From Haliscomenobacteraceae bacterium (GTDB taxonomy: Bacteria > Bacteroidota > Bacteroidia > Chitinophagales > Saprospiraceae), in contig CANMVX010000011.1 in the NCBI GenBank assembly GCA_947501115.1, forward strand, positions 1 through 64,000: a stretch of 64,000 bases of DNA, written 5' to 3'. Positions within the stretch are counted from its first letter, which is position 1. The number at the start of each line of letters is the position of its first letter. The translations under genes were made by a program, and so were the position numbers. This document shows positions 1 to 64,000 of this stretch, in pieces. The notes under the pieces are model-generated. The model saw only the letters and a program-made list of their open reading frames with translations, was not told where the DNA came from and did no database searches.

Positions 1-94
1 AGCGCGTTAAACTACCGCAAAAAAAAGAGGACCCTCAAGAGTCATCGACAAAAATTTAAAATCAATTCACGACAACCCCATAAAAACCGGTCAC

Positions 95-152
95 GTTCAA
101 CGGGAGTTTCATGGCATGCCCGCTGGGCGCCACGAAACTCTAGCTGTTGGCA
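95..152 (+). repeat. attC-like palindrome A
   Basis: The left end is GTTCAAC (95-101), which fits the RYYYAAC core of integron attC sites. The right end is GTTGGCA (146-152), close to GTTRRRY. The inner arms GAGTTTCATGGC (104-115) and GCCACGAAACTC (129-140) are complementary at 11 of 12 positions, with a G-T wobble at the last. The outer spacers are unequal (2 versus 5 nt), as in folded attC sites. The site lies just past the 3' end of the next gene. No integrase is in the window, so the assignment is inference. Confidence 0.45.
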
Positions 153-158
153 GTAGCT

Positions 159-845
159 TTATTTTGTCTTTTCAAATATGCTTTGTCCATAATTTGTTTT
201 GCGCATTTTTTCATCTAGTAAATTATAAATCTCAAGATAATCTTCTTTTTTCAGCACTTCTTGCAACGTACAAAAGTTGGGAATCAATGCACCGATTATA
301 TTATAATTATACTGCCTGACATACTTTTTAAGTAATGGGACTCTTTGTTCGAACGTTATATTATTTAATGTTTGACCTACAGATTTTCTATTGATAGTAT
401 CTTCTTTTAATACATAATCTTCATAAATTGTATAAAGAGTGTCCCATTTTTTTTGTAAACTTTTATCTTCTTCTAAGTACCTTTTTAAGGCCAAATCTGC
501 TTTAGACCCCTTGATTTTTATGCTTTCATATTTATCAGAACTTCCTTTTATTGTTATTTTGCCTGATTCGACCAAAAATTCAGTTAGTTTTCCGTCTGTT
601 TTTCCGGCCTCATTACTAAGTTTAAGCATTTGAATAAAATAAGGCTCTGAAATACTATCCTTAAATTTAAAAAAGCCTTTGGAAACATTAATTTTCGCGG
701 CTTCAATGTTTTCTCCTTTAAATTTTAAAATCATCAGGCTATCTGACAGCAAACCTTCTACTTTTCCTTTTATCAAATAAGTTTGACCAAAGCAACAGAC
801 AGATGCTAAACAAAAAAACATATAAGCATTTAAAATATATTTCAT
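159..845 (-). CDS. Secreted DUF4369-type protein lacking its thioredoxin domain
   Basis: The 228-residue product has a signal peptide (about residues 1-20, ending CCFGQ) followed by a DUF4369-like beta domain (about 24-115) with the usual opening of this family (LIKGKVEGL) and a helical linker (about 125-225). In Bacteroidota this architecture normally continues into a TlpA/AhpC-type thioredoxin domain with a CxxC active site, giving about 350-380 residues. Here the chain stops just where that domain should begin, and no CxxC is present. It is either truncated or a stand-alone periplasmic binding form without disulfide activity. It sits alone between attC-like palindromes A and B, transcribed toward A. 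No catalytic function is claimed. Confidence 0.6.
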   Translation of the reverse strand: MKYILNAYMFFCLASVCCFGQTYLIKGKVEGLLSDSLMILKFKGENIEAAKINVSKGFFKFKDSISEPYFIQMLKLSNEAGKTDGKLTEFLVESGKITIKGSSDKYESIKIKGSKADLALKRYLEEDKSLQKKWDTLYTIYEDYVLKEDTINRKSVGQTLNNITFEQRVPLLKKYVRQYNYNIIGALIPNFCTLQEVLKKEDYLEIYNLLDEKMRKTNYGQSIFEKTK

Positions 846-957
846 AATGTCTAATTTATAAAGTTATGCTTCTTAAGTTACTTCGAACGGTTTGCAGTTA
901 AAAGAAGTGGCAGCTTTGGAACACTAAATTGTCTAAACCCTCAATGTTTATTAGATT

Positions 958-1012
958 GCATAACTTTTTGTATTCGCACCCACCCAGCCATTTTTTTAGG
1001 TGCTGTTATGGG
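958..1012 (+). repeat. attC-like palindrome B
   Basis: CATAAC (959-964) pairs with GTTATG (1005-1010), and GCACC (976-980) pairs with GGTGC (999-1003). The left spacer is 11 nt and the right spacer 1 nt, an asymmetry like that of attC sites. It has the same AAC...GTT orientation as sites A and C and lies a few bases past the fic stop codon. The pairing is shorter than in A or C, so support is weaker. Confidence 0.35.
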
Positions 1013-1018
1013 CTAGTT

Positions 1019-1663
1019 TTACAATAAGCCGTTTTTCTGTTTATCATTCCTGTCAATTAGTTCAAAAATCAATTCTGTCAAAGTCTTCACGTCGCTTTCA
1101 ATTGTTCCTTTCATATATCGTTCGTAAAAATTTTTATTGTCTGGTGGATTGAGATTAAGTGTCAATCCTTTTTCTAACGCCAACCCCCTTAAAAACTCCC
1201 TTTGTGTTCGTCCGTTTCCTTCTCTGAATGGGTGTAAATAATTGACGTTATCTAAAATTTCTGACAATTTCTCGGCAAAGAGTTTTTTGTTGTCTATCGG
1301 AATTTTCGTAAACTCAGCAATTATTTGGTCAATGTATCTGAAAGCGTTGTCAAAGTGCGAAGTAGGGAAGAACTGCTTACCATCTTTGCTAATTTCAACT
1401 GTCCTCTTTTTGCCTGCCCAGACGTAAATGTCTTGAAATAAATGTCTGTGAATTTCAAAAAGGCTGTCAATACCCTTTATTTTCATTGGGTTTTCGTAAA
1501 GTTCTTGAAGTCGTTTTGTTACTGCACCGCTCTCAACAAAGAGTAATACATCGGGGTCGGTTATGTCTAGTAAATTTCGTAAAAGTCCTGTTTTCGGGTC
1601 AGTGTAGGTGAAGTCAGGGTCTATGTATTTGTAGAAATTAGACATAGGCTTTTTGTTTGGCAA
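1019..1663 (-). CDS. fic: Fic-domain AMP-transferase toxin
   Basis: The 214-residue protein carries the complete Fic catalytic loop HPFREGNGRTQR (residues 144-155), matching HxFx(D/E)GNGRxxR. The conserved upstream motif VWAGKKRTVEISK lies at about 81-93. Proteins of this type transfer AMP from ATP to a hydroxyl side chain of target proteins; the histidine is the base and the acidic residue holds magnesium. All motif residues are present, so activity is expected. An in-frame ATG at 1645 (MSNFYKY) is an alternative start and would cut the overlap with the upstream antitoxin gene from 26 to 8 nt. The antitoxin precedes the toxin, as in other class I Fic modules. Confidence 0.9.
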   Translation of the reverse strand: MPNKKPMSNFYKYIDPDFTYTDPKTGLLRNLLDITDPDVLLFVESGAVTKRLQELYENPMKIKGIDSLFEIHRHLFQDIYVWAGKKRTVEISKDGKQFFPTSHFDNAFRYIDQIIAEFTKIPIDNKKLFAEKLSEILDNVNYLHPFREGNGRTQREFLRGLALEKGLTLNLNPPDNKNFYERYMKGTIESDVKTLTELIFELIDRNDKQKNGLL

Positions 1664-1859
1664 ATGCCACTAGTTCTGCTAGTGTTATTTTTCCAGTCAC
1701 ATAGTCCCTAATAATTTCAATACCTTTTGGTGTGGGTTTAAATCCTTCAAACATATTACTCCCCAGGGCGTTTGCTGTGCTTTCTAAGGTTTTCAAGTCC
1801 GAAAACTTAACTCCCATAATCGTCAGGTTGCTTCTGTCTATTTCTATTGTGTTAAACAT
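1638..1859 (-). CDS. FicA/VbhA-like antitoxin of the Fic module
   Basis: This small protein (73 residues, or 59 from the ATG at 1817) lies directly upstream of and overlaps the fic toxin gene. Residues 34-39 read SNMFEG, matching the inhibitory motif (S/T)xxxE(G/N) of Fic antitoxins, in which the glutamate blocks ATP gamma-phosphate binding in the toxin. The C-terminal part (TPKGIEIIRDYVTGKITLAEL) resembles the second helical segment of VbhA-type antitoxins. Toxin and antitoxin therefore form a class I (separate inhibitor) FicTA pair. The start is uncertain between 1859 and 1817; most known homologues are close to the shorter form. Confidence 0.8.
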   Translation of the reverse strand: MFNTIEIDRSNLTIMGVKFSDLKTLESTANALGSNMFEGFKPTPKGIEIIRDYVTGKITLAELVAFAKQKAYV

Positions 1860-2014
1860 ATTTTTCAGTCTTAGATCCTTTCCAAATCTACAAAATATTT
1901 AGGTCAAATCGTATGGTTTCTATTATTAAAATGCATACTGTGTAAAATCCGGATGAAATTGACCAGGCAACCCGGACAATATTCCCGGAATAGGTGGCAC
2001 CATAATAATCCCGG

Positions 2015-2218
2015 TTAGGGGTGAATGCCAATTAATTTCTCCAATTCTTCTTGAGTTAAATTTCTTTTAAGTTGAACCTTGCATATCATTTCACCCAATA
2101 TTTCAAGTTCTAATTCTTGTTCGTAATGAGTTCTTTTTTCAGTCCCGATTTCGCCAATAAATTCGTCTTTTATTTGGTCGAAACTAAACATTTCTAATTC
2201 TTTATTTTTTGTTGCCAT
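2015..2218 (-). pseudogene. Truncated XRE/HigA-like antitoxin
   Basis: The reading frame (ATG at 2218; a further upstream ATG at 2242 overlaps the preceding gene) encodes an acidic N-terminal helix followed by the start of a helix-turn-helix, KRNLTQEELEKLIGI. In HigA-like antitoxins this is followed by the recognition helix and a C-terminal tail. Here the frame ends two residues after the first helices (IHP, stop), so the DNA-binding half is missing. No HigB partner is present. It is best read as a remnant joined to unrelated DNA at about 2020-2030. It lies just downstream of the amidotransferase gene on the same strand. Confidence 0.65.
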
Positions 2219-2238
2219 GATTTCTTTTGTTTTTGAGT

Positions 2239-2937
2239 TCAAAATCGTCCGCAGACAGTTGATAGAAAGGTGTTAATCAACTTATGTGGTTTGCCCTGCG
2301 CTGAATTATCCTGTGGAACAAAAAGTGTCGCAATAAAAAATGGATGATTTATAAGTTCTAAAATTCTTACTTCTTTTAAGTCGTCTGTCCCAACGATTTT
2401 AAACCCTTTATCGTTAAGTTCGTTTTGATATTTTGGGTTGAGACCAAAGTTGCAATAATATTTTTCGCTTATCTTTTCTGTGCCAAATATCTCAAAAATC
2501 TTTGAAGTCTTGTCGTTAAGTTCAATTTCAAGAGTTTGTCCTGCCATTGCACAACTTAATGGATTAATCACAAGTTTTGAAGCGTATGGGTCGTATTCAG
2601 CGTGTTCAGCGTCTTTAATATTCAAAATATTTCTTGCAAACTCAATTGCCATGTGCTGAAATCCACCACAAGTCCCAAGTGTCGGAATGTCGTTAAGTCT
2701 TGCATATTTTATGATGTCTAACGCAACTGTCATTGATTTGTAAGGACTTCCTGGTGCAATCCAAAATCCGTCGTAAGTGTCAATTATTGAGTTGAAATTA
2801 TCAATAATGTAATCAGTTGAAACCCAATCTGCTTCAACTTGCAGGCCTAAACTTTGTGTTGAATGCTCAATTGCATCGTTTGTCGTAACGTGAGGCCTAA
2901 AAGATGAGTTAAAATCTCCGATAATTGCAAGTTTCAT
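2239..2937 (-). CDS. CTP-synthase C-terminal-like class I glutamine amidotransferase, atypical active site
   Basis: The 232-residue protein resembles the glutaminase domain of CTP synthase and the stand-alone family called CTP synthase C-terminal region-related (seleno)protein. The nucleophile elbow is intact (GTCGGFQHM, cysteine at about residue 89). In CTP synthase the His/Glu pair lies in the FHPE segment after HPxF; here the corresponding stretch is HPFFIATLFVPQ, so histidine is replaced by valine and glutamate by glutamine. Canonical glutamine hydrolysis therefore seems unlikely, though the cysteine could serve another reaction. There is no synthase domain nearby. The gene lies between attC-like sites B and C, in a setting typical of cassette cargo. 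Its physiological role is unknown. Confidence 0.75.
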   Translation of the reverse strand: MKLAIIGDFNSSFRPHVTTNDAIEHSTQSLGLQVEADWVSTDYIIDNFNSIIDTYDGFWIAPGSPYKSMTVALDIIKYARLNDIPTLGTCGGFQHMAIEFARNILNIKDAEHAEYDPYASKLVINPLSCAMAGQTLEIELNDKTSKIFEIFGTEKISEKYYCNFGLNPKYQNELNDKGFKIVGTDDLKEVRILELINHPFFIATLFVPQDNSAQGKPHKLINTFLSTVCGRF

Positions 2938-2976
2938 TTTTGTAATTTGTTACTGTTTGTCGTCTTTTAACCATAC

Positions 2977-3055
2977 TGCTAACGTGTCGTGTGCAGGCGC
3001 TCGAAACCTTGGGTTGCGTCTTCAGCAGGGTTATGGCGCTTGCACGCTGTTGTGC
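2977..3055 (+). repeat. attC-like palindrome C
   Basis: The arms GTGCAGGCGC (2991-3000) and GCGCTTGCAC (3036-3045) pair at 9 of 10 positions, with one G-T wobble. The outer cores are TGCTAAC (2977-2983) and GTTGTGC (3049-3055). At 79 bp it is in the attC size range and has the same AAC...GTT polarity as sites A and B. It lies in the 126-bp gap between two minus-strand genes, starting 9 nt before the stop codon of the hydrolase gene is reached. Confidence 0.5.
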
Positions 3056-3063
3056 GTTCGTAT

Positions 3064-4062
3064 TTATATTTCATTTGTCCATTTCAACCAATCATAAGCT
3101 ACTTTATTCCAATTAAAGATGTCGTAATTAGGTTTATTGTCTGCTGATAAAGGAAAAAAATTATGTTCAGTTCCTATATACGGTTGAAATGTGAAGTTAG
3201 TTTTTCCTTGTTGGATAAAGTTGATACGCATAAAGTCGTTGAATGGAGCACTCCAATCTTTTGTTCCATAAGATACTAAAACAGGAATTTTTAGTTTCAC
3301 TAAATATTCAATAGGCGGCTGCGAAAATTCAAATGTTGCTTTATGTGTGTCGCCTTGTGAACCGTCCATATCACTTTTGTTTTTAACAACTGATTCCCAA
3401 TACTTTACTTCTTCCTCGCCAAATTTTGTGCTGTCTGTATCAGTTTCATTTGCTCTGCTTTGTCCAATCATTGACATAATTCTTCCCATTGGGTTTCCAC
3501 CAGCATATATTAAATGTGTGATTTTTTTATACCCTGCTGCCATTTTTGCAGCAACTGTGCTTCCTTCCGAATGTCCTGCTACAACTAGTTTCGTAGTAGT
3601 AACCCATTTTTGTTTTTGTAGATATTTTAATACAGCAATGTTTCTCGGAATGTAGTAACTTAACAGGTTTCGGTCTGAATATTCTTTGGGAAATTTTCCC
3701 GAACTATCAACATAATTGAAACTTGTCGAAAGTGTCTTGTAGTCCACCACGACAGGTATATATGGTTTACTTACAATAATCAAGTGATATTTTTTTGATA
3801 GACTGTCAGCCTCAAATGGAAAAACACCATAAACATTATCTGCGTGGTATTTAATTAAAGGTTGAGGGAGGCTTCCCTGACAAAAAAAGAATAAAGGTTT
3901 CTGAACGTTTTCTTCGCCTTTATTTGATTTGATTAAAATGTCAACGTTGTCAGTTTTGAATTTGAGAACAATGTGTCTATAGCCAAATTCTTGAGGTGTT
4001 TTATTCTGTCCGAAAGCAGAAGTCGTTAAAAGTAAGAGAAGTATAATTATTATCTTGTTCAT
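3064..4062 (-). CDS. Secreted alpha/beta hydrolase
   Basis: The 332-residue protein begins with a clear signal peptide (about residues 1-18, ending SAFGQ). The alpha/beta-hydrolase nucleophile elbow GHSEG lies near residue 166, after a short strand (KLVVAG). A later aspartate (GTKDWSAP) and histidine (GTEHNFF) are in the right order to complete a Ser-Asp-His triad. The N-terminal strand FFFCQGSLPQP may supply the oxyanion hole. Such proteins act as periplasmic esterases or peptidases; the substrate cannot be told from sequence. The gene is a single transcription unit on the distal side of attC-like site C, consistent with being cassette cargo. Confidence 0.8.
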   Translation of the reverse strand: MNKIIIILLLLLTTSAFGQNKTPQEFGYRHIVLKFKTDNVDILIKSNKGEENVQKPLFFFCQGSLPQPLIKYHADNVYGVFPFEADSLSKKYHLIIVSKPYIPVVVDYKTLSTSFNYVDSSGKFPKEYSDRNLLSYYIPRNIAVLKYLQKQKWVTTTKLVVAGHSEGSTVAAKMAAGYKKITHLIYAGGNPMGRIMSMIGQSRANETDTDSTKFGEEEVKYWESVVKNKSDMDGSQGDTHKATFEFSQPPIEYLVKLKIPVLVSYGTKDWSAPFNDFMRINFIQQGKTNFTFQPYIGTEHNFFPLSADNKPNYDIFNWNKVAYDWLKWTNEI

Positions 4063-4354
4063 TGTCTTTTTTGGGTTTTATTATATGTCACCAACTAGAT
4101 TATACCCGAAACATACTATCGCCTATACACCCAAATTAGTATGTATTAGCGAAGTATTATTTCGTTTTATTTCTAAATAAAGATAAACTATTTAATCCAT
4201 AAACATTAAATGGACTTGTTATAGAGAAGCTATTGTCTCTCCAGGAGGATATAAAACCAGGTTTTGAGGTATTTAAGGAGTGGGTCTGTAAAACCCTGCA
4301 CAAAAGGATATAGCTGTCTAAACAATGGGCAAAGTTTTTATAAATTGTAATTAT

Positions 4355-4556
4355 TTATACTGAGGTTTCACTATCTATCGGTAAGTATAGCAAATCAATA
4401 TCATCCGAAAGTCGGGGCAATGCTCTGTAAAACAAATTGATAGCCGTTCCTCCTTTTAATGCAAAGCATTTTTCGGTATCTACCAATGGTAAAAGGCGAA
4501 CTAAAAGTTGTATTTGCCTGCGGTATAGTTTCAGTATTTATAAGAAGTGTCGCCAT
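4355..4556 (-). pseudogene. AbiEii-type nucleotidyltransferase toxin remnant
   Basis: On the minus strand the frame from about 4537 to the stop at 4355 reads YRRQIQLLVRLLP and then FALKGGTAINLFYRALPRLS followed by DDIDLLYLP. This is the N-terminal nucleotidyltransferase core of AbiEii/AbiGii toxins (ALKGGT and the DxD metal-binding pair). An ATG at 4556 (MATLLINTE) is in a different frame, so a frameshift separates start and core. The remaining two thirds of the protein (normally about 250-300 residues) are missing. It lies next to a Fic fragment on the same strand. It is a dead gene. Confidence 0.75.
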
Positions 4557-4625
4557 TTACAATAATTTATCGAAATAATAGTATTACGATTATTTTATCA
4601 ACAGTCAAGTCTGAACTATTTAATA

Positions 4626-5096
4626 CTAATTGTCAACTATTGGGACATAGCTTTTTTTGGTTATATCACTTTTACCAATAATCGGTGTTCCGGATACCCA
4701 TTCTATGAGAAACCAAATCCTTCTGGAATACTGACCCAATGGTTGAATATTTACCAACGCTAATAGCTCTTCACTACTCAACTTTTCCCGCAACTTTGAG
4801 AACACCAAAAGATTTACCCCTCCGTATTTAAGTGAAAATACCAGGTGATTGTATAATGCTTCAATTTTGGAGATGCTGGTATTGTCTTGAGGCAAATAGG
4901 CAGCAGAAAAAATTAGCCACGATGCCATTTTTACACTTCGGTATTTCACCGAAATCATGGCTTTCACTGCTGGTAATGGATTTTGGAGTGGTAACTTTTC
5001 AATGATTGCTGCGTATCCCACTATCCAGCCCGGATAAGGTTTTGCTATCCCTTGAATAATGGGCGCATCGTCCGAAAAATAGGCGCTATCAATCAT
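4626..5096 (-). pseudogene. N-terminal fragment of a second Fic family protein
   Basis: The 156-residue frame resembles the N-terminal, non-catalytic part of long Fic-family proteins found in Bacteroidota: it ends with RRIWFLIEWVSGTPIIGKSD and then KKSYVPIVDN before a stop. In full-length relatives the HxFx(D/E)GNGR catalytic domain or further helices would follow; here there is no Fic motif, and the next recognisable downstream DNA is the AbiEii remnant. The frame is open and could be translated, but the enzyme would be inactive. It has its own ATG at 5096. Confidence 0.6.
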
Positions 5097-5207
5097 TTTA
5101 AGTTATTTATAAGCGCTAATTACCTCTCAGCCTCCACATTAACCCAGATTATACCTGATTATTTACGCACCCAAAGAAGCCAAAGAAATTACGTTGATTC
5201 CATCCTT

Positions 5208-5764
5208 TTAGGTATAACTAATGCCAGTGCCTGTAATGATATTTATGGATTTAGGTGCACGATAATGTTGTAATTTGGCGTCATTGGTTTGTGCATACAC
5301 TCTTAAATCATGAACTACCATTGATTCGAATAGAAACCCTGTGAATTTCAAATCTTTTAATATTGTGGGTTGATTTGTAGCAAGAGCCGCTACTGCCAGT
5401 GACACGTCCGTAAAATGTCGTTTGGGTGCTGTTCGCAGTGAGTAAGATGAGCGAATATGGGTATTCCATGCAGGTTGGTCTTCCAGAATCATTAGACGAT
5501 TCAGGGTATCTAAATAATCATAAATGGTTGTTCTGGACACACCCCTGTTTTCGTGGATGCGAATATCTTTTTCCAATACGGTATGATCAGCCAATGTAGC
5601 TGTATTTCGTGCCTAAAATGATCCCATAATTTAGGAATTACTTGCTATTCATCAATCAATCGAGGGGTATCGCCGAGCAATAAACGCCGGGGCGCCGTGT
5701 CAAACATGATTTGTATTTGTTCCTCCCAATCCAGATGGAGAACGCTTTTTGCCAATTGTTTTGC
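5208..5764 (-). pseudogene. Broken DUF4143-type AAA ATPase
   Basis: Two reading frames together give the middle of an ATP-binding protein with a DUF4143 C-terminus. The first part is KQLAKSVLHLDWEEQIQIMF with LLLGDTPRLIDE, ending at TAG 5645-5647. Translation through that stop continues as QVIPKLWDHFRHEIQ, so the stop most likely replaces the tryptophan of a DEWQ motif (TGG to TAG). A frame change near 5590 then leads into IHENRGVSRTTIYDYLDTLN, the HTH-like part, as far as LRVYAQTNDAKLQHYR. The P-loop region and the final strand are missing. Relatives are usually about 400 residues and occur in mobile, toxin-rich regions. Confidence 0.75.
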
Positions 5765-5849
5765 CGACAATTGGCTTTGAAACTCTTTGTCCGATATTCT
5801 GTCCTTATATTTCAAATTGTACCTATTTTCAATTCCAAAATATTTGTAT

Positions 5850-5931
5850 TTTACATATTTGGAGCATTTCACTTTACACTTTTGGAGCATTTCATTTTAC
5901 ATATTTACAGCAAACCACTTTACACTTTTTT
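5850..5931. repeat. 23-bp tandem repeat, three and a half units
   Basis: Three exact 23-bp periods start at 5850, 5873 and 5896, and a half unit starts at 5919. Each begins TTTACAyxTTT and contains GCA at the same phase; units 1 and 2 share GGAGCATTTCA. Read on the minus strand, each unit begins with TG and ends TGTAAA. IS21-family element ends carry similar multiple terminal repeats, and plasmid iterons have this length as well. No transposase or Rep gene is adjacent. Confidence 0.7.
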
Positions 5932-6268
5932 AAAATACCCCCTATTTCCTGTGATTTGTTATATATGGCTATTATCCAGTCCCGGGCTAAAAGGTTTCTT
6001 TTAAAGCATTTTCCCTCGATGGGGTCTGATGGAAAAAAGAGCTCTTAGCTAATCGGTAAGCAAGAATATCCCGACGTTTCACTTCTCGGGATTGCCGGTC
6101 AAAGTAAACCCGGTTAGCCATGCCAAGGCATTTTGATGAAATTAAATGTCCGGGAACAAGGGGCTAAAATATCTCTTCTAAAAATTAATATTATATTCGT
6201 GTGTCGCAGAGCAAGCCAGCGGACAGCTAGTTTCAACCCAAATAGACGATAAACATAGACTCTAAATA
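5932..6268. other. Intergenic region without a recognised gene
   Basis: No coding signal was recognised. A small inverted repeat, ATCCCGA (6068-6074) with TCGGGAT (6086-6092), might form a weak hairpin. The region separates the repeat tract from the truncated Crp-like gene and is probably a junction of decayed sequence. Confidence 0.4.
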
Positions 6269-6673
6269 ATGATTGACAACTTACTAAATTACTGTTCAAA
6301 ATTTATTCAACTTACAGCGTTGGACAAAGAAGCTATGGAACTAAATTTTAGATCAATTAAGATCAAACGAAAGGACTATTTGCTTAAAGAAGGTATGGTT
6401 TGTGATTTTGTTGCATTTTTAAATGCTGGAGTTATAAGACATTTTCACATAAAAGATGGCAACGAAATAACGTGTGATATTACTTTGTATAACAATTTTA
6501 TTACCGACTTTAAAAGCCTAACACAAAATATACCTACAAATTATTATTTTCAAATTCTTAAAGACGCTGAATTATTTATAATTAAAAAGAACGACTTATT
6601 TAGGCTTTATACTGAAAATAGGATTATAGAATCTTTTGGACGAAGAATCAATGGTGACAGGATTAGCAAATAG
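6269..6673 (+). pseudogene. Truncated Crp/Fnr-family regulator (sensor domain only)
   Basis: The 134-residue frame matches the N-terminal cyclic-nucleotide-binding-like domain of Bacteroidota Crp/Fnr regulators: LKEGMVCDFVAFLNAGVIRH and then the short beta rolls, ending with the dimerisation-helix motif ENRIIESFGRR. Relatives continue for about 60 further residues with a winged helix-turn-helix; here a stop follows 6 residues later (NGDRISK). The protein could fold as a ligand-binding domain but cannot bind DNA. It lies just upstream of the phosphatase operon on the same strand, but the 88-nt gap and the truncation argue against a regulatory role. Confidence 0.75.
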
Positions 6674-6761
6674 TTATACTATTACCAACTTAATTATTAA
6701 TTAATAAGAATTTAATAAATACTTAACTTTTGTTTTATTTATTTACACAAAATATATAATT

Positions 6762-9700
6762 ATGAAGCAAATATTTACAATGTTACTTTTAGTTTCTTCT
6801 ATGAGTATTTTTGCACAGAAAACCATTCAAGTAAGGGTTTCGAATGCAAATGACGATTTAGAAGAATACATTCCTGGTCAGAATCAAACTAAAACCTTAG
6901 GTTCTATGGATGCGGGTAGTTCGGATCTTGAACTTGGTTCTGAATCGATTAATAATAAAGATCCACAATTGGTAGGCATAAGGTTTAATGGTATTCAAAT
7001 ACCCAAAAATGCCTTAATTACGAAAGCTTACATTCAATTTACTGTAGATGCTACCAGTAAGAATTCTGACCCATCGGAACTTTTTATTTATGCTGAAAAT
7101 GCCGATAACCCTCGCATATTTTCTCCTGACACCCTCTTTAATTTGAGTTCTAGAAGTAAGCTAAATGATTCTATATTTTGGAAAATTCAAGATGCTTCCT
7201 GGAAAACAGTTGGAGCAGCTGGTCCAGACCAAAGAACGTCAGACTTATCACGTCTTGTTCAGGCTTTAGTCAATAGGGATGGTTGGAATTTAGGCAATAC
7301 AATGGCTTTTTACATTAAAGGTAAAGGAACAAAAGAGGTTGAAGCTGCAGATGATGAAACGTCAAAAGCGCCATTGTTAGTAATAGAATATATTGTTTCC
7401 ACCACAATATCATCAAAGGTTGCTTCAGCTAATGATGATTTAGAAGAATACATCCCTGGTCCGAATCAGACTAAAACCTTAGGTTCTATGGATGCAGGTA
7501 GTTCGGATCTTGAACTTGGTTCTGAATCAATTAATAATAAAGATCCTCAATTGGTAGGTGTAAGATTTACCAATTTGAACATTCCACAAGGTGCACTTAT
7601 CCAAGATGCTAGAATACAATTTACGGTGGATGCAACCGGCAAAAATAGTGATCCAATTGAATTATTTATTTACATTCAAGATGCTGAAAATCCTGGGACT
7701 TTTATTCCGGATAGCCTTTTTAACATTTCTAAAAGAATTATTATTAAAGATTCTGTTTTTTGGAAAATTCCTGATGCAAGTTGGAAAACTGCGGGACAGG
7801 CAGGTGGAGATCAATTAACACCCAATCTATCAAAATTAGTTCAAAATATAGTAAATAAACCAAACTGGAAAGCTGGAAATGCAATGGTTTTCTTATTGAA
7901 GGGTATAGGAACTCGTGAAGCAGAAGCTGCTGATGACGAAGTTACTAAAGCTCCTTTGTTTATAGTTAAATTTATTCCGGTTAATGCAATTTCTACTATT
8001 GTTTCCTCTCCTAATGATGATATTGAGGAATATATTGCAGGTGCAAATCAAACCAAAACATTAGGAACAATGGATGCCGGAAGTTCTGATTTAGAGCTTG
8101 GTTCAGAATCTGCTAATAATAAAGATCCTCAATTGGTTGGAATAAGATTTGCTTCCGTAAAGGTGGATAAATCAAAAGCTTTAAAATCAGCTTACATTCA
8201 ATTTACTACCGATGCGATTAGTAAAAACTCGGATCCTTCAGAACTTTACGTTTATGCGCAAGATGCGGATAATCCGATAACATTTTATCCAGATTCATTA
8301 TTTAATGTTTCTAAACGTCCACAATTGAAAGATTCCATTTTCTGGAAAATTCCTAATGGAACCTGGAAAACGGCTGCTGAGGCTGGACCTGACCAGCGTA
8401 CGCCCAATTTATTGCCATTAATTCAATCGTTAATTCAAAGAGATGGCTGGAAAACTGGAAATGCAATGGCCTTTTTTATAAAAGGTATAGGAACTCGCGA
8501 AGCAGAATCGGCAGATGATGAAGTAACAAAAGCACCTAAATTAATCATTGAATATTTTGAGACTGAAACAGATACTGTGCCTCCAGGGAATTCAATAAGT
8601 GTTTTTCCAATTAAAAAGGGCGAATCATGGTCTTATGCTCCTGGAGCAGCAAACCTAGATTCAATTTGGTTCTCGACAAATTTTGTCGATACTAACTGGA
8701 ATTTTGGAAAAGCTCCACTTGGTTTTGGTGAAAAAGGAATTGTAACCACTTTATCCAAAAATCCTGGGAACACCTTATTCAGGAAAAAAGTTTCTATCGC
8801 TACAGCTAGTTCCCTTTCTGACGTTTATGAATTCCATCTACGTGCAGATGATGGGGCAGTAGTTTACGTAAACGGAAAAGAACAATTCAGAACAAACATG
8901 CCTTCTTCAAATGTGTCTTTCTCGACCTTATCAGCACGAAAAGTGGAAGGAAATGAAGAGTTACCCTATTATTTATTTGAGGTTCCAAAATCTGCTTTTA
9001 AAGAAGGTGAAAATCTAATTGCTGTAAGTATTCACTCATCTGCAGCAAATGATGACGATTTGTTTTTTGATTTATTTATAACGCCTCGGGTATTTAAAAC
9101 AAATGCCCCTGCCTTGGGTTGTCTGGATCCAAACGATGGCCATATTAGTTGCTTTACCTCTGTTATTCCGAGAATTCAGAATGATACGCTTCAAATTCCT
9201 GAGCGTTCTCACGTTTTTCAATATGTTACCGTAGAAGGTGATCCTTACAATAAAGGTACAGGTGCCTTAGGAAGCAATTTTGATTTCACTGGTTATGTTC
9301 CAAAAAATGGATCAAGTAAAGAAGGTTACCTCTCCATCAATCATGAAACTGATCCCGGGGGCGTTTCAATGCTTAATATCCGTTTTGATGAATCTGTGGG
9401 TTTATGGAAAGTAGATTCAGCTCAAGCCATTGACTTTTCAACCGTTGGAGGAACTATTCGAAATTGTTCAGGCACGGTAACTCCATGGAATACTATCATT
9501 ACTTGTGAAGAGGATTATGGCAAAAATTCTGACGGAAATGGTGATGGGTATTTCGATATTGGATGGTGTACAGAAATAGATCCTATAACTAAAAAAATAA
9601 AGGATTATGGTACAGGAAAACCACAAAAGCTTTGGGCTTTAGGTCGTATTAGTCATGAAAATGTAGTGGTTGACCCGATAGATAAGAAAACTGTTTATTT

Positions 9701-10700
9701 TGGTGAAGATGAAGGGGATGGTGCCGTTTATAAGTTTATCTCCGATAAAGCTGGTGATTTAAGTAATGGAAAATTATATGCATTGGTTCTTGATTCTGTT
9801 TACACAGGTGGCGATTACAAAGGTAGTACTGGTAAATGGGTCGTTGTTCCTAATTCAACTATTGCGGAAAGAAATGATACCAAAAAATTAACCTTAGCAT
9901 TAGGTGCTACAAAATTTGCTGGTGTCGAAGATGTAGAAATCAGTCCTTTAAATCAATTGATTTATTTTGCAGTAAAAGGCGCAGGAAGAGTTTATAGATT
10001 TAAAGATAATGGAACTGTAATATCTAATTTTGAAACATTTCTTGGTGGTTTGAATTATAGGGTAAATGTTGGGAGTCAAGTTATAGCTGAAAGCTTTGGT
10101 TCAGGTATTGATAATCTTGCTTTCGATGAACGCGGAAATCTTTATGCTCTTCAAGATGGTGGAAATAATTATGTATGGATGGCTACCGCTAAACATACTC
10201 AAGCTGCACCTCAGGTTGAAGTATTTATGAATACACCTATTGGTTCTGAACCTACAGGTATTACTTTTACTCCTGATCATAAATATATGTTTATTTCAAT
10301 TCAGGAACCAAATGCTACAGTAAAACAATCGGATGTCGCTAAAAGATCGGTAACTCAAAATCTAAGTTACGCTTTGGCCATTGCTAGAACTGCTAATTTG
10401 GGTCAGGGTAGAACTACCCGTGTAAATGAATTACCTGCTTTAACACCAGATTTCCAACTATTTCCTAATCCTGCAAGCGATTTCGTTTCTGCTTCTATTT
10501 ATCTTAAGGAAAATGCAAATCTGAATCTACAGGTTTTTGATACAAAAGGAAGATTGGTACTAATGAGGGATTTAGGTAAACAAACGACTGGAGATTATCG
10601 TATCGAATTCGAAACATCGAACCTTACGAATGGCATTTATTTCGTAAAAGTAAATGCTGACTCAATGAGTTCAATACTTAAATTAGTCGTAAACCATTAA
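6762..10700 (+). CDS. T9SS-secreted PhoX-like phosphatase with three N-terminal beta repeats
   Basis: The 1312-residue secreted protein has a signal peptide (1-18, ending IFAQ). Three repeats of about 195 residues begin near 28, 223 and 416, each opening NDDLEEYI or NDDIEEYI and containing LGSMDAGSSDLELGSES or a close variant. A carbohydrate-binding-like beta sandwich follows (about 610-775, with FHLRADDGAVVYVNG). A DUF839/PhoX alkaline phosphatase domain spans about 786-1220 (INHETDPGG, ITCEEDYGKNSDGNGDGYFD, HENVVVDP, YFGEDEGDGAVYKF). The type IX sorting domain occupies about 1230-1312 (FQLFPNPASD, TNGIYFVKV). PhoX enzymes are calcium/iron monoesterases that release phosphate outside the cell. 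It is the first gene of a four-gene operon. The repeat family was not recognised with certainty; it resembles DNRLRE-like modules. Confidence 0.9.
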   Translation: MKQIFTMLLLVSSMSIFAQKTIQVRVSNANDDLEEYIPGQNQTKTLGSMDAGSSDLELGSESINNKDPQLVGIRFNGIQIPKNALITKAYIQFTVDATSKNSDPSELFIYAENADNPRIFSPDTLFNLSSRSKLNDSIFWKIQDASWKTVGAAGPDQRTSDLSRLVQALVNRDGWNLGNTMAFYIKGKGTKEVEAADDETSKAPLLVIEYIVSTTISSKVASANDDLEEYIPGPNQTKTLGSMDAGSSDLELGSESINNKDPQLVGVRFTNLNIPQGALIQDARIQFTVDATGKNSDPIELFIYIQDAENPGTFIPDSLFNISKRIIIKDSVFWKIPDASWKTAGQAGGDQLTPNLSKLVQNIVNKPNWKAGNAMVFLLKGIGTREAEAADDEVTKAPLFIVKFIPVNAISTIVSSPNDDIEEYIAGANQTKTLGTMDAGSSDLELGSESANNKDPQLVGIRFASVKVDKSKALKSAYIQFTTDAISKNSDPSELYVYAQDADNPITFYPDSLFNVSKRPQLKDSIFWKIPNGTWKTAAEAGPDQRTPNLLPLIQSLIQRDGWKTGNAMAFFIKGIGTREAESADDEVTKAPKLIIEYFETETDTVPPGNSISVFPIKKGESWSYAPGAANLDSIWFSTNFVDTNWNFGKAPLGFGEKGIVTTLSKNPGNTLFRKKVSIATASSLSDVYEFHLRADDGAVVYVNGKEQFRTNMPSSNVSFSTLSARKVEGNEELPYYLFEVPKSAFKEGENLIAVSIHSSAANDDDLFFDLFITPRVFKTNAPALGCLDPNDGHISCFTSVIPRIQNDTLQIPERSHVFQYVTVEGDPYNKGTGALGSNFDFTGYVPKNGSSKEGYLSINHETDPGGVSMLNIRFDESVGLWKVDSAQAIDFSTVGGTIRNCSGTVTPWNTIITCEEDYGKNSDGNGDGYFDIGWCTEIDPITKKIKDYGTGKPQKLWALGRISHENVVVDPIDKKTVYFGEDEGDGAVYKFISDKAGDLSNGKLYALVLDSVYTGGDYKGSTGKWVVVPNSTIAERNDTKKLTLALGATKFAGVEDVEISPLNQLIYFAVKGAGRVYRFKDNGTVISNFETFLGGLNYRVNVGSQVIAESFGSGIDNLAFDERGNLYALQDGGNNYVWMATAKHTQAAPQVEVFMNTPIGSEPTGITFTPDHKYMFISIQEPNATVKQSDVAKRSVTQNLSYALAIARTANLGQGRTTRVNELPALTPDFQLFPNPASDFVSASIYLKENANLNLQVFDTKGRLVLMRDLGKQTTGDYRIEFETSNLTNGIYFVKVNADSMSSILKLVVNH

Positions 10701-10701
10701 T

Positions 10702-11712
10702 GTGAAATATTTGATCAACTATATTTCAATTTTAATTTTGATTTTAGCCACATTGTCGTGTAATCATTCTATGAAAACTTTGCTTCCTTCATTTGAAACG
10801 AAGCCGGTTTATTCAAAAGGTGATGCTGCAGACGATGTGGCTATTTTTACCGATATAAAGAATGAATATCCTCTTTCCATCATTGCGACTGATAAGCAAT
10901 TAGGTCTTTTGGTTTATGATATGAAAGGTAATATTCTATGCTCGGATTCTTCAGGGCATATTAATAATGTTGATTTAAGGAAAGTTTCTGATGAAAGGGT
11001 GTTAATAGGTTGTTCAAATAGAACGATCAATGCTATGCAGTTTTTTAATTTTCAGAACACACAGCCTTTTTTAATGCCTATTCCTTCCGATTTACCTAAA
11101 ACGAAAATTGAAGAAGTTTATGGTTTTTGTCTTTTTCAAAATGATTTAAATATTTTTGCTTTTGTCGTGGGTAAAGAAGGGTTGCTTGAAGGATATAAAT
11201 TGAATTGGGATTCAGATTCGTTAAAAGCGATAAAAACTTATTCCCATTCCTTTTCAACCCAATGTGAAGGATTGGTGTCAGACGATGCCAATGGTAAACT
11301 TTACGTTGCAGAAGAAGATTTAGGGGTATGGATGATTGATCTTAATCATCTTGAGGTGAAACCAGAATTAATTATTTCATTGAAAAATAATAAGTATTTA
11401 AAAAAAGATTTAGAGGGATTGGCTCTTTTTGAATGGAACAATGAAGTGTATCTTATAGTTTCAAGTCAAGGTAATAATTCGTTTGCTGTTTTTAACTCAA
11501 ATAATTTTTTTGAATACGTCGGTTCATTTATTATTGGAAAAAACAAAAATATAGACCGGACATCTGAAACGGATGGATTAGATATTTCAAATGGAATTCA
11601 TGGAATCACTGTTGCACAAGATGGAAATAATACGAATAAGGGTAAAAACCAAAATTTTAAAATAGTCGAAAATATTGATTTAATTCAATTTTTAAAAAAC
11701 GGTAGAAAATGA
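10702..11712 (+). CDS. Beta-propeller phytase (3-phytase), probable lipoprotein
   Basis: The 336-residue protein matches beta-propeller phytases along its length. It has an early acidic GDAADDVAIF calcium/phosphate segment, then IIATDKQLGLLVYDMKGN, HINNVDLRKV, CEGLVSDDANGKLYVAEEDL, LEGLALFEWN, VSSQGNNSFAVF and the late IDRTSETDGLDI. This family hydrolyses myo-inositol hexakisphosphate, releasing phosphate, in a calcium-dependent way. The N-terminus is hydrophobic and followed by LSCN, suggesting a lipoprotein, though the lipobox is imperfect. The start is GTG at 10702, one base after the stop of the PhoX-like gene, implying translational coupling. The stop overlaps the next start (ATGA). Confidence 0.95.
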   Translation: MKYLINYISILILILATLSCNHSMKTLLPSFETKPVYSKGDAADDVAIFTDIKNEYPLSIIATDKQLGLLVYDMKGNILCSDSSGHINNVDLRKVSDERVLIGCSNRTINAMQFFNFQNTQPFLMPIPSDLPKTKIEEVYGFCLFQNDLNIFAFVVGKEGLLEGYKLNWDSDSLKAIKTYSHSFSTQCEGLVSDDANGKLYVAEEDLGVWMIDLNHLEVKPELIISLKNNKYLKKDLEGLALFEWNNEVYLIVSSQGNNSFAVFNSNNFFEYVGSFIIGKNKNIDRTSETDGLDISNGIHGITVAQDGNNTNKGKNQNFKIVENIDLIQFLKNGRK

Positions 11713-14207
11713 AATACTTATATGTACTAATTATTATTTCAGCATTTTCAAGTTCAATTCTTTATGCTCAAAGTATCAAAATTGAACGACGAATTCTTGC
11801 AACTGATACTATTCTAACAGGTGGTGTGAAAGTTCCTGTATCTACCGATGATGCTGAACAGGAGAATAATGAAATGGATGCTCTTTTTGATGATGATCTT
11901 GATGCGGGCTGGGAAGGTGCTACTGAAGATCAGAATATTTTAACTGCTGGCATACGTTTTCGTCAAATTGACATTCCTCAGGGTGCAAAAATTGATTCGG
12001 CTTTCATTACCATTTGGTCCCATGAAGGTAAATCGGCAGATGATATAGCAAATATAAATATTTATGTTGACGCAAATATAAATGCTCCTACTTTTAAACT
12101 AGATTCTTTAATCAGCAAACGTACCTTAAGTTTAAATTCGGTAAAATGGATTGAAAATAAACAATGGAAAATTTGGCAACCTTACCGAACTCCTGATATT
12201 TCTTCCCTGTTAAAGGAAATGGTAAGTAAACCTTCCTGGAAATCAGGTAATCCGTTAGCTTTTATTTTTGCAGGTGAAAATCAAGGACCGAGTGAGGTAG
12301 AAAATGCAAGGGAATTTGAATCTTTTGAAAATATTGCTGATCCTTCTGACGGGGGGGATGGTCAACGTCATCCGGAACGAATTCCTTTACTTACTGTATA
12401 TTATTCCTTACCCGCTGTTCCGCAGATTAATCAAAGTAACTTAACCTTCAATTTATTTCCACTTTCTACTTATAGAACTGGCTTATTTGATGAAGGAGCA
12501 GCAGAAATTGTTGATTTTGATTCAGGCTCTTCAAAAATCTTTTTTACAAATGCAAAAGCAAATACTTTAACTGCACTTGATGCTTCAAAACCTTCTTCTT
12601 TGACCAAAGCCTTTGATATTTCATTAAGTAATTATGGTGGCGGCGTAAATTCTGTAAGTATTCATAATGGCTTGGTGGCAGTTGCTATGGAAGCTTTAGT
12701 GAAAACAGATTCTGGTAGTGTTGTATTTTTTGATACGGATGGCAAATGGTTGAAATCGGTCAAGGTGGGTGCATTACCTGATATGCTTACCTTTTCACCT
12801 AATGGAAAAAAACTAATCATTGCTAACGAAGGAGAACCTAATGATGCTTATTCCATAGATCCTGAAGGCTCTATAAGTATTATTGATGTATCTGGTGGTG
12901 TTCAGAATGCTACGGTAAAACATATCAATTTCCAATCGCTAAATAGTAAATTAAAGGAACTTGTTGCTGCTGGAATTCGCATTTTTGGACCAAAAGCAAG
13001 TGTCGCTCAAGATTTAGAACCAGAATATGTGACTGTTAGTGCCGATAGTAAATTGGCTTATGCGAGCTTGCAGGAAAATAATGCTATGGCGATTATTGAT
13101 ATTGAAAATGCAAAATTATTGAAAATAATCCCCCTTGGTTATAAAAATCATAATTTGCCAGGGAATGGATTTGATGCCAGTAATACTTCAGGAAAAATTG
13201 ACATTAAAAATCATCCCGTTTTTGGCATGTATTTACCCGATGCTACCAAAACAATCCAAATTGCAGGAAAATCTTATATTTTTACTGCCAATGAAGGGGA
13301 TGCCAGGGCTTATGCTGGCTTTAATGAAGAAAAAAGAATGGGTACCATGAAATTGGATACTCAGGCTTTTCCAAATGCCTCTACCTTGCAATCTAATAAC
13401 GAATTGGGTCGACTATTATCGTCTTCTATCATGGGTGATCTTGATAACGACGGAGATGTTGACCAATTATATTCTTTTGGTGGTCGTTCTTTTTCTATCT
13501 GGGATGCAAATTCTGTGGAGCAAGTTTTTGATTCAGGTGATCATATAGAGAAATTGATAGCAGCTAAATTACCAACCTATTTCAATTCAAACCATACGGA
13601 TAATAATTCATTCAAAGGCAGATCTGATGATAAAGGACCTGAACCAGAAGCTATAGAATTTGCCACTTTAGGAAATGACTTATTTGTCCTTATCGGATTA
13701 GAAAGGATTGGTGGTATTATTGTTTACGAAATCAATGACCCTAAATCTCCCAAATTCGTATCATATTTCAATTATAGAAACTTTATGGTGGATCCAAAAT
13801 CACCTCAAACAGGTGACTTGGGCATAGAGGATATCAAATTTATATCCGCAGATAAATCACCCATTAAAAAACCATTAGTTCTCGTTGGAAATGAAGTGAG
13901 TGGAACAGTATCCTTGTTTTCTATCAATGAGATTTTGTCCGCAAATAGGGAAAATGTGGTACAAAACGGGTTTAAGGTTTCTCCTAATCCTTCCGCAGCG
14001 TCTAATGTTTGGATTGAATTTCCTGTAGAAGGAGCTGCTGATATTCAATTGACTGATATAACCGGTAGAGTAGTGCTTACCAAGGAAAATATGTATGGTA
14101 AAAATTATACTTTAGATATAAATAACTTAACTAATGGGGTTTATTTTGCATCATTACGTCAAAATAATAACATTTATTTACAAAAAATAGTAATAGCAAA
14201 ACCGTGA
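11709..14207 (+). CDS. T9SS-secreted choice-of-anchor I protein
   Basis: The 832-residue protein has a signal peptide (1-20, ending LYAQ). An N-terminal beta domain (about 45-230) is related in layout to the three repeats of the PhoX-like protein (IRFRQIDIPQGAKIDSAFI; KSGNPLAFIF; RIPLLTVYY). The choice-of-anchor I domain spans about 245-735, a beta-propeller-like fold with LPDMLTFSPNGKKLIIANEG, EPEYVTVS, TANEGDARAY and DDKGPEPEAI. A type IX sorting domain is at about 755-832 (FKVSPNPSA, TNGVYFASL). The choice-of-anchor I family is often annotated as alkaline-phosphatase-like; the enzymatic role is not proven. It overlaps both neighbours by 4 nt (ATGA, GTGA), placing it firmly in the operon. 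Confidence 0.88.
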   Translation: MKYLYVLIIISAFSSSILYAQSIKIERRILATDTILTGGVKVPVSTDDAEQENNEMDALFDDDLDAGWEGATEDQNILTAGIRFRQIDIPQGAKIDSAFITIWSHEGKSADDIANINIYVDANINAPTFKLDSLISKRTLSLNSVKWIENKQWKIWQPYRTPDISSLLKEMVSKPSWKSGNPLAFIFAGENQGPSEVENAREFESFENIADPSDGGDGQRHPERIPLLTVYYSLPAVPQINQSNLTFNLFPLSTYRTGLFDEGAAEIVDFDSGSSKIFFTNAKANTLTALDASKPSSLTKAFDISLSNYGGGVNSVSIHNGLVAVAMEALVKTDSGSVVFFDTDGKWLKSVKVGALPDMLTFSPNGKKLIIANEGEPNDAYSIDPEGSISIIDVSGGVQNATVKHINFQSLNSKLKELVAAGIRIFGPKASVAQDLEPEYVTVSADSKLAYASLQENNAMAIIDIENAKLLKIIPLGYKNHNLPGNGFDASNTSGKIDIKNHPVFGMYLPDATKTIQIAGKSYIFTANEGDARAYAGFNEEKRMGTMKLDTQAFPNASTLQSNNELGRLLSSSIMGDLDNDGDVDQLYSFGGRSFSIWDANSVEQVFDSGDHIEKLIAAKLPTYFNSNHTDNNSFKGRSDDKGPEPEAIEFATLGNDLFVLIGLERIGGIIVYEINDPKSPKFVSYFNYRNFMVDPKSPQTGDLGIEDIKFISADKSPIKKPLVLVGNEVSGTVSLFSINEILSANRENVVQNGFKVSPNPSAASNVWIEFPVEGAADIQLTDITGRVVLTKENMYGKNYTLDINNLTNGVYFASLRQNNNIYLQKIVIAKP

Positions 14208-17092
14208 GAAATTTCTCCAATTGTTTTATAATTTACTGCAGCATCCTTTGTTGGATGCTGCTTTTTAATTCATCTATTATTGCCCAATCTTTCCTTCGTG
14301 GAAAAATACTTGATGCTAAAACAAAGGAACCTCTCGTTGGTGCCTCCCTTTTAATACTAAATACTGCTTCAGGTGCCTCAAGTGATGATAATGGAAATTT
14401 TATAATAACATACCAAAAATCGTTGCCTCTTACTTTACAATGTTCTTACATCGGTTATGAGGTGAAAAATGTAATAATTGATAACAAAGTAGGCGAATCA
14501 GTTCAGATTCTTTTACTTCCTAATAGTTTTTTATTAAGTGCTATTGACATAAATGCAGATGCGAAAGGGGCTATTCGTGCTTTAATTCAACAACGCGTTT
14601 CCGATCATATAGTTAATGTCCTTGCCTCTGAGCAAATAGAAAAATTTCCAGATGTAAATGCAGCAGAAGCAATTCAACGTATTCCAGGAGTGACTTTACA
14701 AAGGGATCAAGGTGAAGGACGTTATGTGCAATTGAGAGGTACGCCCCCGGAATTAACCACTTTTAATGTCAATGGGGAGCAAATGCCTTCCCCTGAAGGT
14801 AAAGTAAGATATGTTGGACTTGATATTTTGTCCGTCGATCAAATTGATTTAATTGAGGTGACAAAAGTTTTTACCCCTGATATGGATGCTGATGGTATTG
14901 GCGGCAATATAAATGTTATTACCAAAACACCAAATTCTGACATTCCAGAATTAAAAATTAATTTTTCATCAGGATATAATTCCTTAAGAAATAAATATTT
15001 AGGCCAATTTCAATTTTCATTCCATAAGAAAATGGGGAAAATAGGTTTTGGTATCGTAGGCAATTATTATGAAAATAATCAAGCTGCCGAAAATATGGAA
15101 TTTGAATTTGGTAAAGGACCTTTTTATGGTTCACAAAATGAAGAAAAAAACAACTATTTCTTGCAATACAGGGAATCCCAACTTCGATATTATGAAGTTG
15201 ATAGAAAAAGAATTGGATTAAGTCCCGTTTTAACTTTTAAAGTTAAAACAGGAAAAGAATTCTATTTGAAAGGTTTATATAGTCATTTCGCAGATCAGGA
15301 AACCAGACGAAGAATTATTCATACGATGGACGATGCGGTCGATTTTAACTATTATTTATATGGTGGTATTGAAAGAGATCTCAAATTTAGGACTAAAAAT
15401 CAGAATTTATCTTCGCTTAGCTTTGGGGGTTTATGGGATTGGAAATGGGTTCGATCCGATTTTCAAATTACATTCTCAAATGCAAATGAAAGGGAACCGG
15501 ATAGGTTAGAAATCAATTTTGAAAATCCAGGAAAAGCAATTCAAATTGCTATGAATCAGAATCACCCTGTTTTCCCAATACCAACGTATCCAACGCCAGA
15601 GGGTCAATTATTATCATCCAATTTTAATTTTTATACTTTTCAATCCTTGTTATTTGAAAATGCTAAAGTGGATGATCGCAATATTACGCCTAGATTGAAT
15701 GTTGAATTACCTTACACTTTTTCTAAGCTCGGTAAAGGTTATCTTAAATTTGGAGGCAAAATAAGGAGTAAAGAAAAATCCAGAGTTATTTCATCAAGTT
15801 TTTATGGAGCCTATTTTGAAAATGTTTCTATTTATCCCGGTTCTGCTCCCAAGTTATCTATCCCCCTTGTTTCTGACGCCTTTTCAAAGGGTAACTTTTT
15901 TGGCTCCCCCATTAAAATGGAGGCTATTCCTGGGGTAAATGAAATAAAGGATTTTTTTGAGTTTTATCCTCAACATTTTATTTATAATCGTACAGCTACT
16001 AAAGTGGCCACATTTGGTGAAGATTATCAGGCCAAAGAGCGAATTAGTTCTGTTTATGGAATGATTAAACACGAATGGAAAAGATTGACTCTTATTGCCG
16101 GAACCAGACTTGAGCATACTAATATTGATTATCAAGGTTTTCAGGTATTAACAAAAGGAACCCGTTTTCTGGGCTTAGATACTTTACGCGATCAAAGAAA
16201 TCACCTTTTTTTTCTTCCGCAGTTTCAAATTAATTATCGTTTACCAAATAATACAAATATAAAAGCAGCTTTAACTCACAGTTATGCAAGGCCTAACTTT
16301 GAAGATGTCCTACCCTATAGAGAACAAGATAGAACGGAGGTTAAATATGGAAATCCAGATTTAAAATATCCCTTTTCCAGAAATATAGATGTAATCGGAG
16401 AGCGATATTTTTCCGATGGCTTCTTTTCTTTGGGGCTTTTTTATAAACATATTTCAAATTTTGTTTTTTTTTATAAACGATTTGCTCATGAAGGCGACCC
16501 AGCTGATTATTCTCTTGTTGAAATTAATAAAGCCATAAACGGGAATAATGCTCGTTTGGGTGGAATTGAACTGATGTATCAAAGAAAATTATGGTTCTTA
16601 ACGGGGTTTTTAAAAGATTTTGGCATTTATTCAAATTATACGCTAACTCGGTCAAAAGCTAATATTTTTAAACGATTACCTGCTAATTATACCGAAGCAA
16701 TCGTGGAATTTGGAAAGGATGATTTTTCAGGATTCGCAAATCTTGCAGAAACAGAATTTATTCCTTTACCTGGTCAAGCTCCTCATGCCGGAAATTTGGC
16801 ACTTTTCTATGAAAATGCTAAATTCTATGTGAGATTATCTGGTTTTTTCCAAAGTGCTTTCCTTTATCGATTAGGTGCCGATGAGGACCTCGATGAATAT
16901 TATGGACAACAAATAAGGCTTGATTTTACTGGTAATGTTTCTGTTGGAAAATCAATGCGATTATTCTTGGATGCTGCAAATCTTACTAATACATCCCTTA
17001 CCTTTTATTTGGGAAATACAAAGAAGATTTCCCGACTTATTGAAAATTACGGTTGGTGGGCTCGTGTGGGAATAAAATGGAATTTAAATTGA
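14204..17092 (+). CDS. TonB-dependent outer-membrane receptor of the phosphatase/phytase operon
   Basis: The 962-residue protein has a signal peptide ending near residue 27 (IIAQ) and a carboxypeptidase-regulatory-like domain (about 30-115: GKILDAKTKEPLVGASLLIL). The plug domain lies at about 130-240 (EKFPDVNAAEAIQRIPGV, YVQLRG, DMDADGIGGNINVITK), followed by a 22-strand barrel to the end. The plug pattern is of the TonB-Xanth-Caul type (TIGR01782) rather than SusC, and no SusD partner is present. Translation starts at GTG 14204, overlapping the upstream stop by 4 nt. From context it probably imports a product of the secreted phosphatase and phytase, such as inositol phosphates or phosphate-bearing complexes. 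The specificity is inference. Confidence 0.92.
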   Translation: MRNFSNCFIIYCSILCWMLLFNSSIIAQSFLRGKILDAKTKEPLVGASLLILNTASGASSDDNGNFIITYQKSLPLTLQCSYIGYEVKNVIIDNKVGESVQILLLPNSFLLSAIDINADAKGAIRALIQQRVSDHIVNVLASEQIEKFPDVNAAEAIQRIPGVTLQRDQGEGRYVQLRGTPPELTTFNVNGEQMPSPEGKVRYVGLDILSVDQIDLIEVTKVFTPDMDADGIGGNINVITKTPNSDIPELKINFSSGYNSLRNKYLGQFQFSFHKKMGKIGFGIVGNYYENNQAAENMEFEFGKGPFYGSQNEEKNNYFLQYRESQLRYYEVDRKRIGLSPVLTFKVKTGKEFYLKGLYSHFADQETRRRIIHTMDDAVDFNYYLYGGIERDLKFRTKNQNLSSLSFGGLWDWKWVRSDFQITFSNANEREPDRLEINFENPGKAIQIAMNQNHPVFPIPTYPTPEGQLLSSNFNFYTFQSLLFENAKVDDRNITPRLNVELPYTFSKLGKGYLKFGGKIRSKEKSRVISSSFYGAYFENVSIYPGSAPKLSIPLVSDAFSKGNFFGSPIKMEAIPGVNEIKDFFEFYPQHFIYNRTATKVATFGEDYQAKERISSVYGMIKHEWKRLTLIAGTRLEHTNIDYQGFQVLTKGTRFLGLDTLRDQRNHLFFLPQFQINYRLPNNTNIKAALTHSYARPNFEDVLPYREQDRTEVKYGNPDLKYPFSRNIDVIGERYFSDGFFSLGLFYKHISNFVFFYKRFAHEGDPADYSLVEINKAINGNNARLGGIELMYQRKLWFLTGFLKDFGIYSNYTLTRSKANIFKRLPANYTEAIVEFGKDDFSGFANLAETEFIPLPGQAPHAGNLALFYENAKFYVRLSGFFQSAFLYRLGADEDLDEYYGQQIRLDFTGNVSVGKSMRLFLDAANLTNTSLTFYLGNTKKISRLIENYGWWARVGIKWNLN

Positions 17093-17148
17093 ATTTATTT
17101 TTAGGTTTTATTCTAAAGTTTAGGAGATAATATAAAGCTGTTGTTTTC

Positions 17149-17409
17149 CTAAATAATACTAAAACCAAAGTTGTAGAAGGTGAACATATTAATATGTTCC
17201 AAAGCAGTCTTGTACCAAAATCTAAAAATTCTGTATCGAGTTTTGTTATATAATGTTCTAAATTCCCATATTTCATCTTTAAGTTTTTTAAACAACTCAT
17301 TAACCGACTTTACTCTGGTTTTGTCAATATTGAATTTGTATCCAAATAAAGAAATAAACTTTCTTCCTTTCCAAATATCGATTTTTGGCCCATTGCTGCG
17401 AACGTCCAA
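17149..17409 (-). pseudogene. Possible RelE/HigB-like toxin fragment
   Basis: The minus-strand frame contains KSVNELFKKLKDEIWEFRTL followed by YNKTRYRIFRFWYKTAL, resembling the central core of RelE/HigB-like toxins (Lx-L-x-G/E-IxExR then YRIxFF). The C-terminal strand expected to read ILLHGFxKKT is not found; the sequence runs on as unrelated residues. The rest of the 17093-17641 gap has no recognised gene. It is a plausible remnant, but the similarity is from pattern only. Confidence 0.35.
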
Positions 17410-17641
17410 TCAAAAGTGACGGCTCACTTTGATGCTCCCACAGAATAAGACTACTAGTTCAGATAATAAACATTTTATTTTAAAAAATTTCTAGCATGAA
17501 AAGTTGTAAATTCATCAAAGAATTTAAAAGTAATTCTTGAATTAACGGTTCATGGTGGCTAAAAGAAGTTGGTGATTTTAATCTAAAATTAACTTTAGAG
17601 CACTGAATTGCCGCTTTACTAAATCCTTTACAACATGGTGT

Positions 17642-18094
17642 TTAAACGCCAAATTGTGTCAAGTGGTGGTCAAGGTGTTTACTGAACATTGTGCTCCATT
17701 CTTGTGCGGTTAAAGCGCCAAATGAATGGGATTCTTTTCCGTCAAAATAAGTTTCTCCAAGTTGTTGTGTCTTGTTTAGATAATCAACCAAACGTTTCTT
17801 TTCAGTCTCAAAATCCCTACTATCTTTAATTAAAAATTGTGATCCGGTTTGTCCATTCTTTTTGTACGGTTTTTGGCCAACTATGGCATTTTTTACAAAT
17901 AGTACCAACATTAATTTTACAAAGCCATTTGGTTTTGGGTGAATATTTTCATATTCCAATTCGTAGGTAACATTACAATGTGCCATCATTTTTGCGACGT
18001 CCATTTTACCCCAAATTGGTTTTGTAGTCGGTGTTAATTTGTCGATTCGGCTTATAAATTCTGCCGTGTCATTCACATTAAATGAATTTTTCAT
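17642..18094 (-). CDS. DUF1569 (DinB-like) protein
   Basis: The 150-residue protein matches DUF1569, a four-helix DinB-like family. It shows WGKMDVAKMMAHCNVTYELE near residues 28-47 with the first histidine, and ends with the characteristic HLDHHLTQFG. Histidines at the ends of the helices suggest a metal site, as in DinB-like thiol-dependent enzymes, but no reaction is known for this family. There is no signal peptide, so it is cytoplasmic. It is followed 18 nt upstream by the next minus-strand gene, so the two may be cotranscribed. Confidence 0.85.
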   Translation of the reverse strand: MKNSFNVNDTAEFISRIDKLTPTTKPIWGKMDVAKMMAHCNVTYELEYENIHPKPNGFVKLMLVLFVKNAIVGQKPYKKNGQTGSQFLIKDSRDFETEKKRLVDYLNKTQQLGETYFDGKESHSFGALTAQEWSTMFSKHLDHHLTQFGV

Positions 18095-18112
18095 TTGCTT
18101 TATTTTTTACCA

Positions 18113-18667
18113 TCATTTATCATCCAAAAATCGGAACGAATAGGTATGTCCTTCCTGTAAGTCCTGTGGGTCATTGTACAAAAGGCAAATGACAACCTTT
18201 CCGCGGCCCTCCCTATGTATGGCAATCAGCCGGCAGTAGGCGTAATATCCCAGCGCTATTTTGGGTGGAAACTGGTAGATTTTGCCGGAATCGCATTGAT
18301 ACCAGTCAAATAGCTCATCTTCACTTAATTCTCTGGCAGTAACCACACTATTTTCTTCATTTTTACATATATGAAGCACCAAACGATAAACAGTCATGTC
18401 AGGAGGGAAATGACTGCTGGAGGTGTCGGGTAAAAACATATAACGAATTTCTCGCTTGTGTTTTCTGTCCGAAAGGACTACATCCCATTTGGGTTCATCC
18501 TCCTTTTCGTTTTTGAAAAACGAGGTGTTTCTGTATTCAGCGTCCAGGGGAAGTAATATCTCCCCGTTCAATTGAGCAATCTTATTTTTTACCGAATCCG
18601 GTAGTACCACCTGACCTGCTGCATTCAGCGAAAAAAGAAGGAGTAAAAGGACAGGCAATAGGGGCAT
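18113..18667 (-). CDS. Secreted protein of unknown function
   Basis: The 184-residue protein has a strong signal peptide (1-19, LLPVLLLLLFSLNAAGQ). The mature part is mixed alpha/beta with two cysteines (LHICKNE and WYQCDSG) plus YCRLIAIH and VICLLYND, so one or two disulfides are possible. I do not recognise the family. It lies 7 nt downstream of the small upstream ORF at 18675 on the same strand, suggesting a two-gene unit. Codon use and AT content resemble those of the neighbours. Confidence 0.65.
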   Translation of the reverse strand: MPLLPVLLLLLFSLNAAGQVVLPDSVKNKIAQLNGEILLPLDAEYRNTSFFKNEKEDEPKWDVVLSDRKHKREIRYMFLPDTSSSHFPPDMTVYRLVLHICKNEENSVVTARELSEDELFDWYQCDSGKIYQFPPKIALGYYAYCRLIAIHREGRGKVVICLLYNDPQDLQEGHTYSFRFLDDK

Positions 18668-18674
18668 AAGGTAT

Positions 18675-18872
18675 TCAACGCTTAAGGATCTTTTCTTTTA
18701 TGGCAATGATCCGATGAGGGGCAGGCTGATATTGAGACAATGATCTTTTGACCAAATAGGGAATATCTATCTGCTCGAAATAATCGGTTTCTGTCGTATT
18801 TTCTTTCAAGGATTCTACTTCCTTTTGATCTTCTGACAGCTGGTCTGGGTGAAATTTTTCAATATTTGTCAT
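18675..18872 (-). CDS. Small acidic protein of unknown function
   Basis: The frame is open from 18941, but the likely start is ATG 18872 (MTNIEKFHPDQL), giving 65 residues; the longer form has an atypical N-terminus. The product is charged, without membrane segments, and ends with a basic helix (RIIAIKEKILKR). It is directly upstream of the secreted protein gene (7-nt gap). No family was recognised. Its short length and the uncertain start keep confidence low. Confidence 0.4.
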   Translation of the reverse strand: MTNIEKFHPDQLSEDQKEVESLKENTTETDYFEQIDIPYLVKRSLSQYQPAPHRIIAIKEKILKR

Positions 18873-18952
18873 AAGGTTAAAATCTTGCGGGTGAAATAGG
18901 TATCTTCTACAAATGTAGGGTATATTTATATAATAATGCAAATGATTTTACT

Positions 18953-19477
18953 ATGGAAAAATTACCAATCATCCTTTTGGAAAATAAAATAGTTATATTA
19001 AAGCCGCTGCTTGAAAGTGATTTTGAAAGATTGTTCGAGGTGGCTTCCGATAAAATGATTTGGGTACAGCATCCTAATCCGGATAGGTTTAAACGGGAAG
19101 TTTTTGAGAAGTATTTTGAAGGGGCTATCCAATCTGAAGGGGCTTTTTTAATTTCAAATGCAGTTACAGGGGATGTTATTGGTTCCACCCGATTTTATGA
19201 TTATGATGCTAAAGCCCGCCTCATAAAAATTGGCTATACTTTTTTTTCAAGAGTTTGTTGGGGAAATCATTTTAATAAAGAAGTTAAATGGCTTATGCTA
19301 CATTACGCCTTCAACTATGTTGATAAGGTTCATTTTGAGGTTGGTGCCCAAAATATCAGGTCCCAAAAAGCGATGGAGCGATTGGGTGCCGAAAAAATAT
19401 TCGAACAAGAAGTTACCTATTATGGGGAGCTACCCAAACATAATTTCGTTTATGAAATGAAAAAAGGGCTTGGATAG
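18953..19477 (+). CDS. GNAT-family N-acetyltransferase (RimJ/RimL type)
   Basis: The 174-residue protein has the RimJ/RimL layout: an N-terminal ILKPLLESDFERLFEVASD, the central strand AVTGDVIGSTRFY, the motif B region KIGYTFFSRVCWG and the late motif EVGAQNIRSQKAMERLGAEK, which contains the usual N-xx-S-x-x-(A/V)-x-x-x-LGF-like stretch. Members acetylate amino groups of proteins or small molecules using acetyl-CoA. The acetyl-CoA loop (usually Q/RxxGxG/A) is degenerate here (FSRVCWGNHF). It is monocistronic and converges on the PQQ dehydrogenase gene, whose end lies 6 nt away. Confidence 0.9.
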   Translation: MEKLPIILLENKIVILKPLLESDFERLFEVASDKMIWVQHPNPDRFKREVFEKYFEGAIQSEGAFLISNAVTGDVIGSTRFYDYDAKARLIKIGYTFFSRVCWGNHFNKEVKWLMLHYAFNYVDKVHFEVGAQNIRSQKAMERLGAEKIFEQEVTYYGELPKHNFVYEMKKGLG

Positions 19478-19483
19478 CGTCCT

Positions 19484-21208
19484 TTATTGTACACCAACCG
19501 CTCTGTAAACTTTGCCATCCGCTTTGGTGAATATCAATAGCTCATCATTTTCGTCTAAACCAAGTCTTACATCAGGTTTATATTTCGGATGAATAGTCAA
19601 GAAACTAAAAGGTTGTTTGTCCAGCGTAAGGCCAAATTCAGTGATGGTAGATTGCGTACCTAATTTCAGTTTATCGGCTTCAACGAAAAAAAATCGCCCA
19701 TTCGTTACGTCACTAAAGATATACTTCCCTTGCAAAACCGGTATTTTCTGCCCAGTATAAACAAATCCACCAGAAATAGCTTTTCCCTCGTCATGGTCAA
19801 AATGTGCCACCGGATAAAGATAGGGTATAGGATCACCACCTGCAGGCAGGGGAAAAACCTGATCTATTTTTGCCTTTGGACGCACTTCAAAGGTACCTTC
19901 CCTGTCCGGCCAGCCATAATTTCCGCCGGGAATGCCCAGGTTTAATTCCTCGCTATTAGATTGGCCAATATCTGTTATCAACATTTTACCTTTGGGTGTC
20001 CAAATAATCCTGTTTGGATTTCTAAAGCCACGGCAATAGATTTCCTTGCATAGGTCAGCGTCTTTCGACTTTGCGAACGGATTATCAGTTGGGATACCGT
20101 ATTGACCATTTTTACTATTTTTACCTAAAGGATCTATCCGAATGACCGAACCCCAGATCCTGTTATTTCCTGTGGTGACATGGGTCCAACCTTCTCCGGC
20201 AGCACCGCCGTCACCCACACCAACGTATAGCATGCCATAATCTGCGGAACCTTTACCGGCGTAAGTATTGAAAGTACATTCCTGAACACCATGTATGGGT
20301 GTTGCCACATTTATCCGAAGTAAGGTTCTATTTGTGACCTTAAATGGCAGACTGTTGACGTCCTGAATTTTCCACTCGGTTAAAACCCATTGAAGCGTTA
20401 CTTTGATGGAATCCTCGAACGCAAAATCGGCCTTAGCAGTGGCAGGTGGTTCTGTATGTGTCGTGTAAAGTAGTCCATTTGACTTAAAATCGGGATGAAA
20501 GGCAAAACTGCCAAAACCAGTCGCCAAGCCTGGCGCATGAATAAAAGCAGGTTTTTCACGAATCAAATCTATGGCCACTTCCCATTTATTATTCTTAAAC
20601 TCATAGAGAAAACCGCGTAAATCCTGAATAAAAAGTCGGTTCGGCGTCCCAGGAAGGGTTCTCGATACATTTATTCTCGACAGCGGCGCTTTAGTAGCGG
20701 TCAAAGGCGAGGTAGAAACGTTGCTTAGGTCAAGGGTAATGGGAGACTTAGCTATTTTAGTGGGAATAGGGTCGGTTAATGGGGCAATTCCATCAGAAGA
20801 GGGAATGGTTGGAGCGCTTTTCTTTTGTTTACTGCCAATGTAAGATATAAGAGCATCTACCTCTGATTTTTTCAAATATTGAAAAGAGGGCATGATCTGT
20901 TTATAATCTTCGTACAGTTTCTTTGTCCTGGGATCTCCTTTTTCAATCAATGCACCTGCATTGACAATCATATTTTTTATCCAATCAGCAGGCGCCGCCG
21001 ACATGACAGTGCCCAGTTCAGGTCCAATGACCCGTTGGGAAAAATTATGACAAGACGAACAAAGGGCATCAAAAAGGGATTCACCTTTGGCCAACGCTTT
21101 TGACGATACTACCTTTCCTGCATTCGTTTGCGAAAAGGAAGAAAAAGTTAGAAAATTCAGACAGAAAATTAAAATGCCTGACATTAAGTTTATAGGTGTT
21201 CGCTTCAT
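19484..21208 (-). CDS. Cytochrome c-PQQ-dependent sugar dehydrogenase fusion
   Basis: The 574-residue protein has a signal peptide (1-27) and an N-terminal class I cytochrome c (about 34-128) with CSSCH at 50-54 and a methionine ligand candidate in KQIMPSF. A six-bladed glucose/sorbosone dehydrogenase propeller spans about 170-570. Typical motifs are LPGTPNRLFIQDLRG, FGSFAFHPDF, GDGGAAGEG, CRGFRNPNRI, GNYGWPDREG and GKYIFSDVTNG. The enzyme oxidises sugars or alcohols with PQQ and passes electrons to the fused heme. Fusion of this kind is frequent in Bacteroidota and Planctomycetes. The gene has its own promoter region; the substrate is not predictable. Confidence 0.92.
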   Translation of the reverse strand: MKRTPINLMSGILIFCLNFLTFSSFSQTNAGKVVSSKALAKGESLFDALCSSCHNFSQRVIGPELGTVMSAAPADWIKNMIVNAGALIEKGDPRTKKLYEDYKQIMPSFQYLKKSEVDALISYIGSKQKKSAPTIPSSDGIAPLTDPIPTKIAKSPITLDLSNVSTSPLTATKAPLSRINVSRTLPGTPNRLFIQDLRGFLYEFKNNKWEVAIDLIREKPAFIHAPGLATGFGSFAFHPDFKSNGLLYTTHTEPPATAKADFAFEDSIKVTLQWVLTEWKIQDVNSLPFKVTNRTLLRINVATPIHGVQECTFNTYAGKGSADYGMLYVGVGDGGAAGEGWTHVTTGNNRIWGSVIRIDPLGKNSKNGQYGIPTDNPFAKSKDADLCKEIYCRGFRNPNRIIWTPKGKMLITDIGQSNSEELNLGIPGGNYGWPDREGTFEVRPKAKIDQVFPLPAGGDPIPYLYPVAHFDHDEGKAISGGFVYTGQKIPVLQGKYIFSDVTNGRFFFVEADKLKLGTQSTITEFGLTLDKQPFSFLTIHPKYKPDVRLGLDENDELLIFTKADGKVYRAVGVQ

Positions 21209-21278
21209 AATGCAAATTAATCATTTTCCTAAAAGTAAGAAATAGAAATTATATTAACTTATTTATAGTTGTAGTTAA

Positions 21279-21653
21279 ATGAATCTAAAGAAAATGAAAA
21301 AGGAAAAATTTATTTTCTGGACAGCGACCACCATAATCGCTTTATTTGAAGGAGTAATGCCAGCATTGACTTCTCAAACAGAATTGGCTAAAGAAGGAAT
21401 CAGACATTTAGGTTATCCTGAATATTTTGGAAATGCATTGGTTGTTTTTAAGGTTTTAGGCGTATTGGCATTGGTAGTTCCTCAAATTCCAAAAAGAGTT
21501 AAAGAATGGGCTTATGCTGGTTTTGCTTTTGACTTTATTTTTGCAAGCATAAGTCACGGATCTGTGGACGGAATAAATGTACAAACTTTTTTTCCAATGC
21601 TTGTTTTAGGAATATTGGCCGTTTCTTATGTTTATTATCACAAATTAAATTGA
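21279..21653 (+). CDS. DoxX-like membrane protein
   Basis: The 124-residue protein (119 from the alternative ATG at 21294) has four predicted membrane segments and the DoxX-like pattern: an N-terminal helix with FWTATTIIALFEGVMPALTS, then LGYPEYFGNALVVFKVLGVLA and a C-terminal pair of helices containing AFDFIFASISHG. DoxX-like proteins are small inner-membrane proteins of poorly defined function, sometimes linked to redox stress. It lies alone between the PQQ dehydrogenase and the betaine-lipid genes, with no evident operon partner. Confidence 0.8.
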   Translation: MNLKKMKKEKFIFWTATTIIALFEGVMPALTSQTELAKEGIRHLGYPEYFGNALVVFKVLGVLALVVPQIPKRVKEWAYAGFAFDFIFASISHGSVDGINVQTFFPMLVLGILAVSYVYYHKLN

Positions 21654-21661
21654 AGTAAAGA

Positions 21662-21880
21662 CTAATCTATAGAATGTTCCCTATGGATATTCTCACCGGA
21701 GATATAATATCCCAAGGAAAGCAATATCCAAGCAGACAAAATAGTCCAGGATATTTTGTTTTGTAAAAATTGACCCAGGAGGGGTCGGATGTCTAAAGGA
21801 CGGTTCCGCCAGGGCATAATGGTATGATAGTGAAGTTGTTCCGCCAGGGGCAGTTTCCTTTTTTTATTTCTTACCCACAA
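21662..21880 (-). CDS. Small possible membrane protein downstream of btaB
   Basis: The 72-residue frame overlaps the end of btaB by 17 nt; an internal ATG (MPWRNRPLDIRPLL) gives 51 residues. The product has one hydrophobic segment (SWTILSAWILLSLGYYI) flanked by charged ends. No family was recognised. Its position as a third gene after btaA-btaB suggests cotranscription, and a membrane protein would fit lipid metabolism, but this is only context. It could be a chance ORF. Confidence 0.35.
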   Translation of the reverse strand: MWVRNKKRKLPLAEQLHYHTIMPWRNRPLDIRPLLGQFLQNKISWTILSAWILLSLGYYISGENIHREHSID

Positions 21881-22490
21881 AAAGCAGGTATTGCCATATT
21901 CCGAAATAGGCCGATTTTATCTCTTTTTGTGTTGAGGTAAACAGCTTTTCCAGGACTGGCAGCAAATGGCCGTTCATCTCCACGTGATTGACACCCATCC
22001 ATTTTTTAAATCCGGAAAAAGAAGATTGGTGGAAATCAACCACGGCGATATGACCTCCTGGTTTCAGGTCCTTTTGGGCTTGCTCAAGAAGTTCTTGCCA
22101 ACCTGGATTAATCATGCTTAGGGAATAAGAAAATAGGATAAGATCCGGTTTCTCCCAATCCTCCGTGTGATTTACTTTGTAGGTGGTATGCAAAATGGAA
22201 CAGGTTTTTTCAAAACTCTGTAATTTCTCTTTTGCTATCTCAACCATTTCTTTAGAGGTATCCAGTCCCAGACAGGTGATAGATGGATGTGTTTTTAACA
22301 GGAAGGCTAGGTTTTTACCCGTTCCACATCCTATTTCCCATATATGACAGGGTTTTTTGGGTATCTGTAATTTCTTTAAAATGCCAATACGACCAAATAA
22401 AAAACTCCATCTGGTCAGGTCATAAATGGGGGCATGCATCTGGTAATAACTGGAAAGGGTTTGTTCCAGTGTTTTATGTTGGGTTTTCAT
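21864..22490 (-). CDS. btaB: BtaB-like methyltransferase for betaine lipid synthesis
   Basis: The 208-residue protein is a class I SAM-dependent methyltransferase: motif I WEIGCGTGKNLAFL, acidic LGLDTSKEM, a post-motif LILFSYSLSMI and GGHIAVVDFHQSSF. The N-terminal SYYQMHAPIYDLTRWSFLFG is typical of BtaB, which methylates diacylglyceryl-homoserine three times to give DGTS. It follows btaA by 6 nt in an operon, the standard btaAB order. Betaine lipids lack phosphorus and replace phospholipids under phosphate limitation in other bacteria, which fits the phosphorus-acquisition genes nearby. Confidence 0.88.
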   Translation of the reverse strand: MKTQHKTLEQTLSSYYQMHAPIYDLTRWSFLFGRIGILKKLQIPKKPCHIWEIGCGTGKNLAFLLKTHPSITCLGLDTSKEMVEIAKEKLQSFEKTCSILHTTYKVNHTEDWEKPDLILFSYSLSMINPGWQELLEQAQKDLKPGGHIAVVDFHQSSFSGFKKWMGVNHVEMNGHLLPVLEKLFTSTQKEIKSAYFGIWQYLLFVGKK

Positions 22491-22496
22491 AATGTG

Positions 22497-23654
22497 TTAT
22501 TTTACGATGCCTAAATGAACACTACCGTAGGTTCCTACCCGGTCTAAGCTATGCTGAATCAGTGTTTCATTGTTTGAAAAATCAATCGCATCATGTACAA
22601 AATCTGGAATGAATTTTAAATGATTAGCCGCGGAACGGAGTAAAAATTTAGTACCCGGCGCACTGTTTTTAAGCATTATTTCCCATTCTTCCCGCATAGC
22701 ATCTGGATTATGATAAGCAAGCCAGTCCAAATGGTCTAAAAGGATGAAATGAGAATAAGTTCCTGGATTTTCAGAAAGGAAAGAAGTAATGGTTTGGGAA
22801 TAGGTACTGATTTTATTAACCTTTTTCTTTAGGGTCTCAAAATTTTCAGGTTTCAGATAATTTGGACAACAATCGCGCGTGTATTTTCCAAATAAATATA
22901 CATGCCAAAAATAATTATCCCCCAACGGTATTTTTGTAAATACATGTTTTAAGCTATTTAAAATGAAGGATTTGACCCCTCCCGGATGATCGGCTTGAAT
23001 CAAATTTCTTTGTGCTCTTGGCACTCCTGCCATAGTTAAAACAGTATGACGACTGGTAAGCCACTGAAAAAATGGAGAGAATATTTTCCTTTCTATGCCC
23101 ACATATTTCTCTTTCTGTTCCTCTAACGATGTGGAGGAAAATATTTTCTTAAGGTCTGCTTTTAAGGTTGGGGTAAGATTCAAAAAGTTTTTAAACCACC
23201 AGGCAATTAATCCAGACGTTCCATGGTAATAAAAACTACCCTTGTTTTTATCCGCCTCAAAATAATGCGCTTTTTGTTGCCAATATTGGAGGTCGTTTTC
23301 TGTCAGGGACCTGGACAAATATTTATTTAACAGGTATTTAAAATCAAAAGTATTGCCCTCTCCAAATAATTCAAATAATATAGGATGCTCCGTTTCTTTA
23401 AATACGGACTTTTTTAAATTTAACAGTGCATTTTGTCGGGGATTCATATCCACGCAATGTATTTCCTTTGGATTATCAAGCAGATAATCCAACGCATTAC
23501 AACCTGCACTGGTTATCATACAAAGTTTGCTTTCTTCATTTATTTGTAGTAATTGTCTGTCACATCTGGGGTCTTCCCAACAAGTGTTATATACTAAATT
23601 GGAGGTATGAATCTGTTTAAAAAACTGATCCCGGAAATGATGTAATGCAGTCAT
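22497..23654 (-). CDS. btaA: BtaA: S-adenosylmethionine:diacylglycerol 3-amino-3-carboxypropyltransferase
   Basis: The 385-residue DUF3419 protein has the BtaA hallmarks: SNLVYNTCWEDPRCDRQLL, then the SAM-binding MITSAGCNALDYLLDNPKEI and CVDMNPRQNALLNLKK, and late DHLDWLA with LLRSAAN. BtaA transfers the 3-amino-3-carboxypropyl group of SAM to diacylglycerol, the first step of DGTS betaine lipid synthesis. Length is as expected for bacterial BtaA (about 380-415). It is the first gene of the btaAB unit. A GTAAAGGTAAA element lies 24 nt upstream of the start and may be its -7 region read on the minus strand (TTTACCTTTA). Confidence 0.92.
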   Translation of the reverse strand: MTALHHFRDQFFKQIHTSNLVYNTCWEDPRCDRQLLQINEESKLCMITSAGCNALDYLLDNPKEIHCVDMNPRQNALLNLKKSVFKETEHPILFELFGEGNTFDFKYLLNKYLSRSLTENDLQYWQQKAHYFEADKNKGSFYYHGTSGLIAWWFKNFLNLTPTLKADLKKIFSSTSLEEQKEKYVGIERKIFSPFFQWLTSRHTVLTMAGVPRAQRNLIQADHPGGVKSFILNSLKHVFTKIPLGDNYFWHVYLFGKYTRDCCPNYLKPENFETLKKKVNKISTYSQTITSFLSENPGTYSHFILLDHLDWLAYHNPDAMREEWEIMLKNSAPGTKFLLRSAANHLKFIPDFVHDAIDFSNNETLIQHSLDRVGTYGSVHLGIVK

Positions 23655-23677
23655 ATATTTTTTCTTTTAAGTAATTA

Positions 23678-23688
23678 GTAAAGGTAAA
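23678..23688 (-). promoter_or_regulatory. Candidate -7 element of btaA
   Basis: On the minus strand the element reads TTTACCTTTAC; TACCTTTA is one mismatch from the Bacteroidota -7 consensus TAnnTTTG. The same 11-mer occurs upstream of the TIGR03364 oxidase (25030-25040), and a 10-base match occurs upstream of the Gfo/Idh gene (60995-61004). No clear -33 element was found. Confidence 0.3.
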
Positions 23689-23731
23689 ATGACCGTATTA
23701 CTTTAAGATTATCCGTATATTAAATGAATGT

Positions 23732-23762
23732 AAAAAAACCTGAACCACGTGAAGGTTCAGGT
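23732..23762 (-). terminator. Intrinsic terminator of the FAD oxidase gene
   Basis: ACCTGAACC (23738-23746) pairs perfectly with GGTTCAGGT (23754-23762) around a 7-nt loop. On the minus strand the stem is followed by a run of seven T. It lies about 110 nt past the stop of the TIGR03364 gene and upstream of btaA, so the two are probably separate transcripts. Confidence 0.8.
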
Positions 23763-23869
23763 CAACCAGATTGTATGAAAAAACACTAATTAACATCAGC
23801 AATATGGTTGCAAAAGTATAACCCAGACTTTAGAATGAGGTGGTAATCGATATTATATAAACATCATTT

Positions 23870-24985
23870 TTATGTTAAATCAGCAAGTCCAAAAGATAAG
23901 GTCATACCAGCACCTCCGACGCCAGTAACGGCCTGAACACCTGGTTCCACCTCACCAATATGCCATTTGGTATTAGGTTTTTTAACATAAGTGCCATTCC
24001 AGAAGGACTGAATTTCAGGATGGGGAAAATGAGCAAAAGAATCTAAATATTGAAGAATAAGATCATTTGTCTTTTGATCATCAAAGGGTAATATAGTATC
24101 TCCGTAATGATGACTATCACCTAAGGTTAATTCATTGTAAGCTGTTTGAGAAGCCATGACGTGAATCCCTCTTTTTAAATATTCAGGAAATTCATTTTCT
24201 ATCCTTTTCTTCAATATTTCCCTGGAAGGGCAGGACAGAAACGATTCATAATGCAGGAGGGTCAGTCCGGCAGCTAAATTTGGACCCAATGACCAGTCCG
24301 ACGGTTGGGAAGCGGTCCGCATCATCTGTAATTTGCATTTTACTAAATCTAAAGACTGGTAATATTCCGGGTATAAGGTTTCCAGATCTTCACCTGTGCA
24401 AAGGATTATCTTATCGGCCTGCCAGACTTTTTTGCCACTGTGCAAACGAGGAAAATCAACAGCTGAAATAACGGTTTTGTACTCAATGTGTACGTTCAAG
24501 ACCTCTTTTAAGTACTTATGCATTTGCCAAACAGCTTGACGTGGATCGACATTTACCTCCGTTGAGCTGAACATAGCACCAAATAACCCTTTTGTTTTTA
24601 CAGCGGCACTCTTTTGACTTACCATTTCAGGAGTTAGCAATTCAATCGAATAGGGTTTATTATGGTACAACGCATGGAATTCATTTAAAATGGCCCATTC
24701 ATCCTCGTGATAGGCCAGGTGCAATGAACCCGTTGGAGCAGCCCAGAAATTTGCCTTTCCCGACAGCTCCAACCATATTTCCCTCGATTTTAAAGCTACG
24801 GGATAACTATCGGTAGGTTGACCAATGGGCCAAATCATACCAAAATTTCTGATGGAAGCTCCCTGCGCTTGTGGATTCCTTTCAAAAAGGATTACTTTCT
24901 GTCCTTTTTTAGCTCTTTCCCACGCCTGGGCCAATCCAATGATGCCTCCGCCAACGATGGCGATATCAAAATGATCTTTGTTCAT
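23870..24985 (-). CDS. TIGR03364-type FAD-dependent oxidoreductase (aminophosphonate oxidation)
   Basis: The 371-residue DAO-family flavoprotein has an N-terminal Rossmann motif (IAIVGGGIIGLAQAWERAKK, residues 8-27), the characteristic ASIRNFGMIWPIGQP after the dinucleotide fold, and a C-terminal VTGVGGAGMTLSFGLA. TIGR03364 enzymes are defined by their linkage to phosphonatase-like hydrolases (TIGR03351) and are proposed to oxidatively deaminate aminophosphonates related to 2-aminoethylphosphonate. Exactly that hydrolase is encoded divergently 130 bp away. Likely product: a phosphonoacetaldehyde-type aldehyde. The precise amine (AEP, N-methyl-AEP or hydroxy-AEP) cannot be read from sequence. 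Confidence 0.9.
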   Translation of the reverse strand: MNKDHFDIAIVGGGIIGLAQAWERAKKGQKVILFERNPQAQGASIRNFGMIWPIGQPTDSYPVALKSREIWLELSGKANFWAAPTGSLHLAYHEDEWAILNEFHALYHNKPYSIELLTPEMVSQKSAAVKTKGLFGAMFSSTEVNVDPRQAVWQMHKYLKEVLNVHIEYKTVISAVDFPRLHSGKKVWQADKIILCTGEDLETLYPEYYQSLDLVKCKLQMMRTASQPSDWSLGPNLAAGLTLLHYESFLSCPSREILKKRIENEFPEYLKRGIHVMASQTAYNELTLGDSHHYGDTILPFDDQKTNDLILQYLDSFAHFPHPEIQSFWNGTYVKKPNTKWHIGEVEPGVQAVTGVGGAGMTLSFGLADLT

Positions 24986-25081
24986 GTTAATCTACGGTTT
25001 CTAAGATTAAGAGAAGATTAATTCTTTCGGTAAAGGTAAATCTTTGTACTTTGACAAATAGAAATTAAATATTAAATATGG

Positions 25082-25089
25082 TAGCTTTG
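25082..25089 (+). promoter_or_regulatory. Candidate -7 promoter element of the phosphonate operon
   Basis: TAGCTTTG fits the Bacteroidota -7 consensus TAnnTTTG and lies 25 nt before the ATG at 25115. A -33 TTG at the usual 19-21 nt spacing was not found; the nearest TTG is about 28 nt upstream. Confidence 0.4.
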
Positions 25090-25114
25090 GTGTTAATTTT
25101 TAAATAATTGGAAG

Positions 25115-25855
25115 ATGACGAAAATAAAATTGATGGTTTTAGATATGGCTGGAACCACCGTCAGAGATAAAAATGAAGTGGAGGATTGTTTTTTAAAGGC
25201 GGCAAAGGAATCGAATTTAAAAACAACGCCTCAAAGGGTAAACGATTTGCAGGGAATCCCCAAATTGATTGTTATAAATACACTTTGGGAGGAGTATTTG
25301 GGAAAAGATCATCCTGATTTTGCTGTCAATGTAGATAAAACTTTTCAATCCTTCAAGGAAATTTTGGAAAACCACTACTTGACTCAGCCAATTTTTCCTG
25401 CATTTAAAGCGGAAGAGACATTGCTTTGGCTTCGTAGTAAAGGAATAAAAATAGCGCTAACTACCGGTTTTTATAGAAAAGTAACAAATATCATTCTTAA
25501 TCGATTAGGTTGGGACAAACACCTGAATGAGGTATATTTTAATTATACGGGAAATGCAATGATTGACCTTTCCCTGACACCTGATGAAACAGGTGGGGTG
25601 GGCCGACCTAACCCGGATATGATATTTAAGGCAATGGAAATATTCAACATCAAAGATCCGCAGGAAGTGGCAAATATTGGGGATACACCTTCGGATATAT
25701 TGTCGGGAAATGCAGCTAAATGTCAATTTTCATTAGGCGTATTAAATGGTACCCATACCAAAGAATCGTTGGAAGAATACCCTAATCATGGTCTTTTACA
25801 TTCCCTGGCTCAATTACCCGAGTTTTTGGAAGGCCACGAGGCAATTTTAAAATAG
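25115..25855 (+). CDS. Phosphonatase-like HAD hydrolase (TIGR03351 family)
   Basis: The 246-residue HAD-superfamily protein opens with KLMVLDMAGTTVRD. Asp10 is the nucleophile and Ala12 occupies the DxA position characteristic of phosphonoacetaldehyde hydrolase (PhnX) rather than the DxD of phosphatases. Lys50 in QGIPKLIVI lies 40 residues after the nucleophile, close to the Schiff-base lysine of PhnX (12 to 53 in the Bacillus enzyme). The later motifs are ALTTGF, GRPNPDMIFKAM and NIGDTPSDILSG. It should cleave the C-P bond of a phosphonoaldehyde, releasing phosphate. It starts a three-gene plus-strand operon with phnZ-like and DUF5690 genes, divergent from the FAD oxidase that would supply its substrate. 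Confidence 0.9.
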   Translation: MTKIKLMVLDMAGTTVRDKNEVEDCFLKAAKESNLKTTPQRVNDLQGIPKLIVINTLWEEYLGKDHPDFAVNVDKTFQSFKEILENHYLTQPIFPAFKAEETLLWLRSKGIKIALTTGFYRKVTNIILNRLGWDKHLNEVYFNYTGNAMIDLSLTPDETGGVGRPNPDMIFKAMEIFNIKDPQEVANIGDTPSDILSGNAAKCQFSLGVLNGTHTKESLEEYPNHGLLHSLAQLPEFLEGHEAILK

Positions 25856-25898
25856 ATTCGGGGAATGATTATTTAATGAAAAGTTAAAATAATAAGTC

Positions 25899-26477
25899 AT
25901 GGAAACAAAAAATGATATCATTTCGGACATTTTGCAATTATTTAATGAGAAAGGACATTCTGAATACGGGGGAGAAGCAGTGACTCAGTTAGAGCACGCC
26001 TTGCAAACTGCCACTTTAGCACGGGAAAATAATGCGTCAGATCAACTAATAACGGCCGCTTTATTGCACGATATAGGACATTTGTTACATGATTTACCCA
26101 ATGACGCTCCACTTAAGGGCATTGACGATGTGCATGAAAATAAAGCGGCTGTTTTTTTAAGAAAATATTTTCCAGAGACAGTAACGGAACCTGTTCGCTT
26201 GCATGTCATGGCAAAAAGGTATCTCTCTTCCACCGAAGAAACCTATTATTCCTTGTTAAGTGAACCCTCTAAACAAAGTTTAGTATTACAAGGTGGCTTA
26301 ATGTCTTCAACTGAAGTAAGTTCCTTCGAACAAAATCCATATTTTTCTGATGCTGTTAAGTTGAGAAAATGGGATGATCAGGCCAAAGTACAAGAATTAA
26401 CTACGGCACCGGTTGAAGATTTTGAAAAAAATATTGCGGTATCTCTTCGTTCTTACTTTTTAGAGGATAGCTTATGA
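25899..26477 (+). CDS. PhnZ-like HD-domain phosphonate oxygenase
   Basis: The 192-residue protein matches phosphonate-associated HD-domain proteins (TIGR03276) and PhnZ. The metal and substrate residues of PhnZ are conserved at nearly the same numbers: Tyr23 and Glu26 (SEYGGEAVTQLEH), His33, His57-Asp58 (ALLHDIGH), His61, His79 (DDVHENKA), His102 and Lys106 (LHVMAKRYL), and a C-terminal aspartate pair at 159-160 (KWDDQAK). PhnZ uses a mixed-valence di-iron centre and O2 to cleave the C-P bond of (R)-1-hydroxy-2-aminoethylphosphonate into glycine and phosphate. The PhnY dioxygenase that normally makes that substrate is not in the window. The gene overlaps the next by 4 nt (ATGA). Confidence 0.92.
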   Translation: METKNDIISDILQLFNEKGHSEYGGEAVTQLEHALQTATLARENNASDQLITAALLHDIGHLLHDLPNDAPLKGIDDVHENKAAVFLRKYFPETVTEPVRLHVMAKRYLSSTEETYYSLLSEPSKQSLVLQGGLMSSTEVSSFEQNPYFSDAVKLRKWDDQAKVQELTTAPVEDFEKNIAVSLRSYFLEDSL

Positions 26478-27745
26478 GTTTGTCAGCGCTAAGACCAGAT
26501 ATAATATACAGGCATCCTATTTGGGCGATTTTGGCTGCTTTTGGAACGTATTTTTGTATGTATGGCTTTAGGAAACCCTACACAGCTGCTGATTTTGACG
26601 GTTATTTGCTTTGGGGAATTGGTTATAAAACAGTGTTAGTTTCCTCCCAAATCATTGGTTACGCTTTATCTAAATTCATTGGCATTAAAGTAATTTCCGA
26701 ACTGGGGAATCAAAACAGGACTAAGATTCTTATTGGTTTTATCCTTTTTGCCCAACTTATGTTGGTAGGTTTTGGTCTGGTTCCACCGTCTTTTGGTATC
26801 ATTTTCTTATTTCTCAACGGCTTACCCCTAGGCATGGTTTATGGCATTGTACAAAGTTATCTGGAGGGAAGGAAAATGACAGAAGCCCTCATTGCAGGTT
26901 TATGTATTAGCTTTATTTTAGCAGACGGGTTCACAAAAACAGTTGGAAGCTACTTACTTCAAACGGGAATTTCTCCTTTCTGGATGCCTGGTCTGGCTGG
27001 ATTTTTGTTTATTATACCCACTATGTTTTTTATTTGGATGCTAACAAAGATTCCACCTCCGAGTCTGGAAGATGAAGCGCACCGGGTGAAACGAACGCCT
27101 TTGGCTGGTAAGGAAAGGGTTGTATTATTAAAGCGCTTTGGCTGGGGAATCTTTTTCATTGGTATTGCCTTCTTGCTTATTACCCTGCTAAGGAGTTTTA
27201 GGGCAGATTTTGCCTTGGAAATCTGGCAAGGATTAAATTATAAGGGAATTCCCTCCATTTTTATCTATTCGGAACTGTGGATAGCCTTAGGAATTATTTT
27301 ATCCCATGCGCTCATCGTTTTAATTAAAAGCAATAAAAAGGCCTTTTTCTTCAGCTTGATATTATGTAACCTCGGGTTTTTACTCATCTTACTTGCCTTG
27401 TTCGCACAATGGCGGGGGATGGACGGATTTTGGTTTATGGTACTTTCAGGATTAGGGATTTATATACCTTACGTTACCATTCACACTACCGTTTTTGAAC
27501 GCCTCATTGCCACTTTCAGGCAGGAGGGAAATATCGGGTTTTTTATGTACATCGTTGATAGTATGGGCTATATAGGCTATGTGTTTTTACTTTTCTCTAA
27601 AGAATTTATACCTAAAACATCGGTAATCATATATTTTAAGTATTGTCTGATTTTATTTTCAATTTTTGCTATTTTATTTTTAGTCTTGTCCATTATTTAT
27701 TTCCGACGAAAATTAATAATTAGTTCACAAGAAGTTATTGTTTAA
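26474..27745 (+). CDS. DUF5690 membrane protein, candidate phosphonate-linked transporter
   Basis: The 423-residue polytopic protein has about 11-12 membrane segments in a major-facilitator-like layout and matches DUF5690, a Bacteroidota family. Landmarks are the N-terminal FGTYFCMYGFRKPYTAADF, which resembles the start of organophosphate:phosphate antiporters (GlpT/UhpT type), the central LPLGMVYGIVQSYLEGRKMT, and the later IYIPYVTIHTTVFERLIA. It is translationally coupled (ATGA) to the PhnZ-like gene, so uptake of a phosphonate is a reasonable inference. The operon ends here: a strong hairpin lies 35 nt past the stop codon. Confidence 0.85.
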   Translation: MSLSALRPDIIYRHPIWAILAAFGTYFCMYGFRKPYTAADFDGYLLWGIGYKTVLVSSQIIGYALSKFIGIKVISELGNQNRTKILIGFILFAQLMLVGFGLVPPSFGIIFLFLNGLPLGMVYGIVQSYLEGRKMTEALIAGLCISFILADGFTKTVGSYLLQTGISPFWMPGLAGFLFIIPTMFFIWMLTKIPPPSLEDEAHRVKRTPLAGKERVVLLKRFGWGIFFIGIAFLLITLLRSFRADFALEIWQGLNYKGIPSIFIYSELWIALGIILSHALIVLIKSNKKAFFFSLILCNLGFLLILLALFAQWRGMDGFWFMVLSGLGIYIPYVTIHTTVFERLIATFRQEGNIGFFMYIVDSMGYIGYVFLLFSKEFIPKTSVIIYFKYCLILFSIFAILFLVLSIIYFRRKLIISSQEVIV

Positions 27746-27768
27746 TTAGTATTACCCTATCATATTTG
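27738..27768 (+). promoter_or_regulatory. Candidate promoter of the susC gene
   Basis: TTG (27738-27740) is separated by 20 nt from CATATTTG (27761-27768), one mismatch from TAnnTTTG. This spacing fits the Bacteroidota sigma factor. The promoter would overlap the end of the DUF5690 gene and place the RNA start near 27775, directly before the hairpin at 27780. Confidence 0.4.
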
Positions 27769-27779
27769 TGCCGAAAATT

Positions 27780-27814
27780 GAGGAGTGTATCATTTAAAAA
27801 TGAGTACACTCCTC
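27780..27814. terminator. Long hairpin between DUF5690 and susC
   Basis: GAGGAGTGTA (27780-27789) pairs perfectly with TACACTCCTC (27805-27814); inside it, TCATTT (27790-27795) pairs with AAATGA (27798-27803), leaving a 2-nt loop and one bulged G. It is followed by an AT-rich but not pure T tract. It may terminate the phosphonate operon or form a stable 5' leader structure on the susC mRNA if the candidate promoter is right. Confidence 0.7.
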
Positions 27815-27843
27815 TCTAATTTACTTTAACTAAAAACAAATTT

Positions 27844-30800
27844 ATGCGTTTTTTTACACAAAAGTTTAAAAAAAGCAACTTATTGTCTGTATTTTTTATG
27901 TGCAGCAGTATGTTATTTGCTTTAAATGGTTTTTCTCAAAAGACAGTTCAGGGAATCGTTTATGAGCAAGGAACCGAATCTCCCATTATTGGCGCCAATG
28001 TATTGGTAAAGGGATCTTCTACAGGAACGGTAACCGATCTGGATGGAAAATTTTCAATTACTTTGAACCAGGGTGAAAACGCCTTGATTATTTCTTATGT
28101 TGGCTTTGCTGAAAAAGAAATAATGGTGGATGGTCAAACAACTATTCTTGTGTATCTGGAAGAGGCCGCTTTAGGTTTGACAGAAGTTACCGTTACCGCT
28201 TTGGGTATCACAAAAGAGAAGAAGAGAATTACTACCGCTATTCAAAGTGTTGATGGTTCTCAATTGGTTAAGGCCAGAGAACCTAACAATATTAACGGAT
28301 TAGTTGGTAAGGTGGCTGGTTTGACGATTGGTACTTCGCCAGAGCTTTTACGTCGTCCAAATGTTTTATTAAGAGGTAGTTCCGATTTGTTATACGTTGT
28401 TGACGGGGTGCCAATTAATTCTGATACATGGAATATAAACTCCGATGATATTGAAACTTTTACCGTGCTAAAAGGTGCAACAGCTGCAGCACTTTACGGT
28501 TTCCGTGGACGTAATGGTGCTATCATTATTTCTACAAAGAGAGGAACGGGTAAAAAGAAAGGATTTACAGTGGAATTCAACTCTTCAACCATGATGGAAG
28601 ACGGGTTCAACGCTATTCCTAAAGTACAAGATTTATATGGCCCTGGTGATCATGGTATTTATGAATTCGTAGATGGTAAAGGAGGAGGAAAAAATGACGG
28701 TGATTATGACGTTTGGGGTCCTCCTTTGGACGGTCGTTTGATTGCCCAATATGATAGCCCAATTGATCCAAAAACTGGAAAAAGAATACCAACGCCTTTT
28801 ACAGCCAGAGGAAAAGATAATCTTACAAGATTTTTACAACCAGGTGTTTTAGCAAAAAATAGCTTTGCTGTGGCAAGTTCAGGCGAACGTTATGATATGC
28901 GTTTTTCAATGGGTCACAATTACCAGCAAGGTATCGTACCAAATACTAATCTGAATATTTTAAATTTTAATGCAACGTTAGGTTTTGATTTTACTAAAAA
29001 ACTCCGTTTCGAATCTAATATAAACTATAACAGACAGTATTCTGATAATTTTCCAGACGCAAACTACGGTCCAAACTCTATTATTTATAACATCGTTACC
29101 TGGGCAGGTGCTGACTGGGACGTTGATGACATGAAGAACTACTGGCAGGAAGGTAAAGAAGGTGTTCAGCAGATTTATGCGGAATATCAGCGTTATAACA
29201 ATCCTTGGTTCATGTCAAAGGAATGGTTGCGCGGGCATTATAAAAATGATGTGTATGGTTACGGAAGTCTAACCTACTCATTTACAGACAAACTTAAATT
29301 GGTTGGTCGTACGTCGATAACTTCTTACGATTTATTGAGGGACGAAAAATTCCCTTATTCAGCTGGTTCTTACGGACGTGACGAGCGTAAAGGTGATTAT
29401 AGAGAAGATAGACGTTCATTATTTGAAAATAATACCGACGTTCTTTTAACTTACAATGAGTCTTTTGGTAAAGTGGGCGTAAATCTATTAGGTGGTGCAA
29501 ACATTCGTTCATTTTCCTATAGAAGTAACTATGCATCAACCGATTATTTGATTACTCCAGGCGTTTATTCTTTCACCAATTCCTTGAATCCAGCCAGAGT
29601 ATTCAGCTTTGAGTCTAAGATGGGCGTTGCCAGTGCGTATTATTCGGCTGATATCTCTCTTGGGAATATTTTAAATTTAACACACACAGGTAGAGTAGAT
29701 AAAATATCAACGTTACCCGTTGGTAATCAGACTTTTTACTATCCTTCTTTAGGTGCAAATAGTATTATTACAGAATTGGTTGATTTAGGACCTATTACGT
29801 TCTTAAAATTACGTGGTGCTTATGCCAATGTAAAAGATGGTCTTACCTCTTCTACTGTTGGTACTTCAGCAGGTCCATTTGGAGGTAATCCTCTAGGTTA
29901 TGGCGATACTTATTTCTCATCTTATGATGGTCCAAACTACGGTAATTCAACTGTTTATAGTACTCAAACAGGTTATAATAATAATCCTGCAGCTTACTAT
30001 TCAAATACTTTAGGTAATCCAAGTTTACAGAGAAATTCAAGATCTGAAATTGAAATGGGATTTGATTTAGGCATGTTAAAAAATAAGTTGAATGTAGAAT
30101 TTACTTATTTTAACATATTAGAAGGTCCTAGAACTTTTGCAAGACCTATTTCTGAGGCTACAGGTTATACAGGACAGTTGGTAAATGGTATTTCTACGAG
30201 AAGAAAAGGATTAGAATTAGTATTAAAAGCTGACCCAAATAAAGGATCTTCCAGTAAGTTCCGTTGGAACCCGGAATTAAACATATCAACCTTCAGAGAG
30301 AGATGGGCTTCATTTTACAAAGACGACAAAGGGGTTGAGTTAACAGAATTGTCTCCATTCCAACAGATAGGTGAAAGGGTAGATAAATTTTATACTTCAG
30401 GTTATTTCTTCACACAGGATGGTCAGATTATAAATGACGGTGGCGGAAGACCTATCAGAGTTGCTTCTGTGAATGGTAATGCCCGTAAATTCCTTGGACA
30501 TTTAGATCCTGACTTCGTTTGGGGTTTAATTAACCGTTTTTCATATAAAAACTGGTCTGTTTCTTTCCAATTTGATGGAAGACAAGGGGGTGTTATTTCC
30601 AACTACATTCAAAGACAAACTTTCAGAGGTGGTCGTCATGTAGCAACGGTTCAGGGTGATATGGCCAATGCTCGTTTGGAGGATACTAAAGGAAATCGTA
30701 CCTGGTTAGGTCAAGGGGTTCAGCTAGCCAATACAGCGTCTATAAAAACGGATATTTATGGAAATATCACTAACTACAGCGAGCTTCAATTCAAGCCAAA

Positions 30801-31095
30801 TGGTACTAAAACATTTTTACAAGACTGGATTAGCCGCTACTACCAGGATGACGAGAATAATTTAATGAGCCGTTCTTTTGCAAAACTAAGAGAGGTAGTT
30901 ATTACTTACCAGGTGCCAATGAAACCAGGTAGTTTCTTCCAGGATGTTACTTTGTCTTTTGTGGGTCGTAACTTACTTTATTTTGCTGAAAGCAAGGACG
31001 TAGATTTAGATCAATATACAGGTCGTCAAGGTTCATCCAGTTTTGAAACCCCTACTACTAAACGCTTTGGATTTAACTTAAACATTAAATTCTAA
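27844..31095 (+). CDS. SusC/RagA-family TonB-linked outer-membrane transporter
   Basis: The 1083-residue protein has a signal peptide (about 1-31, ending NGFSQ) and a carboxypeptidase-regulatory-like domain (33-110: GIVYEQGTESPIIGANVLVK). The plug lies at about 125-235 (NNINGLVGKVAGLTIGTS, then LRGSSDLLYVVDGVPIN and GFRGRNGAIIISTKRG), followed by a barrel to the end with a SusC-type C-terminus (KRFGFNLNIKF). The next gene, 33 nt downstream, is its SusD partner. SusCD complexes bind and import glycans, peptides or other large nutrients. Here the pair follows a phosphonate-catabolism operon and precedes a secreted sulfatase-superfamily enzyme, so a phosphonate- or sulfate-bearing polymer or lipid headgroup is a possible ligand (inference). 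Confidence 0.95.
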   Translation: MRFFTQKFKKSNLLSVFFMCSSMLFALNGFSQKTVQGIVYEQGTESPIIGANVLVKGSSTGTVTDLDGKFSITLNQGENALIISYVGFAEKEIMVDGQTTILVYLEEAALGLTEVTVTALGITKEKKRITTAIQSVDGSQLVKAREPNNINGLVGKVAGLTIGTSPELLRRPNVLLRGSSDLLYVVDGVPINSDTWNINSDDIETFTVLKGATAAALYGFRGRNGAIIISTKRGTGKKKGFTVEFNSSTMMEDGFNAIPKVQDLYGPGDHGIYEFVDGKGGGKNDGDYDVWGPPLDGRLIAQYDSPIDPKTGKRIPTPFTARGKDNLTRFLQPGVLAKNSFAVASSGERYDMRFSMGHNYQQGIVPNTNLNILNFNATLGFDFTKKLRFESNINYNRQYSDNFPDANYGPNSIIYNIVTWAGADWDVDDMKNYWQEGKEGVQQIYAEYQRYNNPWFMSKEWLRGHYKNDVYGYGSLTYSFTDKLKLVGRTSITSYDLLRDEKFPYSAGSYGRDERKGDYREDRRSLFENNTDVLLTYNESFGKVGVNLLGGANIRSFSYRSNYASTDYLITPGVYSFTNSLNPARVFSFESKMGVASAYYSADISLGNILNLTHTGRVDKISTLPVGNQTFYYPSLGANSIITELVDLGPITFLKLRGAYANVKDGLTSSTVGTSAGPFGGNPLGYGDTYFSSYDGPNYGNSTVYSTQTGYNNNPAAYYSNTLGNPSLQRNSRSEIEMGFDLGMLKNKLNVEFTYFNILEGPRTFARPISEATGYTGQLVNGISTRRKGLELVLKADPNKGSSSKFRWNPELNISTFRERWASFYKDDKGVELTELSPFQQIGERVDKFYTSGYFFTQDGQIINDGGGRPIRVASVNGNARKFLGHLDPDFVWGLINRFSYKNWSVSFQFDGRQGGVISNYIQRQTFRGGRHVATVQGDMANARLEDTKGNRTWLGQGVQLANTASIKTDIYGNITNYSELQFKPNGTKTFLQDWISRYYQDDENNLMSRSFAKLREVVITYQVPMKPGSFFQDVTLSFVGRNLLYFAESKDVDLDQYTGRQGSSSFETPTTKRFGFNLNIKF

Positions 31096-31127
31096 GACTG
31101 TATCATTCCAACTCTAAAATTTTTAAA

Positions 31128-32678
31128 ATGAAAAAGTATATATTTATAACGTTGGCTATTTGCATGTTTGCCTTCAATTCATGTGATTATGCTTCCCTGG
31201 ATGTCGATCCAAACAGAGCAACTTCAACGCCTCCTTCCCTAATAATGAATGGCGTACTTTTAAATATGCGCTCAGGTGCATGGAACTCACCGATGCGTTG
31301 GAATCAATATTTTTGTATTAATTACAACTATTATGGTACCAACGAATACTGGTCAGGTTCTGCAGATTTAGACTATACCCGTCTAAAAAATGTACAGAAA
31401 ATGGAGGAAGAGGCTATCAAAGCAGGTGCCGCTGCAGTTAATCCTTACGCAGCAGTAGGGAAGTTTTTACGCGCTTACCATTTTGTTAATATGACCCAAA
31501 AAGTGGGTGATTTACCTTTGTTAGAAAGCTTAAATGGATTGGAGAATACCGCTCCTAAATATGCAACACAAAAGGAAATATACATCCAAGTTCTCAAATG
31601 GTTGGAAGAATCAAACAGCGATTTTGCTGCATTAATCCAAAAAGGTGGGCAGAAAGTAGATGGCGATTGGTTCTATGATGGCAATCTTGTGAAATGGCAA
31701 AAATTGGTTAACTCATTCAAATTAAGAGTGTTAATCAGCTTGAGCAAAAAAGAAAACGATGCAGATTTGAAGATTAAGCAGTTATTTGCCGATGTGCTAT
31801 CGAATCCTACAAAATATCCTGTATTTACTTCCAATGCGGACAATTTACAGTTTATTTCAAAGGCGCCTCTATATAAATATCCAAAAAATCCGGATAATTA
31901 TGGTTTTGACGCCCTTCGTGAGAACACTTCAAAATTGTATATCGATTTGTTGAAAAAATATCAGGATCCAAGATTGTTCGTAGTAGCAGAACCTACCGAG
32001 GCAGCTATAAAAGCAGGTAAATCTCCTTTAGATTTTGAATCATTTAATGGCGCAAGTTCTGGTGAAAGTCTGGATGATATGGCTTTTAACGCTCAAAAGG
32101 GTATTTACTCTTTGATCAACCGCAAGCGTTTTTATGCCACTTACGAGGGAGAACCTCTAGTTCAGGTTGGGTATGCTGAAATGTGTTTGAATATTGCGGA
32201 AGGTATAAACAGAGGTTGGGCTTCTGGCGATGCCGAGAGCTTTTACAAAAGAGGTGTACTTGCTTCTATGGATTTTTACGGCATTAAAACAGGTAACCTT
32301 ACCGTTTCTTTTGCTAAACCTGGTGCAGTTTTAGGCATTTTTGATAATTTCACTTTACCTGTAAATACAGATACTTATCTTGCTCTTCCTGTAGTGAAAT
32401 ATGCTGGAAATAGTGTATCTGGTCTGACGCAAATATTGGAGCAGAAATATTTGGCAATGGCACAGGGAAATGATTTAGAGGCATATTACAATTTCAGGAG
32501 AACTAATATCCCAGCTTTTCTAAAAGGTGTGGGTACTGGTAATGGTGGCCAAATCCCATTGAGATTTAGATATCCTAATAACGAACTGACTACCAATGCG
32601 GTTAATTTAAATGAAGCATTGACAAGGCAGTTTGCTGGAAAAGATGATGTTTTTGGAAAAATGTGGATGATTCAGTAA
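31128..32678 (+). CDS. SusD/RagB-family nutrient-binding lipoprotein
   Basis: The 516-residue protein has a lipoprotein signal with cysteine at residue 19 (FAFNSCDYASLDVDPNRAT). The all-helical SusD fold shows TPR-like helices around AVGKFLRAYHFVNMTQKVGD, the typical PLLESLNG, LVKWQKLVNSFKLRVLISLS, and C-terminal PLRFRYPNNELTTNAVNL. It is of the SusD-like type with an N-terminal DVDPN motif, which is common next to TonB-linked receptors for non-starch substrates. It caps the extracellular face of the upstream SusC protein. A strong terminator lies 39 nt after the stop. Confidence 0.94.
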   Translation: MKKYIFITLAICMFAFNSCDYASLDVDPNRATSTPPSLIMNGVLLNMRSGAWNSPMRWNQYFCINYNYYGTNEYWSGSADLDYTRLKNVQKMEEEAIKAGAAAVNPYAAVGKFLRAYHFVNMTQKVGDLPLLESLNGLENTAPKYATQKEIYIQVLKWLEESNSDFAALIQKGGQKVDGDWFYDGNLVKWQKLVNSFKLRVLISLSKKENDADLKIKQLFADVLSNPTKYPVFTSNADNLQFISKAPLYKYPKNPDNYGFDALRENTSKLYIDLLKKYQDPRLFVVAEPTEAAIKAGKSPLDFESFNGASSGESLDDMAFNAQKGIYSLINRKRFYATYEGEPLVQVGYAEMCLNIAEGINRGWASGDAESFYKRGVLASMDFYGIKTGNLTVSFAKPGAVLGIFDNFTLPVNTDTYLALPVVKYAGNSVSGLTQILEQKYLAMAQGNDLEAYYNFRRTNIPAFLKGVGTGNGGQIPLRFRYPNNELTTNAVNLNEALTRQFAGKDDVFGKMWMIQ

Positions 32679-32716
32679 TAATATTTGACTAGTTAATTTT
32701 AAGTTTTGTGATTAAT

Positions 32717-32751
32717 GTGTAGGTGGGTGTGCTCCCCGCCTACACTTTTTT
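32717..32751 (+). terminator. Intrinsic terminator after susD
   Basis: GTGTAGG (32717-32723) pairs with CCTACAC (32739-32745), and inner GGG (32725-32727) pairs with the CCCC block (32734-32737). The stem is followed by TTTTTT. It ends the susCD transcript before the sulfatase-like gene, which therefore has its own promoter or depends on readthrough. Confidence 0.85.
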
Positions 32752-32802
32752 ATTTGATTTTCTTTCCTTTCTAATGCCTATATTGAGGGCTAAACCTACA
32801 TA

Positions 32803-34602
32803 ATGTCCCGTTTCCTAAGTTTTTGTTTTGTCTGCCTTTGCATTACCATCCACGCACAATCTCAGCCTAATTTTATATTTATTTTGTCCGATGATCAAAG
32901 CTGGAATGGAACGTCTGTATTAATGGATCCAAGTCAGGTAGATTCCCGAAGCGATTATTATCAAACGCCCGTATTAGAGGCATTGGCAAAAAAGGGAATG
33001 ATTTTTAGTCAAGGTTATGCCTCAGCTCCTAAATGTGCTCCAACAAGGATAAGTGTGCTAACAGGAAAATCGACGTCAAGACTCCATTTTACTTTTACCG
33101 ACAACACGCAAGAAGCTGGAACCAGAGTTTTGGAGGCTAAAACTGAATTAGTGATTCCTGATTCTTTGACGACTATTGCAGAATGGCTTAAAAAACAAGG
33201 TCTCAACTATACAACAGCCCATTATGGTAAATGGCATATTCAGGGAAAAGGGCCTGCTTTTCATGGCTTTGACAGGGGCGATGGGGAAACGGGTAACGAA
33301 GATGGCAACCATGACGGCTTAGTTCAAGCAGATCCCAGGAATATTTTTAGTATCACTGATTCTGCCTGTATATTTATGACGGATGCCGTAAAACAAGCAA
33401 AGCCTTTTTACGTCCAATTGTCACATCATGCGCCAAGGAGCCCTTATGAAGCTACACAAAAATCGGTGGACGAATGGAAAGACCTATTGAAACACCCTTT
33501 GGGTAAGAGACATAAAGATCCTTCTTATGGAGCTATGCTTCAGGATTTAGATGCTGGAATAAATACCTTATTAAATAAAGTAAAGGAATTAAATATTACG
33601 GAAAATACTTATATAATATATTTGGGTGACAATGGTGCCGGAGGGAATAATAGTCCCTTGAAAGGTGGAAAATCTTCTACCCAGGAAGGGGGTATTCGAG
33701 TGCCTTTTTTCATTTCCGGTCCTGGTATTTCTGCAAATACTTACCAGACTACTCCTGTAGTTGCGTACGATTTATTTCCGACCATTGCGGCATTGGCAAC
33801 CAATGGCAGTGCTATTTTGCCTCCTTTGTTGGATGGAATTAGTTTGCTACCACTCTTAAAACCACAGTTAAATTTGCCTTTTAATCGAAATCAACAAGAA
33901 TTGGTTTTCCATTGCCCTCATTTTAATCCTAATACTTTTCCTCAATCGGCCTGGATTGATAAAGATTATAAATTATTGGTCGATTATGAGGCGGATAAAA
34001 TTCAACTGTTCGATTTGAAGAAAGATATAAGCGAAACAACTGATTTATCCGCTAACTTACCAGGAAAGGCCAGGGAATTGACCATTCGTCTTAGAGATTA
34101 TTTGAAAAAAGTAGAAACCCGAATGCCTTCGCTTAACAAGAGTTACAGTAAATTTACGGGAACAGCAGAAGATTTGGACAAGGATAGTCTGCCAGATATT
34201 TGGGAATTTAAAGAGCTGCTTACTACTGCATTAATTGGGGCAGATGATCCCGATAAAGATGGCATTTCTAACTGGAATGAGTGGAAAGCTCAATCCGATC
34301 CATATATTTCAAATAGTACCACACCAAATAGGGAAATTCAACTTCCTGCCAATCTTTTCAGGGTATTGGAAAATCCTTTTCGAGACGATATTTCATTGGA
34401 ATTTTTAAACATTCCCAAGCATTCAAACGTTGAACTTTCGTTATTTGATTTACAGGGAAAGCAATGGTTGAGGGAATTATATTCCGGATACGAAACAGTA
34501 AAACGTATTGCTTCTAAAAATTTAAGTTCTGGTACTTATTTACTGCGGGTCCAAATAATTGGTTCAAATGAATTTCAATCACAGCTCATTCAAAAACAGT
34601 AA
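32803..34602 (+). CDS. T9SS-secreted sulfatase-superfamily enzyme
   Basis: The 599-residue protein has a signal peptide (1-20, ending IHAQS). The alkaline-phosphatase/sulfatase fold opens with IFILSDDQSWNG (Asp30, Asp31 metal ligands) and carries the signature CAPTRISVLTG (Cys78), matching CxPxRxxxLTG, which is converted to formylglycine. Further ligands lie in YGKWHIQGKG, LGDNGAGGN and GGKSSTQEGG. A calcium-binding thrombospondin-3-like segment (about 460-500: DKDSLPDIW, DPDKDGISNWNEW) is followed by a type IX sorting domain (about 520-599, SSGTYLLRV). Relatives hydrolyse sulfate esters, and some hydrolyse phosphonate monoesters or phosphodiesters. The gene lies downstream of susCD and 2 nt before the next gene. 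Confidence 0.92.
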   Translation: MSRFLSFCFVCLCITIHAQSQPNFIFILSDDQSWNGTSVLMDPSQVDSRSDYYQTPVLEALAKKGMIFSQGYASAPKCAPTRISVLTGKSTSRLHFTFTDNTQEAGTRVLEAKTELVIPDSLTTIAEWLKKQGLNYTTAHYGKWHIQGKGPAFHGFDRGDGETGNEDGNHDGLVQADPRNIFSITDSACIFMTDAVKQAKPFYVQLSHHAPRSPYEATQKSVDEWKDLLKHPLGKRHKDPSYGAMLQDLDAGINTLLNKVKELNITENTYIIYLGDNGAGGNNSPLKGGKSSTQEGGIRVPFFISGPGISANTYQTTPVVAYDLFPTIAALATNGSAILPPLLDGISLLPLLKPQLNLPFNRNQQELVFHCPHFNPNTFPQSAWIDKDYKLLVDYEADKIQLFDLKKDISETTDLSANLPGKARELTIRLRDYLKKVETRMPSLNKSYSKFTGTAEDLDKDSLPDIWEFKELLTTALIGADDPDKDGISNWNEWKAQSDPYISNSTTPNREIQLPANLFRVLENPFRDDISLEFLNIPKHSNVELSLFDLQGKQWLRELYSGYETVKRIASKNLSSGTYLLRVQIIGSNEFQSQLIQKQ

Positions 34603-34604
34603 AT

Positions 34605-34940
34605 ATGTTAACGCTAGAAACCATTGTAAAAGTAGTCATCGCATTATCCATTCTATTTGTTTGGGTATTCAGGTTCGACAATATCGTCAAGGAATTCAAA
34701 CAGTATGAATTAAGTGATTTGATGAGAACCATAGTGGGCACATCAAAGATCGTATTGGCTACTTTGTTGGTAGTGAGCATCTGGCATGAAGAATACGTTG
34801 TTCTTTCAGCTGCAGCTATGGGATTTCTAATGATTGTTGCCCAATATTTTCATTTTAAGGTCAAAAATCAGTGGAAAAAACATGTTCCCTCTTTATTTCT
34901 TTTGACCTTGTGTATTTATCTTATTTACCAAAATGCTTAA
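34605..34940 (+). CDS. Small DoxX-like membrane protein (first of two)
   Basis: The 111-residue protein has four predicted membrane helices (about 8-22, 45-62, 65-83 and 92-108). The pattern KIVLATLLVVSIW followed by AAAMGFLMIVAQYFHFKVKN resembles small DoxX-like proteins. It begins 2 nt after the stop of the sulfatase-like gene and is followed 3 nt later by a second protein of identical length and layout, so all three are probably cotranslated. The function is unknown; the pair may form a heterodimer. Confidence 0.7.
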   Translation: MLTLETIVKVVIALSILFVWVFRFDNIVKEFKQYELSDLMRTIVGTSKIVLATLLVVSIWHEEYVVLSAAAMGFLMIVAQYFHFKVKNQWKKHVPSLFLLTLCIYLIYQNA

Positions 34941-34943
34941 TCA

Positions 34944-35279
34944 TTGAGTTTATATAACTTTTTGGTAGCACTAAGTGGTCTTTCTTTTCTTATCTACGGC
35001 ATTACCTATTTCATGTCTAACAAAATGAAATTGGAGTTCAGCCGTTTTGGATTAGCGAAGTTCGGAACATTAGTAGCTACCCTCGAAATTTTAGGTGCGA
35101 TGGGTTTATTTGTAGGCTACTTCGTAAAACCCATTTTTCTGTTATCTGCCGGTGGGCTTTCGCTCCTCATGTTATTGGGAGTCCTTACCCGTGTGAAAAT
35201 CAGGGATGATTTCAAATTAATCATCCCCGCATTCTTTTTTATGTTGCTAAATGGGTATCTGTTTTTTATAAATCTATAA
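34944..35279 (+). CDS. Small DoxX-like membrane protein (second of two)
   Basis: The 111-residue protein starts at TTG 34944, 3 nt after the preceding stop. Four membrane helices are predicted; KFGTLVATLEILGAMGLFVG and LSAGGLSLLMLLGVLTRVKI are typical of DoxX-like families, including a helix-breaking GA-G pair. The C-terminal helix (IIPAFFFMLLNGYLFFI) ends in a 14-nt convergent overlap with the amine-oxidase gene on the other strand. It shares length and topology with its upstream neighbour, suggesting an old duplication. Confidence 0.75.
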   Translation: MSLYNFLVALSGLSFLIYGITYFMSNKMKLEFSRFGLAKFGTLVATLEILGAMGLFVGYFVKPIFLLSAGGLSLLMLLGVLTRVKIRDDFKLIIPAFFFMLLNGYLFFINL

Positions 35280-36636
35280 TCTTGTCTGCTTCCCTTATGC
35301 CACTTAGATAAGCGCCATGAACGGTTCCACGATAGTCACTTTCTGTATGCTCACCTGCAAAAAATAATTTATTATTTACTTCATTTGAAAGGGTATCGAA
35401 ATTGAGTGCCCCTGTTCCATTCGTTGCAAAAGAATAAGAGCCAAAAGAGTTAATATTTGATCCCCATTTCGTTCTTAAAAATTGAATGGGATTACTAATA
35501 TTATTTCCATAAATAGATTTTAAATGGCTCATTATTTCAGTGGTAATCTGAGCATCAGACATAGATTCTGTTTGGGAGGCGTATTTACCAAAGGCAAAAG
35601 TCATTAAAGCATTGGAAGAAGGCAAGAATTTATTCACATTCATGAAGTAGTTGAATTTACCTTTTGTCTCGGGCGTATAACCTATATATTGGGTGCTTGC
35701 ATCCCAAAAGGAAGATTTCCATACCAGCAGGAACTTATTAACATTACCCATTTGGGTGTTTTCAATAGCTTTAGTTTTTTCACTGGGTAATGCAGGAGAA
35801 AAAGCAATCGATTTATTTTTTAGAACACCTAAAGGCACCGTAACCAGTATATAATCGGCTTCAAAGGTAGTTCCATTGGCTTTAACGAAAGGTTTTGCAG
35901 CCCCATAATTGATTTCTGTAACGCGGGAATTTAGTTTTATATCTAATCCCTTGCCCAAGAACTCAGCTACTTTGTCATACCCATTGGTAATAATCACATC
36001 TGCGCCTGGAAATTCCTCATCATCATAAAAATACTTTGACGATAAATTTGAAATATCCCCGCCCGAATCAAATTCCAAGTAGGCAGAAAGCATATATTTC
36101 CATAATCTTTCCTTTCCTTTTTCGGGATATAAGGAGTTAAAAATGGCTTCAAAGGACTGGTTTTCAGATCCTGCTTTTCTTACAGCTGTTAACGCAGCTT
36201 CAAATAAATCATATTCAGTGTCCAACAAATCAGTGTTATATTCTTTACCGCTTTGGTCATAAATTCTAAGACTTTCATCGTCCGTCAAATAGGTAGAAGC
36301 ACCTGCTTGTGCGGCAAGAGCGGTAATTGGATTACCTCCTTTTGGGCCATGTATCCAGCTGGCACCTTCATCAAAAGCAATACCAATAGATCGGTCAGTC
36401 CTTAATCGTCCGCCTATTTTCTCCTGTGACTCCAGCACTAAAACAGAAAAACCATTTTCTTTTAATTTTTTCGCAGCAGCCAGACCAGCGATACCTGCAC
36501 CGATGACAATTATTTTTTTATCGGTAAGCACCGGAGTTTCCGTTTCCAACAGGGAACAAGCACTTGTCAAAGAGGATTGGAATAAAAAAAAGGGACTTGC
36601 TTTTATAGCAGATAATACAAATTTGCGTCGTAACAT
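35266..36636 (-). CDS. Secreted flavin monoamine/polyamine oxidase
   Basis: The 456-residue protein has an N-terminal twin-arginine-like LRRKFVLSA and a hydrophobic stretch ending at Cys27 (LTSACS), so a Tat-exported lipoprotein is possible. The FAD Rossmann motif IIVIGAGIAGLAAAKKLKEN lies at 42-61, followed by LESQEKIGGRLRTDRS, FDEGASWIHGPKGG (substrate/FAD contact) and the C-terminal FFAGEHTESDYRGTVHGAYL. These features define the flavin amine oxidase family (polyamine or monoamine oxidases). It converges on the DoxX-like gene. A functional link with the phosphonate amine chemistry nearby is conceivable but unsupported. Confidence 0.9.
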   Translation of the reverse strand: MLRRKFVLSAIKASPFFLFQSSLTSACSLLETETPVLTDKKIIVIGAGIAGLAAAKKLKENGFSVLVLESQEKIGGRLRTDRSIGIAFDEGASWIHGPKGGNPITALAAQAGASTYLTDDESLRIYDQSGKEYNTDLLDTEYDLFEAALTAVRKAGSENQSFEAIFNSLYPEKGKERLWKYMLSAYLEFDSGGDISNLSSKYFYDDEEFPGADVIITNGYDKVAEFLGKGLDIKLNSRVTEINYGAAKPFVKANGTTFEADYILVTVPLGVLKNKSIAFSPALPSEKTKAIENTQMGNVNKFLLVWKSSFWDASTQYIGYTPETKGKFNYFMNVNKFLPSSNALMTFAFGKYASQTESMSDAQITTEIMSHLKSIYGNNISNPIQFLRTKWGSNINSFGSYSFATNGTGALNFDTLSNEVNNKLFFAGEHTESDYRGTVHGAYLSGIREADKIIDL

Positions 36637-36705
36637 AGGTAAATATTTATTTAACGGGCTGAAAATAACTATATTTATTTAACAAAATACTAATTACATA
36701 AAAAC

Positions 36706-37494
36706 ATGAATTTTAGAAACAAAATTGTTTGGATAACGGGTGCTTCCTCTGGATTGGGAGAAGCTATGGCAAAATTATTTAACGAACAAGGCGCCCAACT
36801 AATTTTGTCTTCCCGGAATGTTATAGCCTTAGAAAGAGTACAACAATCGTTTCTAAATAAAGAAGCATCATCAGTTATCATCCCATTAGATTTACGCGAA
36901 TATAATACCTTTGAAGAGCTTACAAAAAAAGCAATAAATGCTTTTGGTAAAATCGATATTTTAATAAATAATGGGGGAATTAGTCAGCGAAGTTTTGCCG
37001 TAGATACCCCATTTTCAGAGGAATTGCGATTACTTGAGACCGATTTAATAGGTACTATTGCCCTTACAAAAGCTGCCTTACCCCAATTATTGCTCCAAAA
37101 GGGACAGATAGTGGTGATTAGTAGCGTTATGGGTAAAATAAATACTAAATACAGAACATCCTATGCTGCGGCAAAACATGGTCTGGTGGGTTATTTTGAG
37201 TCTTTAAGACTGGAACTCGCCGATGAGGGTGTTAATGTTTGCAACATCATGCCAGGATTTATTGCGACAAATATCACAAAAAACTCATTGGGAACTTCCC
37301 CGGAATTAGTAAAATCAAGTCAGAATAATCTGGGATTATCTCCTGAAAAATTTGCCGTACAGGCGCTCGACGCCATTTATCGCAGAAAAGGAAACGTATA
37401 TATTGGCGGTTTTAAAGAAAGAGCGGCTATGATTATCAAACGAATTTCTCCGGCTATTTTTGACTATTTCATTAAAAATCAAAAGGTTACCTAA
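36706..37494 (+). CDS. Short-chain dehydrogenase/reductase (DHRS7-like)
   Basis: The 262-residue protein is a classical SDR with an N-terminal cofactor motif TGASSGLG (residues 11-18), NNGG (residues about 89-92), the serine in VVISSVMGK and the catalytic YAAAK. The C-terminal MPGFIATNI follows as usual. The layout resembles the dehydrogenase/reductase SDR family member 7 group, found in many Bacteroidota. The substrate is unknown. It is monocistronic, divergent from the amine oxidase gene (69 bp between starts). Confidence 0.93.
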   Translation: MNFRNKIVWITGASSGLGEAMAKLFNEQGAQLILSSRNVIALERVQQSFLNKEASSVIIPLDLREYNTFEELTKKAINAFGKIDILINNGGISQRSFAVDTPFSEELRLLETDLIGTIALTKAALPQLLLQKGQIVVISSVMGKINTKYRTSYAAAKHGLVGYFESLRLELADEGVNVCNIMPGFIATNITKNSLGTSPELVKSSQNNLGLSPEKFAVQALDAIYRRKGNVYIGGFKERAAMIIKRISPAIFDYFIKNQKVT

Positions 37495-37545
37495 GGGGGT
37501 AGCGTCGGCTGTTTGAAAATGGATGTAGTGCCCGGAGGTAAGGAA

Positions 37546-37930
37546 TTATTTCTCCATAAGGTGTTGCACTTCCTCTAATTCCCCTTTAAAAAATTGCGTA
37601 GGAATAATTAATGGACTTGTAACATTTCCAAGATTCGTAGTTAGTGTTGTTATGAAAGCCCTAACGTAAGGAAACATGATAGCAGGCGCATTGATATTGA
37701 CAAATACCTTCTTTAAGTTCTCATAATTCAAAAAAATTCGAGGAACTTAAAGTAACTTCTTGAATTATTTTAAAATAATCTGGCTGTTCAGTGGGGTAAA
37801 AAACCTTAGGTTTAATATCAATGTTTATAATATTCCCAGGACTTTGGACGAAAGGATTTTCTGATTTTAGATTAATTACAGGGAAATCAACGCCATGAAA
37901 TTTTAATTGTATTTGGTCAGCAACTTCCAC
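37546..37930 (-). pseudogene. SecB-like chaperone gene with a homopolymer frameshift
   Basis: The first part (GTG start at 37930: EVADQIQLKFHGVDFPVINL ...) and the second part (KKVFVNINAPAIMFPYVRAF, then LIIPTQFF) together form a protein of about 127 residues that resembles SecB; the second part matches the SecB stretch PNILFPYAREC...LAPVNF. The two parts are out of frame by one base across a run of seven A on the plus strand (37730-37736); removing one base joins SSNF to LNYENLKK. The gene is either inactivated, phase-variable by slippage, or carries a sequencing error. Its start codon shares one base with the stop of the preceding small gene (TAGTG), so it was cotranslated. Confidence 0.75.
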
Positions 37931-38172
37931 TATGAAGCTAATTGATAATGTTGGGAGCAAGGAACCTCACTAAATTTTGTTTCAAAAACAACATTCTGAT
38001 AAGTTAGCACGGTTTCTAAGTATATTTCTGGTATTGGAGTAAATATACCTTCGCCTAAAGATTGGAAAAAAGCATTCAACCTTTTCTCATGGAGCCACGC
38101 AGTTAGACTTTCACTTGTCTCATTAGCTAATGCCAAATCAAGTTTAATTTCCAGGGTTACTAAATCCAACAT
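37930..38172 (-). CDS. Candidate antitoxin between toxin and SecB-like genes
   Basis: The 80-residue protein lies between the toxin-like gene (15-nt gap) and the SecB-like chaperone gene (1-base overlap). It is helical at its N-terminus (LDLVTLEIKLDLALANETSE followed by LTAWLHEKRLNAFF) and probably beta-rich later. I do not recognise a Pfam family. Position, size and coupling to a SecB-like chaperone fit the antitoxin of a toxin-antitoxin-chaperone (TAC) module, in which the chaperone protects an aggregation-prone antitoxin. The gene itself is intact. Confidence 0.5.
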   Translation of the reverse strand: MLDLVTLEIKLDLALANETSESLTAWLHEKRLNAFFQSLGEGIFTPIPEIYLETVLTYQNVVFETKFSEVPCSQHYQLAS

Positions 38173-38187
38173 AAAAAGGTGATTTTT

Positions 38188-38672
38188 TTAGATACACTTT
38201 TCTCTTTTCAGAAATTCAAAGTTAAGAATAATTTCCACATTATAAACGGCTAATTGTATTCTCTTACGGTATTGAAAATATCTTATCTTACCTGCCTTGT
38301 ATTCAATCGGTCTTATTAAAAGTCTTTCTGTATTTGCAGGTAAATCCTGAAATTTAATTCCTTTAAACTGGGTTTCATTTTAGTTTTAGACATAATAGCT
38401 TTGGCTACTTTTCCTATTTGTTTGAACCAAAAAAAATAGTGTTCCTCATTAAAAACAGTATCCAGAATATTATCTATTTGAATTTCACTTTGATATACCT
38501 CATAGTATTTGCTACCACGTTTAGATTTGATGCCCCATTCATCGGCATCTTCTAGATCTAGCCAGAAATAAAATGCTTCCCCAAGCCATGCGTCATCTCT
38601 AACGCATCTAATTGGATCTTTCAAGATGCTTTTTCTTGATTCTTGCGTATGGTAGTAAATACTTTGGCTCAC
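38188..38672 (-). pseudogene. Toxin-like gene with an internal frame change
   Basis: The 118-residue first frame opens with YYHTQESRKSILKDPIRCV and continues WLGEAFYFWLDLEDADEWG and FNEEHYFFWFKQIGKVAKAI, a pattern I associate with toxin-like proteins of Bacteroidota resembling the DUF3990 ADP-ribosyltransferase-like group. The stop at 38316 follows an out-of-frame tail. A second frame overlapping it continues GIKFQDLPANTERLLI and YRKRIQLAVYNVEIILNFEF to a stop at 38188, which looks like the natural C-terminus. A frame-changing deletion near 38355 is likely. First gene of the probable TAC module. The family assignment is by memory of pattern only. Confidence 0.5.
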
Positions 38673-38769
38673 TTAAATTTTTTAAATACTTAACATTTAA
38701 AATAATATCAATATAGCGGATAATACTTTGATGTAAATATACTTTTTTTAGACACAATACATTTTTAAT

Positions 38770-38777
38770 TAACTTTG
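38770..38777 (+). promoter_or_regulatory. Candidate -7 element of the phzF-like gene
   Basis: TAACTTTG is an exact match to TAnnTTTG, 19 nt upstream of the ATG at 38797. The upstream region is AT-rich, with no clear TTTG at the -33 position. Confidence 0.5.
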
Positions 38778-38796
38778 TTACAATAAAACAAAGACA

Positions 38797-39585
38797 ATGA
38801 AATATAATTTATATCAGATTGATGCATTTACTGATACCATCTTTGGGGGTAATCCCGCTTGCGTTGTACCCCTCGACCATTGGCTGCCAGATGATGTCCT
38901 ACTGAAAATTGCAAAGGAGAATGCCGTTGCCGAAACGGCTTTTTTTGTAGATAAAGGAGATACTTTTCATTTGAGATGGTTTACCCCCGAAATTGAAATG
39001 GATTTGTGCGGACACGCTACATTGGCCTCCGCGCATTGTTTAGCGACGATTCTCAACTACCCCATAAAAGAAATTGTCTTTGAATCCCTGAGCGGTAATC
39101 TGATAGTTAACGTTGAAGATGGAGTATATAAGTTGAACTTTCCATCAAGAATGCCTGTAGAAGCCGATCTACCTCTTATCATTTCAAATTCCCTGAATAT
39201 TCAACCTAAAGAAATTCTGAAATCAAGAGACTATGTCCTGGTTTACGATAACGAAACTGACATCAGAAATATAAAAATAGACCGGCAGGCATTTGACCAG
39301 ATAAATCTTGCTCCCGGAGGAATGATTGTAACAGCAAAAGGGGATAACTGCGATTTCGTGTCAAGATTTTTCACGCCTCAAACATCTATTCTGGAAGATC
39401 CTGTAACGGGTTCTGCGCACTGTTCCCTCATCCCATTTTGGGCAAAAAGACTCGACAAAAAGGTGCTTTATGCTCAACAAGTGTCAGAAAGGATGGGCAA
39501 ATTATATTGTGAAGACCTGGGGGAACGGGTCATAATTAGTGGTCAGGCAAAAACGTATTCCATCGGACATTTTTGGATAAATTAA
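38797..39585 (+). CDS. PhzF-family isomerase/epimerase
   Basis: The 262-residue protein shows the PhzF layout with its two-fold repeated fold: the opening YQIDAFTDTIFGGNPACVV, KENAVAETAFFV with the acidic catalytic residue (Glu46), FTPEIEMDLCGHATLASAH, and in the second half RFFTPQTSILEDPVTGSAHC. All hallmark motifs are present. PhzF enzymes catalyse proton shifts on small metabolites; most members outside phenazine clusters have unknown substrates. It is monocistronic with a good -7 promoter element. Confidence 0.93.
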   Translation: MKYNLYQIDAFTDTIFGGNPACVVPLDHWLPDDVLLKIAKENAVAETAFFVDKGDTFHLRWFTPEIEMDLCGHATLASAHCLATILNYPIKEIVFESLSGNLIVNVEDGVYKLNFPSRMPVEADLPLIISNSLNIQPKEILKSRDYVLVYDNETDIRNIKIDRQAFDQINLAPGGMIVTAKGDNCDFVSRFFTPQTSILEDPVTGSAHCSLIPFWAKRLDKKVLYAQQVSERMGKLYCEDLGERVIISGQAKTYSIGHFWIN

Positions 39586-39628
39586 TCACCTGCCTTGCTC
39601 AACATTATATAGTCAAAACCTTTTAGAT

Positions 39629-41587
39629 ATGAAACATATATCGTTATTATTAATGTGTTTATTGTTTCTTTCCAATGTATTCGCTCAGAATCAAAGAGAT
39701 ACCACTTACACAGATCAACGTCAGGGTTTTGAAAGGGAGCATTTTGTTTTTCAGGGAAGAAAAGCATGGCTGATAAAACCTTCCAAAGTATTGGAGGGGA
39801 AGCATTGGGTTTGGCGTGCCCATTTTCCTGAATGGCACACGGAAGTGGATTCTATACTGCTTTCAGAGGGTTTTCATATCGTTTACCTGAATACCAACGA
39901 TATGTTTGGTTCCAACGCTGCTATGCAAATATGGGATGCTTTTTATGAATATTTGGTTCGTCAACGAGGTTTTTCTCCTATCGTTGCTCTGGAAGGAGTA
40001 AGTAGGGGCGGACTTTATGTCTATCAATGGGCAAAACGAAATCCTTTAAAAGTTTCCTGTATTTATGCTGAAGCACCGGTTTGCGATATAAAAAGCTGGC
40101 CCGGAGGAAAGGGAAAAGGGAAAGGTTCTCCTCAGGATTGGAATAAATTATTGACAGAATACCAATTTTCCGAGGTGGATGCCTTAGGCTTTTTAGATAA
40201 TTCAATGGACAATTTACAGGGATTAGCTGCCTGTAAAATACCTATTCTGCATAGTGTAAGTTTAAAGGATAGCATAGTTCCTTATCTTGAAAATACCTTT
40301 CCATTGGTTCAGCGATATATAAATCTGGGTGGACCTGCGACCATTATGCCTATGACAAAAGGCAAACAGACCCTGGAAGGACATCATTTCCCTATTGAAA
40401 ATCCTGAAAGAATAGCCCAGTTTATTAAGTTTCATACTTTGCAAAAAGGATCCCCATTACCTCCCTCTGATTTTCATGTTCTACGATCAGATTTTCAGCA
40501 TAGCTTTTTAAAATTTAAAAATGAAAAAAAAGGAGTCGTTGCTTTTATGGGCGGATCCATCACAGAAAGTGACGGTTGGCGAAATAAAGTCTGCCAATAT
40601 TTAAAAGAAAAATTTCCTGAAACAGCTTTCGAATTTGTAAATGCGGGTATTGCTTCAACAGGTTCAACACCAGGTGCTTTCCGACTCTCATCGGAGGTTC
40701 TGGCAAAGGGTAAAATTGATTTGTTATTTGAAGAAGCAGCGGTAAATGACAGGACAAATGGGTTTGATAGCCTGGCACAAATTCGGGGAATGGAAGGTAT
40801 TGTCAGACAAGCAAAACGGTCTAATCCTAAAATGGATATTGTACTGATGTATTTTGTGGATCCGGAAAAATTAATAGATTATCAACATGGGGTTATTCCC
40901 TCTGAAATACAAAATCATGAGCGTGTTGCTGAACATTATCAAGTAAATAGTATTCATCTGGCGAAAGAGGTATTTGAACGGATTAAAAATAAGGAGTTTA
41001 CCTGGGCAGATGATTTTAAAGATTTACATCCTTCTCCATTCGGACAGGAAGTCTATTTCCAATCCATTAAGACCTTTTTAAATAATGCTTTTAATCCTGT
41101 GCCAAAAAATGATGTAAATACAGCATATACTTTACCCAATATATTAAATGATGGAAGTTATGATAAGGGAAGGTATCTTTCAATTAAAAATGCTGAAATA
41201 AAAAGTGATTTTATATCGGTTGATTCTTGGAAACCAAAGGATGGTGCAGGTACCCGAAAACAATATGTAAATATTCCAGCGTTGATAGGAGAGAAACCCG
41301 ATGCAGCATTCCAATTAGAATTTACGGGAAATACGATAGGAATTTGTGTGGCATCCGGGCCTGATGCGGGTATCATTTCTTATAGTATCGATGGTAAACC
41401 ATTTAAAAAACTAGATTTATTCACAAGTTGGAGTGAAAATCTTCATCTACCTTGGTATTTGATGTTAGGTCAATCATTAAATGAAAAAAAACATATACTG
41501 AGGGTACGTATTTTGTCTGAAAAAAATCAAAAGAGCAAGGGAAATGCCTGTCGTATCCTGCACTTTTTAGTGAATAACGGTGGATAA
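39629..41587 (+). CDS. Two-domain secreted esterase: alpha/beta hydrolase plus SGNH hydrolase
   Basis: The 652-residue protein has a signal peptide (1-20, ending NVFAQ). The N-terminal alpha/beta-hydrolase domain (about 35-275) carries the nucleophile elbow GVSRGG (123-128), and a histidine candidate lies in TLEGHHFP. The second domain is SGNH/GDSL-like (about 285-490), with GGSIT (307-311), the glycine in NAGIASTGSTPGA, an asparagine in EAAVND and the D-x-H of KDLHPSPFGQ. A C-terminal beta domain of about 150 residues follows. Such dual-hydrolase proteins are suited to removing ester decorations from polysaccharides. No SusCD pair is adjacent. The catalytic roles are inferred from motifs. 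Confidence 0.85.
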   Translation: MKHISLLLMCLLFLSNVFAQNQRDTTYTDQRQGFEREHFVFQGRKAWLIKPSKVLEGKHWVWRAHFPEWHTEVDSILLSEGFHIVYLNTNDMFGSNAAMQIWDAFYEYLVRQRGFSPIVALEGVSRGGLYVYQWAKRNPLKVSCIYAEAPVCDIKSWPGGKGKGKGSPQDWNKLLTEYQFSEVDALGFLDNSMDNLQGLAACKIPILHSVSLKDSIVPYLENTFPLVQRYINLGGPATIMPMTKGKQTLEGHHFPIENPERIAQFIKFHTLQKGSPLPPSDFHVLRSDFQHSFLKFKNEKKGVVAFMGGSITESDGWRNKVCQYLKEKFPETAFEFVNAGIASTGSTPGAFRLSSEVLAKGKIDLLFEEAAVNDRTNGFDSLAQIRGMEGIVRQAKRSNPKMDIVLMYFVDPEKLIDYQHGVIPSEIQNHERVAEHYQVNSIHLAKEVFERIKNKEFTWADDFKDLHPSPFGQEVYFQSIKTFLNNAFNPVPKNDVNTAYTLPNILNDGSYDKGRYLSIKNAEIKSDFISVDSWKPKDGAGTRKQYVNIPALIGEKPDAAFQLEFTGNTIGICVASGPDAGIISYSIDGKPFKKLDLFTSWSENLHLPWYLMLGQSLNEKKHILRVRILSEKNQKSKGNACRILHFLVNNGG

Positions 41588-42117
41588 GGATTTTAATTTA
41601 ATGAGGTTAAAACCAGGATTGAATACTAGTTGGAATAGAACAAAAAATATGTCAGAAAGTACCATGGCATTATATCAATCAGGTGAAAATAAAATTTCAT
41701 TGTTTTTTGACGGGGATAAGTTCTAAGTCCAACTGGACAAGCAATCCCTCTTCGTAATTCCTATGCGTTACGACTGGGCAAGACCCTGATTGGCAGCGTG
41801 ATTTAGTAAATTCAGAAAAAAGAATAATTTTAGCCATGTTGTTTAGATTATAATGCTTGCGTAAGGTTCTGAGAGTAAAATATGTAGTAGGACTTTTTCA
41901 ATATTTAAAAAATCATGAAGTTGGGTATTGTTGAATTACTGTAAGGGAATGGTTTAGCTATTTTATTTATCAAGTAGCATTAACTTCTAAAGGGTAAAAT
42001 GGGATGGTTACCTTTTTAAAAAAGTGGCACAATGGCAACCGGATTATCTACAACATTTAAGTCTATTGGGATAAAATATCAGATTAACCTAAGACCAAGT
42101 TTTGTAAAATCATATTG
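41588..42117. other. Gene-free region upstream of the cytochrome operon
   Basis: No recognised gene lies in this region of about 530 bases. A 41-codon frame at 41601-41726 (MRLKPGLNTSW ... FFDGDKF) is open but not recognised, and could be the relic of a secreted glycosidase-like protein. Numerous stops occur in all frames after 41730. Confidence 0.4.
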
Positions 42118-42139
42118 AATCATGATATAAATCATGATT
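42118..42139. promoter_or_regulatory. Palindromic operator-like site upstream of the octaheme operon
   Basis: AATCATGAT (42118-42126) and ATCATGATT (42131-42139) form a perfect 9-bp inverted repeat around ATAA. The same site can be read as two direct copies of the palindromic octamer ATCATGAT spaced 12 bp centre to centre. It ends 43 nt before the first start codon of the cytochrome operon. A weak -7 candidate (CACCTTTG, 42158-42165) lies downstream, placing the site near -30. Confidence 0.5.
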
Positions 42140-42182
42140 TCTCTCCTATTTATAATCCACCTTTGAATAAAATATTATCAAA

Positions 42183-42671
42183 ATGGATCAAACACACCTT
42201 CATTTATTAATTACCCACTTTCCAATTTTTGGTTCAATATTAGGGGGTCTTGTTCTTGCTCACGGACTTTGGACAAAGAGTAATCAAACAAAAATGGCAG
42301 CTTACAATCTTTTCATAATCTCAGCAATTGGTTCGGGCATAGCCTACCTGACTGGAGAGGCGGCAGAAGAAAGGGTTGAAAATATACAAGGTGTTGTTGA
42401 AGCAACCATAAAACAGCACGAAGAATTTGCCTTATTTGCTTTGGTATCATTAATTGTTTTAGGAGTTGGTTCCATTATTGGTCTTTTCCTGACTTTAAGA
42501 AAATCAAAATTGATTACAACAACAGCATTTGTAATCTTAGCTATCTCCTTAATTAGCTTTGGACTAGTTGCCAGGACAGGCTATTTGGGCGGTCAAATAA
42601 GGCATACAGAAATCAATTCTTCAAATAATCCTAATTCAACACCTATCGAAAATGAAGGTGACGATGATTAA
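42183..42671 (+). CDS. DUF2231-like membrane protein of a cytochrome operon
   Basis: The 162-residue protein has four predicted membrane helices. The N-terminal motif LHLLITHFPIFG with closely spaced histidines and a later helix beginning KQHEEFALFALVS recall DUF2231-type proteins, whose histidines probably bind b-heme. The C-terminal tail is acidic (NEGDDD). It is first in an operon with a cytochrome-b-like protein (9-nt gap) and an octaheme cytochrome c. A role in passing electrons between the quinone pool and periplasmic hemes is an inference from context. Confidence 0.75.
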   Translation: MDQTHLHLLITHFPIFGSILGGLVLAHGLWTKSNQTKMAAYNLFIISAIGSGIAYLTGEAAEERVENIQGVVEATIKQHEEFALFALVSLIVLGVGSIIGLFLTLRKSKLITTTAFVILAISLISFGLVARTGYLGGQIRHTEINSSNNPNSTPIENEGDDD

Positions 42672-42680
42672 ATCAGATAA

Positions 42681-43253
42681 ATGAAACCTCCAATTTTTAT
42701 AAAACAAGTTTTGCCATTTCTGTTTTTGTATTCTCTAATGATTTTAGTAACCCTGACCATAGATTTTATTCTTCATTATTATCATTTAGTTTTTGTTGGT
42801 TGGTACCTTGGTTTTATGGGCACCTTCATCATTTTATATTCATTTATTTACTCACTGAGGAAACGAAAAATCATACTATCAGGGTCTCCAAAAGAACTAT
42901 TAAAAATGCATGAATACCTTGCCTGGATAGGTTCGGTTTTAATTCTGGTTCATGCTGGTATTCATTTCAATGCCTTGTTGCCTTGGGTTGCCATTTTAAT
43001 GTTGTTAATTAATGTAGCAAGCGGGCTGGTTGGTAAATTTCTATTAAAAAATGCAAGTTTATCATTGAATGCAAGCCGACAAGAATTAATCGCATCGGGA
43101 ATGACCTTAGAAGAAGCCGATAAAAATCTATTTTTTGACACCATAACGGTAGATGCAATGAAAAAATGGAGAGTAGTGCATTTGCCAATTGCTTTTACTC
43201 TTGGTATTTTATCCCTTTTGCATATCATTACTGTGGTAATATTTAGCAAATGA
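42681..43253 (+). CDS. Cytochrome-b/ferric-reductase-like membrane protein
   Basis: The 190-residue protein has about five hydrophobic helices. Histidines sit near the membrane faces in pairs suited to b-heme ligation: FILHYYHLVFVG, LLKMHEYLAWIG with ILVHAGIHFNAL, and KWRVVHLPIAFTLGIL with LLHIITVV. The layout resembles small cytochrome b561/ferric reductase-type proteins. The stop overlaps the start of the octaheme cytochrome gene (ATGA), so the two should be made together. The likely job is quinol oxidation or transmembrane electron transfer for the multiheme protein; no substrate site was recognised. Confidence 0.75.
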   Translation: MKPPIFIKQVLPFLFLYSLMILVTLTIDFILHYYHLVFVGWYLGFMGTFIILYSFIYSLRKRKIILSGSPKELLKMHEYLAWIGSVLILVHAGIHFNALLPWVAILMLLINVASGLVGKFLLKNASLSLNASRQELIASGMTLEEADKNLFFDTITVDAMKKWRVVHLPIAFTLGILSLLHIITVVIFSK

Positions 43254-43981
43254 AACAGCTTTATATATTATTAGCGATTGGACTTGCTATTTTTCTGATC
43301 ATCCAATTCCCTCATGCAACTATTAATCCCGGTGAATTGGCAGTATCACATCAAAAATTGAATAATAACTGTTTTTCTTGTCATAAACCATTTGGTGGAA
43401 TTGCCAACGAAAAATGTATTTCATGCCATAGTCTGAAAGATATTGGAAAAAACAATTTAAGTAAAAATAAGAAGCCCCTATTTCACCAACAATTGTCCAA
43501 TCAGGAATGTAGTTCTTGCCATTCCGAACATCAGGGTCTAATTCCTGAGCATCCTTTGGGTGGTTTTAAGCATGAATTTCTCTCCCCAACTATTGTTAAT
43601 AATTGTATTAGTTGCCATCAAAAACCTAAAGATAATTTTCATATAGCAATCAATGATAATTGCAACAAATGCCACAGCACAAGTAAATGGATGCCTTCAA
43701 TTTTTGATCATTCTGCTTATTTTATTTTAGATCAAAATCATCAAACAACTTGTAATACTTGCCACTCTAAGAATAACTACACTTCCTTTACTTGCTATGG
43801 TTGTCATGAACATACTGAAAGAAAAATTATTGCTGAACATAGCGAAGAAGGAATTTACAATATCAGTAACTGTACCTCTTGCCACAAAAGCGGTAATGAA
43901 CATGACATAAAAAGCAATTACAAAAGGCAGAATGATAAAGAACGAAAGTCAAAAAATAAGAAAGAAAAGGATGATGATTAA
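43250..43981 (+). CDS. Octaheme periplasmic cytochrome c
   Basis: The 243-residue protein has an N-terminal hydrophobic helix (signal or anchor, about 4-20) and eight CxxCH heme sites at residues 41, 56, 87, 119, 138, 168, 182 and 208. Additional histidines between them (for example HQQ, EHQG, KHEF, FHIA, DHSAYF, QNHQ) can serve as distal ligands, as in class III and NapC/Shp-like multihemes. The tail is strongly charged (KSKNKKEKDDD). Third gene of the operon. No catalytic CxxCK site is present, so it is more likely an electron carrier than a nitrite reductase. Confidence 0.93.
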   Translation: MKQLYILLAIGLAIFLIIQFPHATINPGELAVSHQKLNNNCFSCHKPFGGIANEKCISCHSLKDIGKNNLSKNKKPLFHQQLSNQECSSCHSEHQGLIPEHPLGGFKHEFLSPTIVNNCISCHQKPKDNFHIAINDNCNKCHSTSKWMPSIFDHSAYFILDQNHQTTCNTCHSKNNYTSFTCYGCHEHTERKIIAEHSEEGIYNISNCTSCHKSGNEHDIKSNYKRQNDKERKSKNKKEKDDD

Positions 43982-44177
43982 CTCATTTAAATTTGATTGT
44001 TCCTACTTAAATATTGACTTGAAAGAAGGCCAAATAATAGTTTAGCCTTTTGGGTGGGTAGATAATGATTTTTTAAATCTACTATTTATTGAAATCCTTT
44101 TTTAAGTTTTAATTTTGTGTAATTTCACTAAGAAACTAAACGGGATAGTGTCAGAAGACATTAGTAAGTATTAAAAT

Positions 44178-44975
44178 ATGATCGTTTTTATTCAACAACT
44201 CAAAGACCGGAATGAAACCCTATTCTATTATGGTTTACTATGCCTTGTGCTATCCGTTATTTTTATTATTCTTACAAAAGTTACCAATACACAAGTTTAT
44301 AATGTAAATGCGTGGTATAAACCAGTCAAATTTGCGTTTTCAACCTTTTTATTTGCCTTGGCTATGGCTTGGTATTGCCATTATTTGCCGAATTTCAATA
44401 TCAAGGTATTCAATTGGGCAGTCATCATTTTATTGGGTTTTGAAATATTCTATATTGCATTTCAAGCAAGTAAAGGAGAACTTTCCCACTACAATGTAAG
44501 CTCGCCAGTTTATGCATTTTTGTTTTCGATGATGGCACTGGCAGCATCGTTAGTTACACTTTATACCGCTTATGTTGGGCTATTATTTTTCATACACTCC
44601 TTTCCAGACTTACCTGATTACTATGTTTGGGCTATACGTTTGGGAATAATTATTTTCGTTATTTTTTCATTCGAGGGTTTTGCCATGGGTTCAAGATTAA
44701 ACCATAGTGTAGGTGCATTAAACGACAACTCAAATTTGTTCCTAATTGGTTGGAGCAAAACCGTTGGCGATTTAAGGGTTTCACATTTTATTGGAATGCA
44801 TGCCTTACAAATATTGCCAATAGTTTCATATTACGGGTTAAAAAGTACAAAATTAACCATTGGACTGTCCGTTATTTATGGGTTATTGGCTTTGCTGACA
44901 CTCATTCAAGCGCTTCAAGGAAGACCGTTTATCAAGACAAATATATCCCAAATCGAAAGGATGAATAAAGGGTAA
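44178..44975 (+). CDS. Conserved seven-helix membrane protein of unknown function
   Basis: The 265-residue protein has about seven membrane segments. Conserved-looking motifs at helix ends are NAWYKPVKFAFST, FQASKGELSHYN, FAMGSRLNHSVG and VGDLRVSHFIGMHALQ. Histidines and an arginine within membrane borders suggest a cofactor or ion path. I have seen similar proteins in Bacteroidota annotated as hypothetical, but know no function. It lies 196 bp downstream of the octaheme operon on the same strand, with a separate promoter region. Confidence 0.75.
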   Translation: MIVFIQQLKDRNETLFYYGLLCLVLSVIFIILTKVTNTQVYNVNAWYKPVKFAFSTFLFALAMAWYCHYLPNFNIKVFNWAVIILLGFEIFYIAFQASKGELSHYNVSSPVYAFLFSMMALAASLVTLYTAYVGLLFFIHSFPDLPDYYVWAIRLGIIIFVIFSFEGFAMGSRLNHSVGALNDNSNLFLIGWSKTVGDLRVSHFIGMHALQILPIVSYYGLKSTKLTIGLSVIYGLLALLTLIQALQGRPFIKTNISQIERMNKG

Positions 44976-45324
44976 TGACATTTATAGACTACTTTTTTAT
45001 TAGTGTAACCGAGGGTGTGATTTGTAAGATAAAAATGAAAATATTTGGATCGGTACGAGAAATACAGGCTCAAACCAATTTTTCGGAATAATTAAACTTA
45101 GACAGAAATAAACAATCAACTAACTAAAGTTTCGGAGCAAATTAAGCGGTATTTTTATTTGGACATTTTAAAAATTCAAATTGGGTTTGTAACAAGAGCA
45201 TCTAGCGTATTAAAAGTCCAATTGATGATTTGTAAAATAATTTGTATATTGTATAAACGAGTTAGCAGTAATGCCAGCAGGCTGCAAAAACGACAACGTA
45301 TATTTCAATCGACAACATTTTGAC
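44976..45324. other. Intergenic region upstream of the PIN-domain pair
   Basis: No gene was recognised. The segment 45261-45297 contains GTTAGCA and a short GCAG/CTGC inverted repeat, reminiscent of one half of the attC-like sites at the window start, but no matching partner arm was found. Confidence 0.35.
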
Positions 45325-45332
45325 TATCTTTG
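45325..45332 (+). promoter_or_regulatory. Candidate -7 element of the PIN-toxin gene
   Basis: TATCTTTG is an exact match to TAnnTTTG, 17 nt before the ATG at 45350, implying a very short leader. No TTTG was found at the -33 position. Confidence 0.5.
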
Positions 45333-45349
45333 CTTTGACAAAAAAATAA

Positions 45350-45814
45350 ATGAAACAAAGAATTTACATAGACACTTCAGTTGTTGGCGGCTACTTTGAC
45401 GAAGAGTTCAAAGAGGCGACAATTAAGCTGTTTGAGAGACTCGACAACAACGAAATTATTTTTGTAGTTTCTGACTTGCTTGACCTTGAGTTAATAAACG
45501 CACCACAAAACGTTAAAGAACATTTATTTAAATATTCGGCAGACAAATTCCAAAGAGTTGAACTCACTGAGGAAGCAGTCAAACTTGCAGACACTTACAT
45601 TGACGAAAAAGTAGTTGGCAAGACGAGTTTGGAAGACTGCCGTCACATTGCTATGGCGACCATTCACAAAGTGGACGTATTAGCAAGTTGGAACTTTAAA
45701 CATATCGTAAACCTTGACAGAATAAAGGGCTACAATTCTGTGAATTTACGACTTGGATATTCAATGATTGAAATAAGAAGCCCAAAAGACTTGGTAAATT
45801 ATGGAAACGACTAA
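45350..45814 (+). CDS. PIN-domain VapC-like toxin
   Basis: The 154-residue protein has the PIN fold with acidic residues in order: Asp8 in IYIDTSVVGGYF, an Asp/Glu pair in VSDLLDLELINAP and the late SLEDCRHIAMATIHKVDVLA containing two more. It ends with ASWNFKHIVN, typical of one PIN subgroup. VapC-like toxins are magnesium-dependent ribonucleases. The partner gene follows and overlaps by 14 nt, with the toxin first. The active-site residues are intact. Confidence 0.88.
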   Translation: MKQRIYIDTSVVGGYFDEEFKEATIKLFERLDNNEIIFVVSDLLDLELINAPQNVKEHLFKYSADKFQRVELTEEAVKLADTYIDEKVVGKTSLEDCRHIAMATIHKVDVLASWNFKHIVNLDRIKGYNSVNLRLGYSMIEIRSPKDLVNYGND

Positions 45815-45965
45815 AAAAGAAAAACAGTTTGACGCTGTAAAAATGATGCGAGACATCAGAGACAAAATCAGTTCTGAAACACAGAATATGACTTTCGACG
45901 AATTAAAAGCTTATATCAAACAAAAACTTGACGACAGCAAAACAAAACTCGTTGGGCAACAATAA
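45801..45965 (+). CDS. Small antitoxin partner of the PIN-domain toxin
   Basis: The 54-residue product (METTKKEKQFDAVKMMRDIR at the start, MTFDELKAYIKQKL in the middle) overlaps the end of the PIN toxin gene. The length and the FDAVKMMRDIRDKIS motif fit the short antitoxins found beside this PIN subgroup in Bacteroidota. No separate promoter is needed because of the overlap. The strand and frame are supported by the 14-nt overlap and the lack of any competing gene. Confidence 0.75.
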   Translation: METTKKEKQFDAVKMMRDIRDKISSETQNMTFDELKAYIKQKLDDSKTKLVGQQ

Positions 45966-45986
45966 TGACGAAAGAAGGCACTATAG

Positions 45987-46475
45987 CTAACTCAGTCGTA
46001 TTTCTCTGATGCGTTGTAATTGCTCTTCAAAATATTTTTTGCCTAGAATAGTGCCGTCATTTTTCAAACGTTCATCATCCAAAGCAAAACCTTTAATGGT
46101 AAATTCTTGAAGAATTTGGGTTGCCCATTTTCTAAATTGAACGGCTCTCTCTGAGTTAACTTTATACCCGACTGCTATTATTGCCGAAAGATTATAATGC
46201 TGTGTGTCATAGTTTTTGCCATCTGAGGCAGTTATTCGAAATTCTCGAATAACTGAATTTTTTTGTAATTCAGCATCGAAGAATATTTTTTTTAAATGAT
46301 AATTGACAGTGTGGGTTTCTATATTATAGAGCATGCCCATCATTTTTTGCGAAAGCCATATATTTTCGTCCTGATAAACGGCATTTACACCACCATCGCC
46401 GGTAGCGGCAATGAATGTTAAATATTCTGCTGATGAGGAACGAAGTACCCTATTTTTTTTAATTTCCTCTTTCAT
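45987..46475 (-). pseudogene. RhuM-family protein, C-terminally truncated
   Basis: The 162-residue frame matches the RhuM family (N-terminal): YQDENIWLSQKMMGMLYNIE, KNSVIREFRITASDGKNYDT, QHYNLSAIIAVGYKVNSERA, then FRKWATQILQEFTIKGFALD. Full-length relatives are about 320-340 residues and continue after RIREIRLS with a further helical domain. Here the stop follows directly. The truncation, together with the other remnants nearby, suggests decay. RhuM proteins are linked to virulence and mobile DNA, without a known enzyme activity. Confidence 0.8.
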
Positions 46476-46542
46476 ATCGACTAAGATATAAATTTATTAC
46501 GCCACGGGTTTTATCATGCTTTCTATAAACCCAATTTTACAA

Positions 46543-47385
46543 TCATAAATCATTATTGTCTTTCAATTCTTTAGGCATGTCTAAATTTTTAAAATTTTGT
46601 TTATTTACAATTTTTGCTCCCGATTTTTTTTCTAATTCTTTTCTTGCATTTCCGGCAACATTTCCTCCCGCTTTGGCAGCTTTTTTATTTTCTATGAAAC
46701 CTTGTGCATTCTTGTTTTTTGCAATTTCTGTAGTAGAAGCTTCACCAAGCATAGTGAATATTAATTCCAAATCTGTCATGTGGTCACGTAGATTTTCTGA
46801 TGGTTTGGTTAATCCTTTTAAACTTTTGTATTCACTCGGAATAATACCAAAAGTAGCTTTGCTAATTTCGGCTGTGAGTATTGAATACTCTTTTCCCTCT
46901 TTTACACCACGGTTTTTCCATTCGTTGGATAGTTCATCACGAGCTTGTATGCCTCTAATTCTTTTTTCTATCCATGCATCGCTATATCCCTTGGCCTTGT
47001 ATGTTGCTCTTATTCGTGCCTGTGCCAATTCTGGGTTTTCAATTTCGGCAATGCGCTCGGCACCTACTTGTGCCAACCATTGTTTAAAAGGTTCGGCTTT
47101 GGGCGAGGGTATGGATTGAATGAGACGTAAAATATGCTCAGTGTGCGCTGCCTGTATTTTACGTGTTTTACCATCGGCAGCTTTCATTTCTACTAGGGTA
47201 CAAATTGTACCCCAGTTGTTTTTAAGTTGCTCATCACGAGTTAGCATTTTTTTTATGTATTGCTTTACATCATTGCTATTGGTAAGTATTTGTACAACAT
47301 CTTGTACAGAAAAATACCATTTCTCGTCTTGTTCGTTATATACAGAACGGACATGTTTTTCTTCAAATAATTTTATGTTGCTCAT
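46543..47385 (-). CDS. Bro-N family antirepressor-like protein
   Basis: The 280-residue protein opens with a Bro-N domain (KLFEEKHVRSVYNEQDEKWY ... FSVQDVVQILTNSNDVKQYI), followed by a DinD-like helical region (PFKQWLAQVGAERIAEIENP, then ARIRATYKAKGYSDAWIEKR) and a lysine-rich C-terminus (FIENKKAAKAGGNVAG). Bro-N proteins are DNA-binding and often encoded by phages and islands. The gene is complete with a plausible ATG at 47385. A long plus-strand frame antisense to it is a shadow. It probably belongs to the same accessory segment as the RhuM remnant. Confidence 0.88.
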   Translation of the reverse strand: MSNIKLFEEKHVRSVYNEQDEKWYFSVQDVVQILTNSNDVKQYIKKMLTRDEQLKNNWGTICTLVEMKAADGKTRKIQAAHTEHILRLIQSIPSPKAEPFKQWLAQVGAERIAEIENPELAQARIRATYKAKGYSDAWIEKRIRGIQARDELSNEWKNRGVKEGKEYSILTAEISKATFGIIPSEYKSLKGLTKPSENLRDHMTDLELIFTMLGEASTTEIAKNKNAQGFIENKKAAKAGGNVAGNARKELEKKSGAKIVNKQNFKNLDMPKELKDNNDL

Positions 47386-47452
47386 ACTATTTTGTTTTTA
47401 ATGAGGAAAAACAGGTAAAATCAAAAAAGCGAGTAGTTCGTCATAGGGATGT

Positions 47453-47538
47453 ATGAAACGGAACGCATTGACTCCCGATTTCTTGAACCCGCTTTTGGCA
47501 ATGGCAATTTTTTAGCCGAAGTGCTGCGAGTTACTTAG
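47453..47538 (+). pseudogene. Fragment of a DNA methyltransferase (motif I region)
   Basis: A 28-codon plus-strand frame reads ETERIDSRFLEPAFGNGNFL followed by AEVLR. This is the SAM-binding motif I context of restriction-modification methyltransferases (FLEPxxGNGNFL). Nothing before or after resembles the remainder of the enzyme. It is a small relic showing that a restriction-modification gene once occupied or passed through this site. Confidence 0.7.
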
Positions 47539-47719
47539 ACTTCACATTCCTACCATTTTAAAGGTAACAGAAATCTAATGAATAGTTTTACGAAATTATT
47601 TAAATATAACCTAATTTTGGTTAAGTCATGTTTTAAATTGGGGAATAACTTATCCAATCGCACCTGCTGTACTTTTGCGCATCAATTGAAATGTACCTAA
47701 TCTATCAGAAATGATAACT

Positions 47720-47884
47720 TTACCCATTTTTTAGCTCTTGCTCAAGTTCTTCAAGCGTTTCGCCAAAAACGGTAACATTATATTTGCCCAATTCGTTTAT
47801 GAACGCTGCTTTGTCTAAATCAACAAGATTTGCTGCTTGTCCTAATGACATTTTTCCCAAATTATAAAGTTGAGCAGACAACAT
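47720..47884 (-). pseudogene. UPF0175-type antitoxin remnant with a truncated partner
   Basis: The 54-codon frame contains SAQLYNLGKMSLGQAANLVD and AAFINELGKYNVTVFGETLE, matching the C-terminal two thirds of UPF0175 antitoxins; the N-terminus is missing because a stop lies just upstream. The last codons overlap an ATG that opens MGKVIISD, the usual start of the DUF3368 PIN toxin that accompanies UPF0175, but after eight residues the similarity stops. Both genes of the pair are therefore broken. Confidence 0.7.
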
Positions 47885-48004
47885 GATGGAGATTTCTTTT
47901 TAACAGGAATTTTTCACCCAAATGTGTACATTTACAACAGGTTTTTCTCTCCAAAAGGATGTTTTTTAAGAGAAAACCCTTAAAAAAATACTGTTCTACA
48001 TAAA

Positions 48005-48931
48005 ATGAAAAACTATTTTAACTTGTTGTTGGTATTGACAAACCGAAAGATTAAAGCAGCGGGATTAAATCCTGGTTTGGGTTATCTTTTGGGTCTTGCC
48101 GCATTTATGCTATTGGCGGAATACCTGTTTCAAAAGACATCATTTGCCAAATACTTAGTTATCTTATCTTGCCTTAGTTTTCAATTCCAACTTTCTGAAA
48201 AAAATAGAACGGACTTCTTACAGTCAACTTTTGGAGATAAAACAAAAAATAAAATCAGGTTATTGGAAAATTTAATGGTTAGCATTCCTTTCGTTTCCAT
48301 CCTTTTATACAAAGGCTTGATTTATGAAGCGGGTATTTTGGTATTGTGTTCGATTTCTTTTGCTTTAGCCTCTTTTCATGCTCATTTCAATCTATCCATC
48401 CCAACGCCATTTTCGAAGAGACCATTTGAATTTTCAACAGGTTTCAGAAGGACCTTTTACCTATTTCCAGTTGCTTATATTTTGGCATTTATTGCCATAT
48501 ATGTTGATAATTTTAATTTGGGTGTTTTCTCATTTTTATTGGTTTTTTTAACCACTTTGGGGTTTTATTCTAAGCCTGAGCAAGAATATTTTGTTTGGGT
48601 TCACGCTGAAACGCCCGGCAAGTTTCTGAAAAATAAAATGCTTCATGCATCAAAAAACGCGGCTTTTTTAACAGCCCCAATACTAATAAGTATGTTGATC
48701 TTTTATCCATCGGAGTTTGCATTGATTTCAGGCTTTTTCTTGATTGGACTTTTGTTTCTTTGGACTATAATTCTTGCGAAATATTCCGCATATCCGGGAG
48801 AAATGAACCTGCCAGAAGGAATAATAGTGGCATTTAGCCTATTTTTTCCACCATTGTTGTTGGCTGTCATTCCATTTTTCTACCTAAAATCTGTCAATAA
48901 ACTAAAATTTCTATTGAATGATAAAAATTAA
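48005..48931 (+). CDS. ABC transporter membrane protein
   Basis: The 308-residue protein has about seven to eight membrane helices, with no recognised enzyme motif. It overlaps the following ABC ATPase gene by 14 nt, so it is the membrane partner of that exporter-type transporter. Motifs such as NRKIKAAGLNPGLGYLLGLA near the N-terminus and EKNRTDFLQSTFGDKTKNKI after helix 2 resemble permeases of small Bacteroidota ABC-2-like systems. Substrate unknown. Upstream, TACATTTA near 47930 may be a -7 element. Confidence 0.8.
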   Translation: MKNYFNLLLVLTNRKIKAAGLNPGLGYLLGLAAFMLLAEYLFQKTSFAKYLVILSCLSFQFQLSEKNRTDFLQSTFGDKTKNKIRLLENLMVSIPFVSILLYKGLIYEAGILVLCSISFALASFHAHFNLSIPTPFSKRPFEFSTGFRRTFYLFPVAYILAFIAIYVDNFNLGVFSFLLVFLTTLGFYSKPEQEYFVWVHAETPGKFLKNKMLHASKNAAFLTAPILISMLIFYPSEFALISGFFLIGLLFLWTIILAKYSAYPGEMNLPEGIIVAFSLFFPPLLLAVIPFFYLKSVNKLKFLLNDKN

Positions 48932-49598
48932 GGAACTAAGTAAATTATTCGGAAATAAGGAGGTGTTGAAAAACCTGTCTATGGAATTTTCGACAGGAAA
49001 TGTCTATGGAATTGTTGGTGAGAATGGAGCGGGAAAAACTACCCTATTCAGATGTATCGCAGGTCTGGAAAGCTATAGTGGAGAAATAATTTCTGATGTT
49101 AAGCCATTAAAATATCACTTAGGTTTACTCTTGACTGAACCCTTCTTTTTCACAATGATGACAGGCAGAGAGTACATAAGATTATTGTGCAATGCACGCG
49201 GAAAGACGAATGTGGATATTGACAATAAAAATATTTTTGACTTGCCACTCGATCAGTATGCTTCAACATACTCCACCGGAATGAAGAAGAAGTTAGCCAT
49301 AACCGCCATTCTTCTGCAGGAAAATGAATATTTCATCTTAGACGAACCTTTTAATGGCGTTGATATTCAAAGTAATATCATTTTGACAGAGATTATTTTA
49401 AAACTAAAGGAACTAAATAAAATAGTAATCATTTCATCTCATATTTTTTCAACACTAAGCGATACTTGTGACGAAATACATCTTTTACGAAAAGGGGAGC
49501 AAATCAAATCAGTGAATAAAACAGGATTTAAAGACTTAGAACAAGAAATGAAAGAAATTACCATTGGAAATCTGATTAAAAATCTTGACCTTAAATAA
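48918..49598 (+). CDS. ABC transporter ATP-binding protein
   Basis: The 226-residue protein has Walker A GENGAGKTT (residues 34-42), an ABC signature in the variant form YSTGMKKKLAI instead of LSGGQ, Walker B FILDEPFNGVD and a switch histidine in VIISSHIFST. The STGMKK signature is typical of ABC-2-type exporters. It is coupled by overlap to the membrane subunit gene. No periplasmic binding protein is present, in keeping with an exporter. Confidence 0.93.
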   Translation: MIKIKELSKLFGNKEVLKNLSMEFSTGNVYGIVGENGAGKTTLFRCIAGLESYSGEIISDVKPLKYHLGLLLTEPFFFTMMTGREYIRLLCNARGKTNVDIDNKNIFDLPLDQYASTYSTGMKKKLAITAILLQENEYFILDEPFNGVDIQSNIILTEIILKLKELNKIVIISSHIFSTLSDTCDEIHLLRKGEQIKSVNKTGFKDLEQEMKEITIGNLIKNLDLK

Positions 49599-49662
49599 TT
49601 GGCAGGAGTTAAAAGAAATTTAAGTAGTTTTAAGAACCGTTTTCTAATTAAAATAGGCTCAG

Positions 49663-51312
49663 ATGAAATATGCGCTAATAATTTTCTTGCTGACCATCTT
49701 CATGACAATGGGATGGGGGCAGACTAATATCCTCGTTGATAATGTTATAATTAGCGCTGAAAAAAGGAAAACGGTCGTCAACACCGGTGAAAAGGGGGAA
49801 TTACAGGTAAATGTTTCTCCAAAAAATTTGCTTGCATTTAAAAAAAGGGGATGGGTTCGTTACAGCGATTTCGGTGCCAGGGGAGATGGAAAAACCGATG
49901 ATATAGATAATATTGCTGCGACGCATGCCGTTGCAAATCAATACGGCCTGTCCGTGAAAGCCAACGATGATGATATTTATTACATAAGCGGAAAAGAACG
50001 AACCGCATTCATTCGAACCAATACAGATTTTGGGAAGGCAACTTTTATCATCGATGATACCAAGGTGCAAAATCGTAACGCATCGGTTTTTATGGTCAAC
50101 TCCGATTTGAAACCGTTTAAACTGGAAAAAATTTCTTCACTGAAGAGAAATCAGCAGAAAATCGATCATTCTTTGCCTGGAGCTTGCCTCATAACGGTTA
50201 CCAATGCAAAGGTAAAACGCTTTATACGTTTTGGGCTCAATCAAAATAAGGGTTCGTCACAAACGGATATTTTTGTTGTCGATAAAAACGGTAACGTGGA
50301 TATGAATGCCCCAATTGTCTGGGACTTTGATCAGATTACGGATATCACAGCTATTCCGATGGATGAAAATACGCTGACTATTTCTGGTGGGCGTTTTAGG
50401 ACAATAGCCAATAAAGAGGAATCAAAGTACAATTATTATAGCAGGAATATAGCTATCAGGCGCTCCCATGTGCTGGTGCAGGGGCTTGAACATCGCGTCA
50501 CCGGTGAAGGAGAACATGGAGCGCCCTATGGCGGCTTCATTAATATTGGCGATTGCGCTTATGTAACAGTGCGGAATACTGTGCTTACAGGACATAAAAC
50601 ATATATAACCATTGGCGCGGCAGAAAAGCCCGTTTCTATGGGTACTTACGATATTTCTGTAAACCGTGCCATCAATGTGTCATTCGTTCATTGCAGCCAG
50701 ACCAATGATATCAATGACAAAACTTACTGGGGAATCATGGGATCTAACTTCAGTAAAAATCTATTGTACGACTCATGCATCTTTTCGCGTTTTGATGCCC
50801 ACATGGGCGTGGCAAACGCTACCATTCGCAACTCTACCCTCGGGCACATGGGGATAAATGCCATTGGCAGTGGGTTGCTGACCGTGGAGAATTCGACCAT
50901 CAATGGCTATGCTTTGATAAATTTGCGCTCTGACTATGGCAGTACCTGGCAGGGAGATGTTTTAATCCGCAACTGCGTTTTCGTACCTTCCGGTGGAAAG
51001 CCAGCGAATTCAAGCCTGATCGGAGGGGCTAATTCCAGTCAGCATGATTTCGGTTACACCTGTTATATGCCGGAACGCATAACGATTGAAAATCTACAAA
51101 TCAACGATGCCAATCATCCGGAATCTTACAAAGGTCCCGCCATTTTTTCAAATTTCAATCCAGCTATGAAAGATGCTTCTTACCAGGAAACCTTTCCTTT
51201 TGTAAGAACCAGAGAAGTTATTCTCCGGAATGTAAGCACTGCGAGCGGAATGGCATTGAGGCTGAGTGATAACCCCTTTTTGTTTAAAGATGTAAAGGTG
51301 CGGACGGAGTAA
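49663..51312 (+). CDS. Secreted right-handed beta-helix protein (pectate lyase 3-like)
   Basis: The 549-residue protein has a signal peptide (1-19, ending GWGQT) and the opening YSDFGARGDGKTDDIDNIAA typical of pectate-lyase-3/tail-spike-like beta helices. Repeating coil turns follow from about 230 to 520, such as YVTVRNTVLTG, NATIRNSTLGHMGINAIG and SGLLTVENSTINGYALINLR. No type IX sorting domain or catalytic signature was recognised. Proteins of this kind bind or cleave polysaccharides. Its codon use looks somewhat less AT-rich than that of its upstream neighbours, which may point to separate ancestry. Confidence 0.85.
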   Translation: MKYALIIFLLTIFMTMGWGQTNILVDNVIISAEKRKTVVNTGEKGELQVNVSPKNLLAFKKRGWVRYSDFGARGDGKTDDIDNIAATHAVANQYGLSVKANDDDIYYISGKERTAFIRTNTDFGKATFIIDDTKVQNRNASVFMVNSDLKPFKLEKISSLKRNQQKIDHSLPGACLITVTNAKVKRFIRFGLNQNKGSSQTDIFVVDKNGNVDMNAPIVWDFDQITDITAIPMDENTLTISGGRFRTIANKEESKYNYYSRNIAIRRSHVLVQGLEHRVTGEGEHGAPYGGFINIGDCAYVTVRNTVLTGHKTYITIGAAEKPVSMGTYDISVNRAINVSFVHCSQTNDINDKTYWGIMGSNFSKNLLYDSCIFSRFDAHMGVANATIRNSTLGHMGINAIGSGLLTVENSTINGYALINLRSDYGSTWQGDVLIRNCVFVPSGGKPANSSLIGGANSSQHDFGYTCYMPERITIENLQINDANHPESYKGPAIFSNFNPAMKDASYQETFPFVRTREVILRNVSTASGMALRLSDNPFLFKDVKVRTE

Positions 51313-51378
51313 TGAAGGGACGAAATAGTAATGAATAGGGCTCCAAGCGAAGCATAGGATGGAAAAAAAGAAATTGAA

Positions 51379-52095
51379 ATGAAAAACGCAATAGTTATTG
51401 GTGCGACTTCCGGAATAGGTAAAGGACTGGCAAAACTTCTATCTGAAAATGGTTACAACATTGGAATTACTGGCCGACGAACAGAATTACTTGAAGATTT
51501 GAAAGCACAAAAACCAAACTCTTTCATTACAAAAACTTTTGATGTGACTAACACAGAAGTAATTAGTGAGAATTTGGAAGCATTAAAAAATGAACTCGGT
51601 GGACTTGACCTGTTGATTATTAGCTCGGGAACAGGGGACTTAAATGAAAAACTAGACCTTGACATTGAAAGACGTACCATAGATACTAATGTAACTGGAT
51701 TTACTTGTATTTCAAATTGGGCTTTCAATTTCTTTGAGCGTCAGAAGTCAGGTCATTTGGTTGTTATAACGTCAGTAGGTGGTCTTCGTGGAAGTGGAAT
51801 CGCTCCTGCTTATAACGCTACTAAAGCATATCAAATAAATTATTTAGAAGGTTTAAGACAAAAAGCATCGAAACTTGAGGGTCAAATTTTTGTGACAGAT
51901 GTTAGACCAGGATTTGTTGACACTGATATGGCAAAAGGCGAAGGACAATTTTGGGTTGCCTCTGTTGAAAAAGCAACGCGACAAATTTTTAACGCGATAA
52001 AACAGAGAAAGAAAATGGTTTATATCACGAAAAGATGGAAATTAATAGCTATAATTTTAAAAGGAATACCAGGTCAATTTTATGATAGATTGTAA
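51379..52095 (+). CDS. Short-chain dehydrogenase/reductase
   Basis: The 238-residue SDR carries GATSGIGKGLAKLL (residues 8-21) for NAD(P) binding, the serine in VVITSVGG, the catalytic YNATK and VRPGFVDTDMA. It belongs to the same broad superfamily as the protein at 36706, but the two differ clearly in sequence. The C-terminus ends with a basic, hydrophobic segment (KRWKLIAIILKGIPGQFYDR). Substrate unknown. It lies 24 nt upstream of the GrpB-like gene and may be cotranscribed with it. Confidence 0.93.
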   Translation: MKNAIVIGATSGIGKGLAKLLSENGYNIGITGRRTELLEDLKAQKPNSFITKTFDVTNTEVISENLEALKNELGGLDLLIISSGTGDLNEKLDLDIERRTIDTNVTGFTCISNWAFNFFERQKSGHLVVITSVGGLRGSGIAPAYNATKAYQINYLEGLRQKASKLEGQIFVTDVRPGFVDTDMAKGEGQFWVASVEKATRQIFNAIKQRKKMVYITKRWKLIAIILKGIPGQFYDRL

Positions 52096-52119
52096 ATGCA
52101 AAGATCTTAGATCAGCTTT

Positions 52120-52683
52120 TTGATTTTTTTGTCAAATGAATGGACGAAATGGATGAATATGCTTATTGAAAAATATACATCAAAATGGATGGAAGATTAT
52201 GCGTCCATAAAAGGTGAAATTGAAAAGGGACTTCATGGTTTAAATCTTACCATGGAACATATTGGAAGTACTTCTGTGCCAGATTTAGATTCGAAACCTA
52301 TCATTGACATTGATATCATTTATTACCATCAAGGTGATTTTGAAAAAATAAAAGCAGGCCTTTTGACCATGGGATATTACCATAATGGAAATCAGGGAAT
52401 AGAAAATCGTGAAGTTTTTAAAAGAAATATTGGATGGACAAATCAAATTTTAGACAAAATTAAACATCACCTTTATGTTTGTCCCGTGGATAGCAAAGCA
52501 TTGGAAAGGCATATTTTATCTCGAAATTTTTTGAGAAATAATGATTGGGCAAGATTAAAATATCAACAGATGAAATATGAATTAGCCGAAAAAGCTAATC
52601 AAGATAAAAAAATGTACGCTGAATTAAAGGAATTAAATGTAAATGATTTTATCGATTCAATGATTGCAAAAATAAAAGAGTAA
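52120..52683 (+). CDS. GrpB/UPF0157 family nucleotidyltransferase-fold protein
   Basis: The frame is open from 52120 (187 residues), but ATG 52156 (MNMLIEKYTSKWMEDYASIK) fits the family start better, giving 175 residues. Motifs: MEHIGSTSVPDLDSKPIIDI with the GST and DID pair of the nucleotidyltransferase fold, YHNGNQGIENREVFKR, and HHLYVCPVDSKALERHI. GrpB proteins are widespread with poorly defined activity; links to dephospho-CoA kinase and glutamate-rich proteins are known in other bacteria. Cytoplasmic. Confidence 0.93.
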   Translation: MIFLSNEWTKWMNMLIEKYTSKWMEDYASIKGEIEKGLHGLNLTMEHIGSTSVPDLDSKPIIDIDIIYYHQGDFEKIKAGLLTMGYYHNGNQGIENREVFKRNIGWTNQILDKIKHHLYVCPVDSKALERHILSRNFLRNNDWARLKYQQMKYELAEKANQDKKMYAELKELNVNDFIDSMIAKIKE

Positions 52684-52822
52684 GACAGATAGCTGTCAAT
52701 CTTAAGGGTTTGATGGTCCGTTTCCGTTATATAGTTCTTTCAAATGTGTATAAAATAAAACGACTGACCTTAATTGGCAAAATGATTAAGTACCTTTATA
52801 TAAATTTAAAAATACGTTTATT

Positions 52823-52975
52823 ATGGTAGTACTTATTGGAATTATTTTATTGTCTGCACTCATCTTAATTATTAGATTATTTGGAGCCTGGATGTTAAGA
52901 ATTGATGAGGTTATAAAGCTGCAAAAGGAAATGCTTGCAGAAATGAAAAAATACACACAACAGAATTTATCTTAA
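52823..52975 (+). CDS. Small single-helix membrane protein
   Basis: The 50-residue product (ATG 52823) has one hydrophobic helix near its start (VLIGIILLSALILIIRLFGA) followed by a charged amphipathic tail (EVIKLQKEMLAEMKKYTQ). It lies in an otherwise empty 308-bp gap. No family is recognised. The clean membrane-helix-plus-coil layout supports a real gene, but a chance frame cannot be ruled out. Confidence 0.45.
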   Translation: MVVLIGIILLSALILIIRLFGAWMLRIDEVIKLQKEMLAEMKKYTQQNLS

Positions 52976-52991
52976 TGGACATTTCCTGCCC

Positions 52992-54143
52992 TTATTTTTG
53001 AAATAAGGGCAGTATAAGATGGGCTGCTTTTTCTGCACCGGCAAATGTAAAATGGGTATAATCAGCCGCTGCCAAAGCGGGTCTTTCCTTTTCAACCCAA
53101 CGTTTCATACTGCCTGGACCGCCCATAGCCTCTGCCAGACTAAAAAAAGCAGCATTTCCTTGTTTTGCCGCTTTCTGCATACTGGCAGTCAGATAGGGTA
53201 ATCCCGGATTCGAATATTTCCCGCCGGCCGGTCCGTTACATTTATCCGGTGGCCCAATAATAAGGATGGGTACACCCGGGAATGCTTGTTGAAAATGCTG
53301 GATTAATTTTAAAATTTTAACCTCAAAATATCGGTAATCCGTTTGAGTGGGTCCTAAAACATTCAATCCAAATTGAAAAACGATTAAATCATATTTTAGC
53401 TTTTCCTGAAACCCAGCCAGCATATTCACTGGAATTTTGGTCAGTCGGGGTCCATCTAACCCTCGTAAACTAAAATTATCTAGTAAGACACCCTCCTTGC
53501 TTTCCATACTCAGGCCGTACAAGGGAATTTCAGGTGGAATCTGAGCACTTATCCTGATTTGTTTGGTTGGATTTTCATACAATAAAAGATCATTAACGAG
53601 GAAAGTATCGCGCAAACCTACCTCTCCTGAAATACTATCTGTTGAAAAATTCACCTTAGCGTTTAGGCTGCCATATCTGTTTTTGCCATAAAAAAGGCGT
53701 ACCTGAGGGAAGGAATCAATGCGTGGTGAGGTGTTATTTGCCCGAAATAAGGCCCAGGGTGCCTCTTGTTTACTGGTAGAGTATCTGTAACTGTAAAAAC
53801 CATGTCCGGAAATGCCTGGATTCCTTTTGTAGGCAGCCGCTGGCTCGAGTGATTCCCAAAGCCAGTTGGACGAAAATTTATGCGTTATGGTTTTTCTATA
53901 TCCAGGCGCTCTGGAGAGAACAGGCATATAACCAACGCCTTTTCCGCCATGCCATTTTTGTAAACTATCCCTAATAGTTTGTGTAATCAGATCGGCTTCA
54001 ATACCAGAATCTCCAAACCAGGCAATGCGAACTTGTTCTTCAGGTTGTCCTAATTTATCCAGAAAGGGTTGGAGTATTTCTTTTGGATCATTAGAAGCAA
54101 ATGAAAAAAGAGTGAACCAACTAAGAAGGCAGAATTGAATCAT
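52992..54143 (-). CDS. Secreted SGNH/GDSL-family hydrolase
   Basis: The 383-residue protein has an N-terminal hydrophobic signal (about 1-17). Its SGNH motifs are RIAWFGDSGIEADLI (nucleophile Ser46), the glycine in VGYMPVLSRAPGYR, the asparagine in FQFGLNVLG and the D-x-H in DYTHFTFAGAEKAAHLI. A beta-rich insert spans about 130-240. Similar proteins in Bacteroidota act on acetyl or acyl groups of glycans. The gene is convergent with the small ORF at 52823 and divergent from the amidohydrolase gene. Confidence 0.88.
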   Translation of the reverse strand: MIQFCLLSWFTLFSFASNDPKEILQPFLDKLGQPEEQVRIAWFGDSGIEADLITQTIRDSLQKWHGGKGVGYMPVLSRAPGYRKTITHKFSSNWLWESLEPAAAYKRNPGISGHGFYSYRYSTSKQEAPWALFRANNTSPRIDSFPQVRLFYGKNRYGSLNAKVNFSTDSISGEVGLRDTFLVNDLLLYENPTKQIRISAQIPPEIPLYGLSMESKEGVLLDNFSLRGLDGPRLTKIPVNMLAGFQEKLKYDLIVFQFGLNVLGPTQTDYRYFEVKILKLIQHFQQAFPGVPILIIGPPDKCNGPAGGKYSNPGLPYLTASMQKAAKQGNAAFFSLAEAMGGPGSMKRWVEKERPALAAADYTHFTFAGAEKAAHLILPLFQK

Positions 54144-54223
54144 CAGGTTATGCTAATTAATTTGACAAAATTAATTAATTTTAGAATGGAAATCCTTTTC
54201 TCACATCGCATACCCAATTTAAA

Positions 54224-55492
54224 ATGAAAAATCTGTTCAAATTCGCTTTTTGTTTGATTTTATATGCAAGCTGCTTCAGCCCAAATATATCATTTGCACA
54301 AGATGTTTTTTATCTCACAGCCGATCGTCTTTTCGATGGGGAAAAAATGTGGACAGGAAAGGCTGTTCTTGTGAAGGGTAATAAAATAATGGCTATTGTA
54401 GAAAAATCAAGCCCTATTCCCTCAGGTGCAAAAGTGCTCGATTTGAAAAATGCAACCCTTTTGCCAGGGTTGATTGAAGGCCATGCGCACCTGTTTTTAT
54501 ATCCATATAATATTACCGATTGGGATACCCAGGTGCTAAAAGAAACCGATGCATTGAGAACCATCCGGGCGTCGGTACATGCTAAAAATACACTCATGGC
54601 TGGCTTTACTTCTGTCCGCGACTTGGGAACGGAGGGTGCAGGTTATGCCGATGTTTCCCTAAAAAAAGCAATTCTCGATAAAATTATTGAGGGTCCCCGC
54701 ATGATGGTTGCTGGAAGAGCCATTGTCTCGACAGGATCTTACGGCCCAAAAGGATATGATAATGACCAAAAAATAATGCTGGGTGCTGAACCTGCCGACG
54801 GAAATGAGTTAGTTCGGGTGGTGCGTGATCAGATTTGGCAAGGGGCTGATTTTATTAAAATATATGCCGATTATCGCTGGGGACTCATGGGAGAAGATAG
54901 GCCAACTTTTACGCTCGATGAGCTAAAACTGATTAATGAGGTTACAACAAGCAGTGGGCGCGTCATGGTTTGTCATGCAAAATCGAAAGAAGCCATCCGT
55001 AGATCCGTTTTGGCCGGGGCGGTAACGATTGAACACGGTGATTTTCTCGATGAAGAAATTGGAAAGTTGATGAAGGAACATCAGGTCATTTTTATGCCTA
55101 CTATTGCAGCTGTAGATAAAATAACCCAGTATAGGGGCTGGAAAAAGGGCATTGATCCCGATCCCGAAAATGTGGTACGTAAGAAATTAAGTTTCAAAGC
55201 GGCCCTGGCCTCGGGTGTTACCATTGGCATGGGTGGCGATGTGGGCGTTTTTCCACACGGGGACAATGTCATGGAAATGGAATTAATGGCTGAATATGGC
55301 ATGCCTAATCTTGATATTTTAAAGGCAGCTACTTCAGTAAATGCAAGGGCTATGAATTGGCAAGATAAACTGGGGCATATTAAAGAAGGATTTTTAGCTG
55401 ATTTGGTGGTCGTAAAGGGAAACCCATTGGAAAATATTTCCCAGATTCGCGAGGTAAAATTTGTGATGAAAGACGGGGTCATTTATAAGTAA
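54224..55492 (+). CDS. Secreted metal-dependent amidohydrolase
   Basis: The 422-residue protein has a signal peptide (1-25, ending ISFAQ) and the amidohydrolase motifs: PGLIEGHAHLFLYP (HxH at 87-89), the bridging lysine candidate in GADFIKIYADY near residue 212, VMVCHAKSKEAIR, TIEHGDFLDEE and GVTIGMGGDVGVFPHGDNV with the late aspartate. These define a two-metal site of the imidazolonepropionase/Xaa-Pro dipeptidase-like group. Exported forms usually cleave small amides or cyclic compounds. The gene is single. Confidence 0.9.
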   Translation: MKNLFKFAFCLILYASCFSPNISFAQDVFYLTADRLFDGEKMWTGKAVLVKGNKIMAIVEKSSPIPSGAKVLDLKNATLLPGLIEGHAHLFLYPYNITDWDTQVLKETDALRTIRASVHAKNTLMAGFTSVRDLGTEGAGYADVSLKKAILDKIIEGPRMMVAGRAIVSTGSYGPKGYDNDQKIMLGAEPADGNELVRVVRDQIWQGADFIKIYADYRWGLMGEDRPTFTLDELKLINEVTTSSGRVMVCHAKSKEAIRRSVLAGAVTIEHGDFLDEEIGKLMKEHQVIFMPTIAAVDKITQYRGWKKGIDPDPENVVRKKLSFKAALASGVTIGMGGDVGVFPHGDNVMEMELMAEYGMPNLDILKAATSVNARAMNWQDKLGHIKEGFLADLVVVKGNPLENISQIREVKFVMKDGVIYK

Positions 55493-55533
55493 GGATAAAA
55501 TAGGTATTTATTGCTACGATTGAGAGGATTTGA

Positions 55534-55767
55534 TTATTCTTGGCTCTCTTTATTGGTAAGAAGCCAATGGAACACGTTCAAATGTCGAATACCGTTGCGG
55601 TCTTGGGTAAATCCATCGGTCATTTGCCACGCAACCTGGTAATATTCCATATCGCCAGTTGGAGTTTTACATACAAAATCAACTTCACTGTTCCTATCTG
55701 AGCCTGTCCATATTTTATTTCCCTGTCTTAATAACCCATAAATCATTAAAACTTGTAAAAAATGCAA
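55534..55767 (-). pseudogene. C-terminal fragment of a DUF4143 ATPase
   Basis: The 77-codon minus-strand frame reads QVLMIYGLLRQGNKIWTGSD, then SEVDFVCKTPTGDMEYYQVAWQM and ends with LLTNKESQE. This is the C-terminal nuclease-like part of DUF4143 ATPases (DFVxK...YYQVAWQM). The rest of the gene is absent. The 5' edge of the fragment coincides with a perfect 21-bp inverted repeat. It is a second DUF4143 remnant in the window, after that at 5208. Confidence 0.75.
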
Positions 55768-55785
55768 GTTTTAATGATTTATGGG
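55735..55785. repeat. Perfect 21-bp inverted repeat with a 9-nt loop
   Basis: The arms at 55735-55755 and 55765-55785 are exactly complementary over 21 bases, each containing AATCATTAAAACTTG or its reverse complement. One arm belongs to the DUF4143 coding sequence (codons for VLMIYG); the other looks like an inverted copy of it. It may reflect a fold-back duplication that truncated the gene, and could also act as a transcription stop. Confidence 0.9.
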
Positions 55786-55956
55786 CTGAGGGACAAAATA
55801 TAGAAACAGAAGTATAAATGTTTTTTCAACCCTTTTTTCCGTTTCAATGCCACTTCGAAGATGGAAAGATTGATTTCATGGATCATGGACGAATTCATTA
55901 TTTTCTTTTTTATTTTGTTTACTTTTATAGTTGCTGTTTCTTTCTGGTTAAATTAA

Positions 55957-57132
55957 ATGCTTTCAAACATGCTTAAAAATGTATACTTTTTTGGATTATT
56001 CCTTCTGATTGGATTTTCCAGCTTTGGATGTATGTCTGATATAACCGGTTCAGAACCCAATGTTGATCTAAATGATGAGGAGAAAGCAAAGATGATTCAA
56101 CAATTAATGGAAGAAGAACTTAAGGATTTTCCTGAACTTCCAGGTTCATTGTTAACCATACGGGCAGGAAATTTTCTTTGGTCAGGAGCAGCAGGTAAAT
56201 TTGGGGAGGGAAATAGAAAATTAGTACCAACAGATGTTTTTCGATCGGCCAGTATCACAAAAACATTTACAGCGGCTGCAATTCTTTTGTTAATAGAACA
56301 AGGGAAGTTCACGCTTGAAACGCCAATTGATAAGGTGCTGAAACCTGCCACAGTCCAAATTTTAAAAGATGGAGGTTATAAACCAAATATTATTCTGGTA
56401 AGACATCTTCTTGAACATACTGCGGGTATGTACGACTATACACAATCTGCTAAATTCAATAAAATCATATTTAATCAGCCAACGTATAGATGGACGCGTG
56501 AGGAACAATTAAAACTGGCAATGACCGAAGGTAAAGTCTTAGGTCCTCCAGGTTCATTGTATGAATATGGTGACACTCAATATATATTGCTTGGTGAAAT
56601 TCTTGAACTGCAAACCAATATGGATCTTGCCAAAGCTTTGCGTACCGTTCTTCGTTTCGACGCACTGGGGCTCAAAGATTCCTGGATGGAAACACTGGAA
56701 AATGAACCGTCCGGTGGATTTGCACATTTGTCCCACCCGATGTATGGAACGGTCGATACAAGAAACTGGGATCCTTCCTGGGATTTGTTCGGCGCAGGCG
56801 GTTTGGTGAGTTCAACGCAGGATCTGGTGAAATTTATGGATGCTCTATTTTCTGGTAAGATATTCAAAAATAAATCAACGCTTGATATTATGACCAATAT
56901 TCCTCAAGTATCAATAGGCGGATTTGGAGGTCTGGATGGTGGAATGGGAATTAATCGTACTACCATTGCTGGAAATGTTTGCTATGCTGGTTATGGCTTT
57001 TTTGGTACGGAAATGATTCGATGCCCCTCCATTGATGTCACTTTGACCCGTACGACTAATCAATCAGAAAATAGTTCAAAATATGATTCAGATGTTTTAA
57101 ATGCCAAGCTCCTTAAATTATTTATTAAATGA
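55957..57132 (+). CDS. Serine beta-lactamase-like hydrolase, lipoprotein
   Basis: The 391-residue protein has a lipoprotein signal with Cys25 (FSSFGCMSD). The serine hydrolase fold shows the SxxK motif SITK (99-102, in FRSASITKTFTAAAI), HLLEHTAGMYDYTQ after it, a YxN-like YGD near residue 207 (YEYGDTQYILLGEI) and a GGL...STQDLVKFMDAL segment. These are class C beta-lactamase/esterase B family features. Such proteins include D-aminopeptidases, esterases and peptidoglycan enzymes. The late HxG/KTG triad is replaced by GYGFFGTEM. Monocistronic. Confidence 0.88.
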   Translation: MLSNMLKNVYFFGLFLLIGFSSFGCMSDITGSEPNVDLNDEEKAKMIQQLMEEELKDFPELPGSLLTIRAGNFLWSGAAGKFGEGNRKLVPTDVFRSASITKTFTAAAILLLIEQGKFTLETPIDKVLKPATVQILKDGGYKPNIILVRHLLEHTAGMYDYTQSAKFNKIIFNQPTYRWTREEQLKLAMTEGKVLGPPGSLYEYGDTQYILLGEILELQTNMDLAKALRTVLRFDALGLKDSWMETLENEPSGGFAHLSHPMYGTVDTRNWDPSWDLFGAGGLVSSTQDLVKFMDALFSGKIFKNKSTLDIMTNIPQVSIGGFGGLDGGMGINRTTIAGNVCYAGYGFFGTEMIRCPSIDVTLTRTTNQSENSSKYDSDVLNAKLLKLFIK

Positions 57133-57278
57133 TGATTGAATGAATTTCAATCAAGTTCTTCATCTTTGAGCATCTAATCTCTAATTGGAAAATGAATATA
57201 TTTTTTTCCTTTAATTTCACTATTTTTAGGTCAGTGGATACATAAATTTCAGAAAATCACCTGCCTTAATTATTGGAA

Positions 57279-59954
57279 ATGCGAAAAATCATCTTTTTTT
57301 CCCTGATGGCCCTGCTCATCTCTAATTGTGCACCTACACAGAAAAAGGGCTACCAACTTTCCTCAAAAGATCTCTCTGCTGTGGAAAAAAAATTGGATCA
57401 TGCCGGGTTTATTCAGGATTTTGATGCTAAAGCACTGGTTCGCGGAGAAAGAATTTATAACGCCAATTGCATTAATTGCCATGGAAATGAAGAAAATGAG
57501 GGCTCAATTCCCTCCGCTTTGAAATTCTGGTCTGATCCTTTTAAAATGGGTAGCGATGCGTTTGCCATGTATCAGACGATCACTAAAGGGTACGGCAATA
57601 TGCCCGCTCAGTTAATGCTTTCCCCTCAGGAAAAATATGATGTGATTCATTACATACAAAGTGAATTTGTTACAAAAAATAAAGCCGTTACCCTGCCGAA
57701 AGTTACGCCTGATTATCTGGCTTCCCTTCCCAAAGGTAAATCAAGAGGTCCTGTTTCAAAGCCCTACCAGCCCTGGGCTGACATGGATTATGGAAATTTT
57801 CTGATGAATACTTATGAATTGGTGGATGAAAAAACAGGAATTCCCCGATTTCACTCTCCGGGACCTTCGCCTTATAAAGATGAAGATTATTCGAAAAATA
57901 ATTTTGCATATAAGGGTATTGCCGTGCGATTGGACCAGGGACCTGGTGGTGTTTCAAAAGGTACGAACTGGATGGTTTTTGATCATGACCTTTTGAGAGT
58001 GGCAGGTGCTTACATAGGGAAGGGATTTATAGATTGGGATGCTATTTTGCTCAATGATAAACATGAAACCTATCCTCGGACTATTGGGAAATTACAGGTG
58101 GAAACCTCGGTCATTCCCGGCTGGGCTAATCCTGAAACAGGGAAATTTGATGACCCTCGTTTTGTAGCCAGGGATGGAAGAGCTTTCGGTCCTTTGCCAA
58201 AGGATTGGGCAAATTACAAAGGCCTATATCATTATGAAGATCAAGTAATTATTTCTTATTCTGTTGGTAAATCAGCTATTCTGGAGAAATTTGACTACGT
58301 TGATTCTTCCCATTTTTTAAGAACCTTAGATATTTCTCCCTCCACATCTATCTTAAAAATGTATGTGGCAAACGTCCCGGCCAATGTGAGAATCATTGGG
58401 AAAGGTGCTAGTCTGGAAAAGGAAAATGGAAAGATATACGTGAAAATTTCCCCTGAAAAGACCGTAAATATATCCTTGCTCATTGGTAGTGAATCCTCAG
58501 CATCCGATGCATTAAATATCAGGGAACCAGAATCTTTATTAAAATATACCACAGGGAAGGGTCAACCGCATTTTCCCGAAAAATTGAAAACCTGGGTGCT
58601 TAAAGGAAAGGAAAATGGCGCTTTCGCAGTAGATGAATTGACGCCTCCATTTGAAAATCCCTGGAATTGTCGCATGAAATTGAGTGGCCTGGATTTTTAT
58701 AACGATGCAAATCAAGCAGTGGCTTGTACTACCGACGGGGATGTCTGGCTTATCAAAGGTCTCCTTCACGCCGACGGGGAATTGACCTGGCAACGGATAG
58801 GTTCCGGGTTGTTTCAACCTTTAGGAATTAAGATAGTAAAGGAAAATATTTATGTCACCTGTAGGGATCAATTAGTGCTGCTTCGCGATCTCAACGGGGA
58901 TATGGAAACGGATTTTTACGAAAGTTTTAATCACGATCATCAGGTTACAGATCATTTTCATGAATTTGCCATGGGCTTGCAAACGGATAAAGAAGGGAAT
59001 TTTTATTACGCAAAAAGTGGAAGACATGCTCGCGAAGCCCTCATTCCCCAACATGGTACTTTGTTGAAGGTAAGTGCAGATGGCTCCAAAACAGATATTA
59101 TTGCTACTGGATTCAGAGCGGCGAATGGTGTTTGTATTAATCCTGACGGCAGCTTTATCGTAACAGACCAGCAGGGGTACTGGAATCCTATGAATAGGAT
59201 AAATTGGGTGAAAGGGCAAGGGAATTTTTACGGGAATATGTGGGGATTTAATCCTCCAAAGGATTCGTCGAGAGCGGCAATGGAGCAGCCTTTGGTTTGG
59301 TTGGATATGAATTATGATCGTTCCCCTTCGGAAATGGTTTGGATAGAAAGTGAGAAATGGGGTGCCCTAAATGGCGGTCTGTTAAGTTTATCTTATGGAT
59401 TTGGCAAAATTCAACTGGTTTTACACGAGTCTGTAAATGGTATGGAACAAGGAGCCGTCATTGATCTTCCAGGTATTAAACTCCTGACGGGTGTTATGCG
59501 GGGACGATTCAATAATGAGGATGGTCAACTTTATGTTTGTGGAATGTCTGCCTGGGGTACCAATCAAATGATGCGAGGTGGCGGTTTTTATAGAATTCGG
59601 TTTACCGGAAAAACGCTGTCTGTACCTACTAAGATGAATGTCCATGAAAAACATATTTCTCTTGATTTTGACGCTGCTTTAGATCCTGTTTCGGCCAGTG
59701 ATTTATCAAATTATGATGTTCATACCTGGCAACTTTTAAGAAGTAAAAAATATGGTTCAGATCGGTTAAATCAAAAAACACTAAAAATTACAAAGGTTCA
59801 AGTGGAAGGTAAAAAGTTGATTTTACATATTGAAAACCTGGAGCCAGTGGATGTCATTACCATTGATTACAAAGTAAGAAATACGAAAGGGGAGCTGTTG
59901 AATGGCTCTTTGCAGGGCACTATTCACGAACTTCGGCAATCATTGGGAACTTAA
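57279..59954 (+). CDS. DUF6797 protein with N-terminal cytochrome c and PQQ-type propeller
   Basis: The frame is open from TTG 57273, but ATG 57279 (MRKIIFFSLM) is the likely start. The lipoprotein signal ends at the cysteine in LISNCAPT. A cytochrome c domain follows (CINCHGNEENEG, with methionine in YGNMPAQLM). A DUF6797-like region is at about 170-420 (SKGTNWMVFDHDLLRVAGAY), and a sugar-dehydrogenase-like propeller at about 440-790 (HGTLLKVSADGSKTDIIATG; RAANGVCINPDGSFIVTDQQ). Such proteins occur beside PSD1 genes in Planctomycetes and Bacteroidota. The end overlaps the convergent dehydrogenase gene by 15 nt. Confidence 0.88.
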   Translation: MRKIIFFSLMALLISNCAPTQKKGYQLSSKDLSAVEKKLDHAGFIQDFDAKALVRGERIYNANCINCHGNEENEGSIPSALKFWSDPFKMGSDAFAMYQTITKGYGNMPAQLMLSPQEKYDVIHYIQSEFVTKNKAVTLPKVTPDYLASLPKGKSRGPVSKPYQPWADMDYGNFLMNTYELVDEKTGIPRFHSPGPSPYKDEDYSKNNFAYKGIAVRLDQGPGGVSKGTNWMVFDHDLLRVAGAYIGKGFIDWDAILLNDKHETYPRTIGKLQVETSVIPGWANPETGKFDDPRFVARDGRAFGPLPKDWANYKGLYHYEDQVIISYSVGKSAILEKFDYVDSSHFLRTLDISPSTSILKMYVANVPANVRIIGKGASLEKENGKIYVKISPEKTVNISLLIGSESSASDALNIREPESLLKYTTGKGQPHFPEKLKTWVLKGKENGAFAVDELTPPFENPWNCRMKLSGLDFYNDANQAVACTTDGDVWLIKGLLHADGELTWQRIGSGLFQPLGIKIVKENIYVTCRDQLVLLRDLNGDMETDFYESFNHDHQVTDHFHEFAMGLQTDKEGNFYYAKSGRHAREALIPQHGTLLKVSADGSKTDIIATGFRAANGVCINPDGSFIVTDQQGYWNPMNRINWVKGQGNFYGNMWGFNPPKDSSRAAMEQPLVWLDMNYDRSPSEMVWIESEKWGALNGGLLSLSYGFGKIQLVLHESVNGMEQGAVIDLPGIKLLTGVMRGRFNNEDGQLYVCGMSAWGTNQMMRGGGFYRIRFTGKTLSVPTKMNVHEKHISLDFDAALDPVSASDLSNYDVHTWQLLRSKKYGSDRLNQKTLKITKVQVEGKKLILHIENLEPVDVITIDYKVRNTKGELLNGSLQGTIHELRQSLGT

Positions 59955-60956
59955 CCGAACAGGTCTGTTTTCTAATCGGGATTTTTCGGCAGCAATAGCT
60001 ATTTCCATAGCTTTAAGTCCATCCATTCCGGTGACAGGCATAGGAATGTGATGCACCAGGGCATGAAAAAATGCTTTTAACTCCAGCAGGTATGAGCTCG
60101 TGTATCGATCCATAAAAAAATCTTGATTTCTGGAAAGGTGAACACCTTGAGCATCCAGATACTGATTGGTTGTTTTTAAAGGATTCTCTGTTTTTATCAT
60201 TCCTTTGGTACCAAATACCTCTAATCGCTGATCATAACCATAGTTGGTAGCCCGACAGTTCTCTATCATTGCCGTCACCCCATTTTCAAAGGTCAACCAT
60301 ACATAACCGGTATCTATGTCTCCAATGCGGCCAATTTCCGGATAATTTCTGCTGGATCCTTTCGCAAACACTTCCATCACTTCTGATCCGATAAGATGAC
60401 GTGCCATGTCAAAATCATGGATGGTCATATCTAAAAATAAACCACCAGAAGATTGGAGATAATGTAAAGGAGGAGGAGCGGGGTCCCGGCTTATGATATG
60501 GACAGCGTTCAGGTCTCCTAATTTTCCTGAATTGATAAATTCTTTGACTTCATTAAAATGAGGGTCGAAACGCTGATTAAATGCCAACATAAACGGAACC
60601 TTATGTTGTTCGATGATGTCCAATGCCTCTTTTACTTTTTCAAGATGAAGATCCAAAGGTTTTTCGCAAAAAATAGCTTTTCCCTCCTTTGCCGCAGCGA
60701 TGGCATAATCGGCGTGAAATGGCGTAGAAGAGGAAATAATTACGGCATCAATGTCTGGATTTTTAATAACAAGGTCTGCATCATCGGTGATTATTGGCAC
60801 GCCCCATTTTTCAGCAAATTGCTGGCCTTCCTTACCCGGATTCATTACTGCAAGTACTTCTACACCTGATAATTGAGTACATAAGTTTTCAAGATGAATG
60901 CGCCCCATCCTGCCAATTCCAATAATGCCCGTTTTTATCATTTTCCTTTTTAACAA
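59940..60956 (-). CDS. Gfo/Idh/MocA dehydrogenase, inositol 2-dehydrogenase-like
   Basis: The 338-residue frame more likely starts at ATG 60941 (MIKTGIIGIGRMGRIHLENL). The NAD motif GIGRMGRIH is followed by the catalytic lysine motif FCEKPLDLHLEKV (EKP), and the C-terminal domain has SSGGLFLDMTIHDFDMARHL with the Asp-x-x-x-His pair of inositol 2-dehydrogenases. The likely reaction is NAD-dependent oxidation of myo-inositol or a related sugar. A connection to the phytase operon 48 kb away is possible (inositol is the phytase product) but speculative. It lies between the DUF6797 and PSD1 genes on the opposite strand. Confidence 0.85.
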   Translation of the reverse strand: MLKRKMIKTGIIGIGRMGRIHLENLCTQLSGVEVLAVMNPGKEGQQFAEKWGVPIITDDADLVIKNPDIDAVIISSSTPFHADYAIAAAKEGKAIFCEKPLDLHLEKVKEALDIIEQHKVPFMLAFNQRFDPHFNEVKEFINSGKLGDLNAVHIISRDPAPPPLHYLQSSGGLFLDMTIHDFDMARHLIGSEVMEVFAKGSSRNYPEIGRIGDIDTGYVWLTFENGVTAMIENCRATNYGYDQRLEVFGTKGMIKTENPLKTTNQYLDAQGVHLSRNQDFFMDRYTSSYLLELKAFFHALVHHIPMPVTGMDGLKAMEIAIAAEKSRLENRPVRLSSQ

Positions 60957-61016
60957 TGATAATAAAAAGAATGGATAAATAAAAATGTGTTATTTTAAAG
61001 GTAAATTATTGCGGCT

Positions 61017-63872
61017 ATGTTTATGCGCTATGCTTATTTATCAGGATTTACGCTCTGTATGTTGCTCCTCTATTGGGGGTGCCGAAGTATTGAAAACAGG
61101 ATGCCCGCTACGGTAGATTTTAATTATCATATCCGACCCATTTTAGTTCAAAAATGTTATTTATGTCATGGTCCTGATGCCAGTAGCCGTCAAGCAAATT
61201 TAAGATTAGATACCTATGAAGGTGCAACCGCCCTCCTGAAGTCGGGAAACAGAGCCATTGACATGAAACATACAGAAAAAAGTATGGTGCTTTTCAGGAT
61301 AAATCATACAGATCCTGATATGATTATGCCCACGCCTGATTCGAAATTGGTATTGACCGAAAAGGAAAAAGAATTATTAGAAAAATGGATTCAACAGGGT
61401 GCTGCGTGGAAACCTCATTGGGCCTTTATTTCTCCAGAAAAACAAAATACACCCGATAAAAATAAAAATCCCATAGATTATTTCATAGACAGGGAGATGA
61501 AAAATCAGGGGCTTACTCCAGTAGAGGAAGCATCAAAAAATAGTCTCATTCGCAGGGTATCTTTCCTTCTTACAGGATTACCGCCATCACCTTCGGAAGT
61601 ACAATCCTTTTTAAATGATTCATCTTCAGATGCCTATCCTAAAATGGTGGATAAATATCTGAACTCGCCTCATTTTGGGGAACGATGGGCACGACATTGG
61701 ATGGATCTGGTTCGTTTTGCCGAAACAAAAGGGCATGAATTTGATTATGCCATTCCTGGCGCATGGAGATATCGTGATTACCTGATTCGCGCATTTAATG
61801 GAGATGTTCCTTATAATCAGCTCGTTAAAGAACATCTGGCAGGAGATCTTTTGCCACAACCAAGGATTAATAAGGTAGAAAAAATCAATGAATCCCAATT
61901 GGGAACCTTATTTTTCGCCTTTCCGGAAGGGACGCATAGCCCTGTTGATATCCGTAAAGACGAGGCAGACAGAATCGATAATCTGATCGATGTCACAGGA
62001 AAAACATTCTTGGGTTTAACGGTTTCATGTGCAAAATGCCATGATCATAAATTTGACCCCATTTCCACTAAAGATTATTATGCCCTTTATGGTGTTATGG
62101 AAGGAACCAGGTTCTCTCCGGCTTCACCTCATATTTATGAAACCAAAAAGAGATTTGAGACCTTAAAGGGTGTGCAGGATTCGATAAAGGATTTGGTGCT
62201 TTTGAACTGGATGGATCAATTTTCCAAAAATATGGTGATGTCCAATACCGATTCTGTCCTTGGAAATTTCACAGGTTCAGATTTGAATCGTTGGAAATCT
62301 GATGGTCTTGCTTTCACCGATGAAACCACGCTGGGAGACCCCATTTTTAATAAAAAAGCAAACCTGGTCGGATTTGAAGCGGGAAAGGCATCCAGTAAAA
62401 GATTGGCAAAGGGTGTTTTTGGTGCATTGAGGTCACCTGATTTCATTATCGATAAAAATAATATTGGCGTTTATGCTTCAGGAAATAAAGGGACCATTCG
62501 TATTATTATTGACAATTTTCAATTGATAAGTTATCCTATCTACGGGGGCTTGACCAAACATGTGGATAATGAAAAAATGGAGAAATACTTATTTGATGTA
62601 AGCCAGTGGAAAGGACATAAAGCCTATGTAGAGATACTTCCGGGGAAATATGATAATCATTTATTTAAAATGCCGAAAGATGCCTTTGTAGAGGTAAAAT
62701 ATGTTATTTCTTTTAATGACAAATGGTTTGAACCGCCGCTTATTTCAGCAAAATGGAACCCACAGAAATCTCTGGATAGCAAAAAAATAAAAGTGTATCT
62801 GGAAAAAAAGGAGAGATATCAATCTTACTTTCCCGATTCCACCGAATTCATTAGCAGTATTAACGATGGATTTGGGAAAAATAGTCCCGTTTTTATTCGG
62901 GGAAATCATAATGAGTTATCAAAAGAAAAGGTTCCCCGTTCCTTTTTGTCCGCTTTATCAACTGGTAAATTTAATTTGAATGTTTCTGGAAGTGGTCGAT
63001 TAGCTCTGGCAGAGGCGATTACCAATAAGGATAATCCATTGACTTACCGGGTTTTTGTAAACAGGGTTTGGCATCATTTATTTGGAAAAGGAATCGTCGA
63101 AACCGTTGATAATTTCGGATTGCAAGGGAAATTACCTACTCATCCGGAATTGCTTGATTATCTGGCTCTTTCTTTTGTGAAAGAGGGATATTCTATGAAA
63201 AAATTGATACGACAAATAGTTCTTTCCGAGACATTCAAAAGAACAACGAAAGGGAAGGAATCTTCGGTAAAAAAAGATCCGTTAAATCATTATTTATCCT
63301 TTTATCCCCTTCGAAGATTGGAAGCGGAGTCCTTACGTGATGCCATCTTGTCGGTATCAGGTAATCTGGATTCGACCTTATTTGGCGAATCTGTTCCTGT
63401 ACATATTACTTCGTTCATGAATGGTAGAGGAAAACCTGGCAGATCAGGACATATAGACGGGGAGGGAAGGCGAAGTATATATGTGGAAATGAGAAGAAAT
63501 TTCCCGGATCCATTTATGTCCGCTTTCGACAGGCCCATTCCTTTTACAACTTTTGGAAAACGAACGGTTACCAATGTTCCAGCACAGGCGCTTATTTTAA
63601 TGAATGATCCTTTTATACATAATCAGGCGGCTGTTATGGTAAAAAAGATGAATGAAAAAGGTGTTTCAGGATTTACAGCACGAATTCAATGGATTTACCA
63701 ACGGGCTTTTTCCAGGAATCCTAGCGAAGAAGAAATAATAAGTGCCCGCTCGTTTTATGAATCCTTAAAAAAGAAACATCAGGGAAAGGATAAAAAACTG
63801 CTGGATGAAATGATTTGGAAAGATTTTATTCATACCCATTTTAATTTAAAAGAATTTATTTATCTCATTTGA
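61017..63872 (+). CDS. PSD1 protein with planctomycete cytochrome c domains (DUF1549/DUF1553)
   Basis: The 951-residue protein has a lipoprotein-type start (LLLYWGCRS, Cys22), then a PSCyt1 cytochrome motif CYLCHGPDASSRQANLRLD (47-65). The DUF1549 domain lies at about 145-350 (NPIDYFIDREMKNQGLTPVE; SCAKCHDHKFDPIS, a second heme site near 338). A beta domain spans about 400-600, and DUF1553 about 640-900 (VFVNRVWHHLFGKGIVETVD; TVTNVPAQALILMNDPFI). This is the PSD1 arrangement known from Planctomycetes and some Bacteroidota, usually paired with a DUF1501 gene, which indeed follows after 1 nt. Confidence 0.94.
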   Translation: MFMRYAYLSGFTLCMLLLYWGCRSIENRMPATVDFNYHIRPILVQKCYLCHGPDASSRQANLRLDTYEGATALLKSGNRAIDMKHTEKSMVLFRINHTDPDMIMPTPDSKLVLTEKEKELLEKWIQQGAAWKPHWAFISPEKQNTPDKNKNPIDYFIDREMKNQGLTPVEEASKNSLIRRVSFLLTGLPPSPSEVQSFLNDSSSDAYPKMVDKYLNSPHFGERWARHWMDLVRFAETKGHEFDYAIPGAWRYRDYLIRAFNGDVPYNQLVKEHLAGDLLPQPRINKVEKINESQLGTLFFAFPEGTHSPVDIRKDEADRIDNLIDVTGKTFLGLTVSCAKCHDHKFDPISTKDYYALYGVMEGTRFSPASPHIYETKKRFETLKGVQDSIKDLVLLNWMDQFSKNMVMSNTDSVLGNFTGSDLNRWKSDGLAFTDETTLGDPIFNKKANLVGFEAGKASSKRLAKGVFGALRSPDFIIDKNNIGVYASGNKGTIRIIIDNFQLISYPIYGGLTKHVDNEKMEKYLFDVSQWKGHKAYVEILPGKYDNHLFKMPKDAFVEVKYVISFNDKWFEPPLISAKWNPQKSLDSKKIKVYLEKKERYQSYFPDSTEFISSINDGFGKNSPVFIRGNHNELSKEKVPRSFLSALSTGKFNLNVSGSGRLALAEAITNKDNPLTYRVFVNRVWHHLFGKGIVETVDNFGLQGKLPTHPELLDYLALSFVKEGYSMKKLIRQIVLSETFKRTTKGKESSVKKDPLNHYLSFYPLRRLEAESLRDAILSVSGNLDSTLFGESVPVHITSFMNGRGKPGRSGHIDGEGRRSIYVEMRRNFPDPFMSAFDRPIPFTTFGKRTVTNVPAQALILMNDPFIHNQAAVMVKKMNEKGVSGFTARIQWIYQRAFSRNPSEEEIISARSFYESLKKKHQGKDKKLLDEMIWKDFIHTHFNLKEFIYLI

Positions 63873-63873
63873 T

Positions 63874-64000
63874 ATGTCCCATAGCCATCCACCTTTTTAC
63901 AGGCCTGTTTCCAGAAGGGAAATGCTGCAAATTTGCAAATGCGGATTTGGTTCCATCGCTTTATCCAGTCTTTTCGGCTCCTATCTTTCTTCCTGCACAA
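63874..64000 (+). CDS. DUF1501 protein, N-terminal part (runs off the window)
   Basis: From ATG 63874 the visible 42 codons read SHSHPPFYRPVSRREMLQIC and then a hydrophobic stretch (FGSIALSSLFGSYLSSCT). SRREMLQ is a twin-arginine-type signal found in DUF1501 proteins. It begins 1 nt after the PSD1 stop, the standard PSD1-DUF1501 pair. The remaining about 400 codons lie beyond the window, so the identification rests on the signal and the context. Confidence 0.7.
   Translation, partial: MSHSHPPFYRPVSRREMLQICKCGFGSIALSSLFGSYLSSCT

What the first reader, a model, noticed from the sequence alone, without database searches (positions are those of the whole stretch)
6762..35279. A phosphorus-scavenging island joining phosphatase/phytase, betaine lipid and phosphonate genes
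Within 29 kb sit a PhoX-phytase-TonB receptor operon, btaAB for phosphorus-free lipids, an FAD aminophosphonate oxidase with a phosphonatase-like hydrolase, a PhnZ-like oxygenase, a DUF5690 membrane protein, and a SusCD pair with a secreted sulfatase-superfamily enzyme. Each part is known singly; side by side they would cover external ester hydrolysis, uptake, C-P cleavage and lipid remodelling in one chromosomal block. Four unrelated genes lie between the first two blocks, so shared regulation is not shown.
Basis: partly seen in the sequence, partly recalled or inferred. Interest (0 to 1): 0.75.

Follow-up and report, generated by a model that had tools for sequence, protein, structure and literature searches.

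The report
Phosphonate-feeding gene module with overlooked transporter
A Bacteroidota bacterium carries a compact gene set that most likely imports and breaks down natural carbon-phosphorus compounds and swaps its membrane lipids to save phosphorus, and the set contains an uncharacterised membrane protein family that is very probably the importer.

Summary
In sister genomes the stable core is btaB-btaA-FAD-HAD-HD-DUF5690-susC-susD (21864-32678). One sister appears to have lost it in a single deletion that left a ~124-bp susD stump; the sulfatase gene stayed behind. The PhoX-phytase block adjoins the core in 2 of 5 core carriers; the other 3 have a different, divergent phytase-receptor pair beside btaB.

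The main new result concerns DUF5690. Of 148 relatives, 23 have both it and a strong TIGR03364 (aminophosphonate oxidase) hit, one has only each, 123 neither. It lies near phosphonate-type genes in 71 of 89 non-genus loci. The best PDB matches of its model are glucose-6-phosphate transporters, and it keeps 6 of 8 GlpT substrate-contact residues. None of its 24 genomes has a PhnD-type binding protein; other importer types were not searched. I read DUF5690 as an OPA-like phosphonate importer. No paper in the library names it. Shared regulation is unproven: no common upstream motif.

The parts
21864..22490 (-). btaB-type SAM methyltransferase (betaine lipid headgroup methylation, inferred)
   Evidence: PF08242/PF13649; pairs with btaA in the genus and in L124/L132
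22497..23654 (-). btaA, DUF3419 (betaine lipid synthesis)
   Evidence: PF11899 355 bits, cut-off 28.2; 35 of 148 relatives have one at E 1e-20
23870..24985 (-). FAD-dependent aminophosphonate oxidase of the PbfD / TIGR03364 type
   Evidence: TIGR03364 407.6 bits, cut-off 285.1; conserved family columns in 50 sequences
25115..25855 (+). PhnX-like HAD hydrolase (phosphonoacetaldehyde hydrolase candidate)
   Evidence: TIGR03351 170.5 bits (cut-off 218.9), TIGR01422 79.1 bits (cut-off 220); D10, K50, R164, D190 identical in 50 of 50 aligned sequences; best six of eight solved relatives are phosphonatases
25899..26477 (+). PhnZ/TmpB-like HD-domain C-P oxygenase
   Evidence: TIGR03276 220.4 bits, cut-off 214.6; solved relatives are TmpB and PhnZ; H33, D58, H79, H102, D159, Y23 and E26 in 34 of 34, H57 in 33 of 34
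26474..27745 (+). DUF5690 membrane protein: proposed OPA-like inner-membrane phosphonate importer; start codon overlaps the HD stop by 4 bp
   Evidence: PF18943 437 bits; model pLDDT 88.9; Foldseek best hits G6PT, GlpT rank 7; residue and profile match to GlpT/UhpT/UhpC; co-occurrence
27780..27814 (+). strong hairpin between DUF5690 and susC (terminator or attenuator candidate)
   Evidence: -19.7 kcal/mol, z -3.8, 1 of 200 shuffles as stable
27844..31095 (+). SusC/RagA outer-membrane receptor
   Evidence: TIGR04056 442 bits; SusC near 11 of 89 non-genus DUF5690 loci; 67% identical copy in L036
31128..32678 (+). SusD-like surface lipoprotein
   Evidence: PF12771 199 bits; its last ~124 bp survive as a remnant in G001
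6762..10700 (+). secreted PhoX-family phosphatase with T9SS tail (accessory block, not part of the core module)
   Evidence: PF05787 136 bits, Por_Secre_tail 49 bits; next to the core only in G000 and G003 of those resolved
10702..11712 (+). PF02333 phytase (accessory block)
   Evidence: 209 bits
11709..14207 (+). choice-of-anchor I protein with T9SS tail (accessory block)
   Evidence: PF22494 438 bits, NF038117 547 bits
14204..17092 (+). TonB-dependent receptor (accessory block)
   Evidence: TIGR01782 404 bits
32803..34602 (+). formylglycine-type sulfatase (weak T9SS tail match): neighbour, not part of the lost unit
   Evidence: PF00884 139 bits; CAPTR motif; retained in G001, which lacks the core

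Best explanation
The conserved unit at 21864-32678 is a phosphonate-acquisition module. SusCD most likely brings an aminophosphonate or a small aminophosphonate-bearing molecule across the outer membrane. DUF5690, a divergent relative of the GlpT/UhpT/G6PT organophosphate:phosphate antiporters, then carries it across the inner membrane, probably in exchange for phosphate. Inside the cell the PbfD-type FAD oxidase turns (N-methyl-)2-aminoethylphosphonate into phosphonoacetaldehyde, and the PhnX-like HAD enzyme releases phosphate. The PhnZ/TmpB-like HD oxygenase handles alpha-hydroxylated phosphonates. BtaAB makes phosphorus-free betaine lipid so that less phosphorus is needed. The phytase-receptor genes beside the module harvest phosphate esters and differ by lineage. 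Shown here: gene content, conservation of the block and its joint absence in one sister with a susD stump, the predicted fold of DUF5690, its residue match to GlpT, its co-occurrence with the oxidase, and the absence of PhnD-type binding proteins from its genomes in the sample. Inferred: substrate, direction, coupling to phosphate, the role of SusCD, and induction by phosphate starvation.
For: DUF5690 (over cut-off in 24 of 148 relatives) and TIGR03364 at E below 1e-40 (24 of 148; 22 of 148 over its curated cut-off) share 23 genomes; Fisher P 1.1e-24, not corrected for kinship. They lie on different contigs in 8 of these 23 drafts (some contigs are short). In a phylum draw of 296 genomes, which overlaps the first sample, 29 have DUF5690, 23 have TIGR03364 and 21 have both; P 1.4e-23. 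Phn-HD at E below 1e-20: 16 of its 17 genomes carry DUF5690. Of 89 non-genus DUF5690 loci, 71 have a member of at least one of these neighbour clusters within 6.5 kb: TIGR03364 (42), PhnX-like (40), TIGR03366 ADH (33), Phn-HD (24), PhnW (7), PhnY-type aldehyde dehydrogenase (6), PbfA (5) (each cluster named from a representative or the window protein). Model pLDDT 88.9, pTM 0.88; the first three PDB hits are G6PT and GlpT is rank 7. A profile of 95 DUF5690 sequences matches the GlpT/UhpT/UhpC profile with probability 77.6, E 1.9e-5, over 363 columns; against single proteins the 3 OPA members (E 0.0028-0.025) all beat the 6 other MFS proteins (E 0.13-0.53). GlpT Y38, R45, Y76, K80 and R269 correspond to Y26, R33, Y63, K67 and R240, identical in 95 of 95; K46 to K34, identical in 91 of 95. 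Their role in GlpT is from PMC4598623 (passages). No PhnD-type (PF12974) hit in any of the 24 DUF5690 genomes (2 of 148 have one) and no PhnJ in this genome. Precedent: AepP, a GlpT-related 2AEP permease (PMC8316502, passages).
Against: No experiment. DUF5690 is not hit by MFS_1 or by any NCBIfam model at E 0.001; no solved chain matches its profile by sequence up to E 1. Against single OPA proteins the profile probability is only 2-11%. Foldseek also finds non-OPA transporters at similar E-values (NorA rank 4, SPNS2 rank 6). GlpT Y270 and H165 are not conserved. 18 of 89 loci show none of the seven phosphonate clusters (some are short contigs), and four of these carry a PHP-type phosphoesterase next to DUF5690 instead, so some members may carry other organophosphates. 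In the phylum draw 8 of 29 DUF5690 genomes lack TIGR03364. Importers of the AepX, PhnS and AepP kinds were not searched, so DUF5690 is not shown to be the only candidate; my confidence was lowered slightly for this. The HAD enzyme is below the TIGR03351 and TIGR01422 cut-offs. No hydroxylase partner for the HD enzyme was seen among the annotated window genes of the locus.
Confidence: 0.78

Rival explanations
1. DUF5690 imports phosphate esters or other organophosphates in general, and its link to phosphonate genes reflects a shared phosphorus-starvation context.
For: Four phosphonate-free loci pair DUF5690 with a HisJ-like PHP phosphoesterase (L037, L041, L100, L102); G145 has it beside pyrD and a PhoR-like kinase; OPA relatives carry sugar phosphates.
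Against: Near-complete co-occurrence with the TIGR03364 oxidase, also on different contigs; several distinct phosphonate pathways around it (PhnW, PbfA, PhnY-type dehydrogenase, HpnZ). Two of the four PHP loci (L037 of G122, L041 of G109) come from genomes that have TIGR03364 elsewhere.
Confidence: 0.2
2. DUF5690 is a membrane sensor (like UhpC) or an exporter of phosphate or toxic aldehyde products, not the importer.
For: UhpC, an OPA-family sensor (annotation), also aligns; in G145 a PhoR-like kinase lies two genes away; a LysE-type translocator lies nearby in L124.
Against: No histidine kinase is among the neighbour clusters that were named (clusters 10, 17 and 21 were not named); the recurring regulator is an HTH-cupin protein (12 of 89 loci). 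No PhnD-type importer in these genomes, though other importer types were not searched.
Confidence: 0.09
3. The whole 29-kb stretch is a chance row of unrelated operons.
For: The PhoX block, sulfatase, DoxX and amine-oxidase genes are not tied to the core across sister genomes; no shared upstream motif.
Against: The core is absent as a block, with a susD stump, in G001 and conserved in 5 genomes; btaA(B)-DUF5690 adjacency recurs in a different order in L113, L124 and L132 at about 45% BtaA identity.
Confidence: 0.15
4. The SusCD pair and sulfatase form a polysaccharide utilisation locus for a sulfated glycan that merely abuts the phosphonate operon.
For: The best solved relative of the sulfatase is a carrageenan sulfatase; a hairpin separates susC from DUF5690.
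Against: SusC lies near 11 of 89 non-genus DUF5690 loci, including a 67%/65% identical SusCD in L036, where the gene after SusCD is an AAA-ATPase and not a sulfatase; in G001 susC and most of susD are gone with the phosphonate genes while the sulfatase stayed.
Confidence: 0.3

Closest known systems
Phosphate utilisation systems (Pus/PusCD) of Flavobacterium (PMC8115612)
   Same: [quoted passage not shown] Pi-induced phytase with TonB receptor (passages and sections 16 and 19 seen)
   Different: No betaine-lipid genes or DUF5690 in the parts seen ('betaine lipid' counted 0 in the main text; DUF5690 in 0 papers); regulation here is untested
AepP, GlpT-related 2AEP permease (PMC8316502, passages)
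   Same: Works like it: MFS antiporter-like importer with the phosphate-binding residues of GlpT, encoded beside AEP catabolism genes
   Different: AepP is 27.75% identical to GlpT; DUF5690 is a separate Pfam family that MFS_1 does not recognise. Direct AepP comparison was not made
GlpT/UhpT/G6PT organophosphate:phosphate antiporters
   Same: Predicted fold, 6 of 8 substrate-contact residues
   Different: Sequence very divergent; Y270 and H165 not kept
PbfD2-PhnX pathway without PhnW (PMC10590968, abstract, passages, sections 8 and 17)
   Same: TIGR03364 oxidase with a phosphonatase-like gene and no phnW in the cluster
   Different: Extra HD oxygenase, DUF5690, SusCD and btaAB
PhnY*/PhnZ and TmpA/TmpB oxidative pathways
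   Same: HD oxygenase with the conserved ligands
   Different: No hydroxylase partner seen among the annotated genes of the locus; below TmpB and PhnZ1 equivalog cut-offs

Membership tests
Organophosphate:phosphate antiporter (OPA) family, for DUF5690 | MFS fold closest to OPA members | tested here: met
   pLDDT 88.9; first three Foldseek hits G6PT, GlpT rank 7, but other MFS close behind
Organophosphate:phosphate antiporter (OPA) family, for DUF5690 | phosphate-contact residues of GlpT (Y38, R45, K46, Y76, K80, R269) | tested here: met
   Identical in 95 of 95 DUF5690 sequences (K46: 91 of 95); Y270 and H165 not kept
Organophosphate:phosphate antiporter (OPA) family, for DUF5690 | recognised by family sequence models (MFS_1, TIGR00881) | tested here: not met
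   Only PF18943 in Pfam, no family in NCBIfam; so it is called OPA-like, not filed as an OPA member
Organophosphate:phosphate antiporter (OPA) family, for DUF5690 | exchange of organophosphorus compound for phosphate | not testable with these tools
   needs transport assay
AepP 2AEP permease | sequence relation to AepP | not tested
   AepP sequence was not obtained
TIGR03364 / PbfD aminophosphonate oxidase | score over curated cut-off | tested here: met
   407.6 bits vs 285.1
PhnX phosphonoacetaldehyde hydrolase | TIGR01422 or TIGR03351 cut-off | tested here: not met
   79.1 vs 220 and 170.5 vs 218.9
PhnX phosphonoacetaldehyde hydrolase | nucleophile Asp and cap-domain Schiff-base Lys (roles recalled) | tested here: met
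   D10 and K50 in 50 of 50 aligned sequences
PhnZ/TmpB HD oxygenase | TIGR03276 cut-off and di-iron ligand pattern (ligands recalled) | tested here: met
   220.4 vs 214.6; H33, D58, H79, H102, D159 in 34 of 34, H57 in 33 of 34
PhnZ/TmpB HD oxygenase | substrate-specific equivalog (TmpB, PhnZ1) | tested here: not met
   178.5 and 179.7 bits vs 300
BtaAB betaine lipid pathway | DUF3419 BtaA paired with methyltransferase BtaB | tested here: met
BtaAB betaine lipid pathway | betaine lipid product | not testable with these tools
   needs lipidomics
Pus (phosphate utilisation system) locus | SusCD co-localised with organic-phosphorus enzymes | tested here: met
Pus (phosphate utilisation system) locus | induction by phosphate depletion | not testable with these tools
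   no shared upstream motif found, with very low power
Formylglycine sulfatase (S1) | PF00884 and C-x-P-x-R motif (motif recalled) | tested here: met
   138.6 bits; CAPTR in the sequence printed
Single 29-kb phosphorus island | parts conserved together in sister genomes | tested here: not met
   core yes; PhoX block in 2 of 5 core carriers; sulfatase retained where the core is gone

The most novel reading that the evidence does not exclude
DUF5690 founds an unrecognised, phylum-crossing family of phosphonate:phosphate antiporters that is the main inner-membrane entry for phosphonates in many Bacteroidota, Planctomycetota and Verrucomicrobiota without PhnCDE or C-P lyase (tested here only for PhnD in 148 relatives and for PhnJ in this genome). 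In Saprospiraceae it forms, with SusCD and BtaAB, a combined programme: take up phosphonate-bearing surface molecules of other organisms as a phosphorus source while replacing the cell's own phospholipids by betaine lipid.
Probability: 0.45. Interest if true: 0.75.

Novelty: new variant of a known kind. Interest (0 to 1): 0.62.

Why it matters
A review says that direct experimental data on bacterial phosphonate transporters are quite limited (PMC10574752, passages). A named family with hundreds of members and no assigned function (562 confirmed loci in one capped scan) would receive a specific, testable role, and surveys that count phosphonate users by phnCDE or C-P lyase genes could be missing many Bacteroidota and Planctomycetota. 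The recurring btaAB-DUF5690 neighbourhood would be a genetic link between phosphonate use and lipid remodelling.

Tried and rejected
Shared upstream motif: five upstream stretches (PhoX, btaA, FAD/HAD, susC, sulfatase) compared with 20 shuffles each at widths 12, 18 and 22; the observed best was reached by 12, 14 and 4 of 20 shuffles, so nothing was found. Bacteroidota-type promoter pattern (recalled): the script printed no match in these stretches. Recent horizontal transfer of the core: not supported in the comparison with G005, because fourfold-site divergence of core genes from G005 (0.23-0.37) is in the range of most other shared genes (0.20-0.51; one outlier, the ORF at 45350, 0.04 on 50 sites). 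Sulfatase as a phosphonate ester hydrolase: not excluded, but the closest solved relatives are sulfatases and it stays behind in G001. PDB sequence search with the DUF5690 profile: no hit up to E 1. A first hhalign with only GlpT and UhpT gave probability 39.6 and placed R240 one turn away from R269; the deeper profile aligns R240 with R269. TIGR00881 search for more OPA proteins gave one genome of 118 at E 1e-60, not used further. BtaA and phytase co-occurrence with DUF5690 is much weaker than that of the oxidase (14 of 24 vs 21 of 124, P 6e-5; 9 of 24 vs 9 of 124, P 3e-4) and is not corrected for kinship. Rows dropped before counts: G137 (below the DUF5690 cut-off); 8 genus loci and 7 loci without a called DUF5690 ORF (L049, L071, L073, L091, L095, L114, L122) before the 71-of-89 count; of those 7, five carry a phosphonate label and two (L071, L114) none. 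The 80 named loci are the best-scoring of 562, so they lean towards close relatives.

Full report
WHAT WAS CHECKED. The window lies in a 4.70-Mb assembly in 175 contigs. Its genus-mates correspond to MAGs titled Saprospiraceae (two) and Haliscomenobacter (one): the contigs of G003, G004 and G005 have the same lengths as CAMDWC010000018.1, JANQZX010000085.1 and JAIYCH010000047.1, and their DUF5690 sequences are exact duplicates. Between the TonB receptor and btaB there are five non-overlapping ORFs, not four.

THE UNIT. Five genomes of the genus in the sample (G000, G003-G006; 5 of 7) carry DUF5690. Where the contigs allow, the order is SDR, amine oxidase, DoxX, DoxX, sulfatase, [susD, susC, DUF5690, HD, HAD, FAD, btaA, btaB], then DoxX and GSDH. 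The contigs of G003 and G006 end inside the susC-susD stretch, so their sulfatase side is unseen. In G004, G005 and G006 a TonB receptor gene (28-34% identical to the window's) and a divergently oriented second type of phytase lie directly beside btaB. In G000 and G003 that pair is missing, and the PhoX-phytase-choice_anch_I-receptor block lies about 4-5 kb further on. G005 has the PhoX block on another contig that ends just behind it. G001 has no match for DUF5690, Phn-HD or BtaA and only a weak one for TIGR03364, but keeps SDR, amine oxidase, both DoxX genes and the sulfatase, followed by the receptor and the second type of phytase. Between them remains a stretch matching the last ~124 bp of susD, about 170 bp without a match, and the btaB-receptor spacer. 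The simplest reading is that G001 lost nearly the whole bracketed block at once. The block then behaves as a unit that includes susCD and btaAB and excludes the sulfatase. G002 was not resolved. Fourfold-site divergence between G000 and G005 is similar inside and outside the block, so it does not look like a recent arrival.

DUF5690. In 148 relatives DUF5690 (over cut-off) and TIGR03364 (E below 1e-40) occur in 24 genomes each and share 23; the exceptions are G145 and G134. With the curated TIGR03364 cut-off, 22 genomes remain, 21 of them with DUF5690. The pair lies on different contigs in 8 of the 23 (G020, G051, G060, G072, G078, G100, G109, G122), some of them short contigs. In a phylum draw of 296 genomes the numbers are 29, 23 and 21; this draw overlaps the first sample (G000 and G121 among the positives; G012, G034, G085, G108 and G133 among the listed negatives). 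Phn-HD at E below 1e-20 occurs in 17 of 148 genomes, 16 of them with DUF5690. The P values ignore kinship; by genus DUF5690 is in 20 of 127. A scan of named genomes found DUF5690 in Bacteroidota, Planctomycetota, Verrucomicrobiota and a few members of other phyla. Neighbours were clustered without prior labels and larger clusters then named, each from one representative or from the window protein in it; clusters 10, 17 and 21 were not named. In 89 non-genus loci the commonest named neighbours within 6.5 kb are TIGR03364 (42), PhnX-like HAD (40), the TIGR03366 'phosphonate catabolism' alcohol dehydrogenase (33), Phn-HD (24), an HTH-cupin regulator (12), SusC (11), PhnW (7), a PHP phosphoesterase (7), an unidentified 370-aa cluster (C14, 7), phosphonoacetaldehyde dehydrogenase-like (6), sulfatase (6) and PbfA (5). 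71 of 89 have at least one of the seven phosphonate clusters. PhnD-type binding proteins occur in 2 of 148 genomes, neither with DUF5690, and this genome has no PhnJ. AepX, PhnS and AepP types were not searched, so DUF5690 is the best but not the only conceivable importer.

FOLD AND RESIDUES. The AlphaFold2 model (19 aligned sequences) has pLDDT 88.9 and pTM 0.88. Foldseek against the PDB gives human G6PT as the first three hits and GlpT as the seventh, with other MFS transporters close behind. A profile of 95 DUF5690 sequences (83 after filtering) against E. coli GlpT, UhpT and UhpC together gives probability 77.6 and E 1.9e-5 over 363 columns. Against single proteins the signal is weak (probability 2-11%), yet the three OPA members score better than LacY, FucP, NarK, XylE, EmrD and NanT. 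In the family alignment Y26, R33, K34, Y63, K67 and R240 of the window protein face Y38, R45, K46, Y76, K80 and R269 of GlpT, which contact substrate in simulations and mutants (PMC4598623, passages). Y270 and H165 have no counterpart. At 22% overall identity, six or more of eight identities would be expected with probability 0.002, although these residues also help to set the alignment.

ENZYMES. The FAD protein belongs to TIGR03364, the family to which PbfD1 is annotated (PMC10590968, passage). PbfD2 of M. fucicola oxidises M1AEP and AEP to phosphonoacetaldehyde and may stand in for PhnW (section 17). The HAD protein is below the cut-offs for PhnX models but keeps Asp10, Lys50, Arg164 and Asp190 in 50 of 50 aligned sequences. 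The HD protein passes TIGR03276 and resembles TmpB and PhnZ; a hydroxylase partner was not seen among the annotated genes of the locus, so its substrate is open. HD and DUF5690 overlap by four bases, which suggests one transcript.

BETAINE LIPID GENES. btaAB is in the missing block of G001. Outside the genus btaA and btaB lie divergently beside DUF5690, FAD, susC and susD in L124 and L132 (two MAGs, 92% identical to each other over 14.8 kb), and btaA lies beside DUF5690 on the short contig L113. The order differs from the window, so the link has been kept through rearrangement. In the other nine sample genomes with both genes they are apart: on different contigs in eight, and megabases apart on the single contig of G067.

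REGULATION. No shared upstream motif was found; the test is weak. A strong hairpin lies between DUF5690 and susC.

LITERATURE. Papers naming DUF5690: 0. PF18943: 0. Other searches on phosphonate transport or Bacteroidota phosphorus loci: (listings). The nearest precedents are the Pus systems of Flavobacterium (PMC8115612, passages and sections 16 and 19) and AepP (PMC8316502, passages). PMC12366243 and PMC10574752 were seen in passages only. The library holds open-licence papers only, so absence there is not proof of absence.

VERDICT. The valuable result is a specific role for DUF5690.

Noticed in passing
window 19484-21208: GSDH (glucose/sorbosone dehydrogenase-like) domain behind a cytochrome c domain in one protein, between the two blocks.
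   Followed up: no
G003 contigs C18 and C299 (L048, L052): G003 has two copies of HAD-HD-DUF5690; the C299 copy is 99-100% identical to the window, the C18 copy 92-97% in protein, with high fourfold-site divergence in HAD and HD. This may be strain mixture in the MAG or local recombination.
   Followed up: partly
G004 C85 (L050) 16193-17170: The FAD gene of G004 matches in two pieces with a missing middle but an open 328-aa frame; the amine-oxidase gene there is also matched in two pieces. Could be assembly faults or decay.
   Followed up: no
L037, L041, L100, L102, L108, L109, L137: A HisJ-family PHP phosphoesterase gene directly next to DUF5690, in four cases without phosphonate enzymes nearby.
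   Followed up: partly
L039, L044, L045, L099, L108, L117, L119, L120, L125, L127, L133, L138: An XRE-type HTH plus cupin regulator recurs in 12 of 89 DUF5690 loci: a candidate local phosphonate regulator, not seen in the window module.
   Followed up: no
window 21803-21849: Two copies of a 12-bp repeat (GTTCCGCCAGGG) in the btaB-DoxX spacer, where sister genomes have a receptor-phytase pair; possibly a trace of that loss.
   Followed up: no
L043 12256-13353 and L039 13473-14591: DUF5001-containing proteins (one with a PHP match) of about 370 aa next to FAD and HD genes, function unknown.
   Followed up: no
control genome Caulobacter vibrioides: The DUF5690 model also rings over its cut-off in Caulobacter vibrioides, so the family reaches Pseudomonadota.
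   Followed up: no
window ORF at 45350 (154 aa): Fourfold-site divergence from G005 is 0.04, far below its neighbours: possibly a recently exchanged gene.
   Followed up: no
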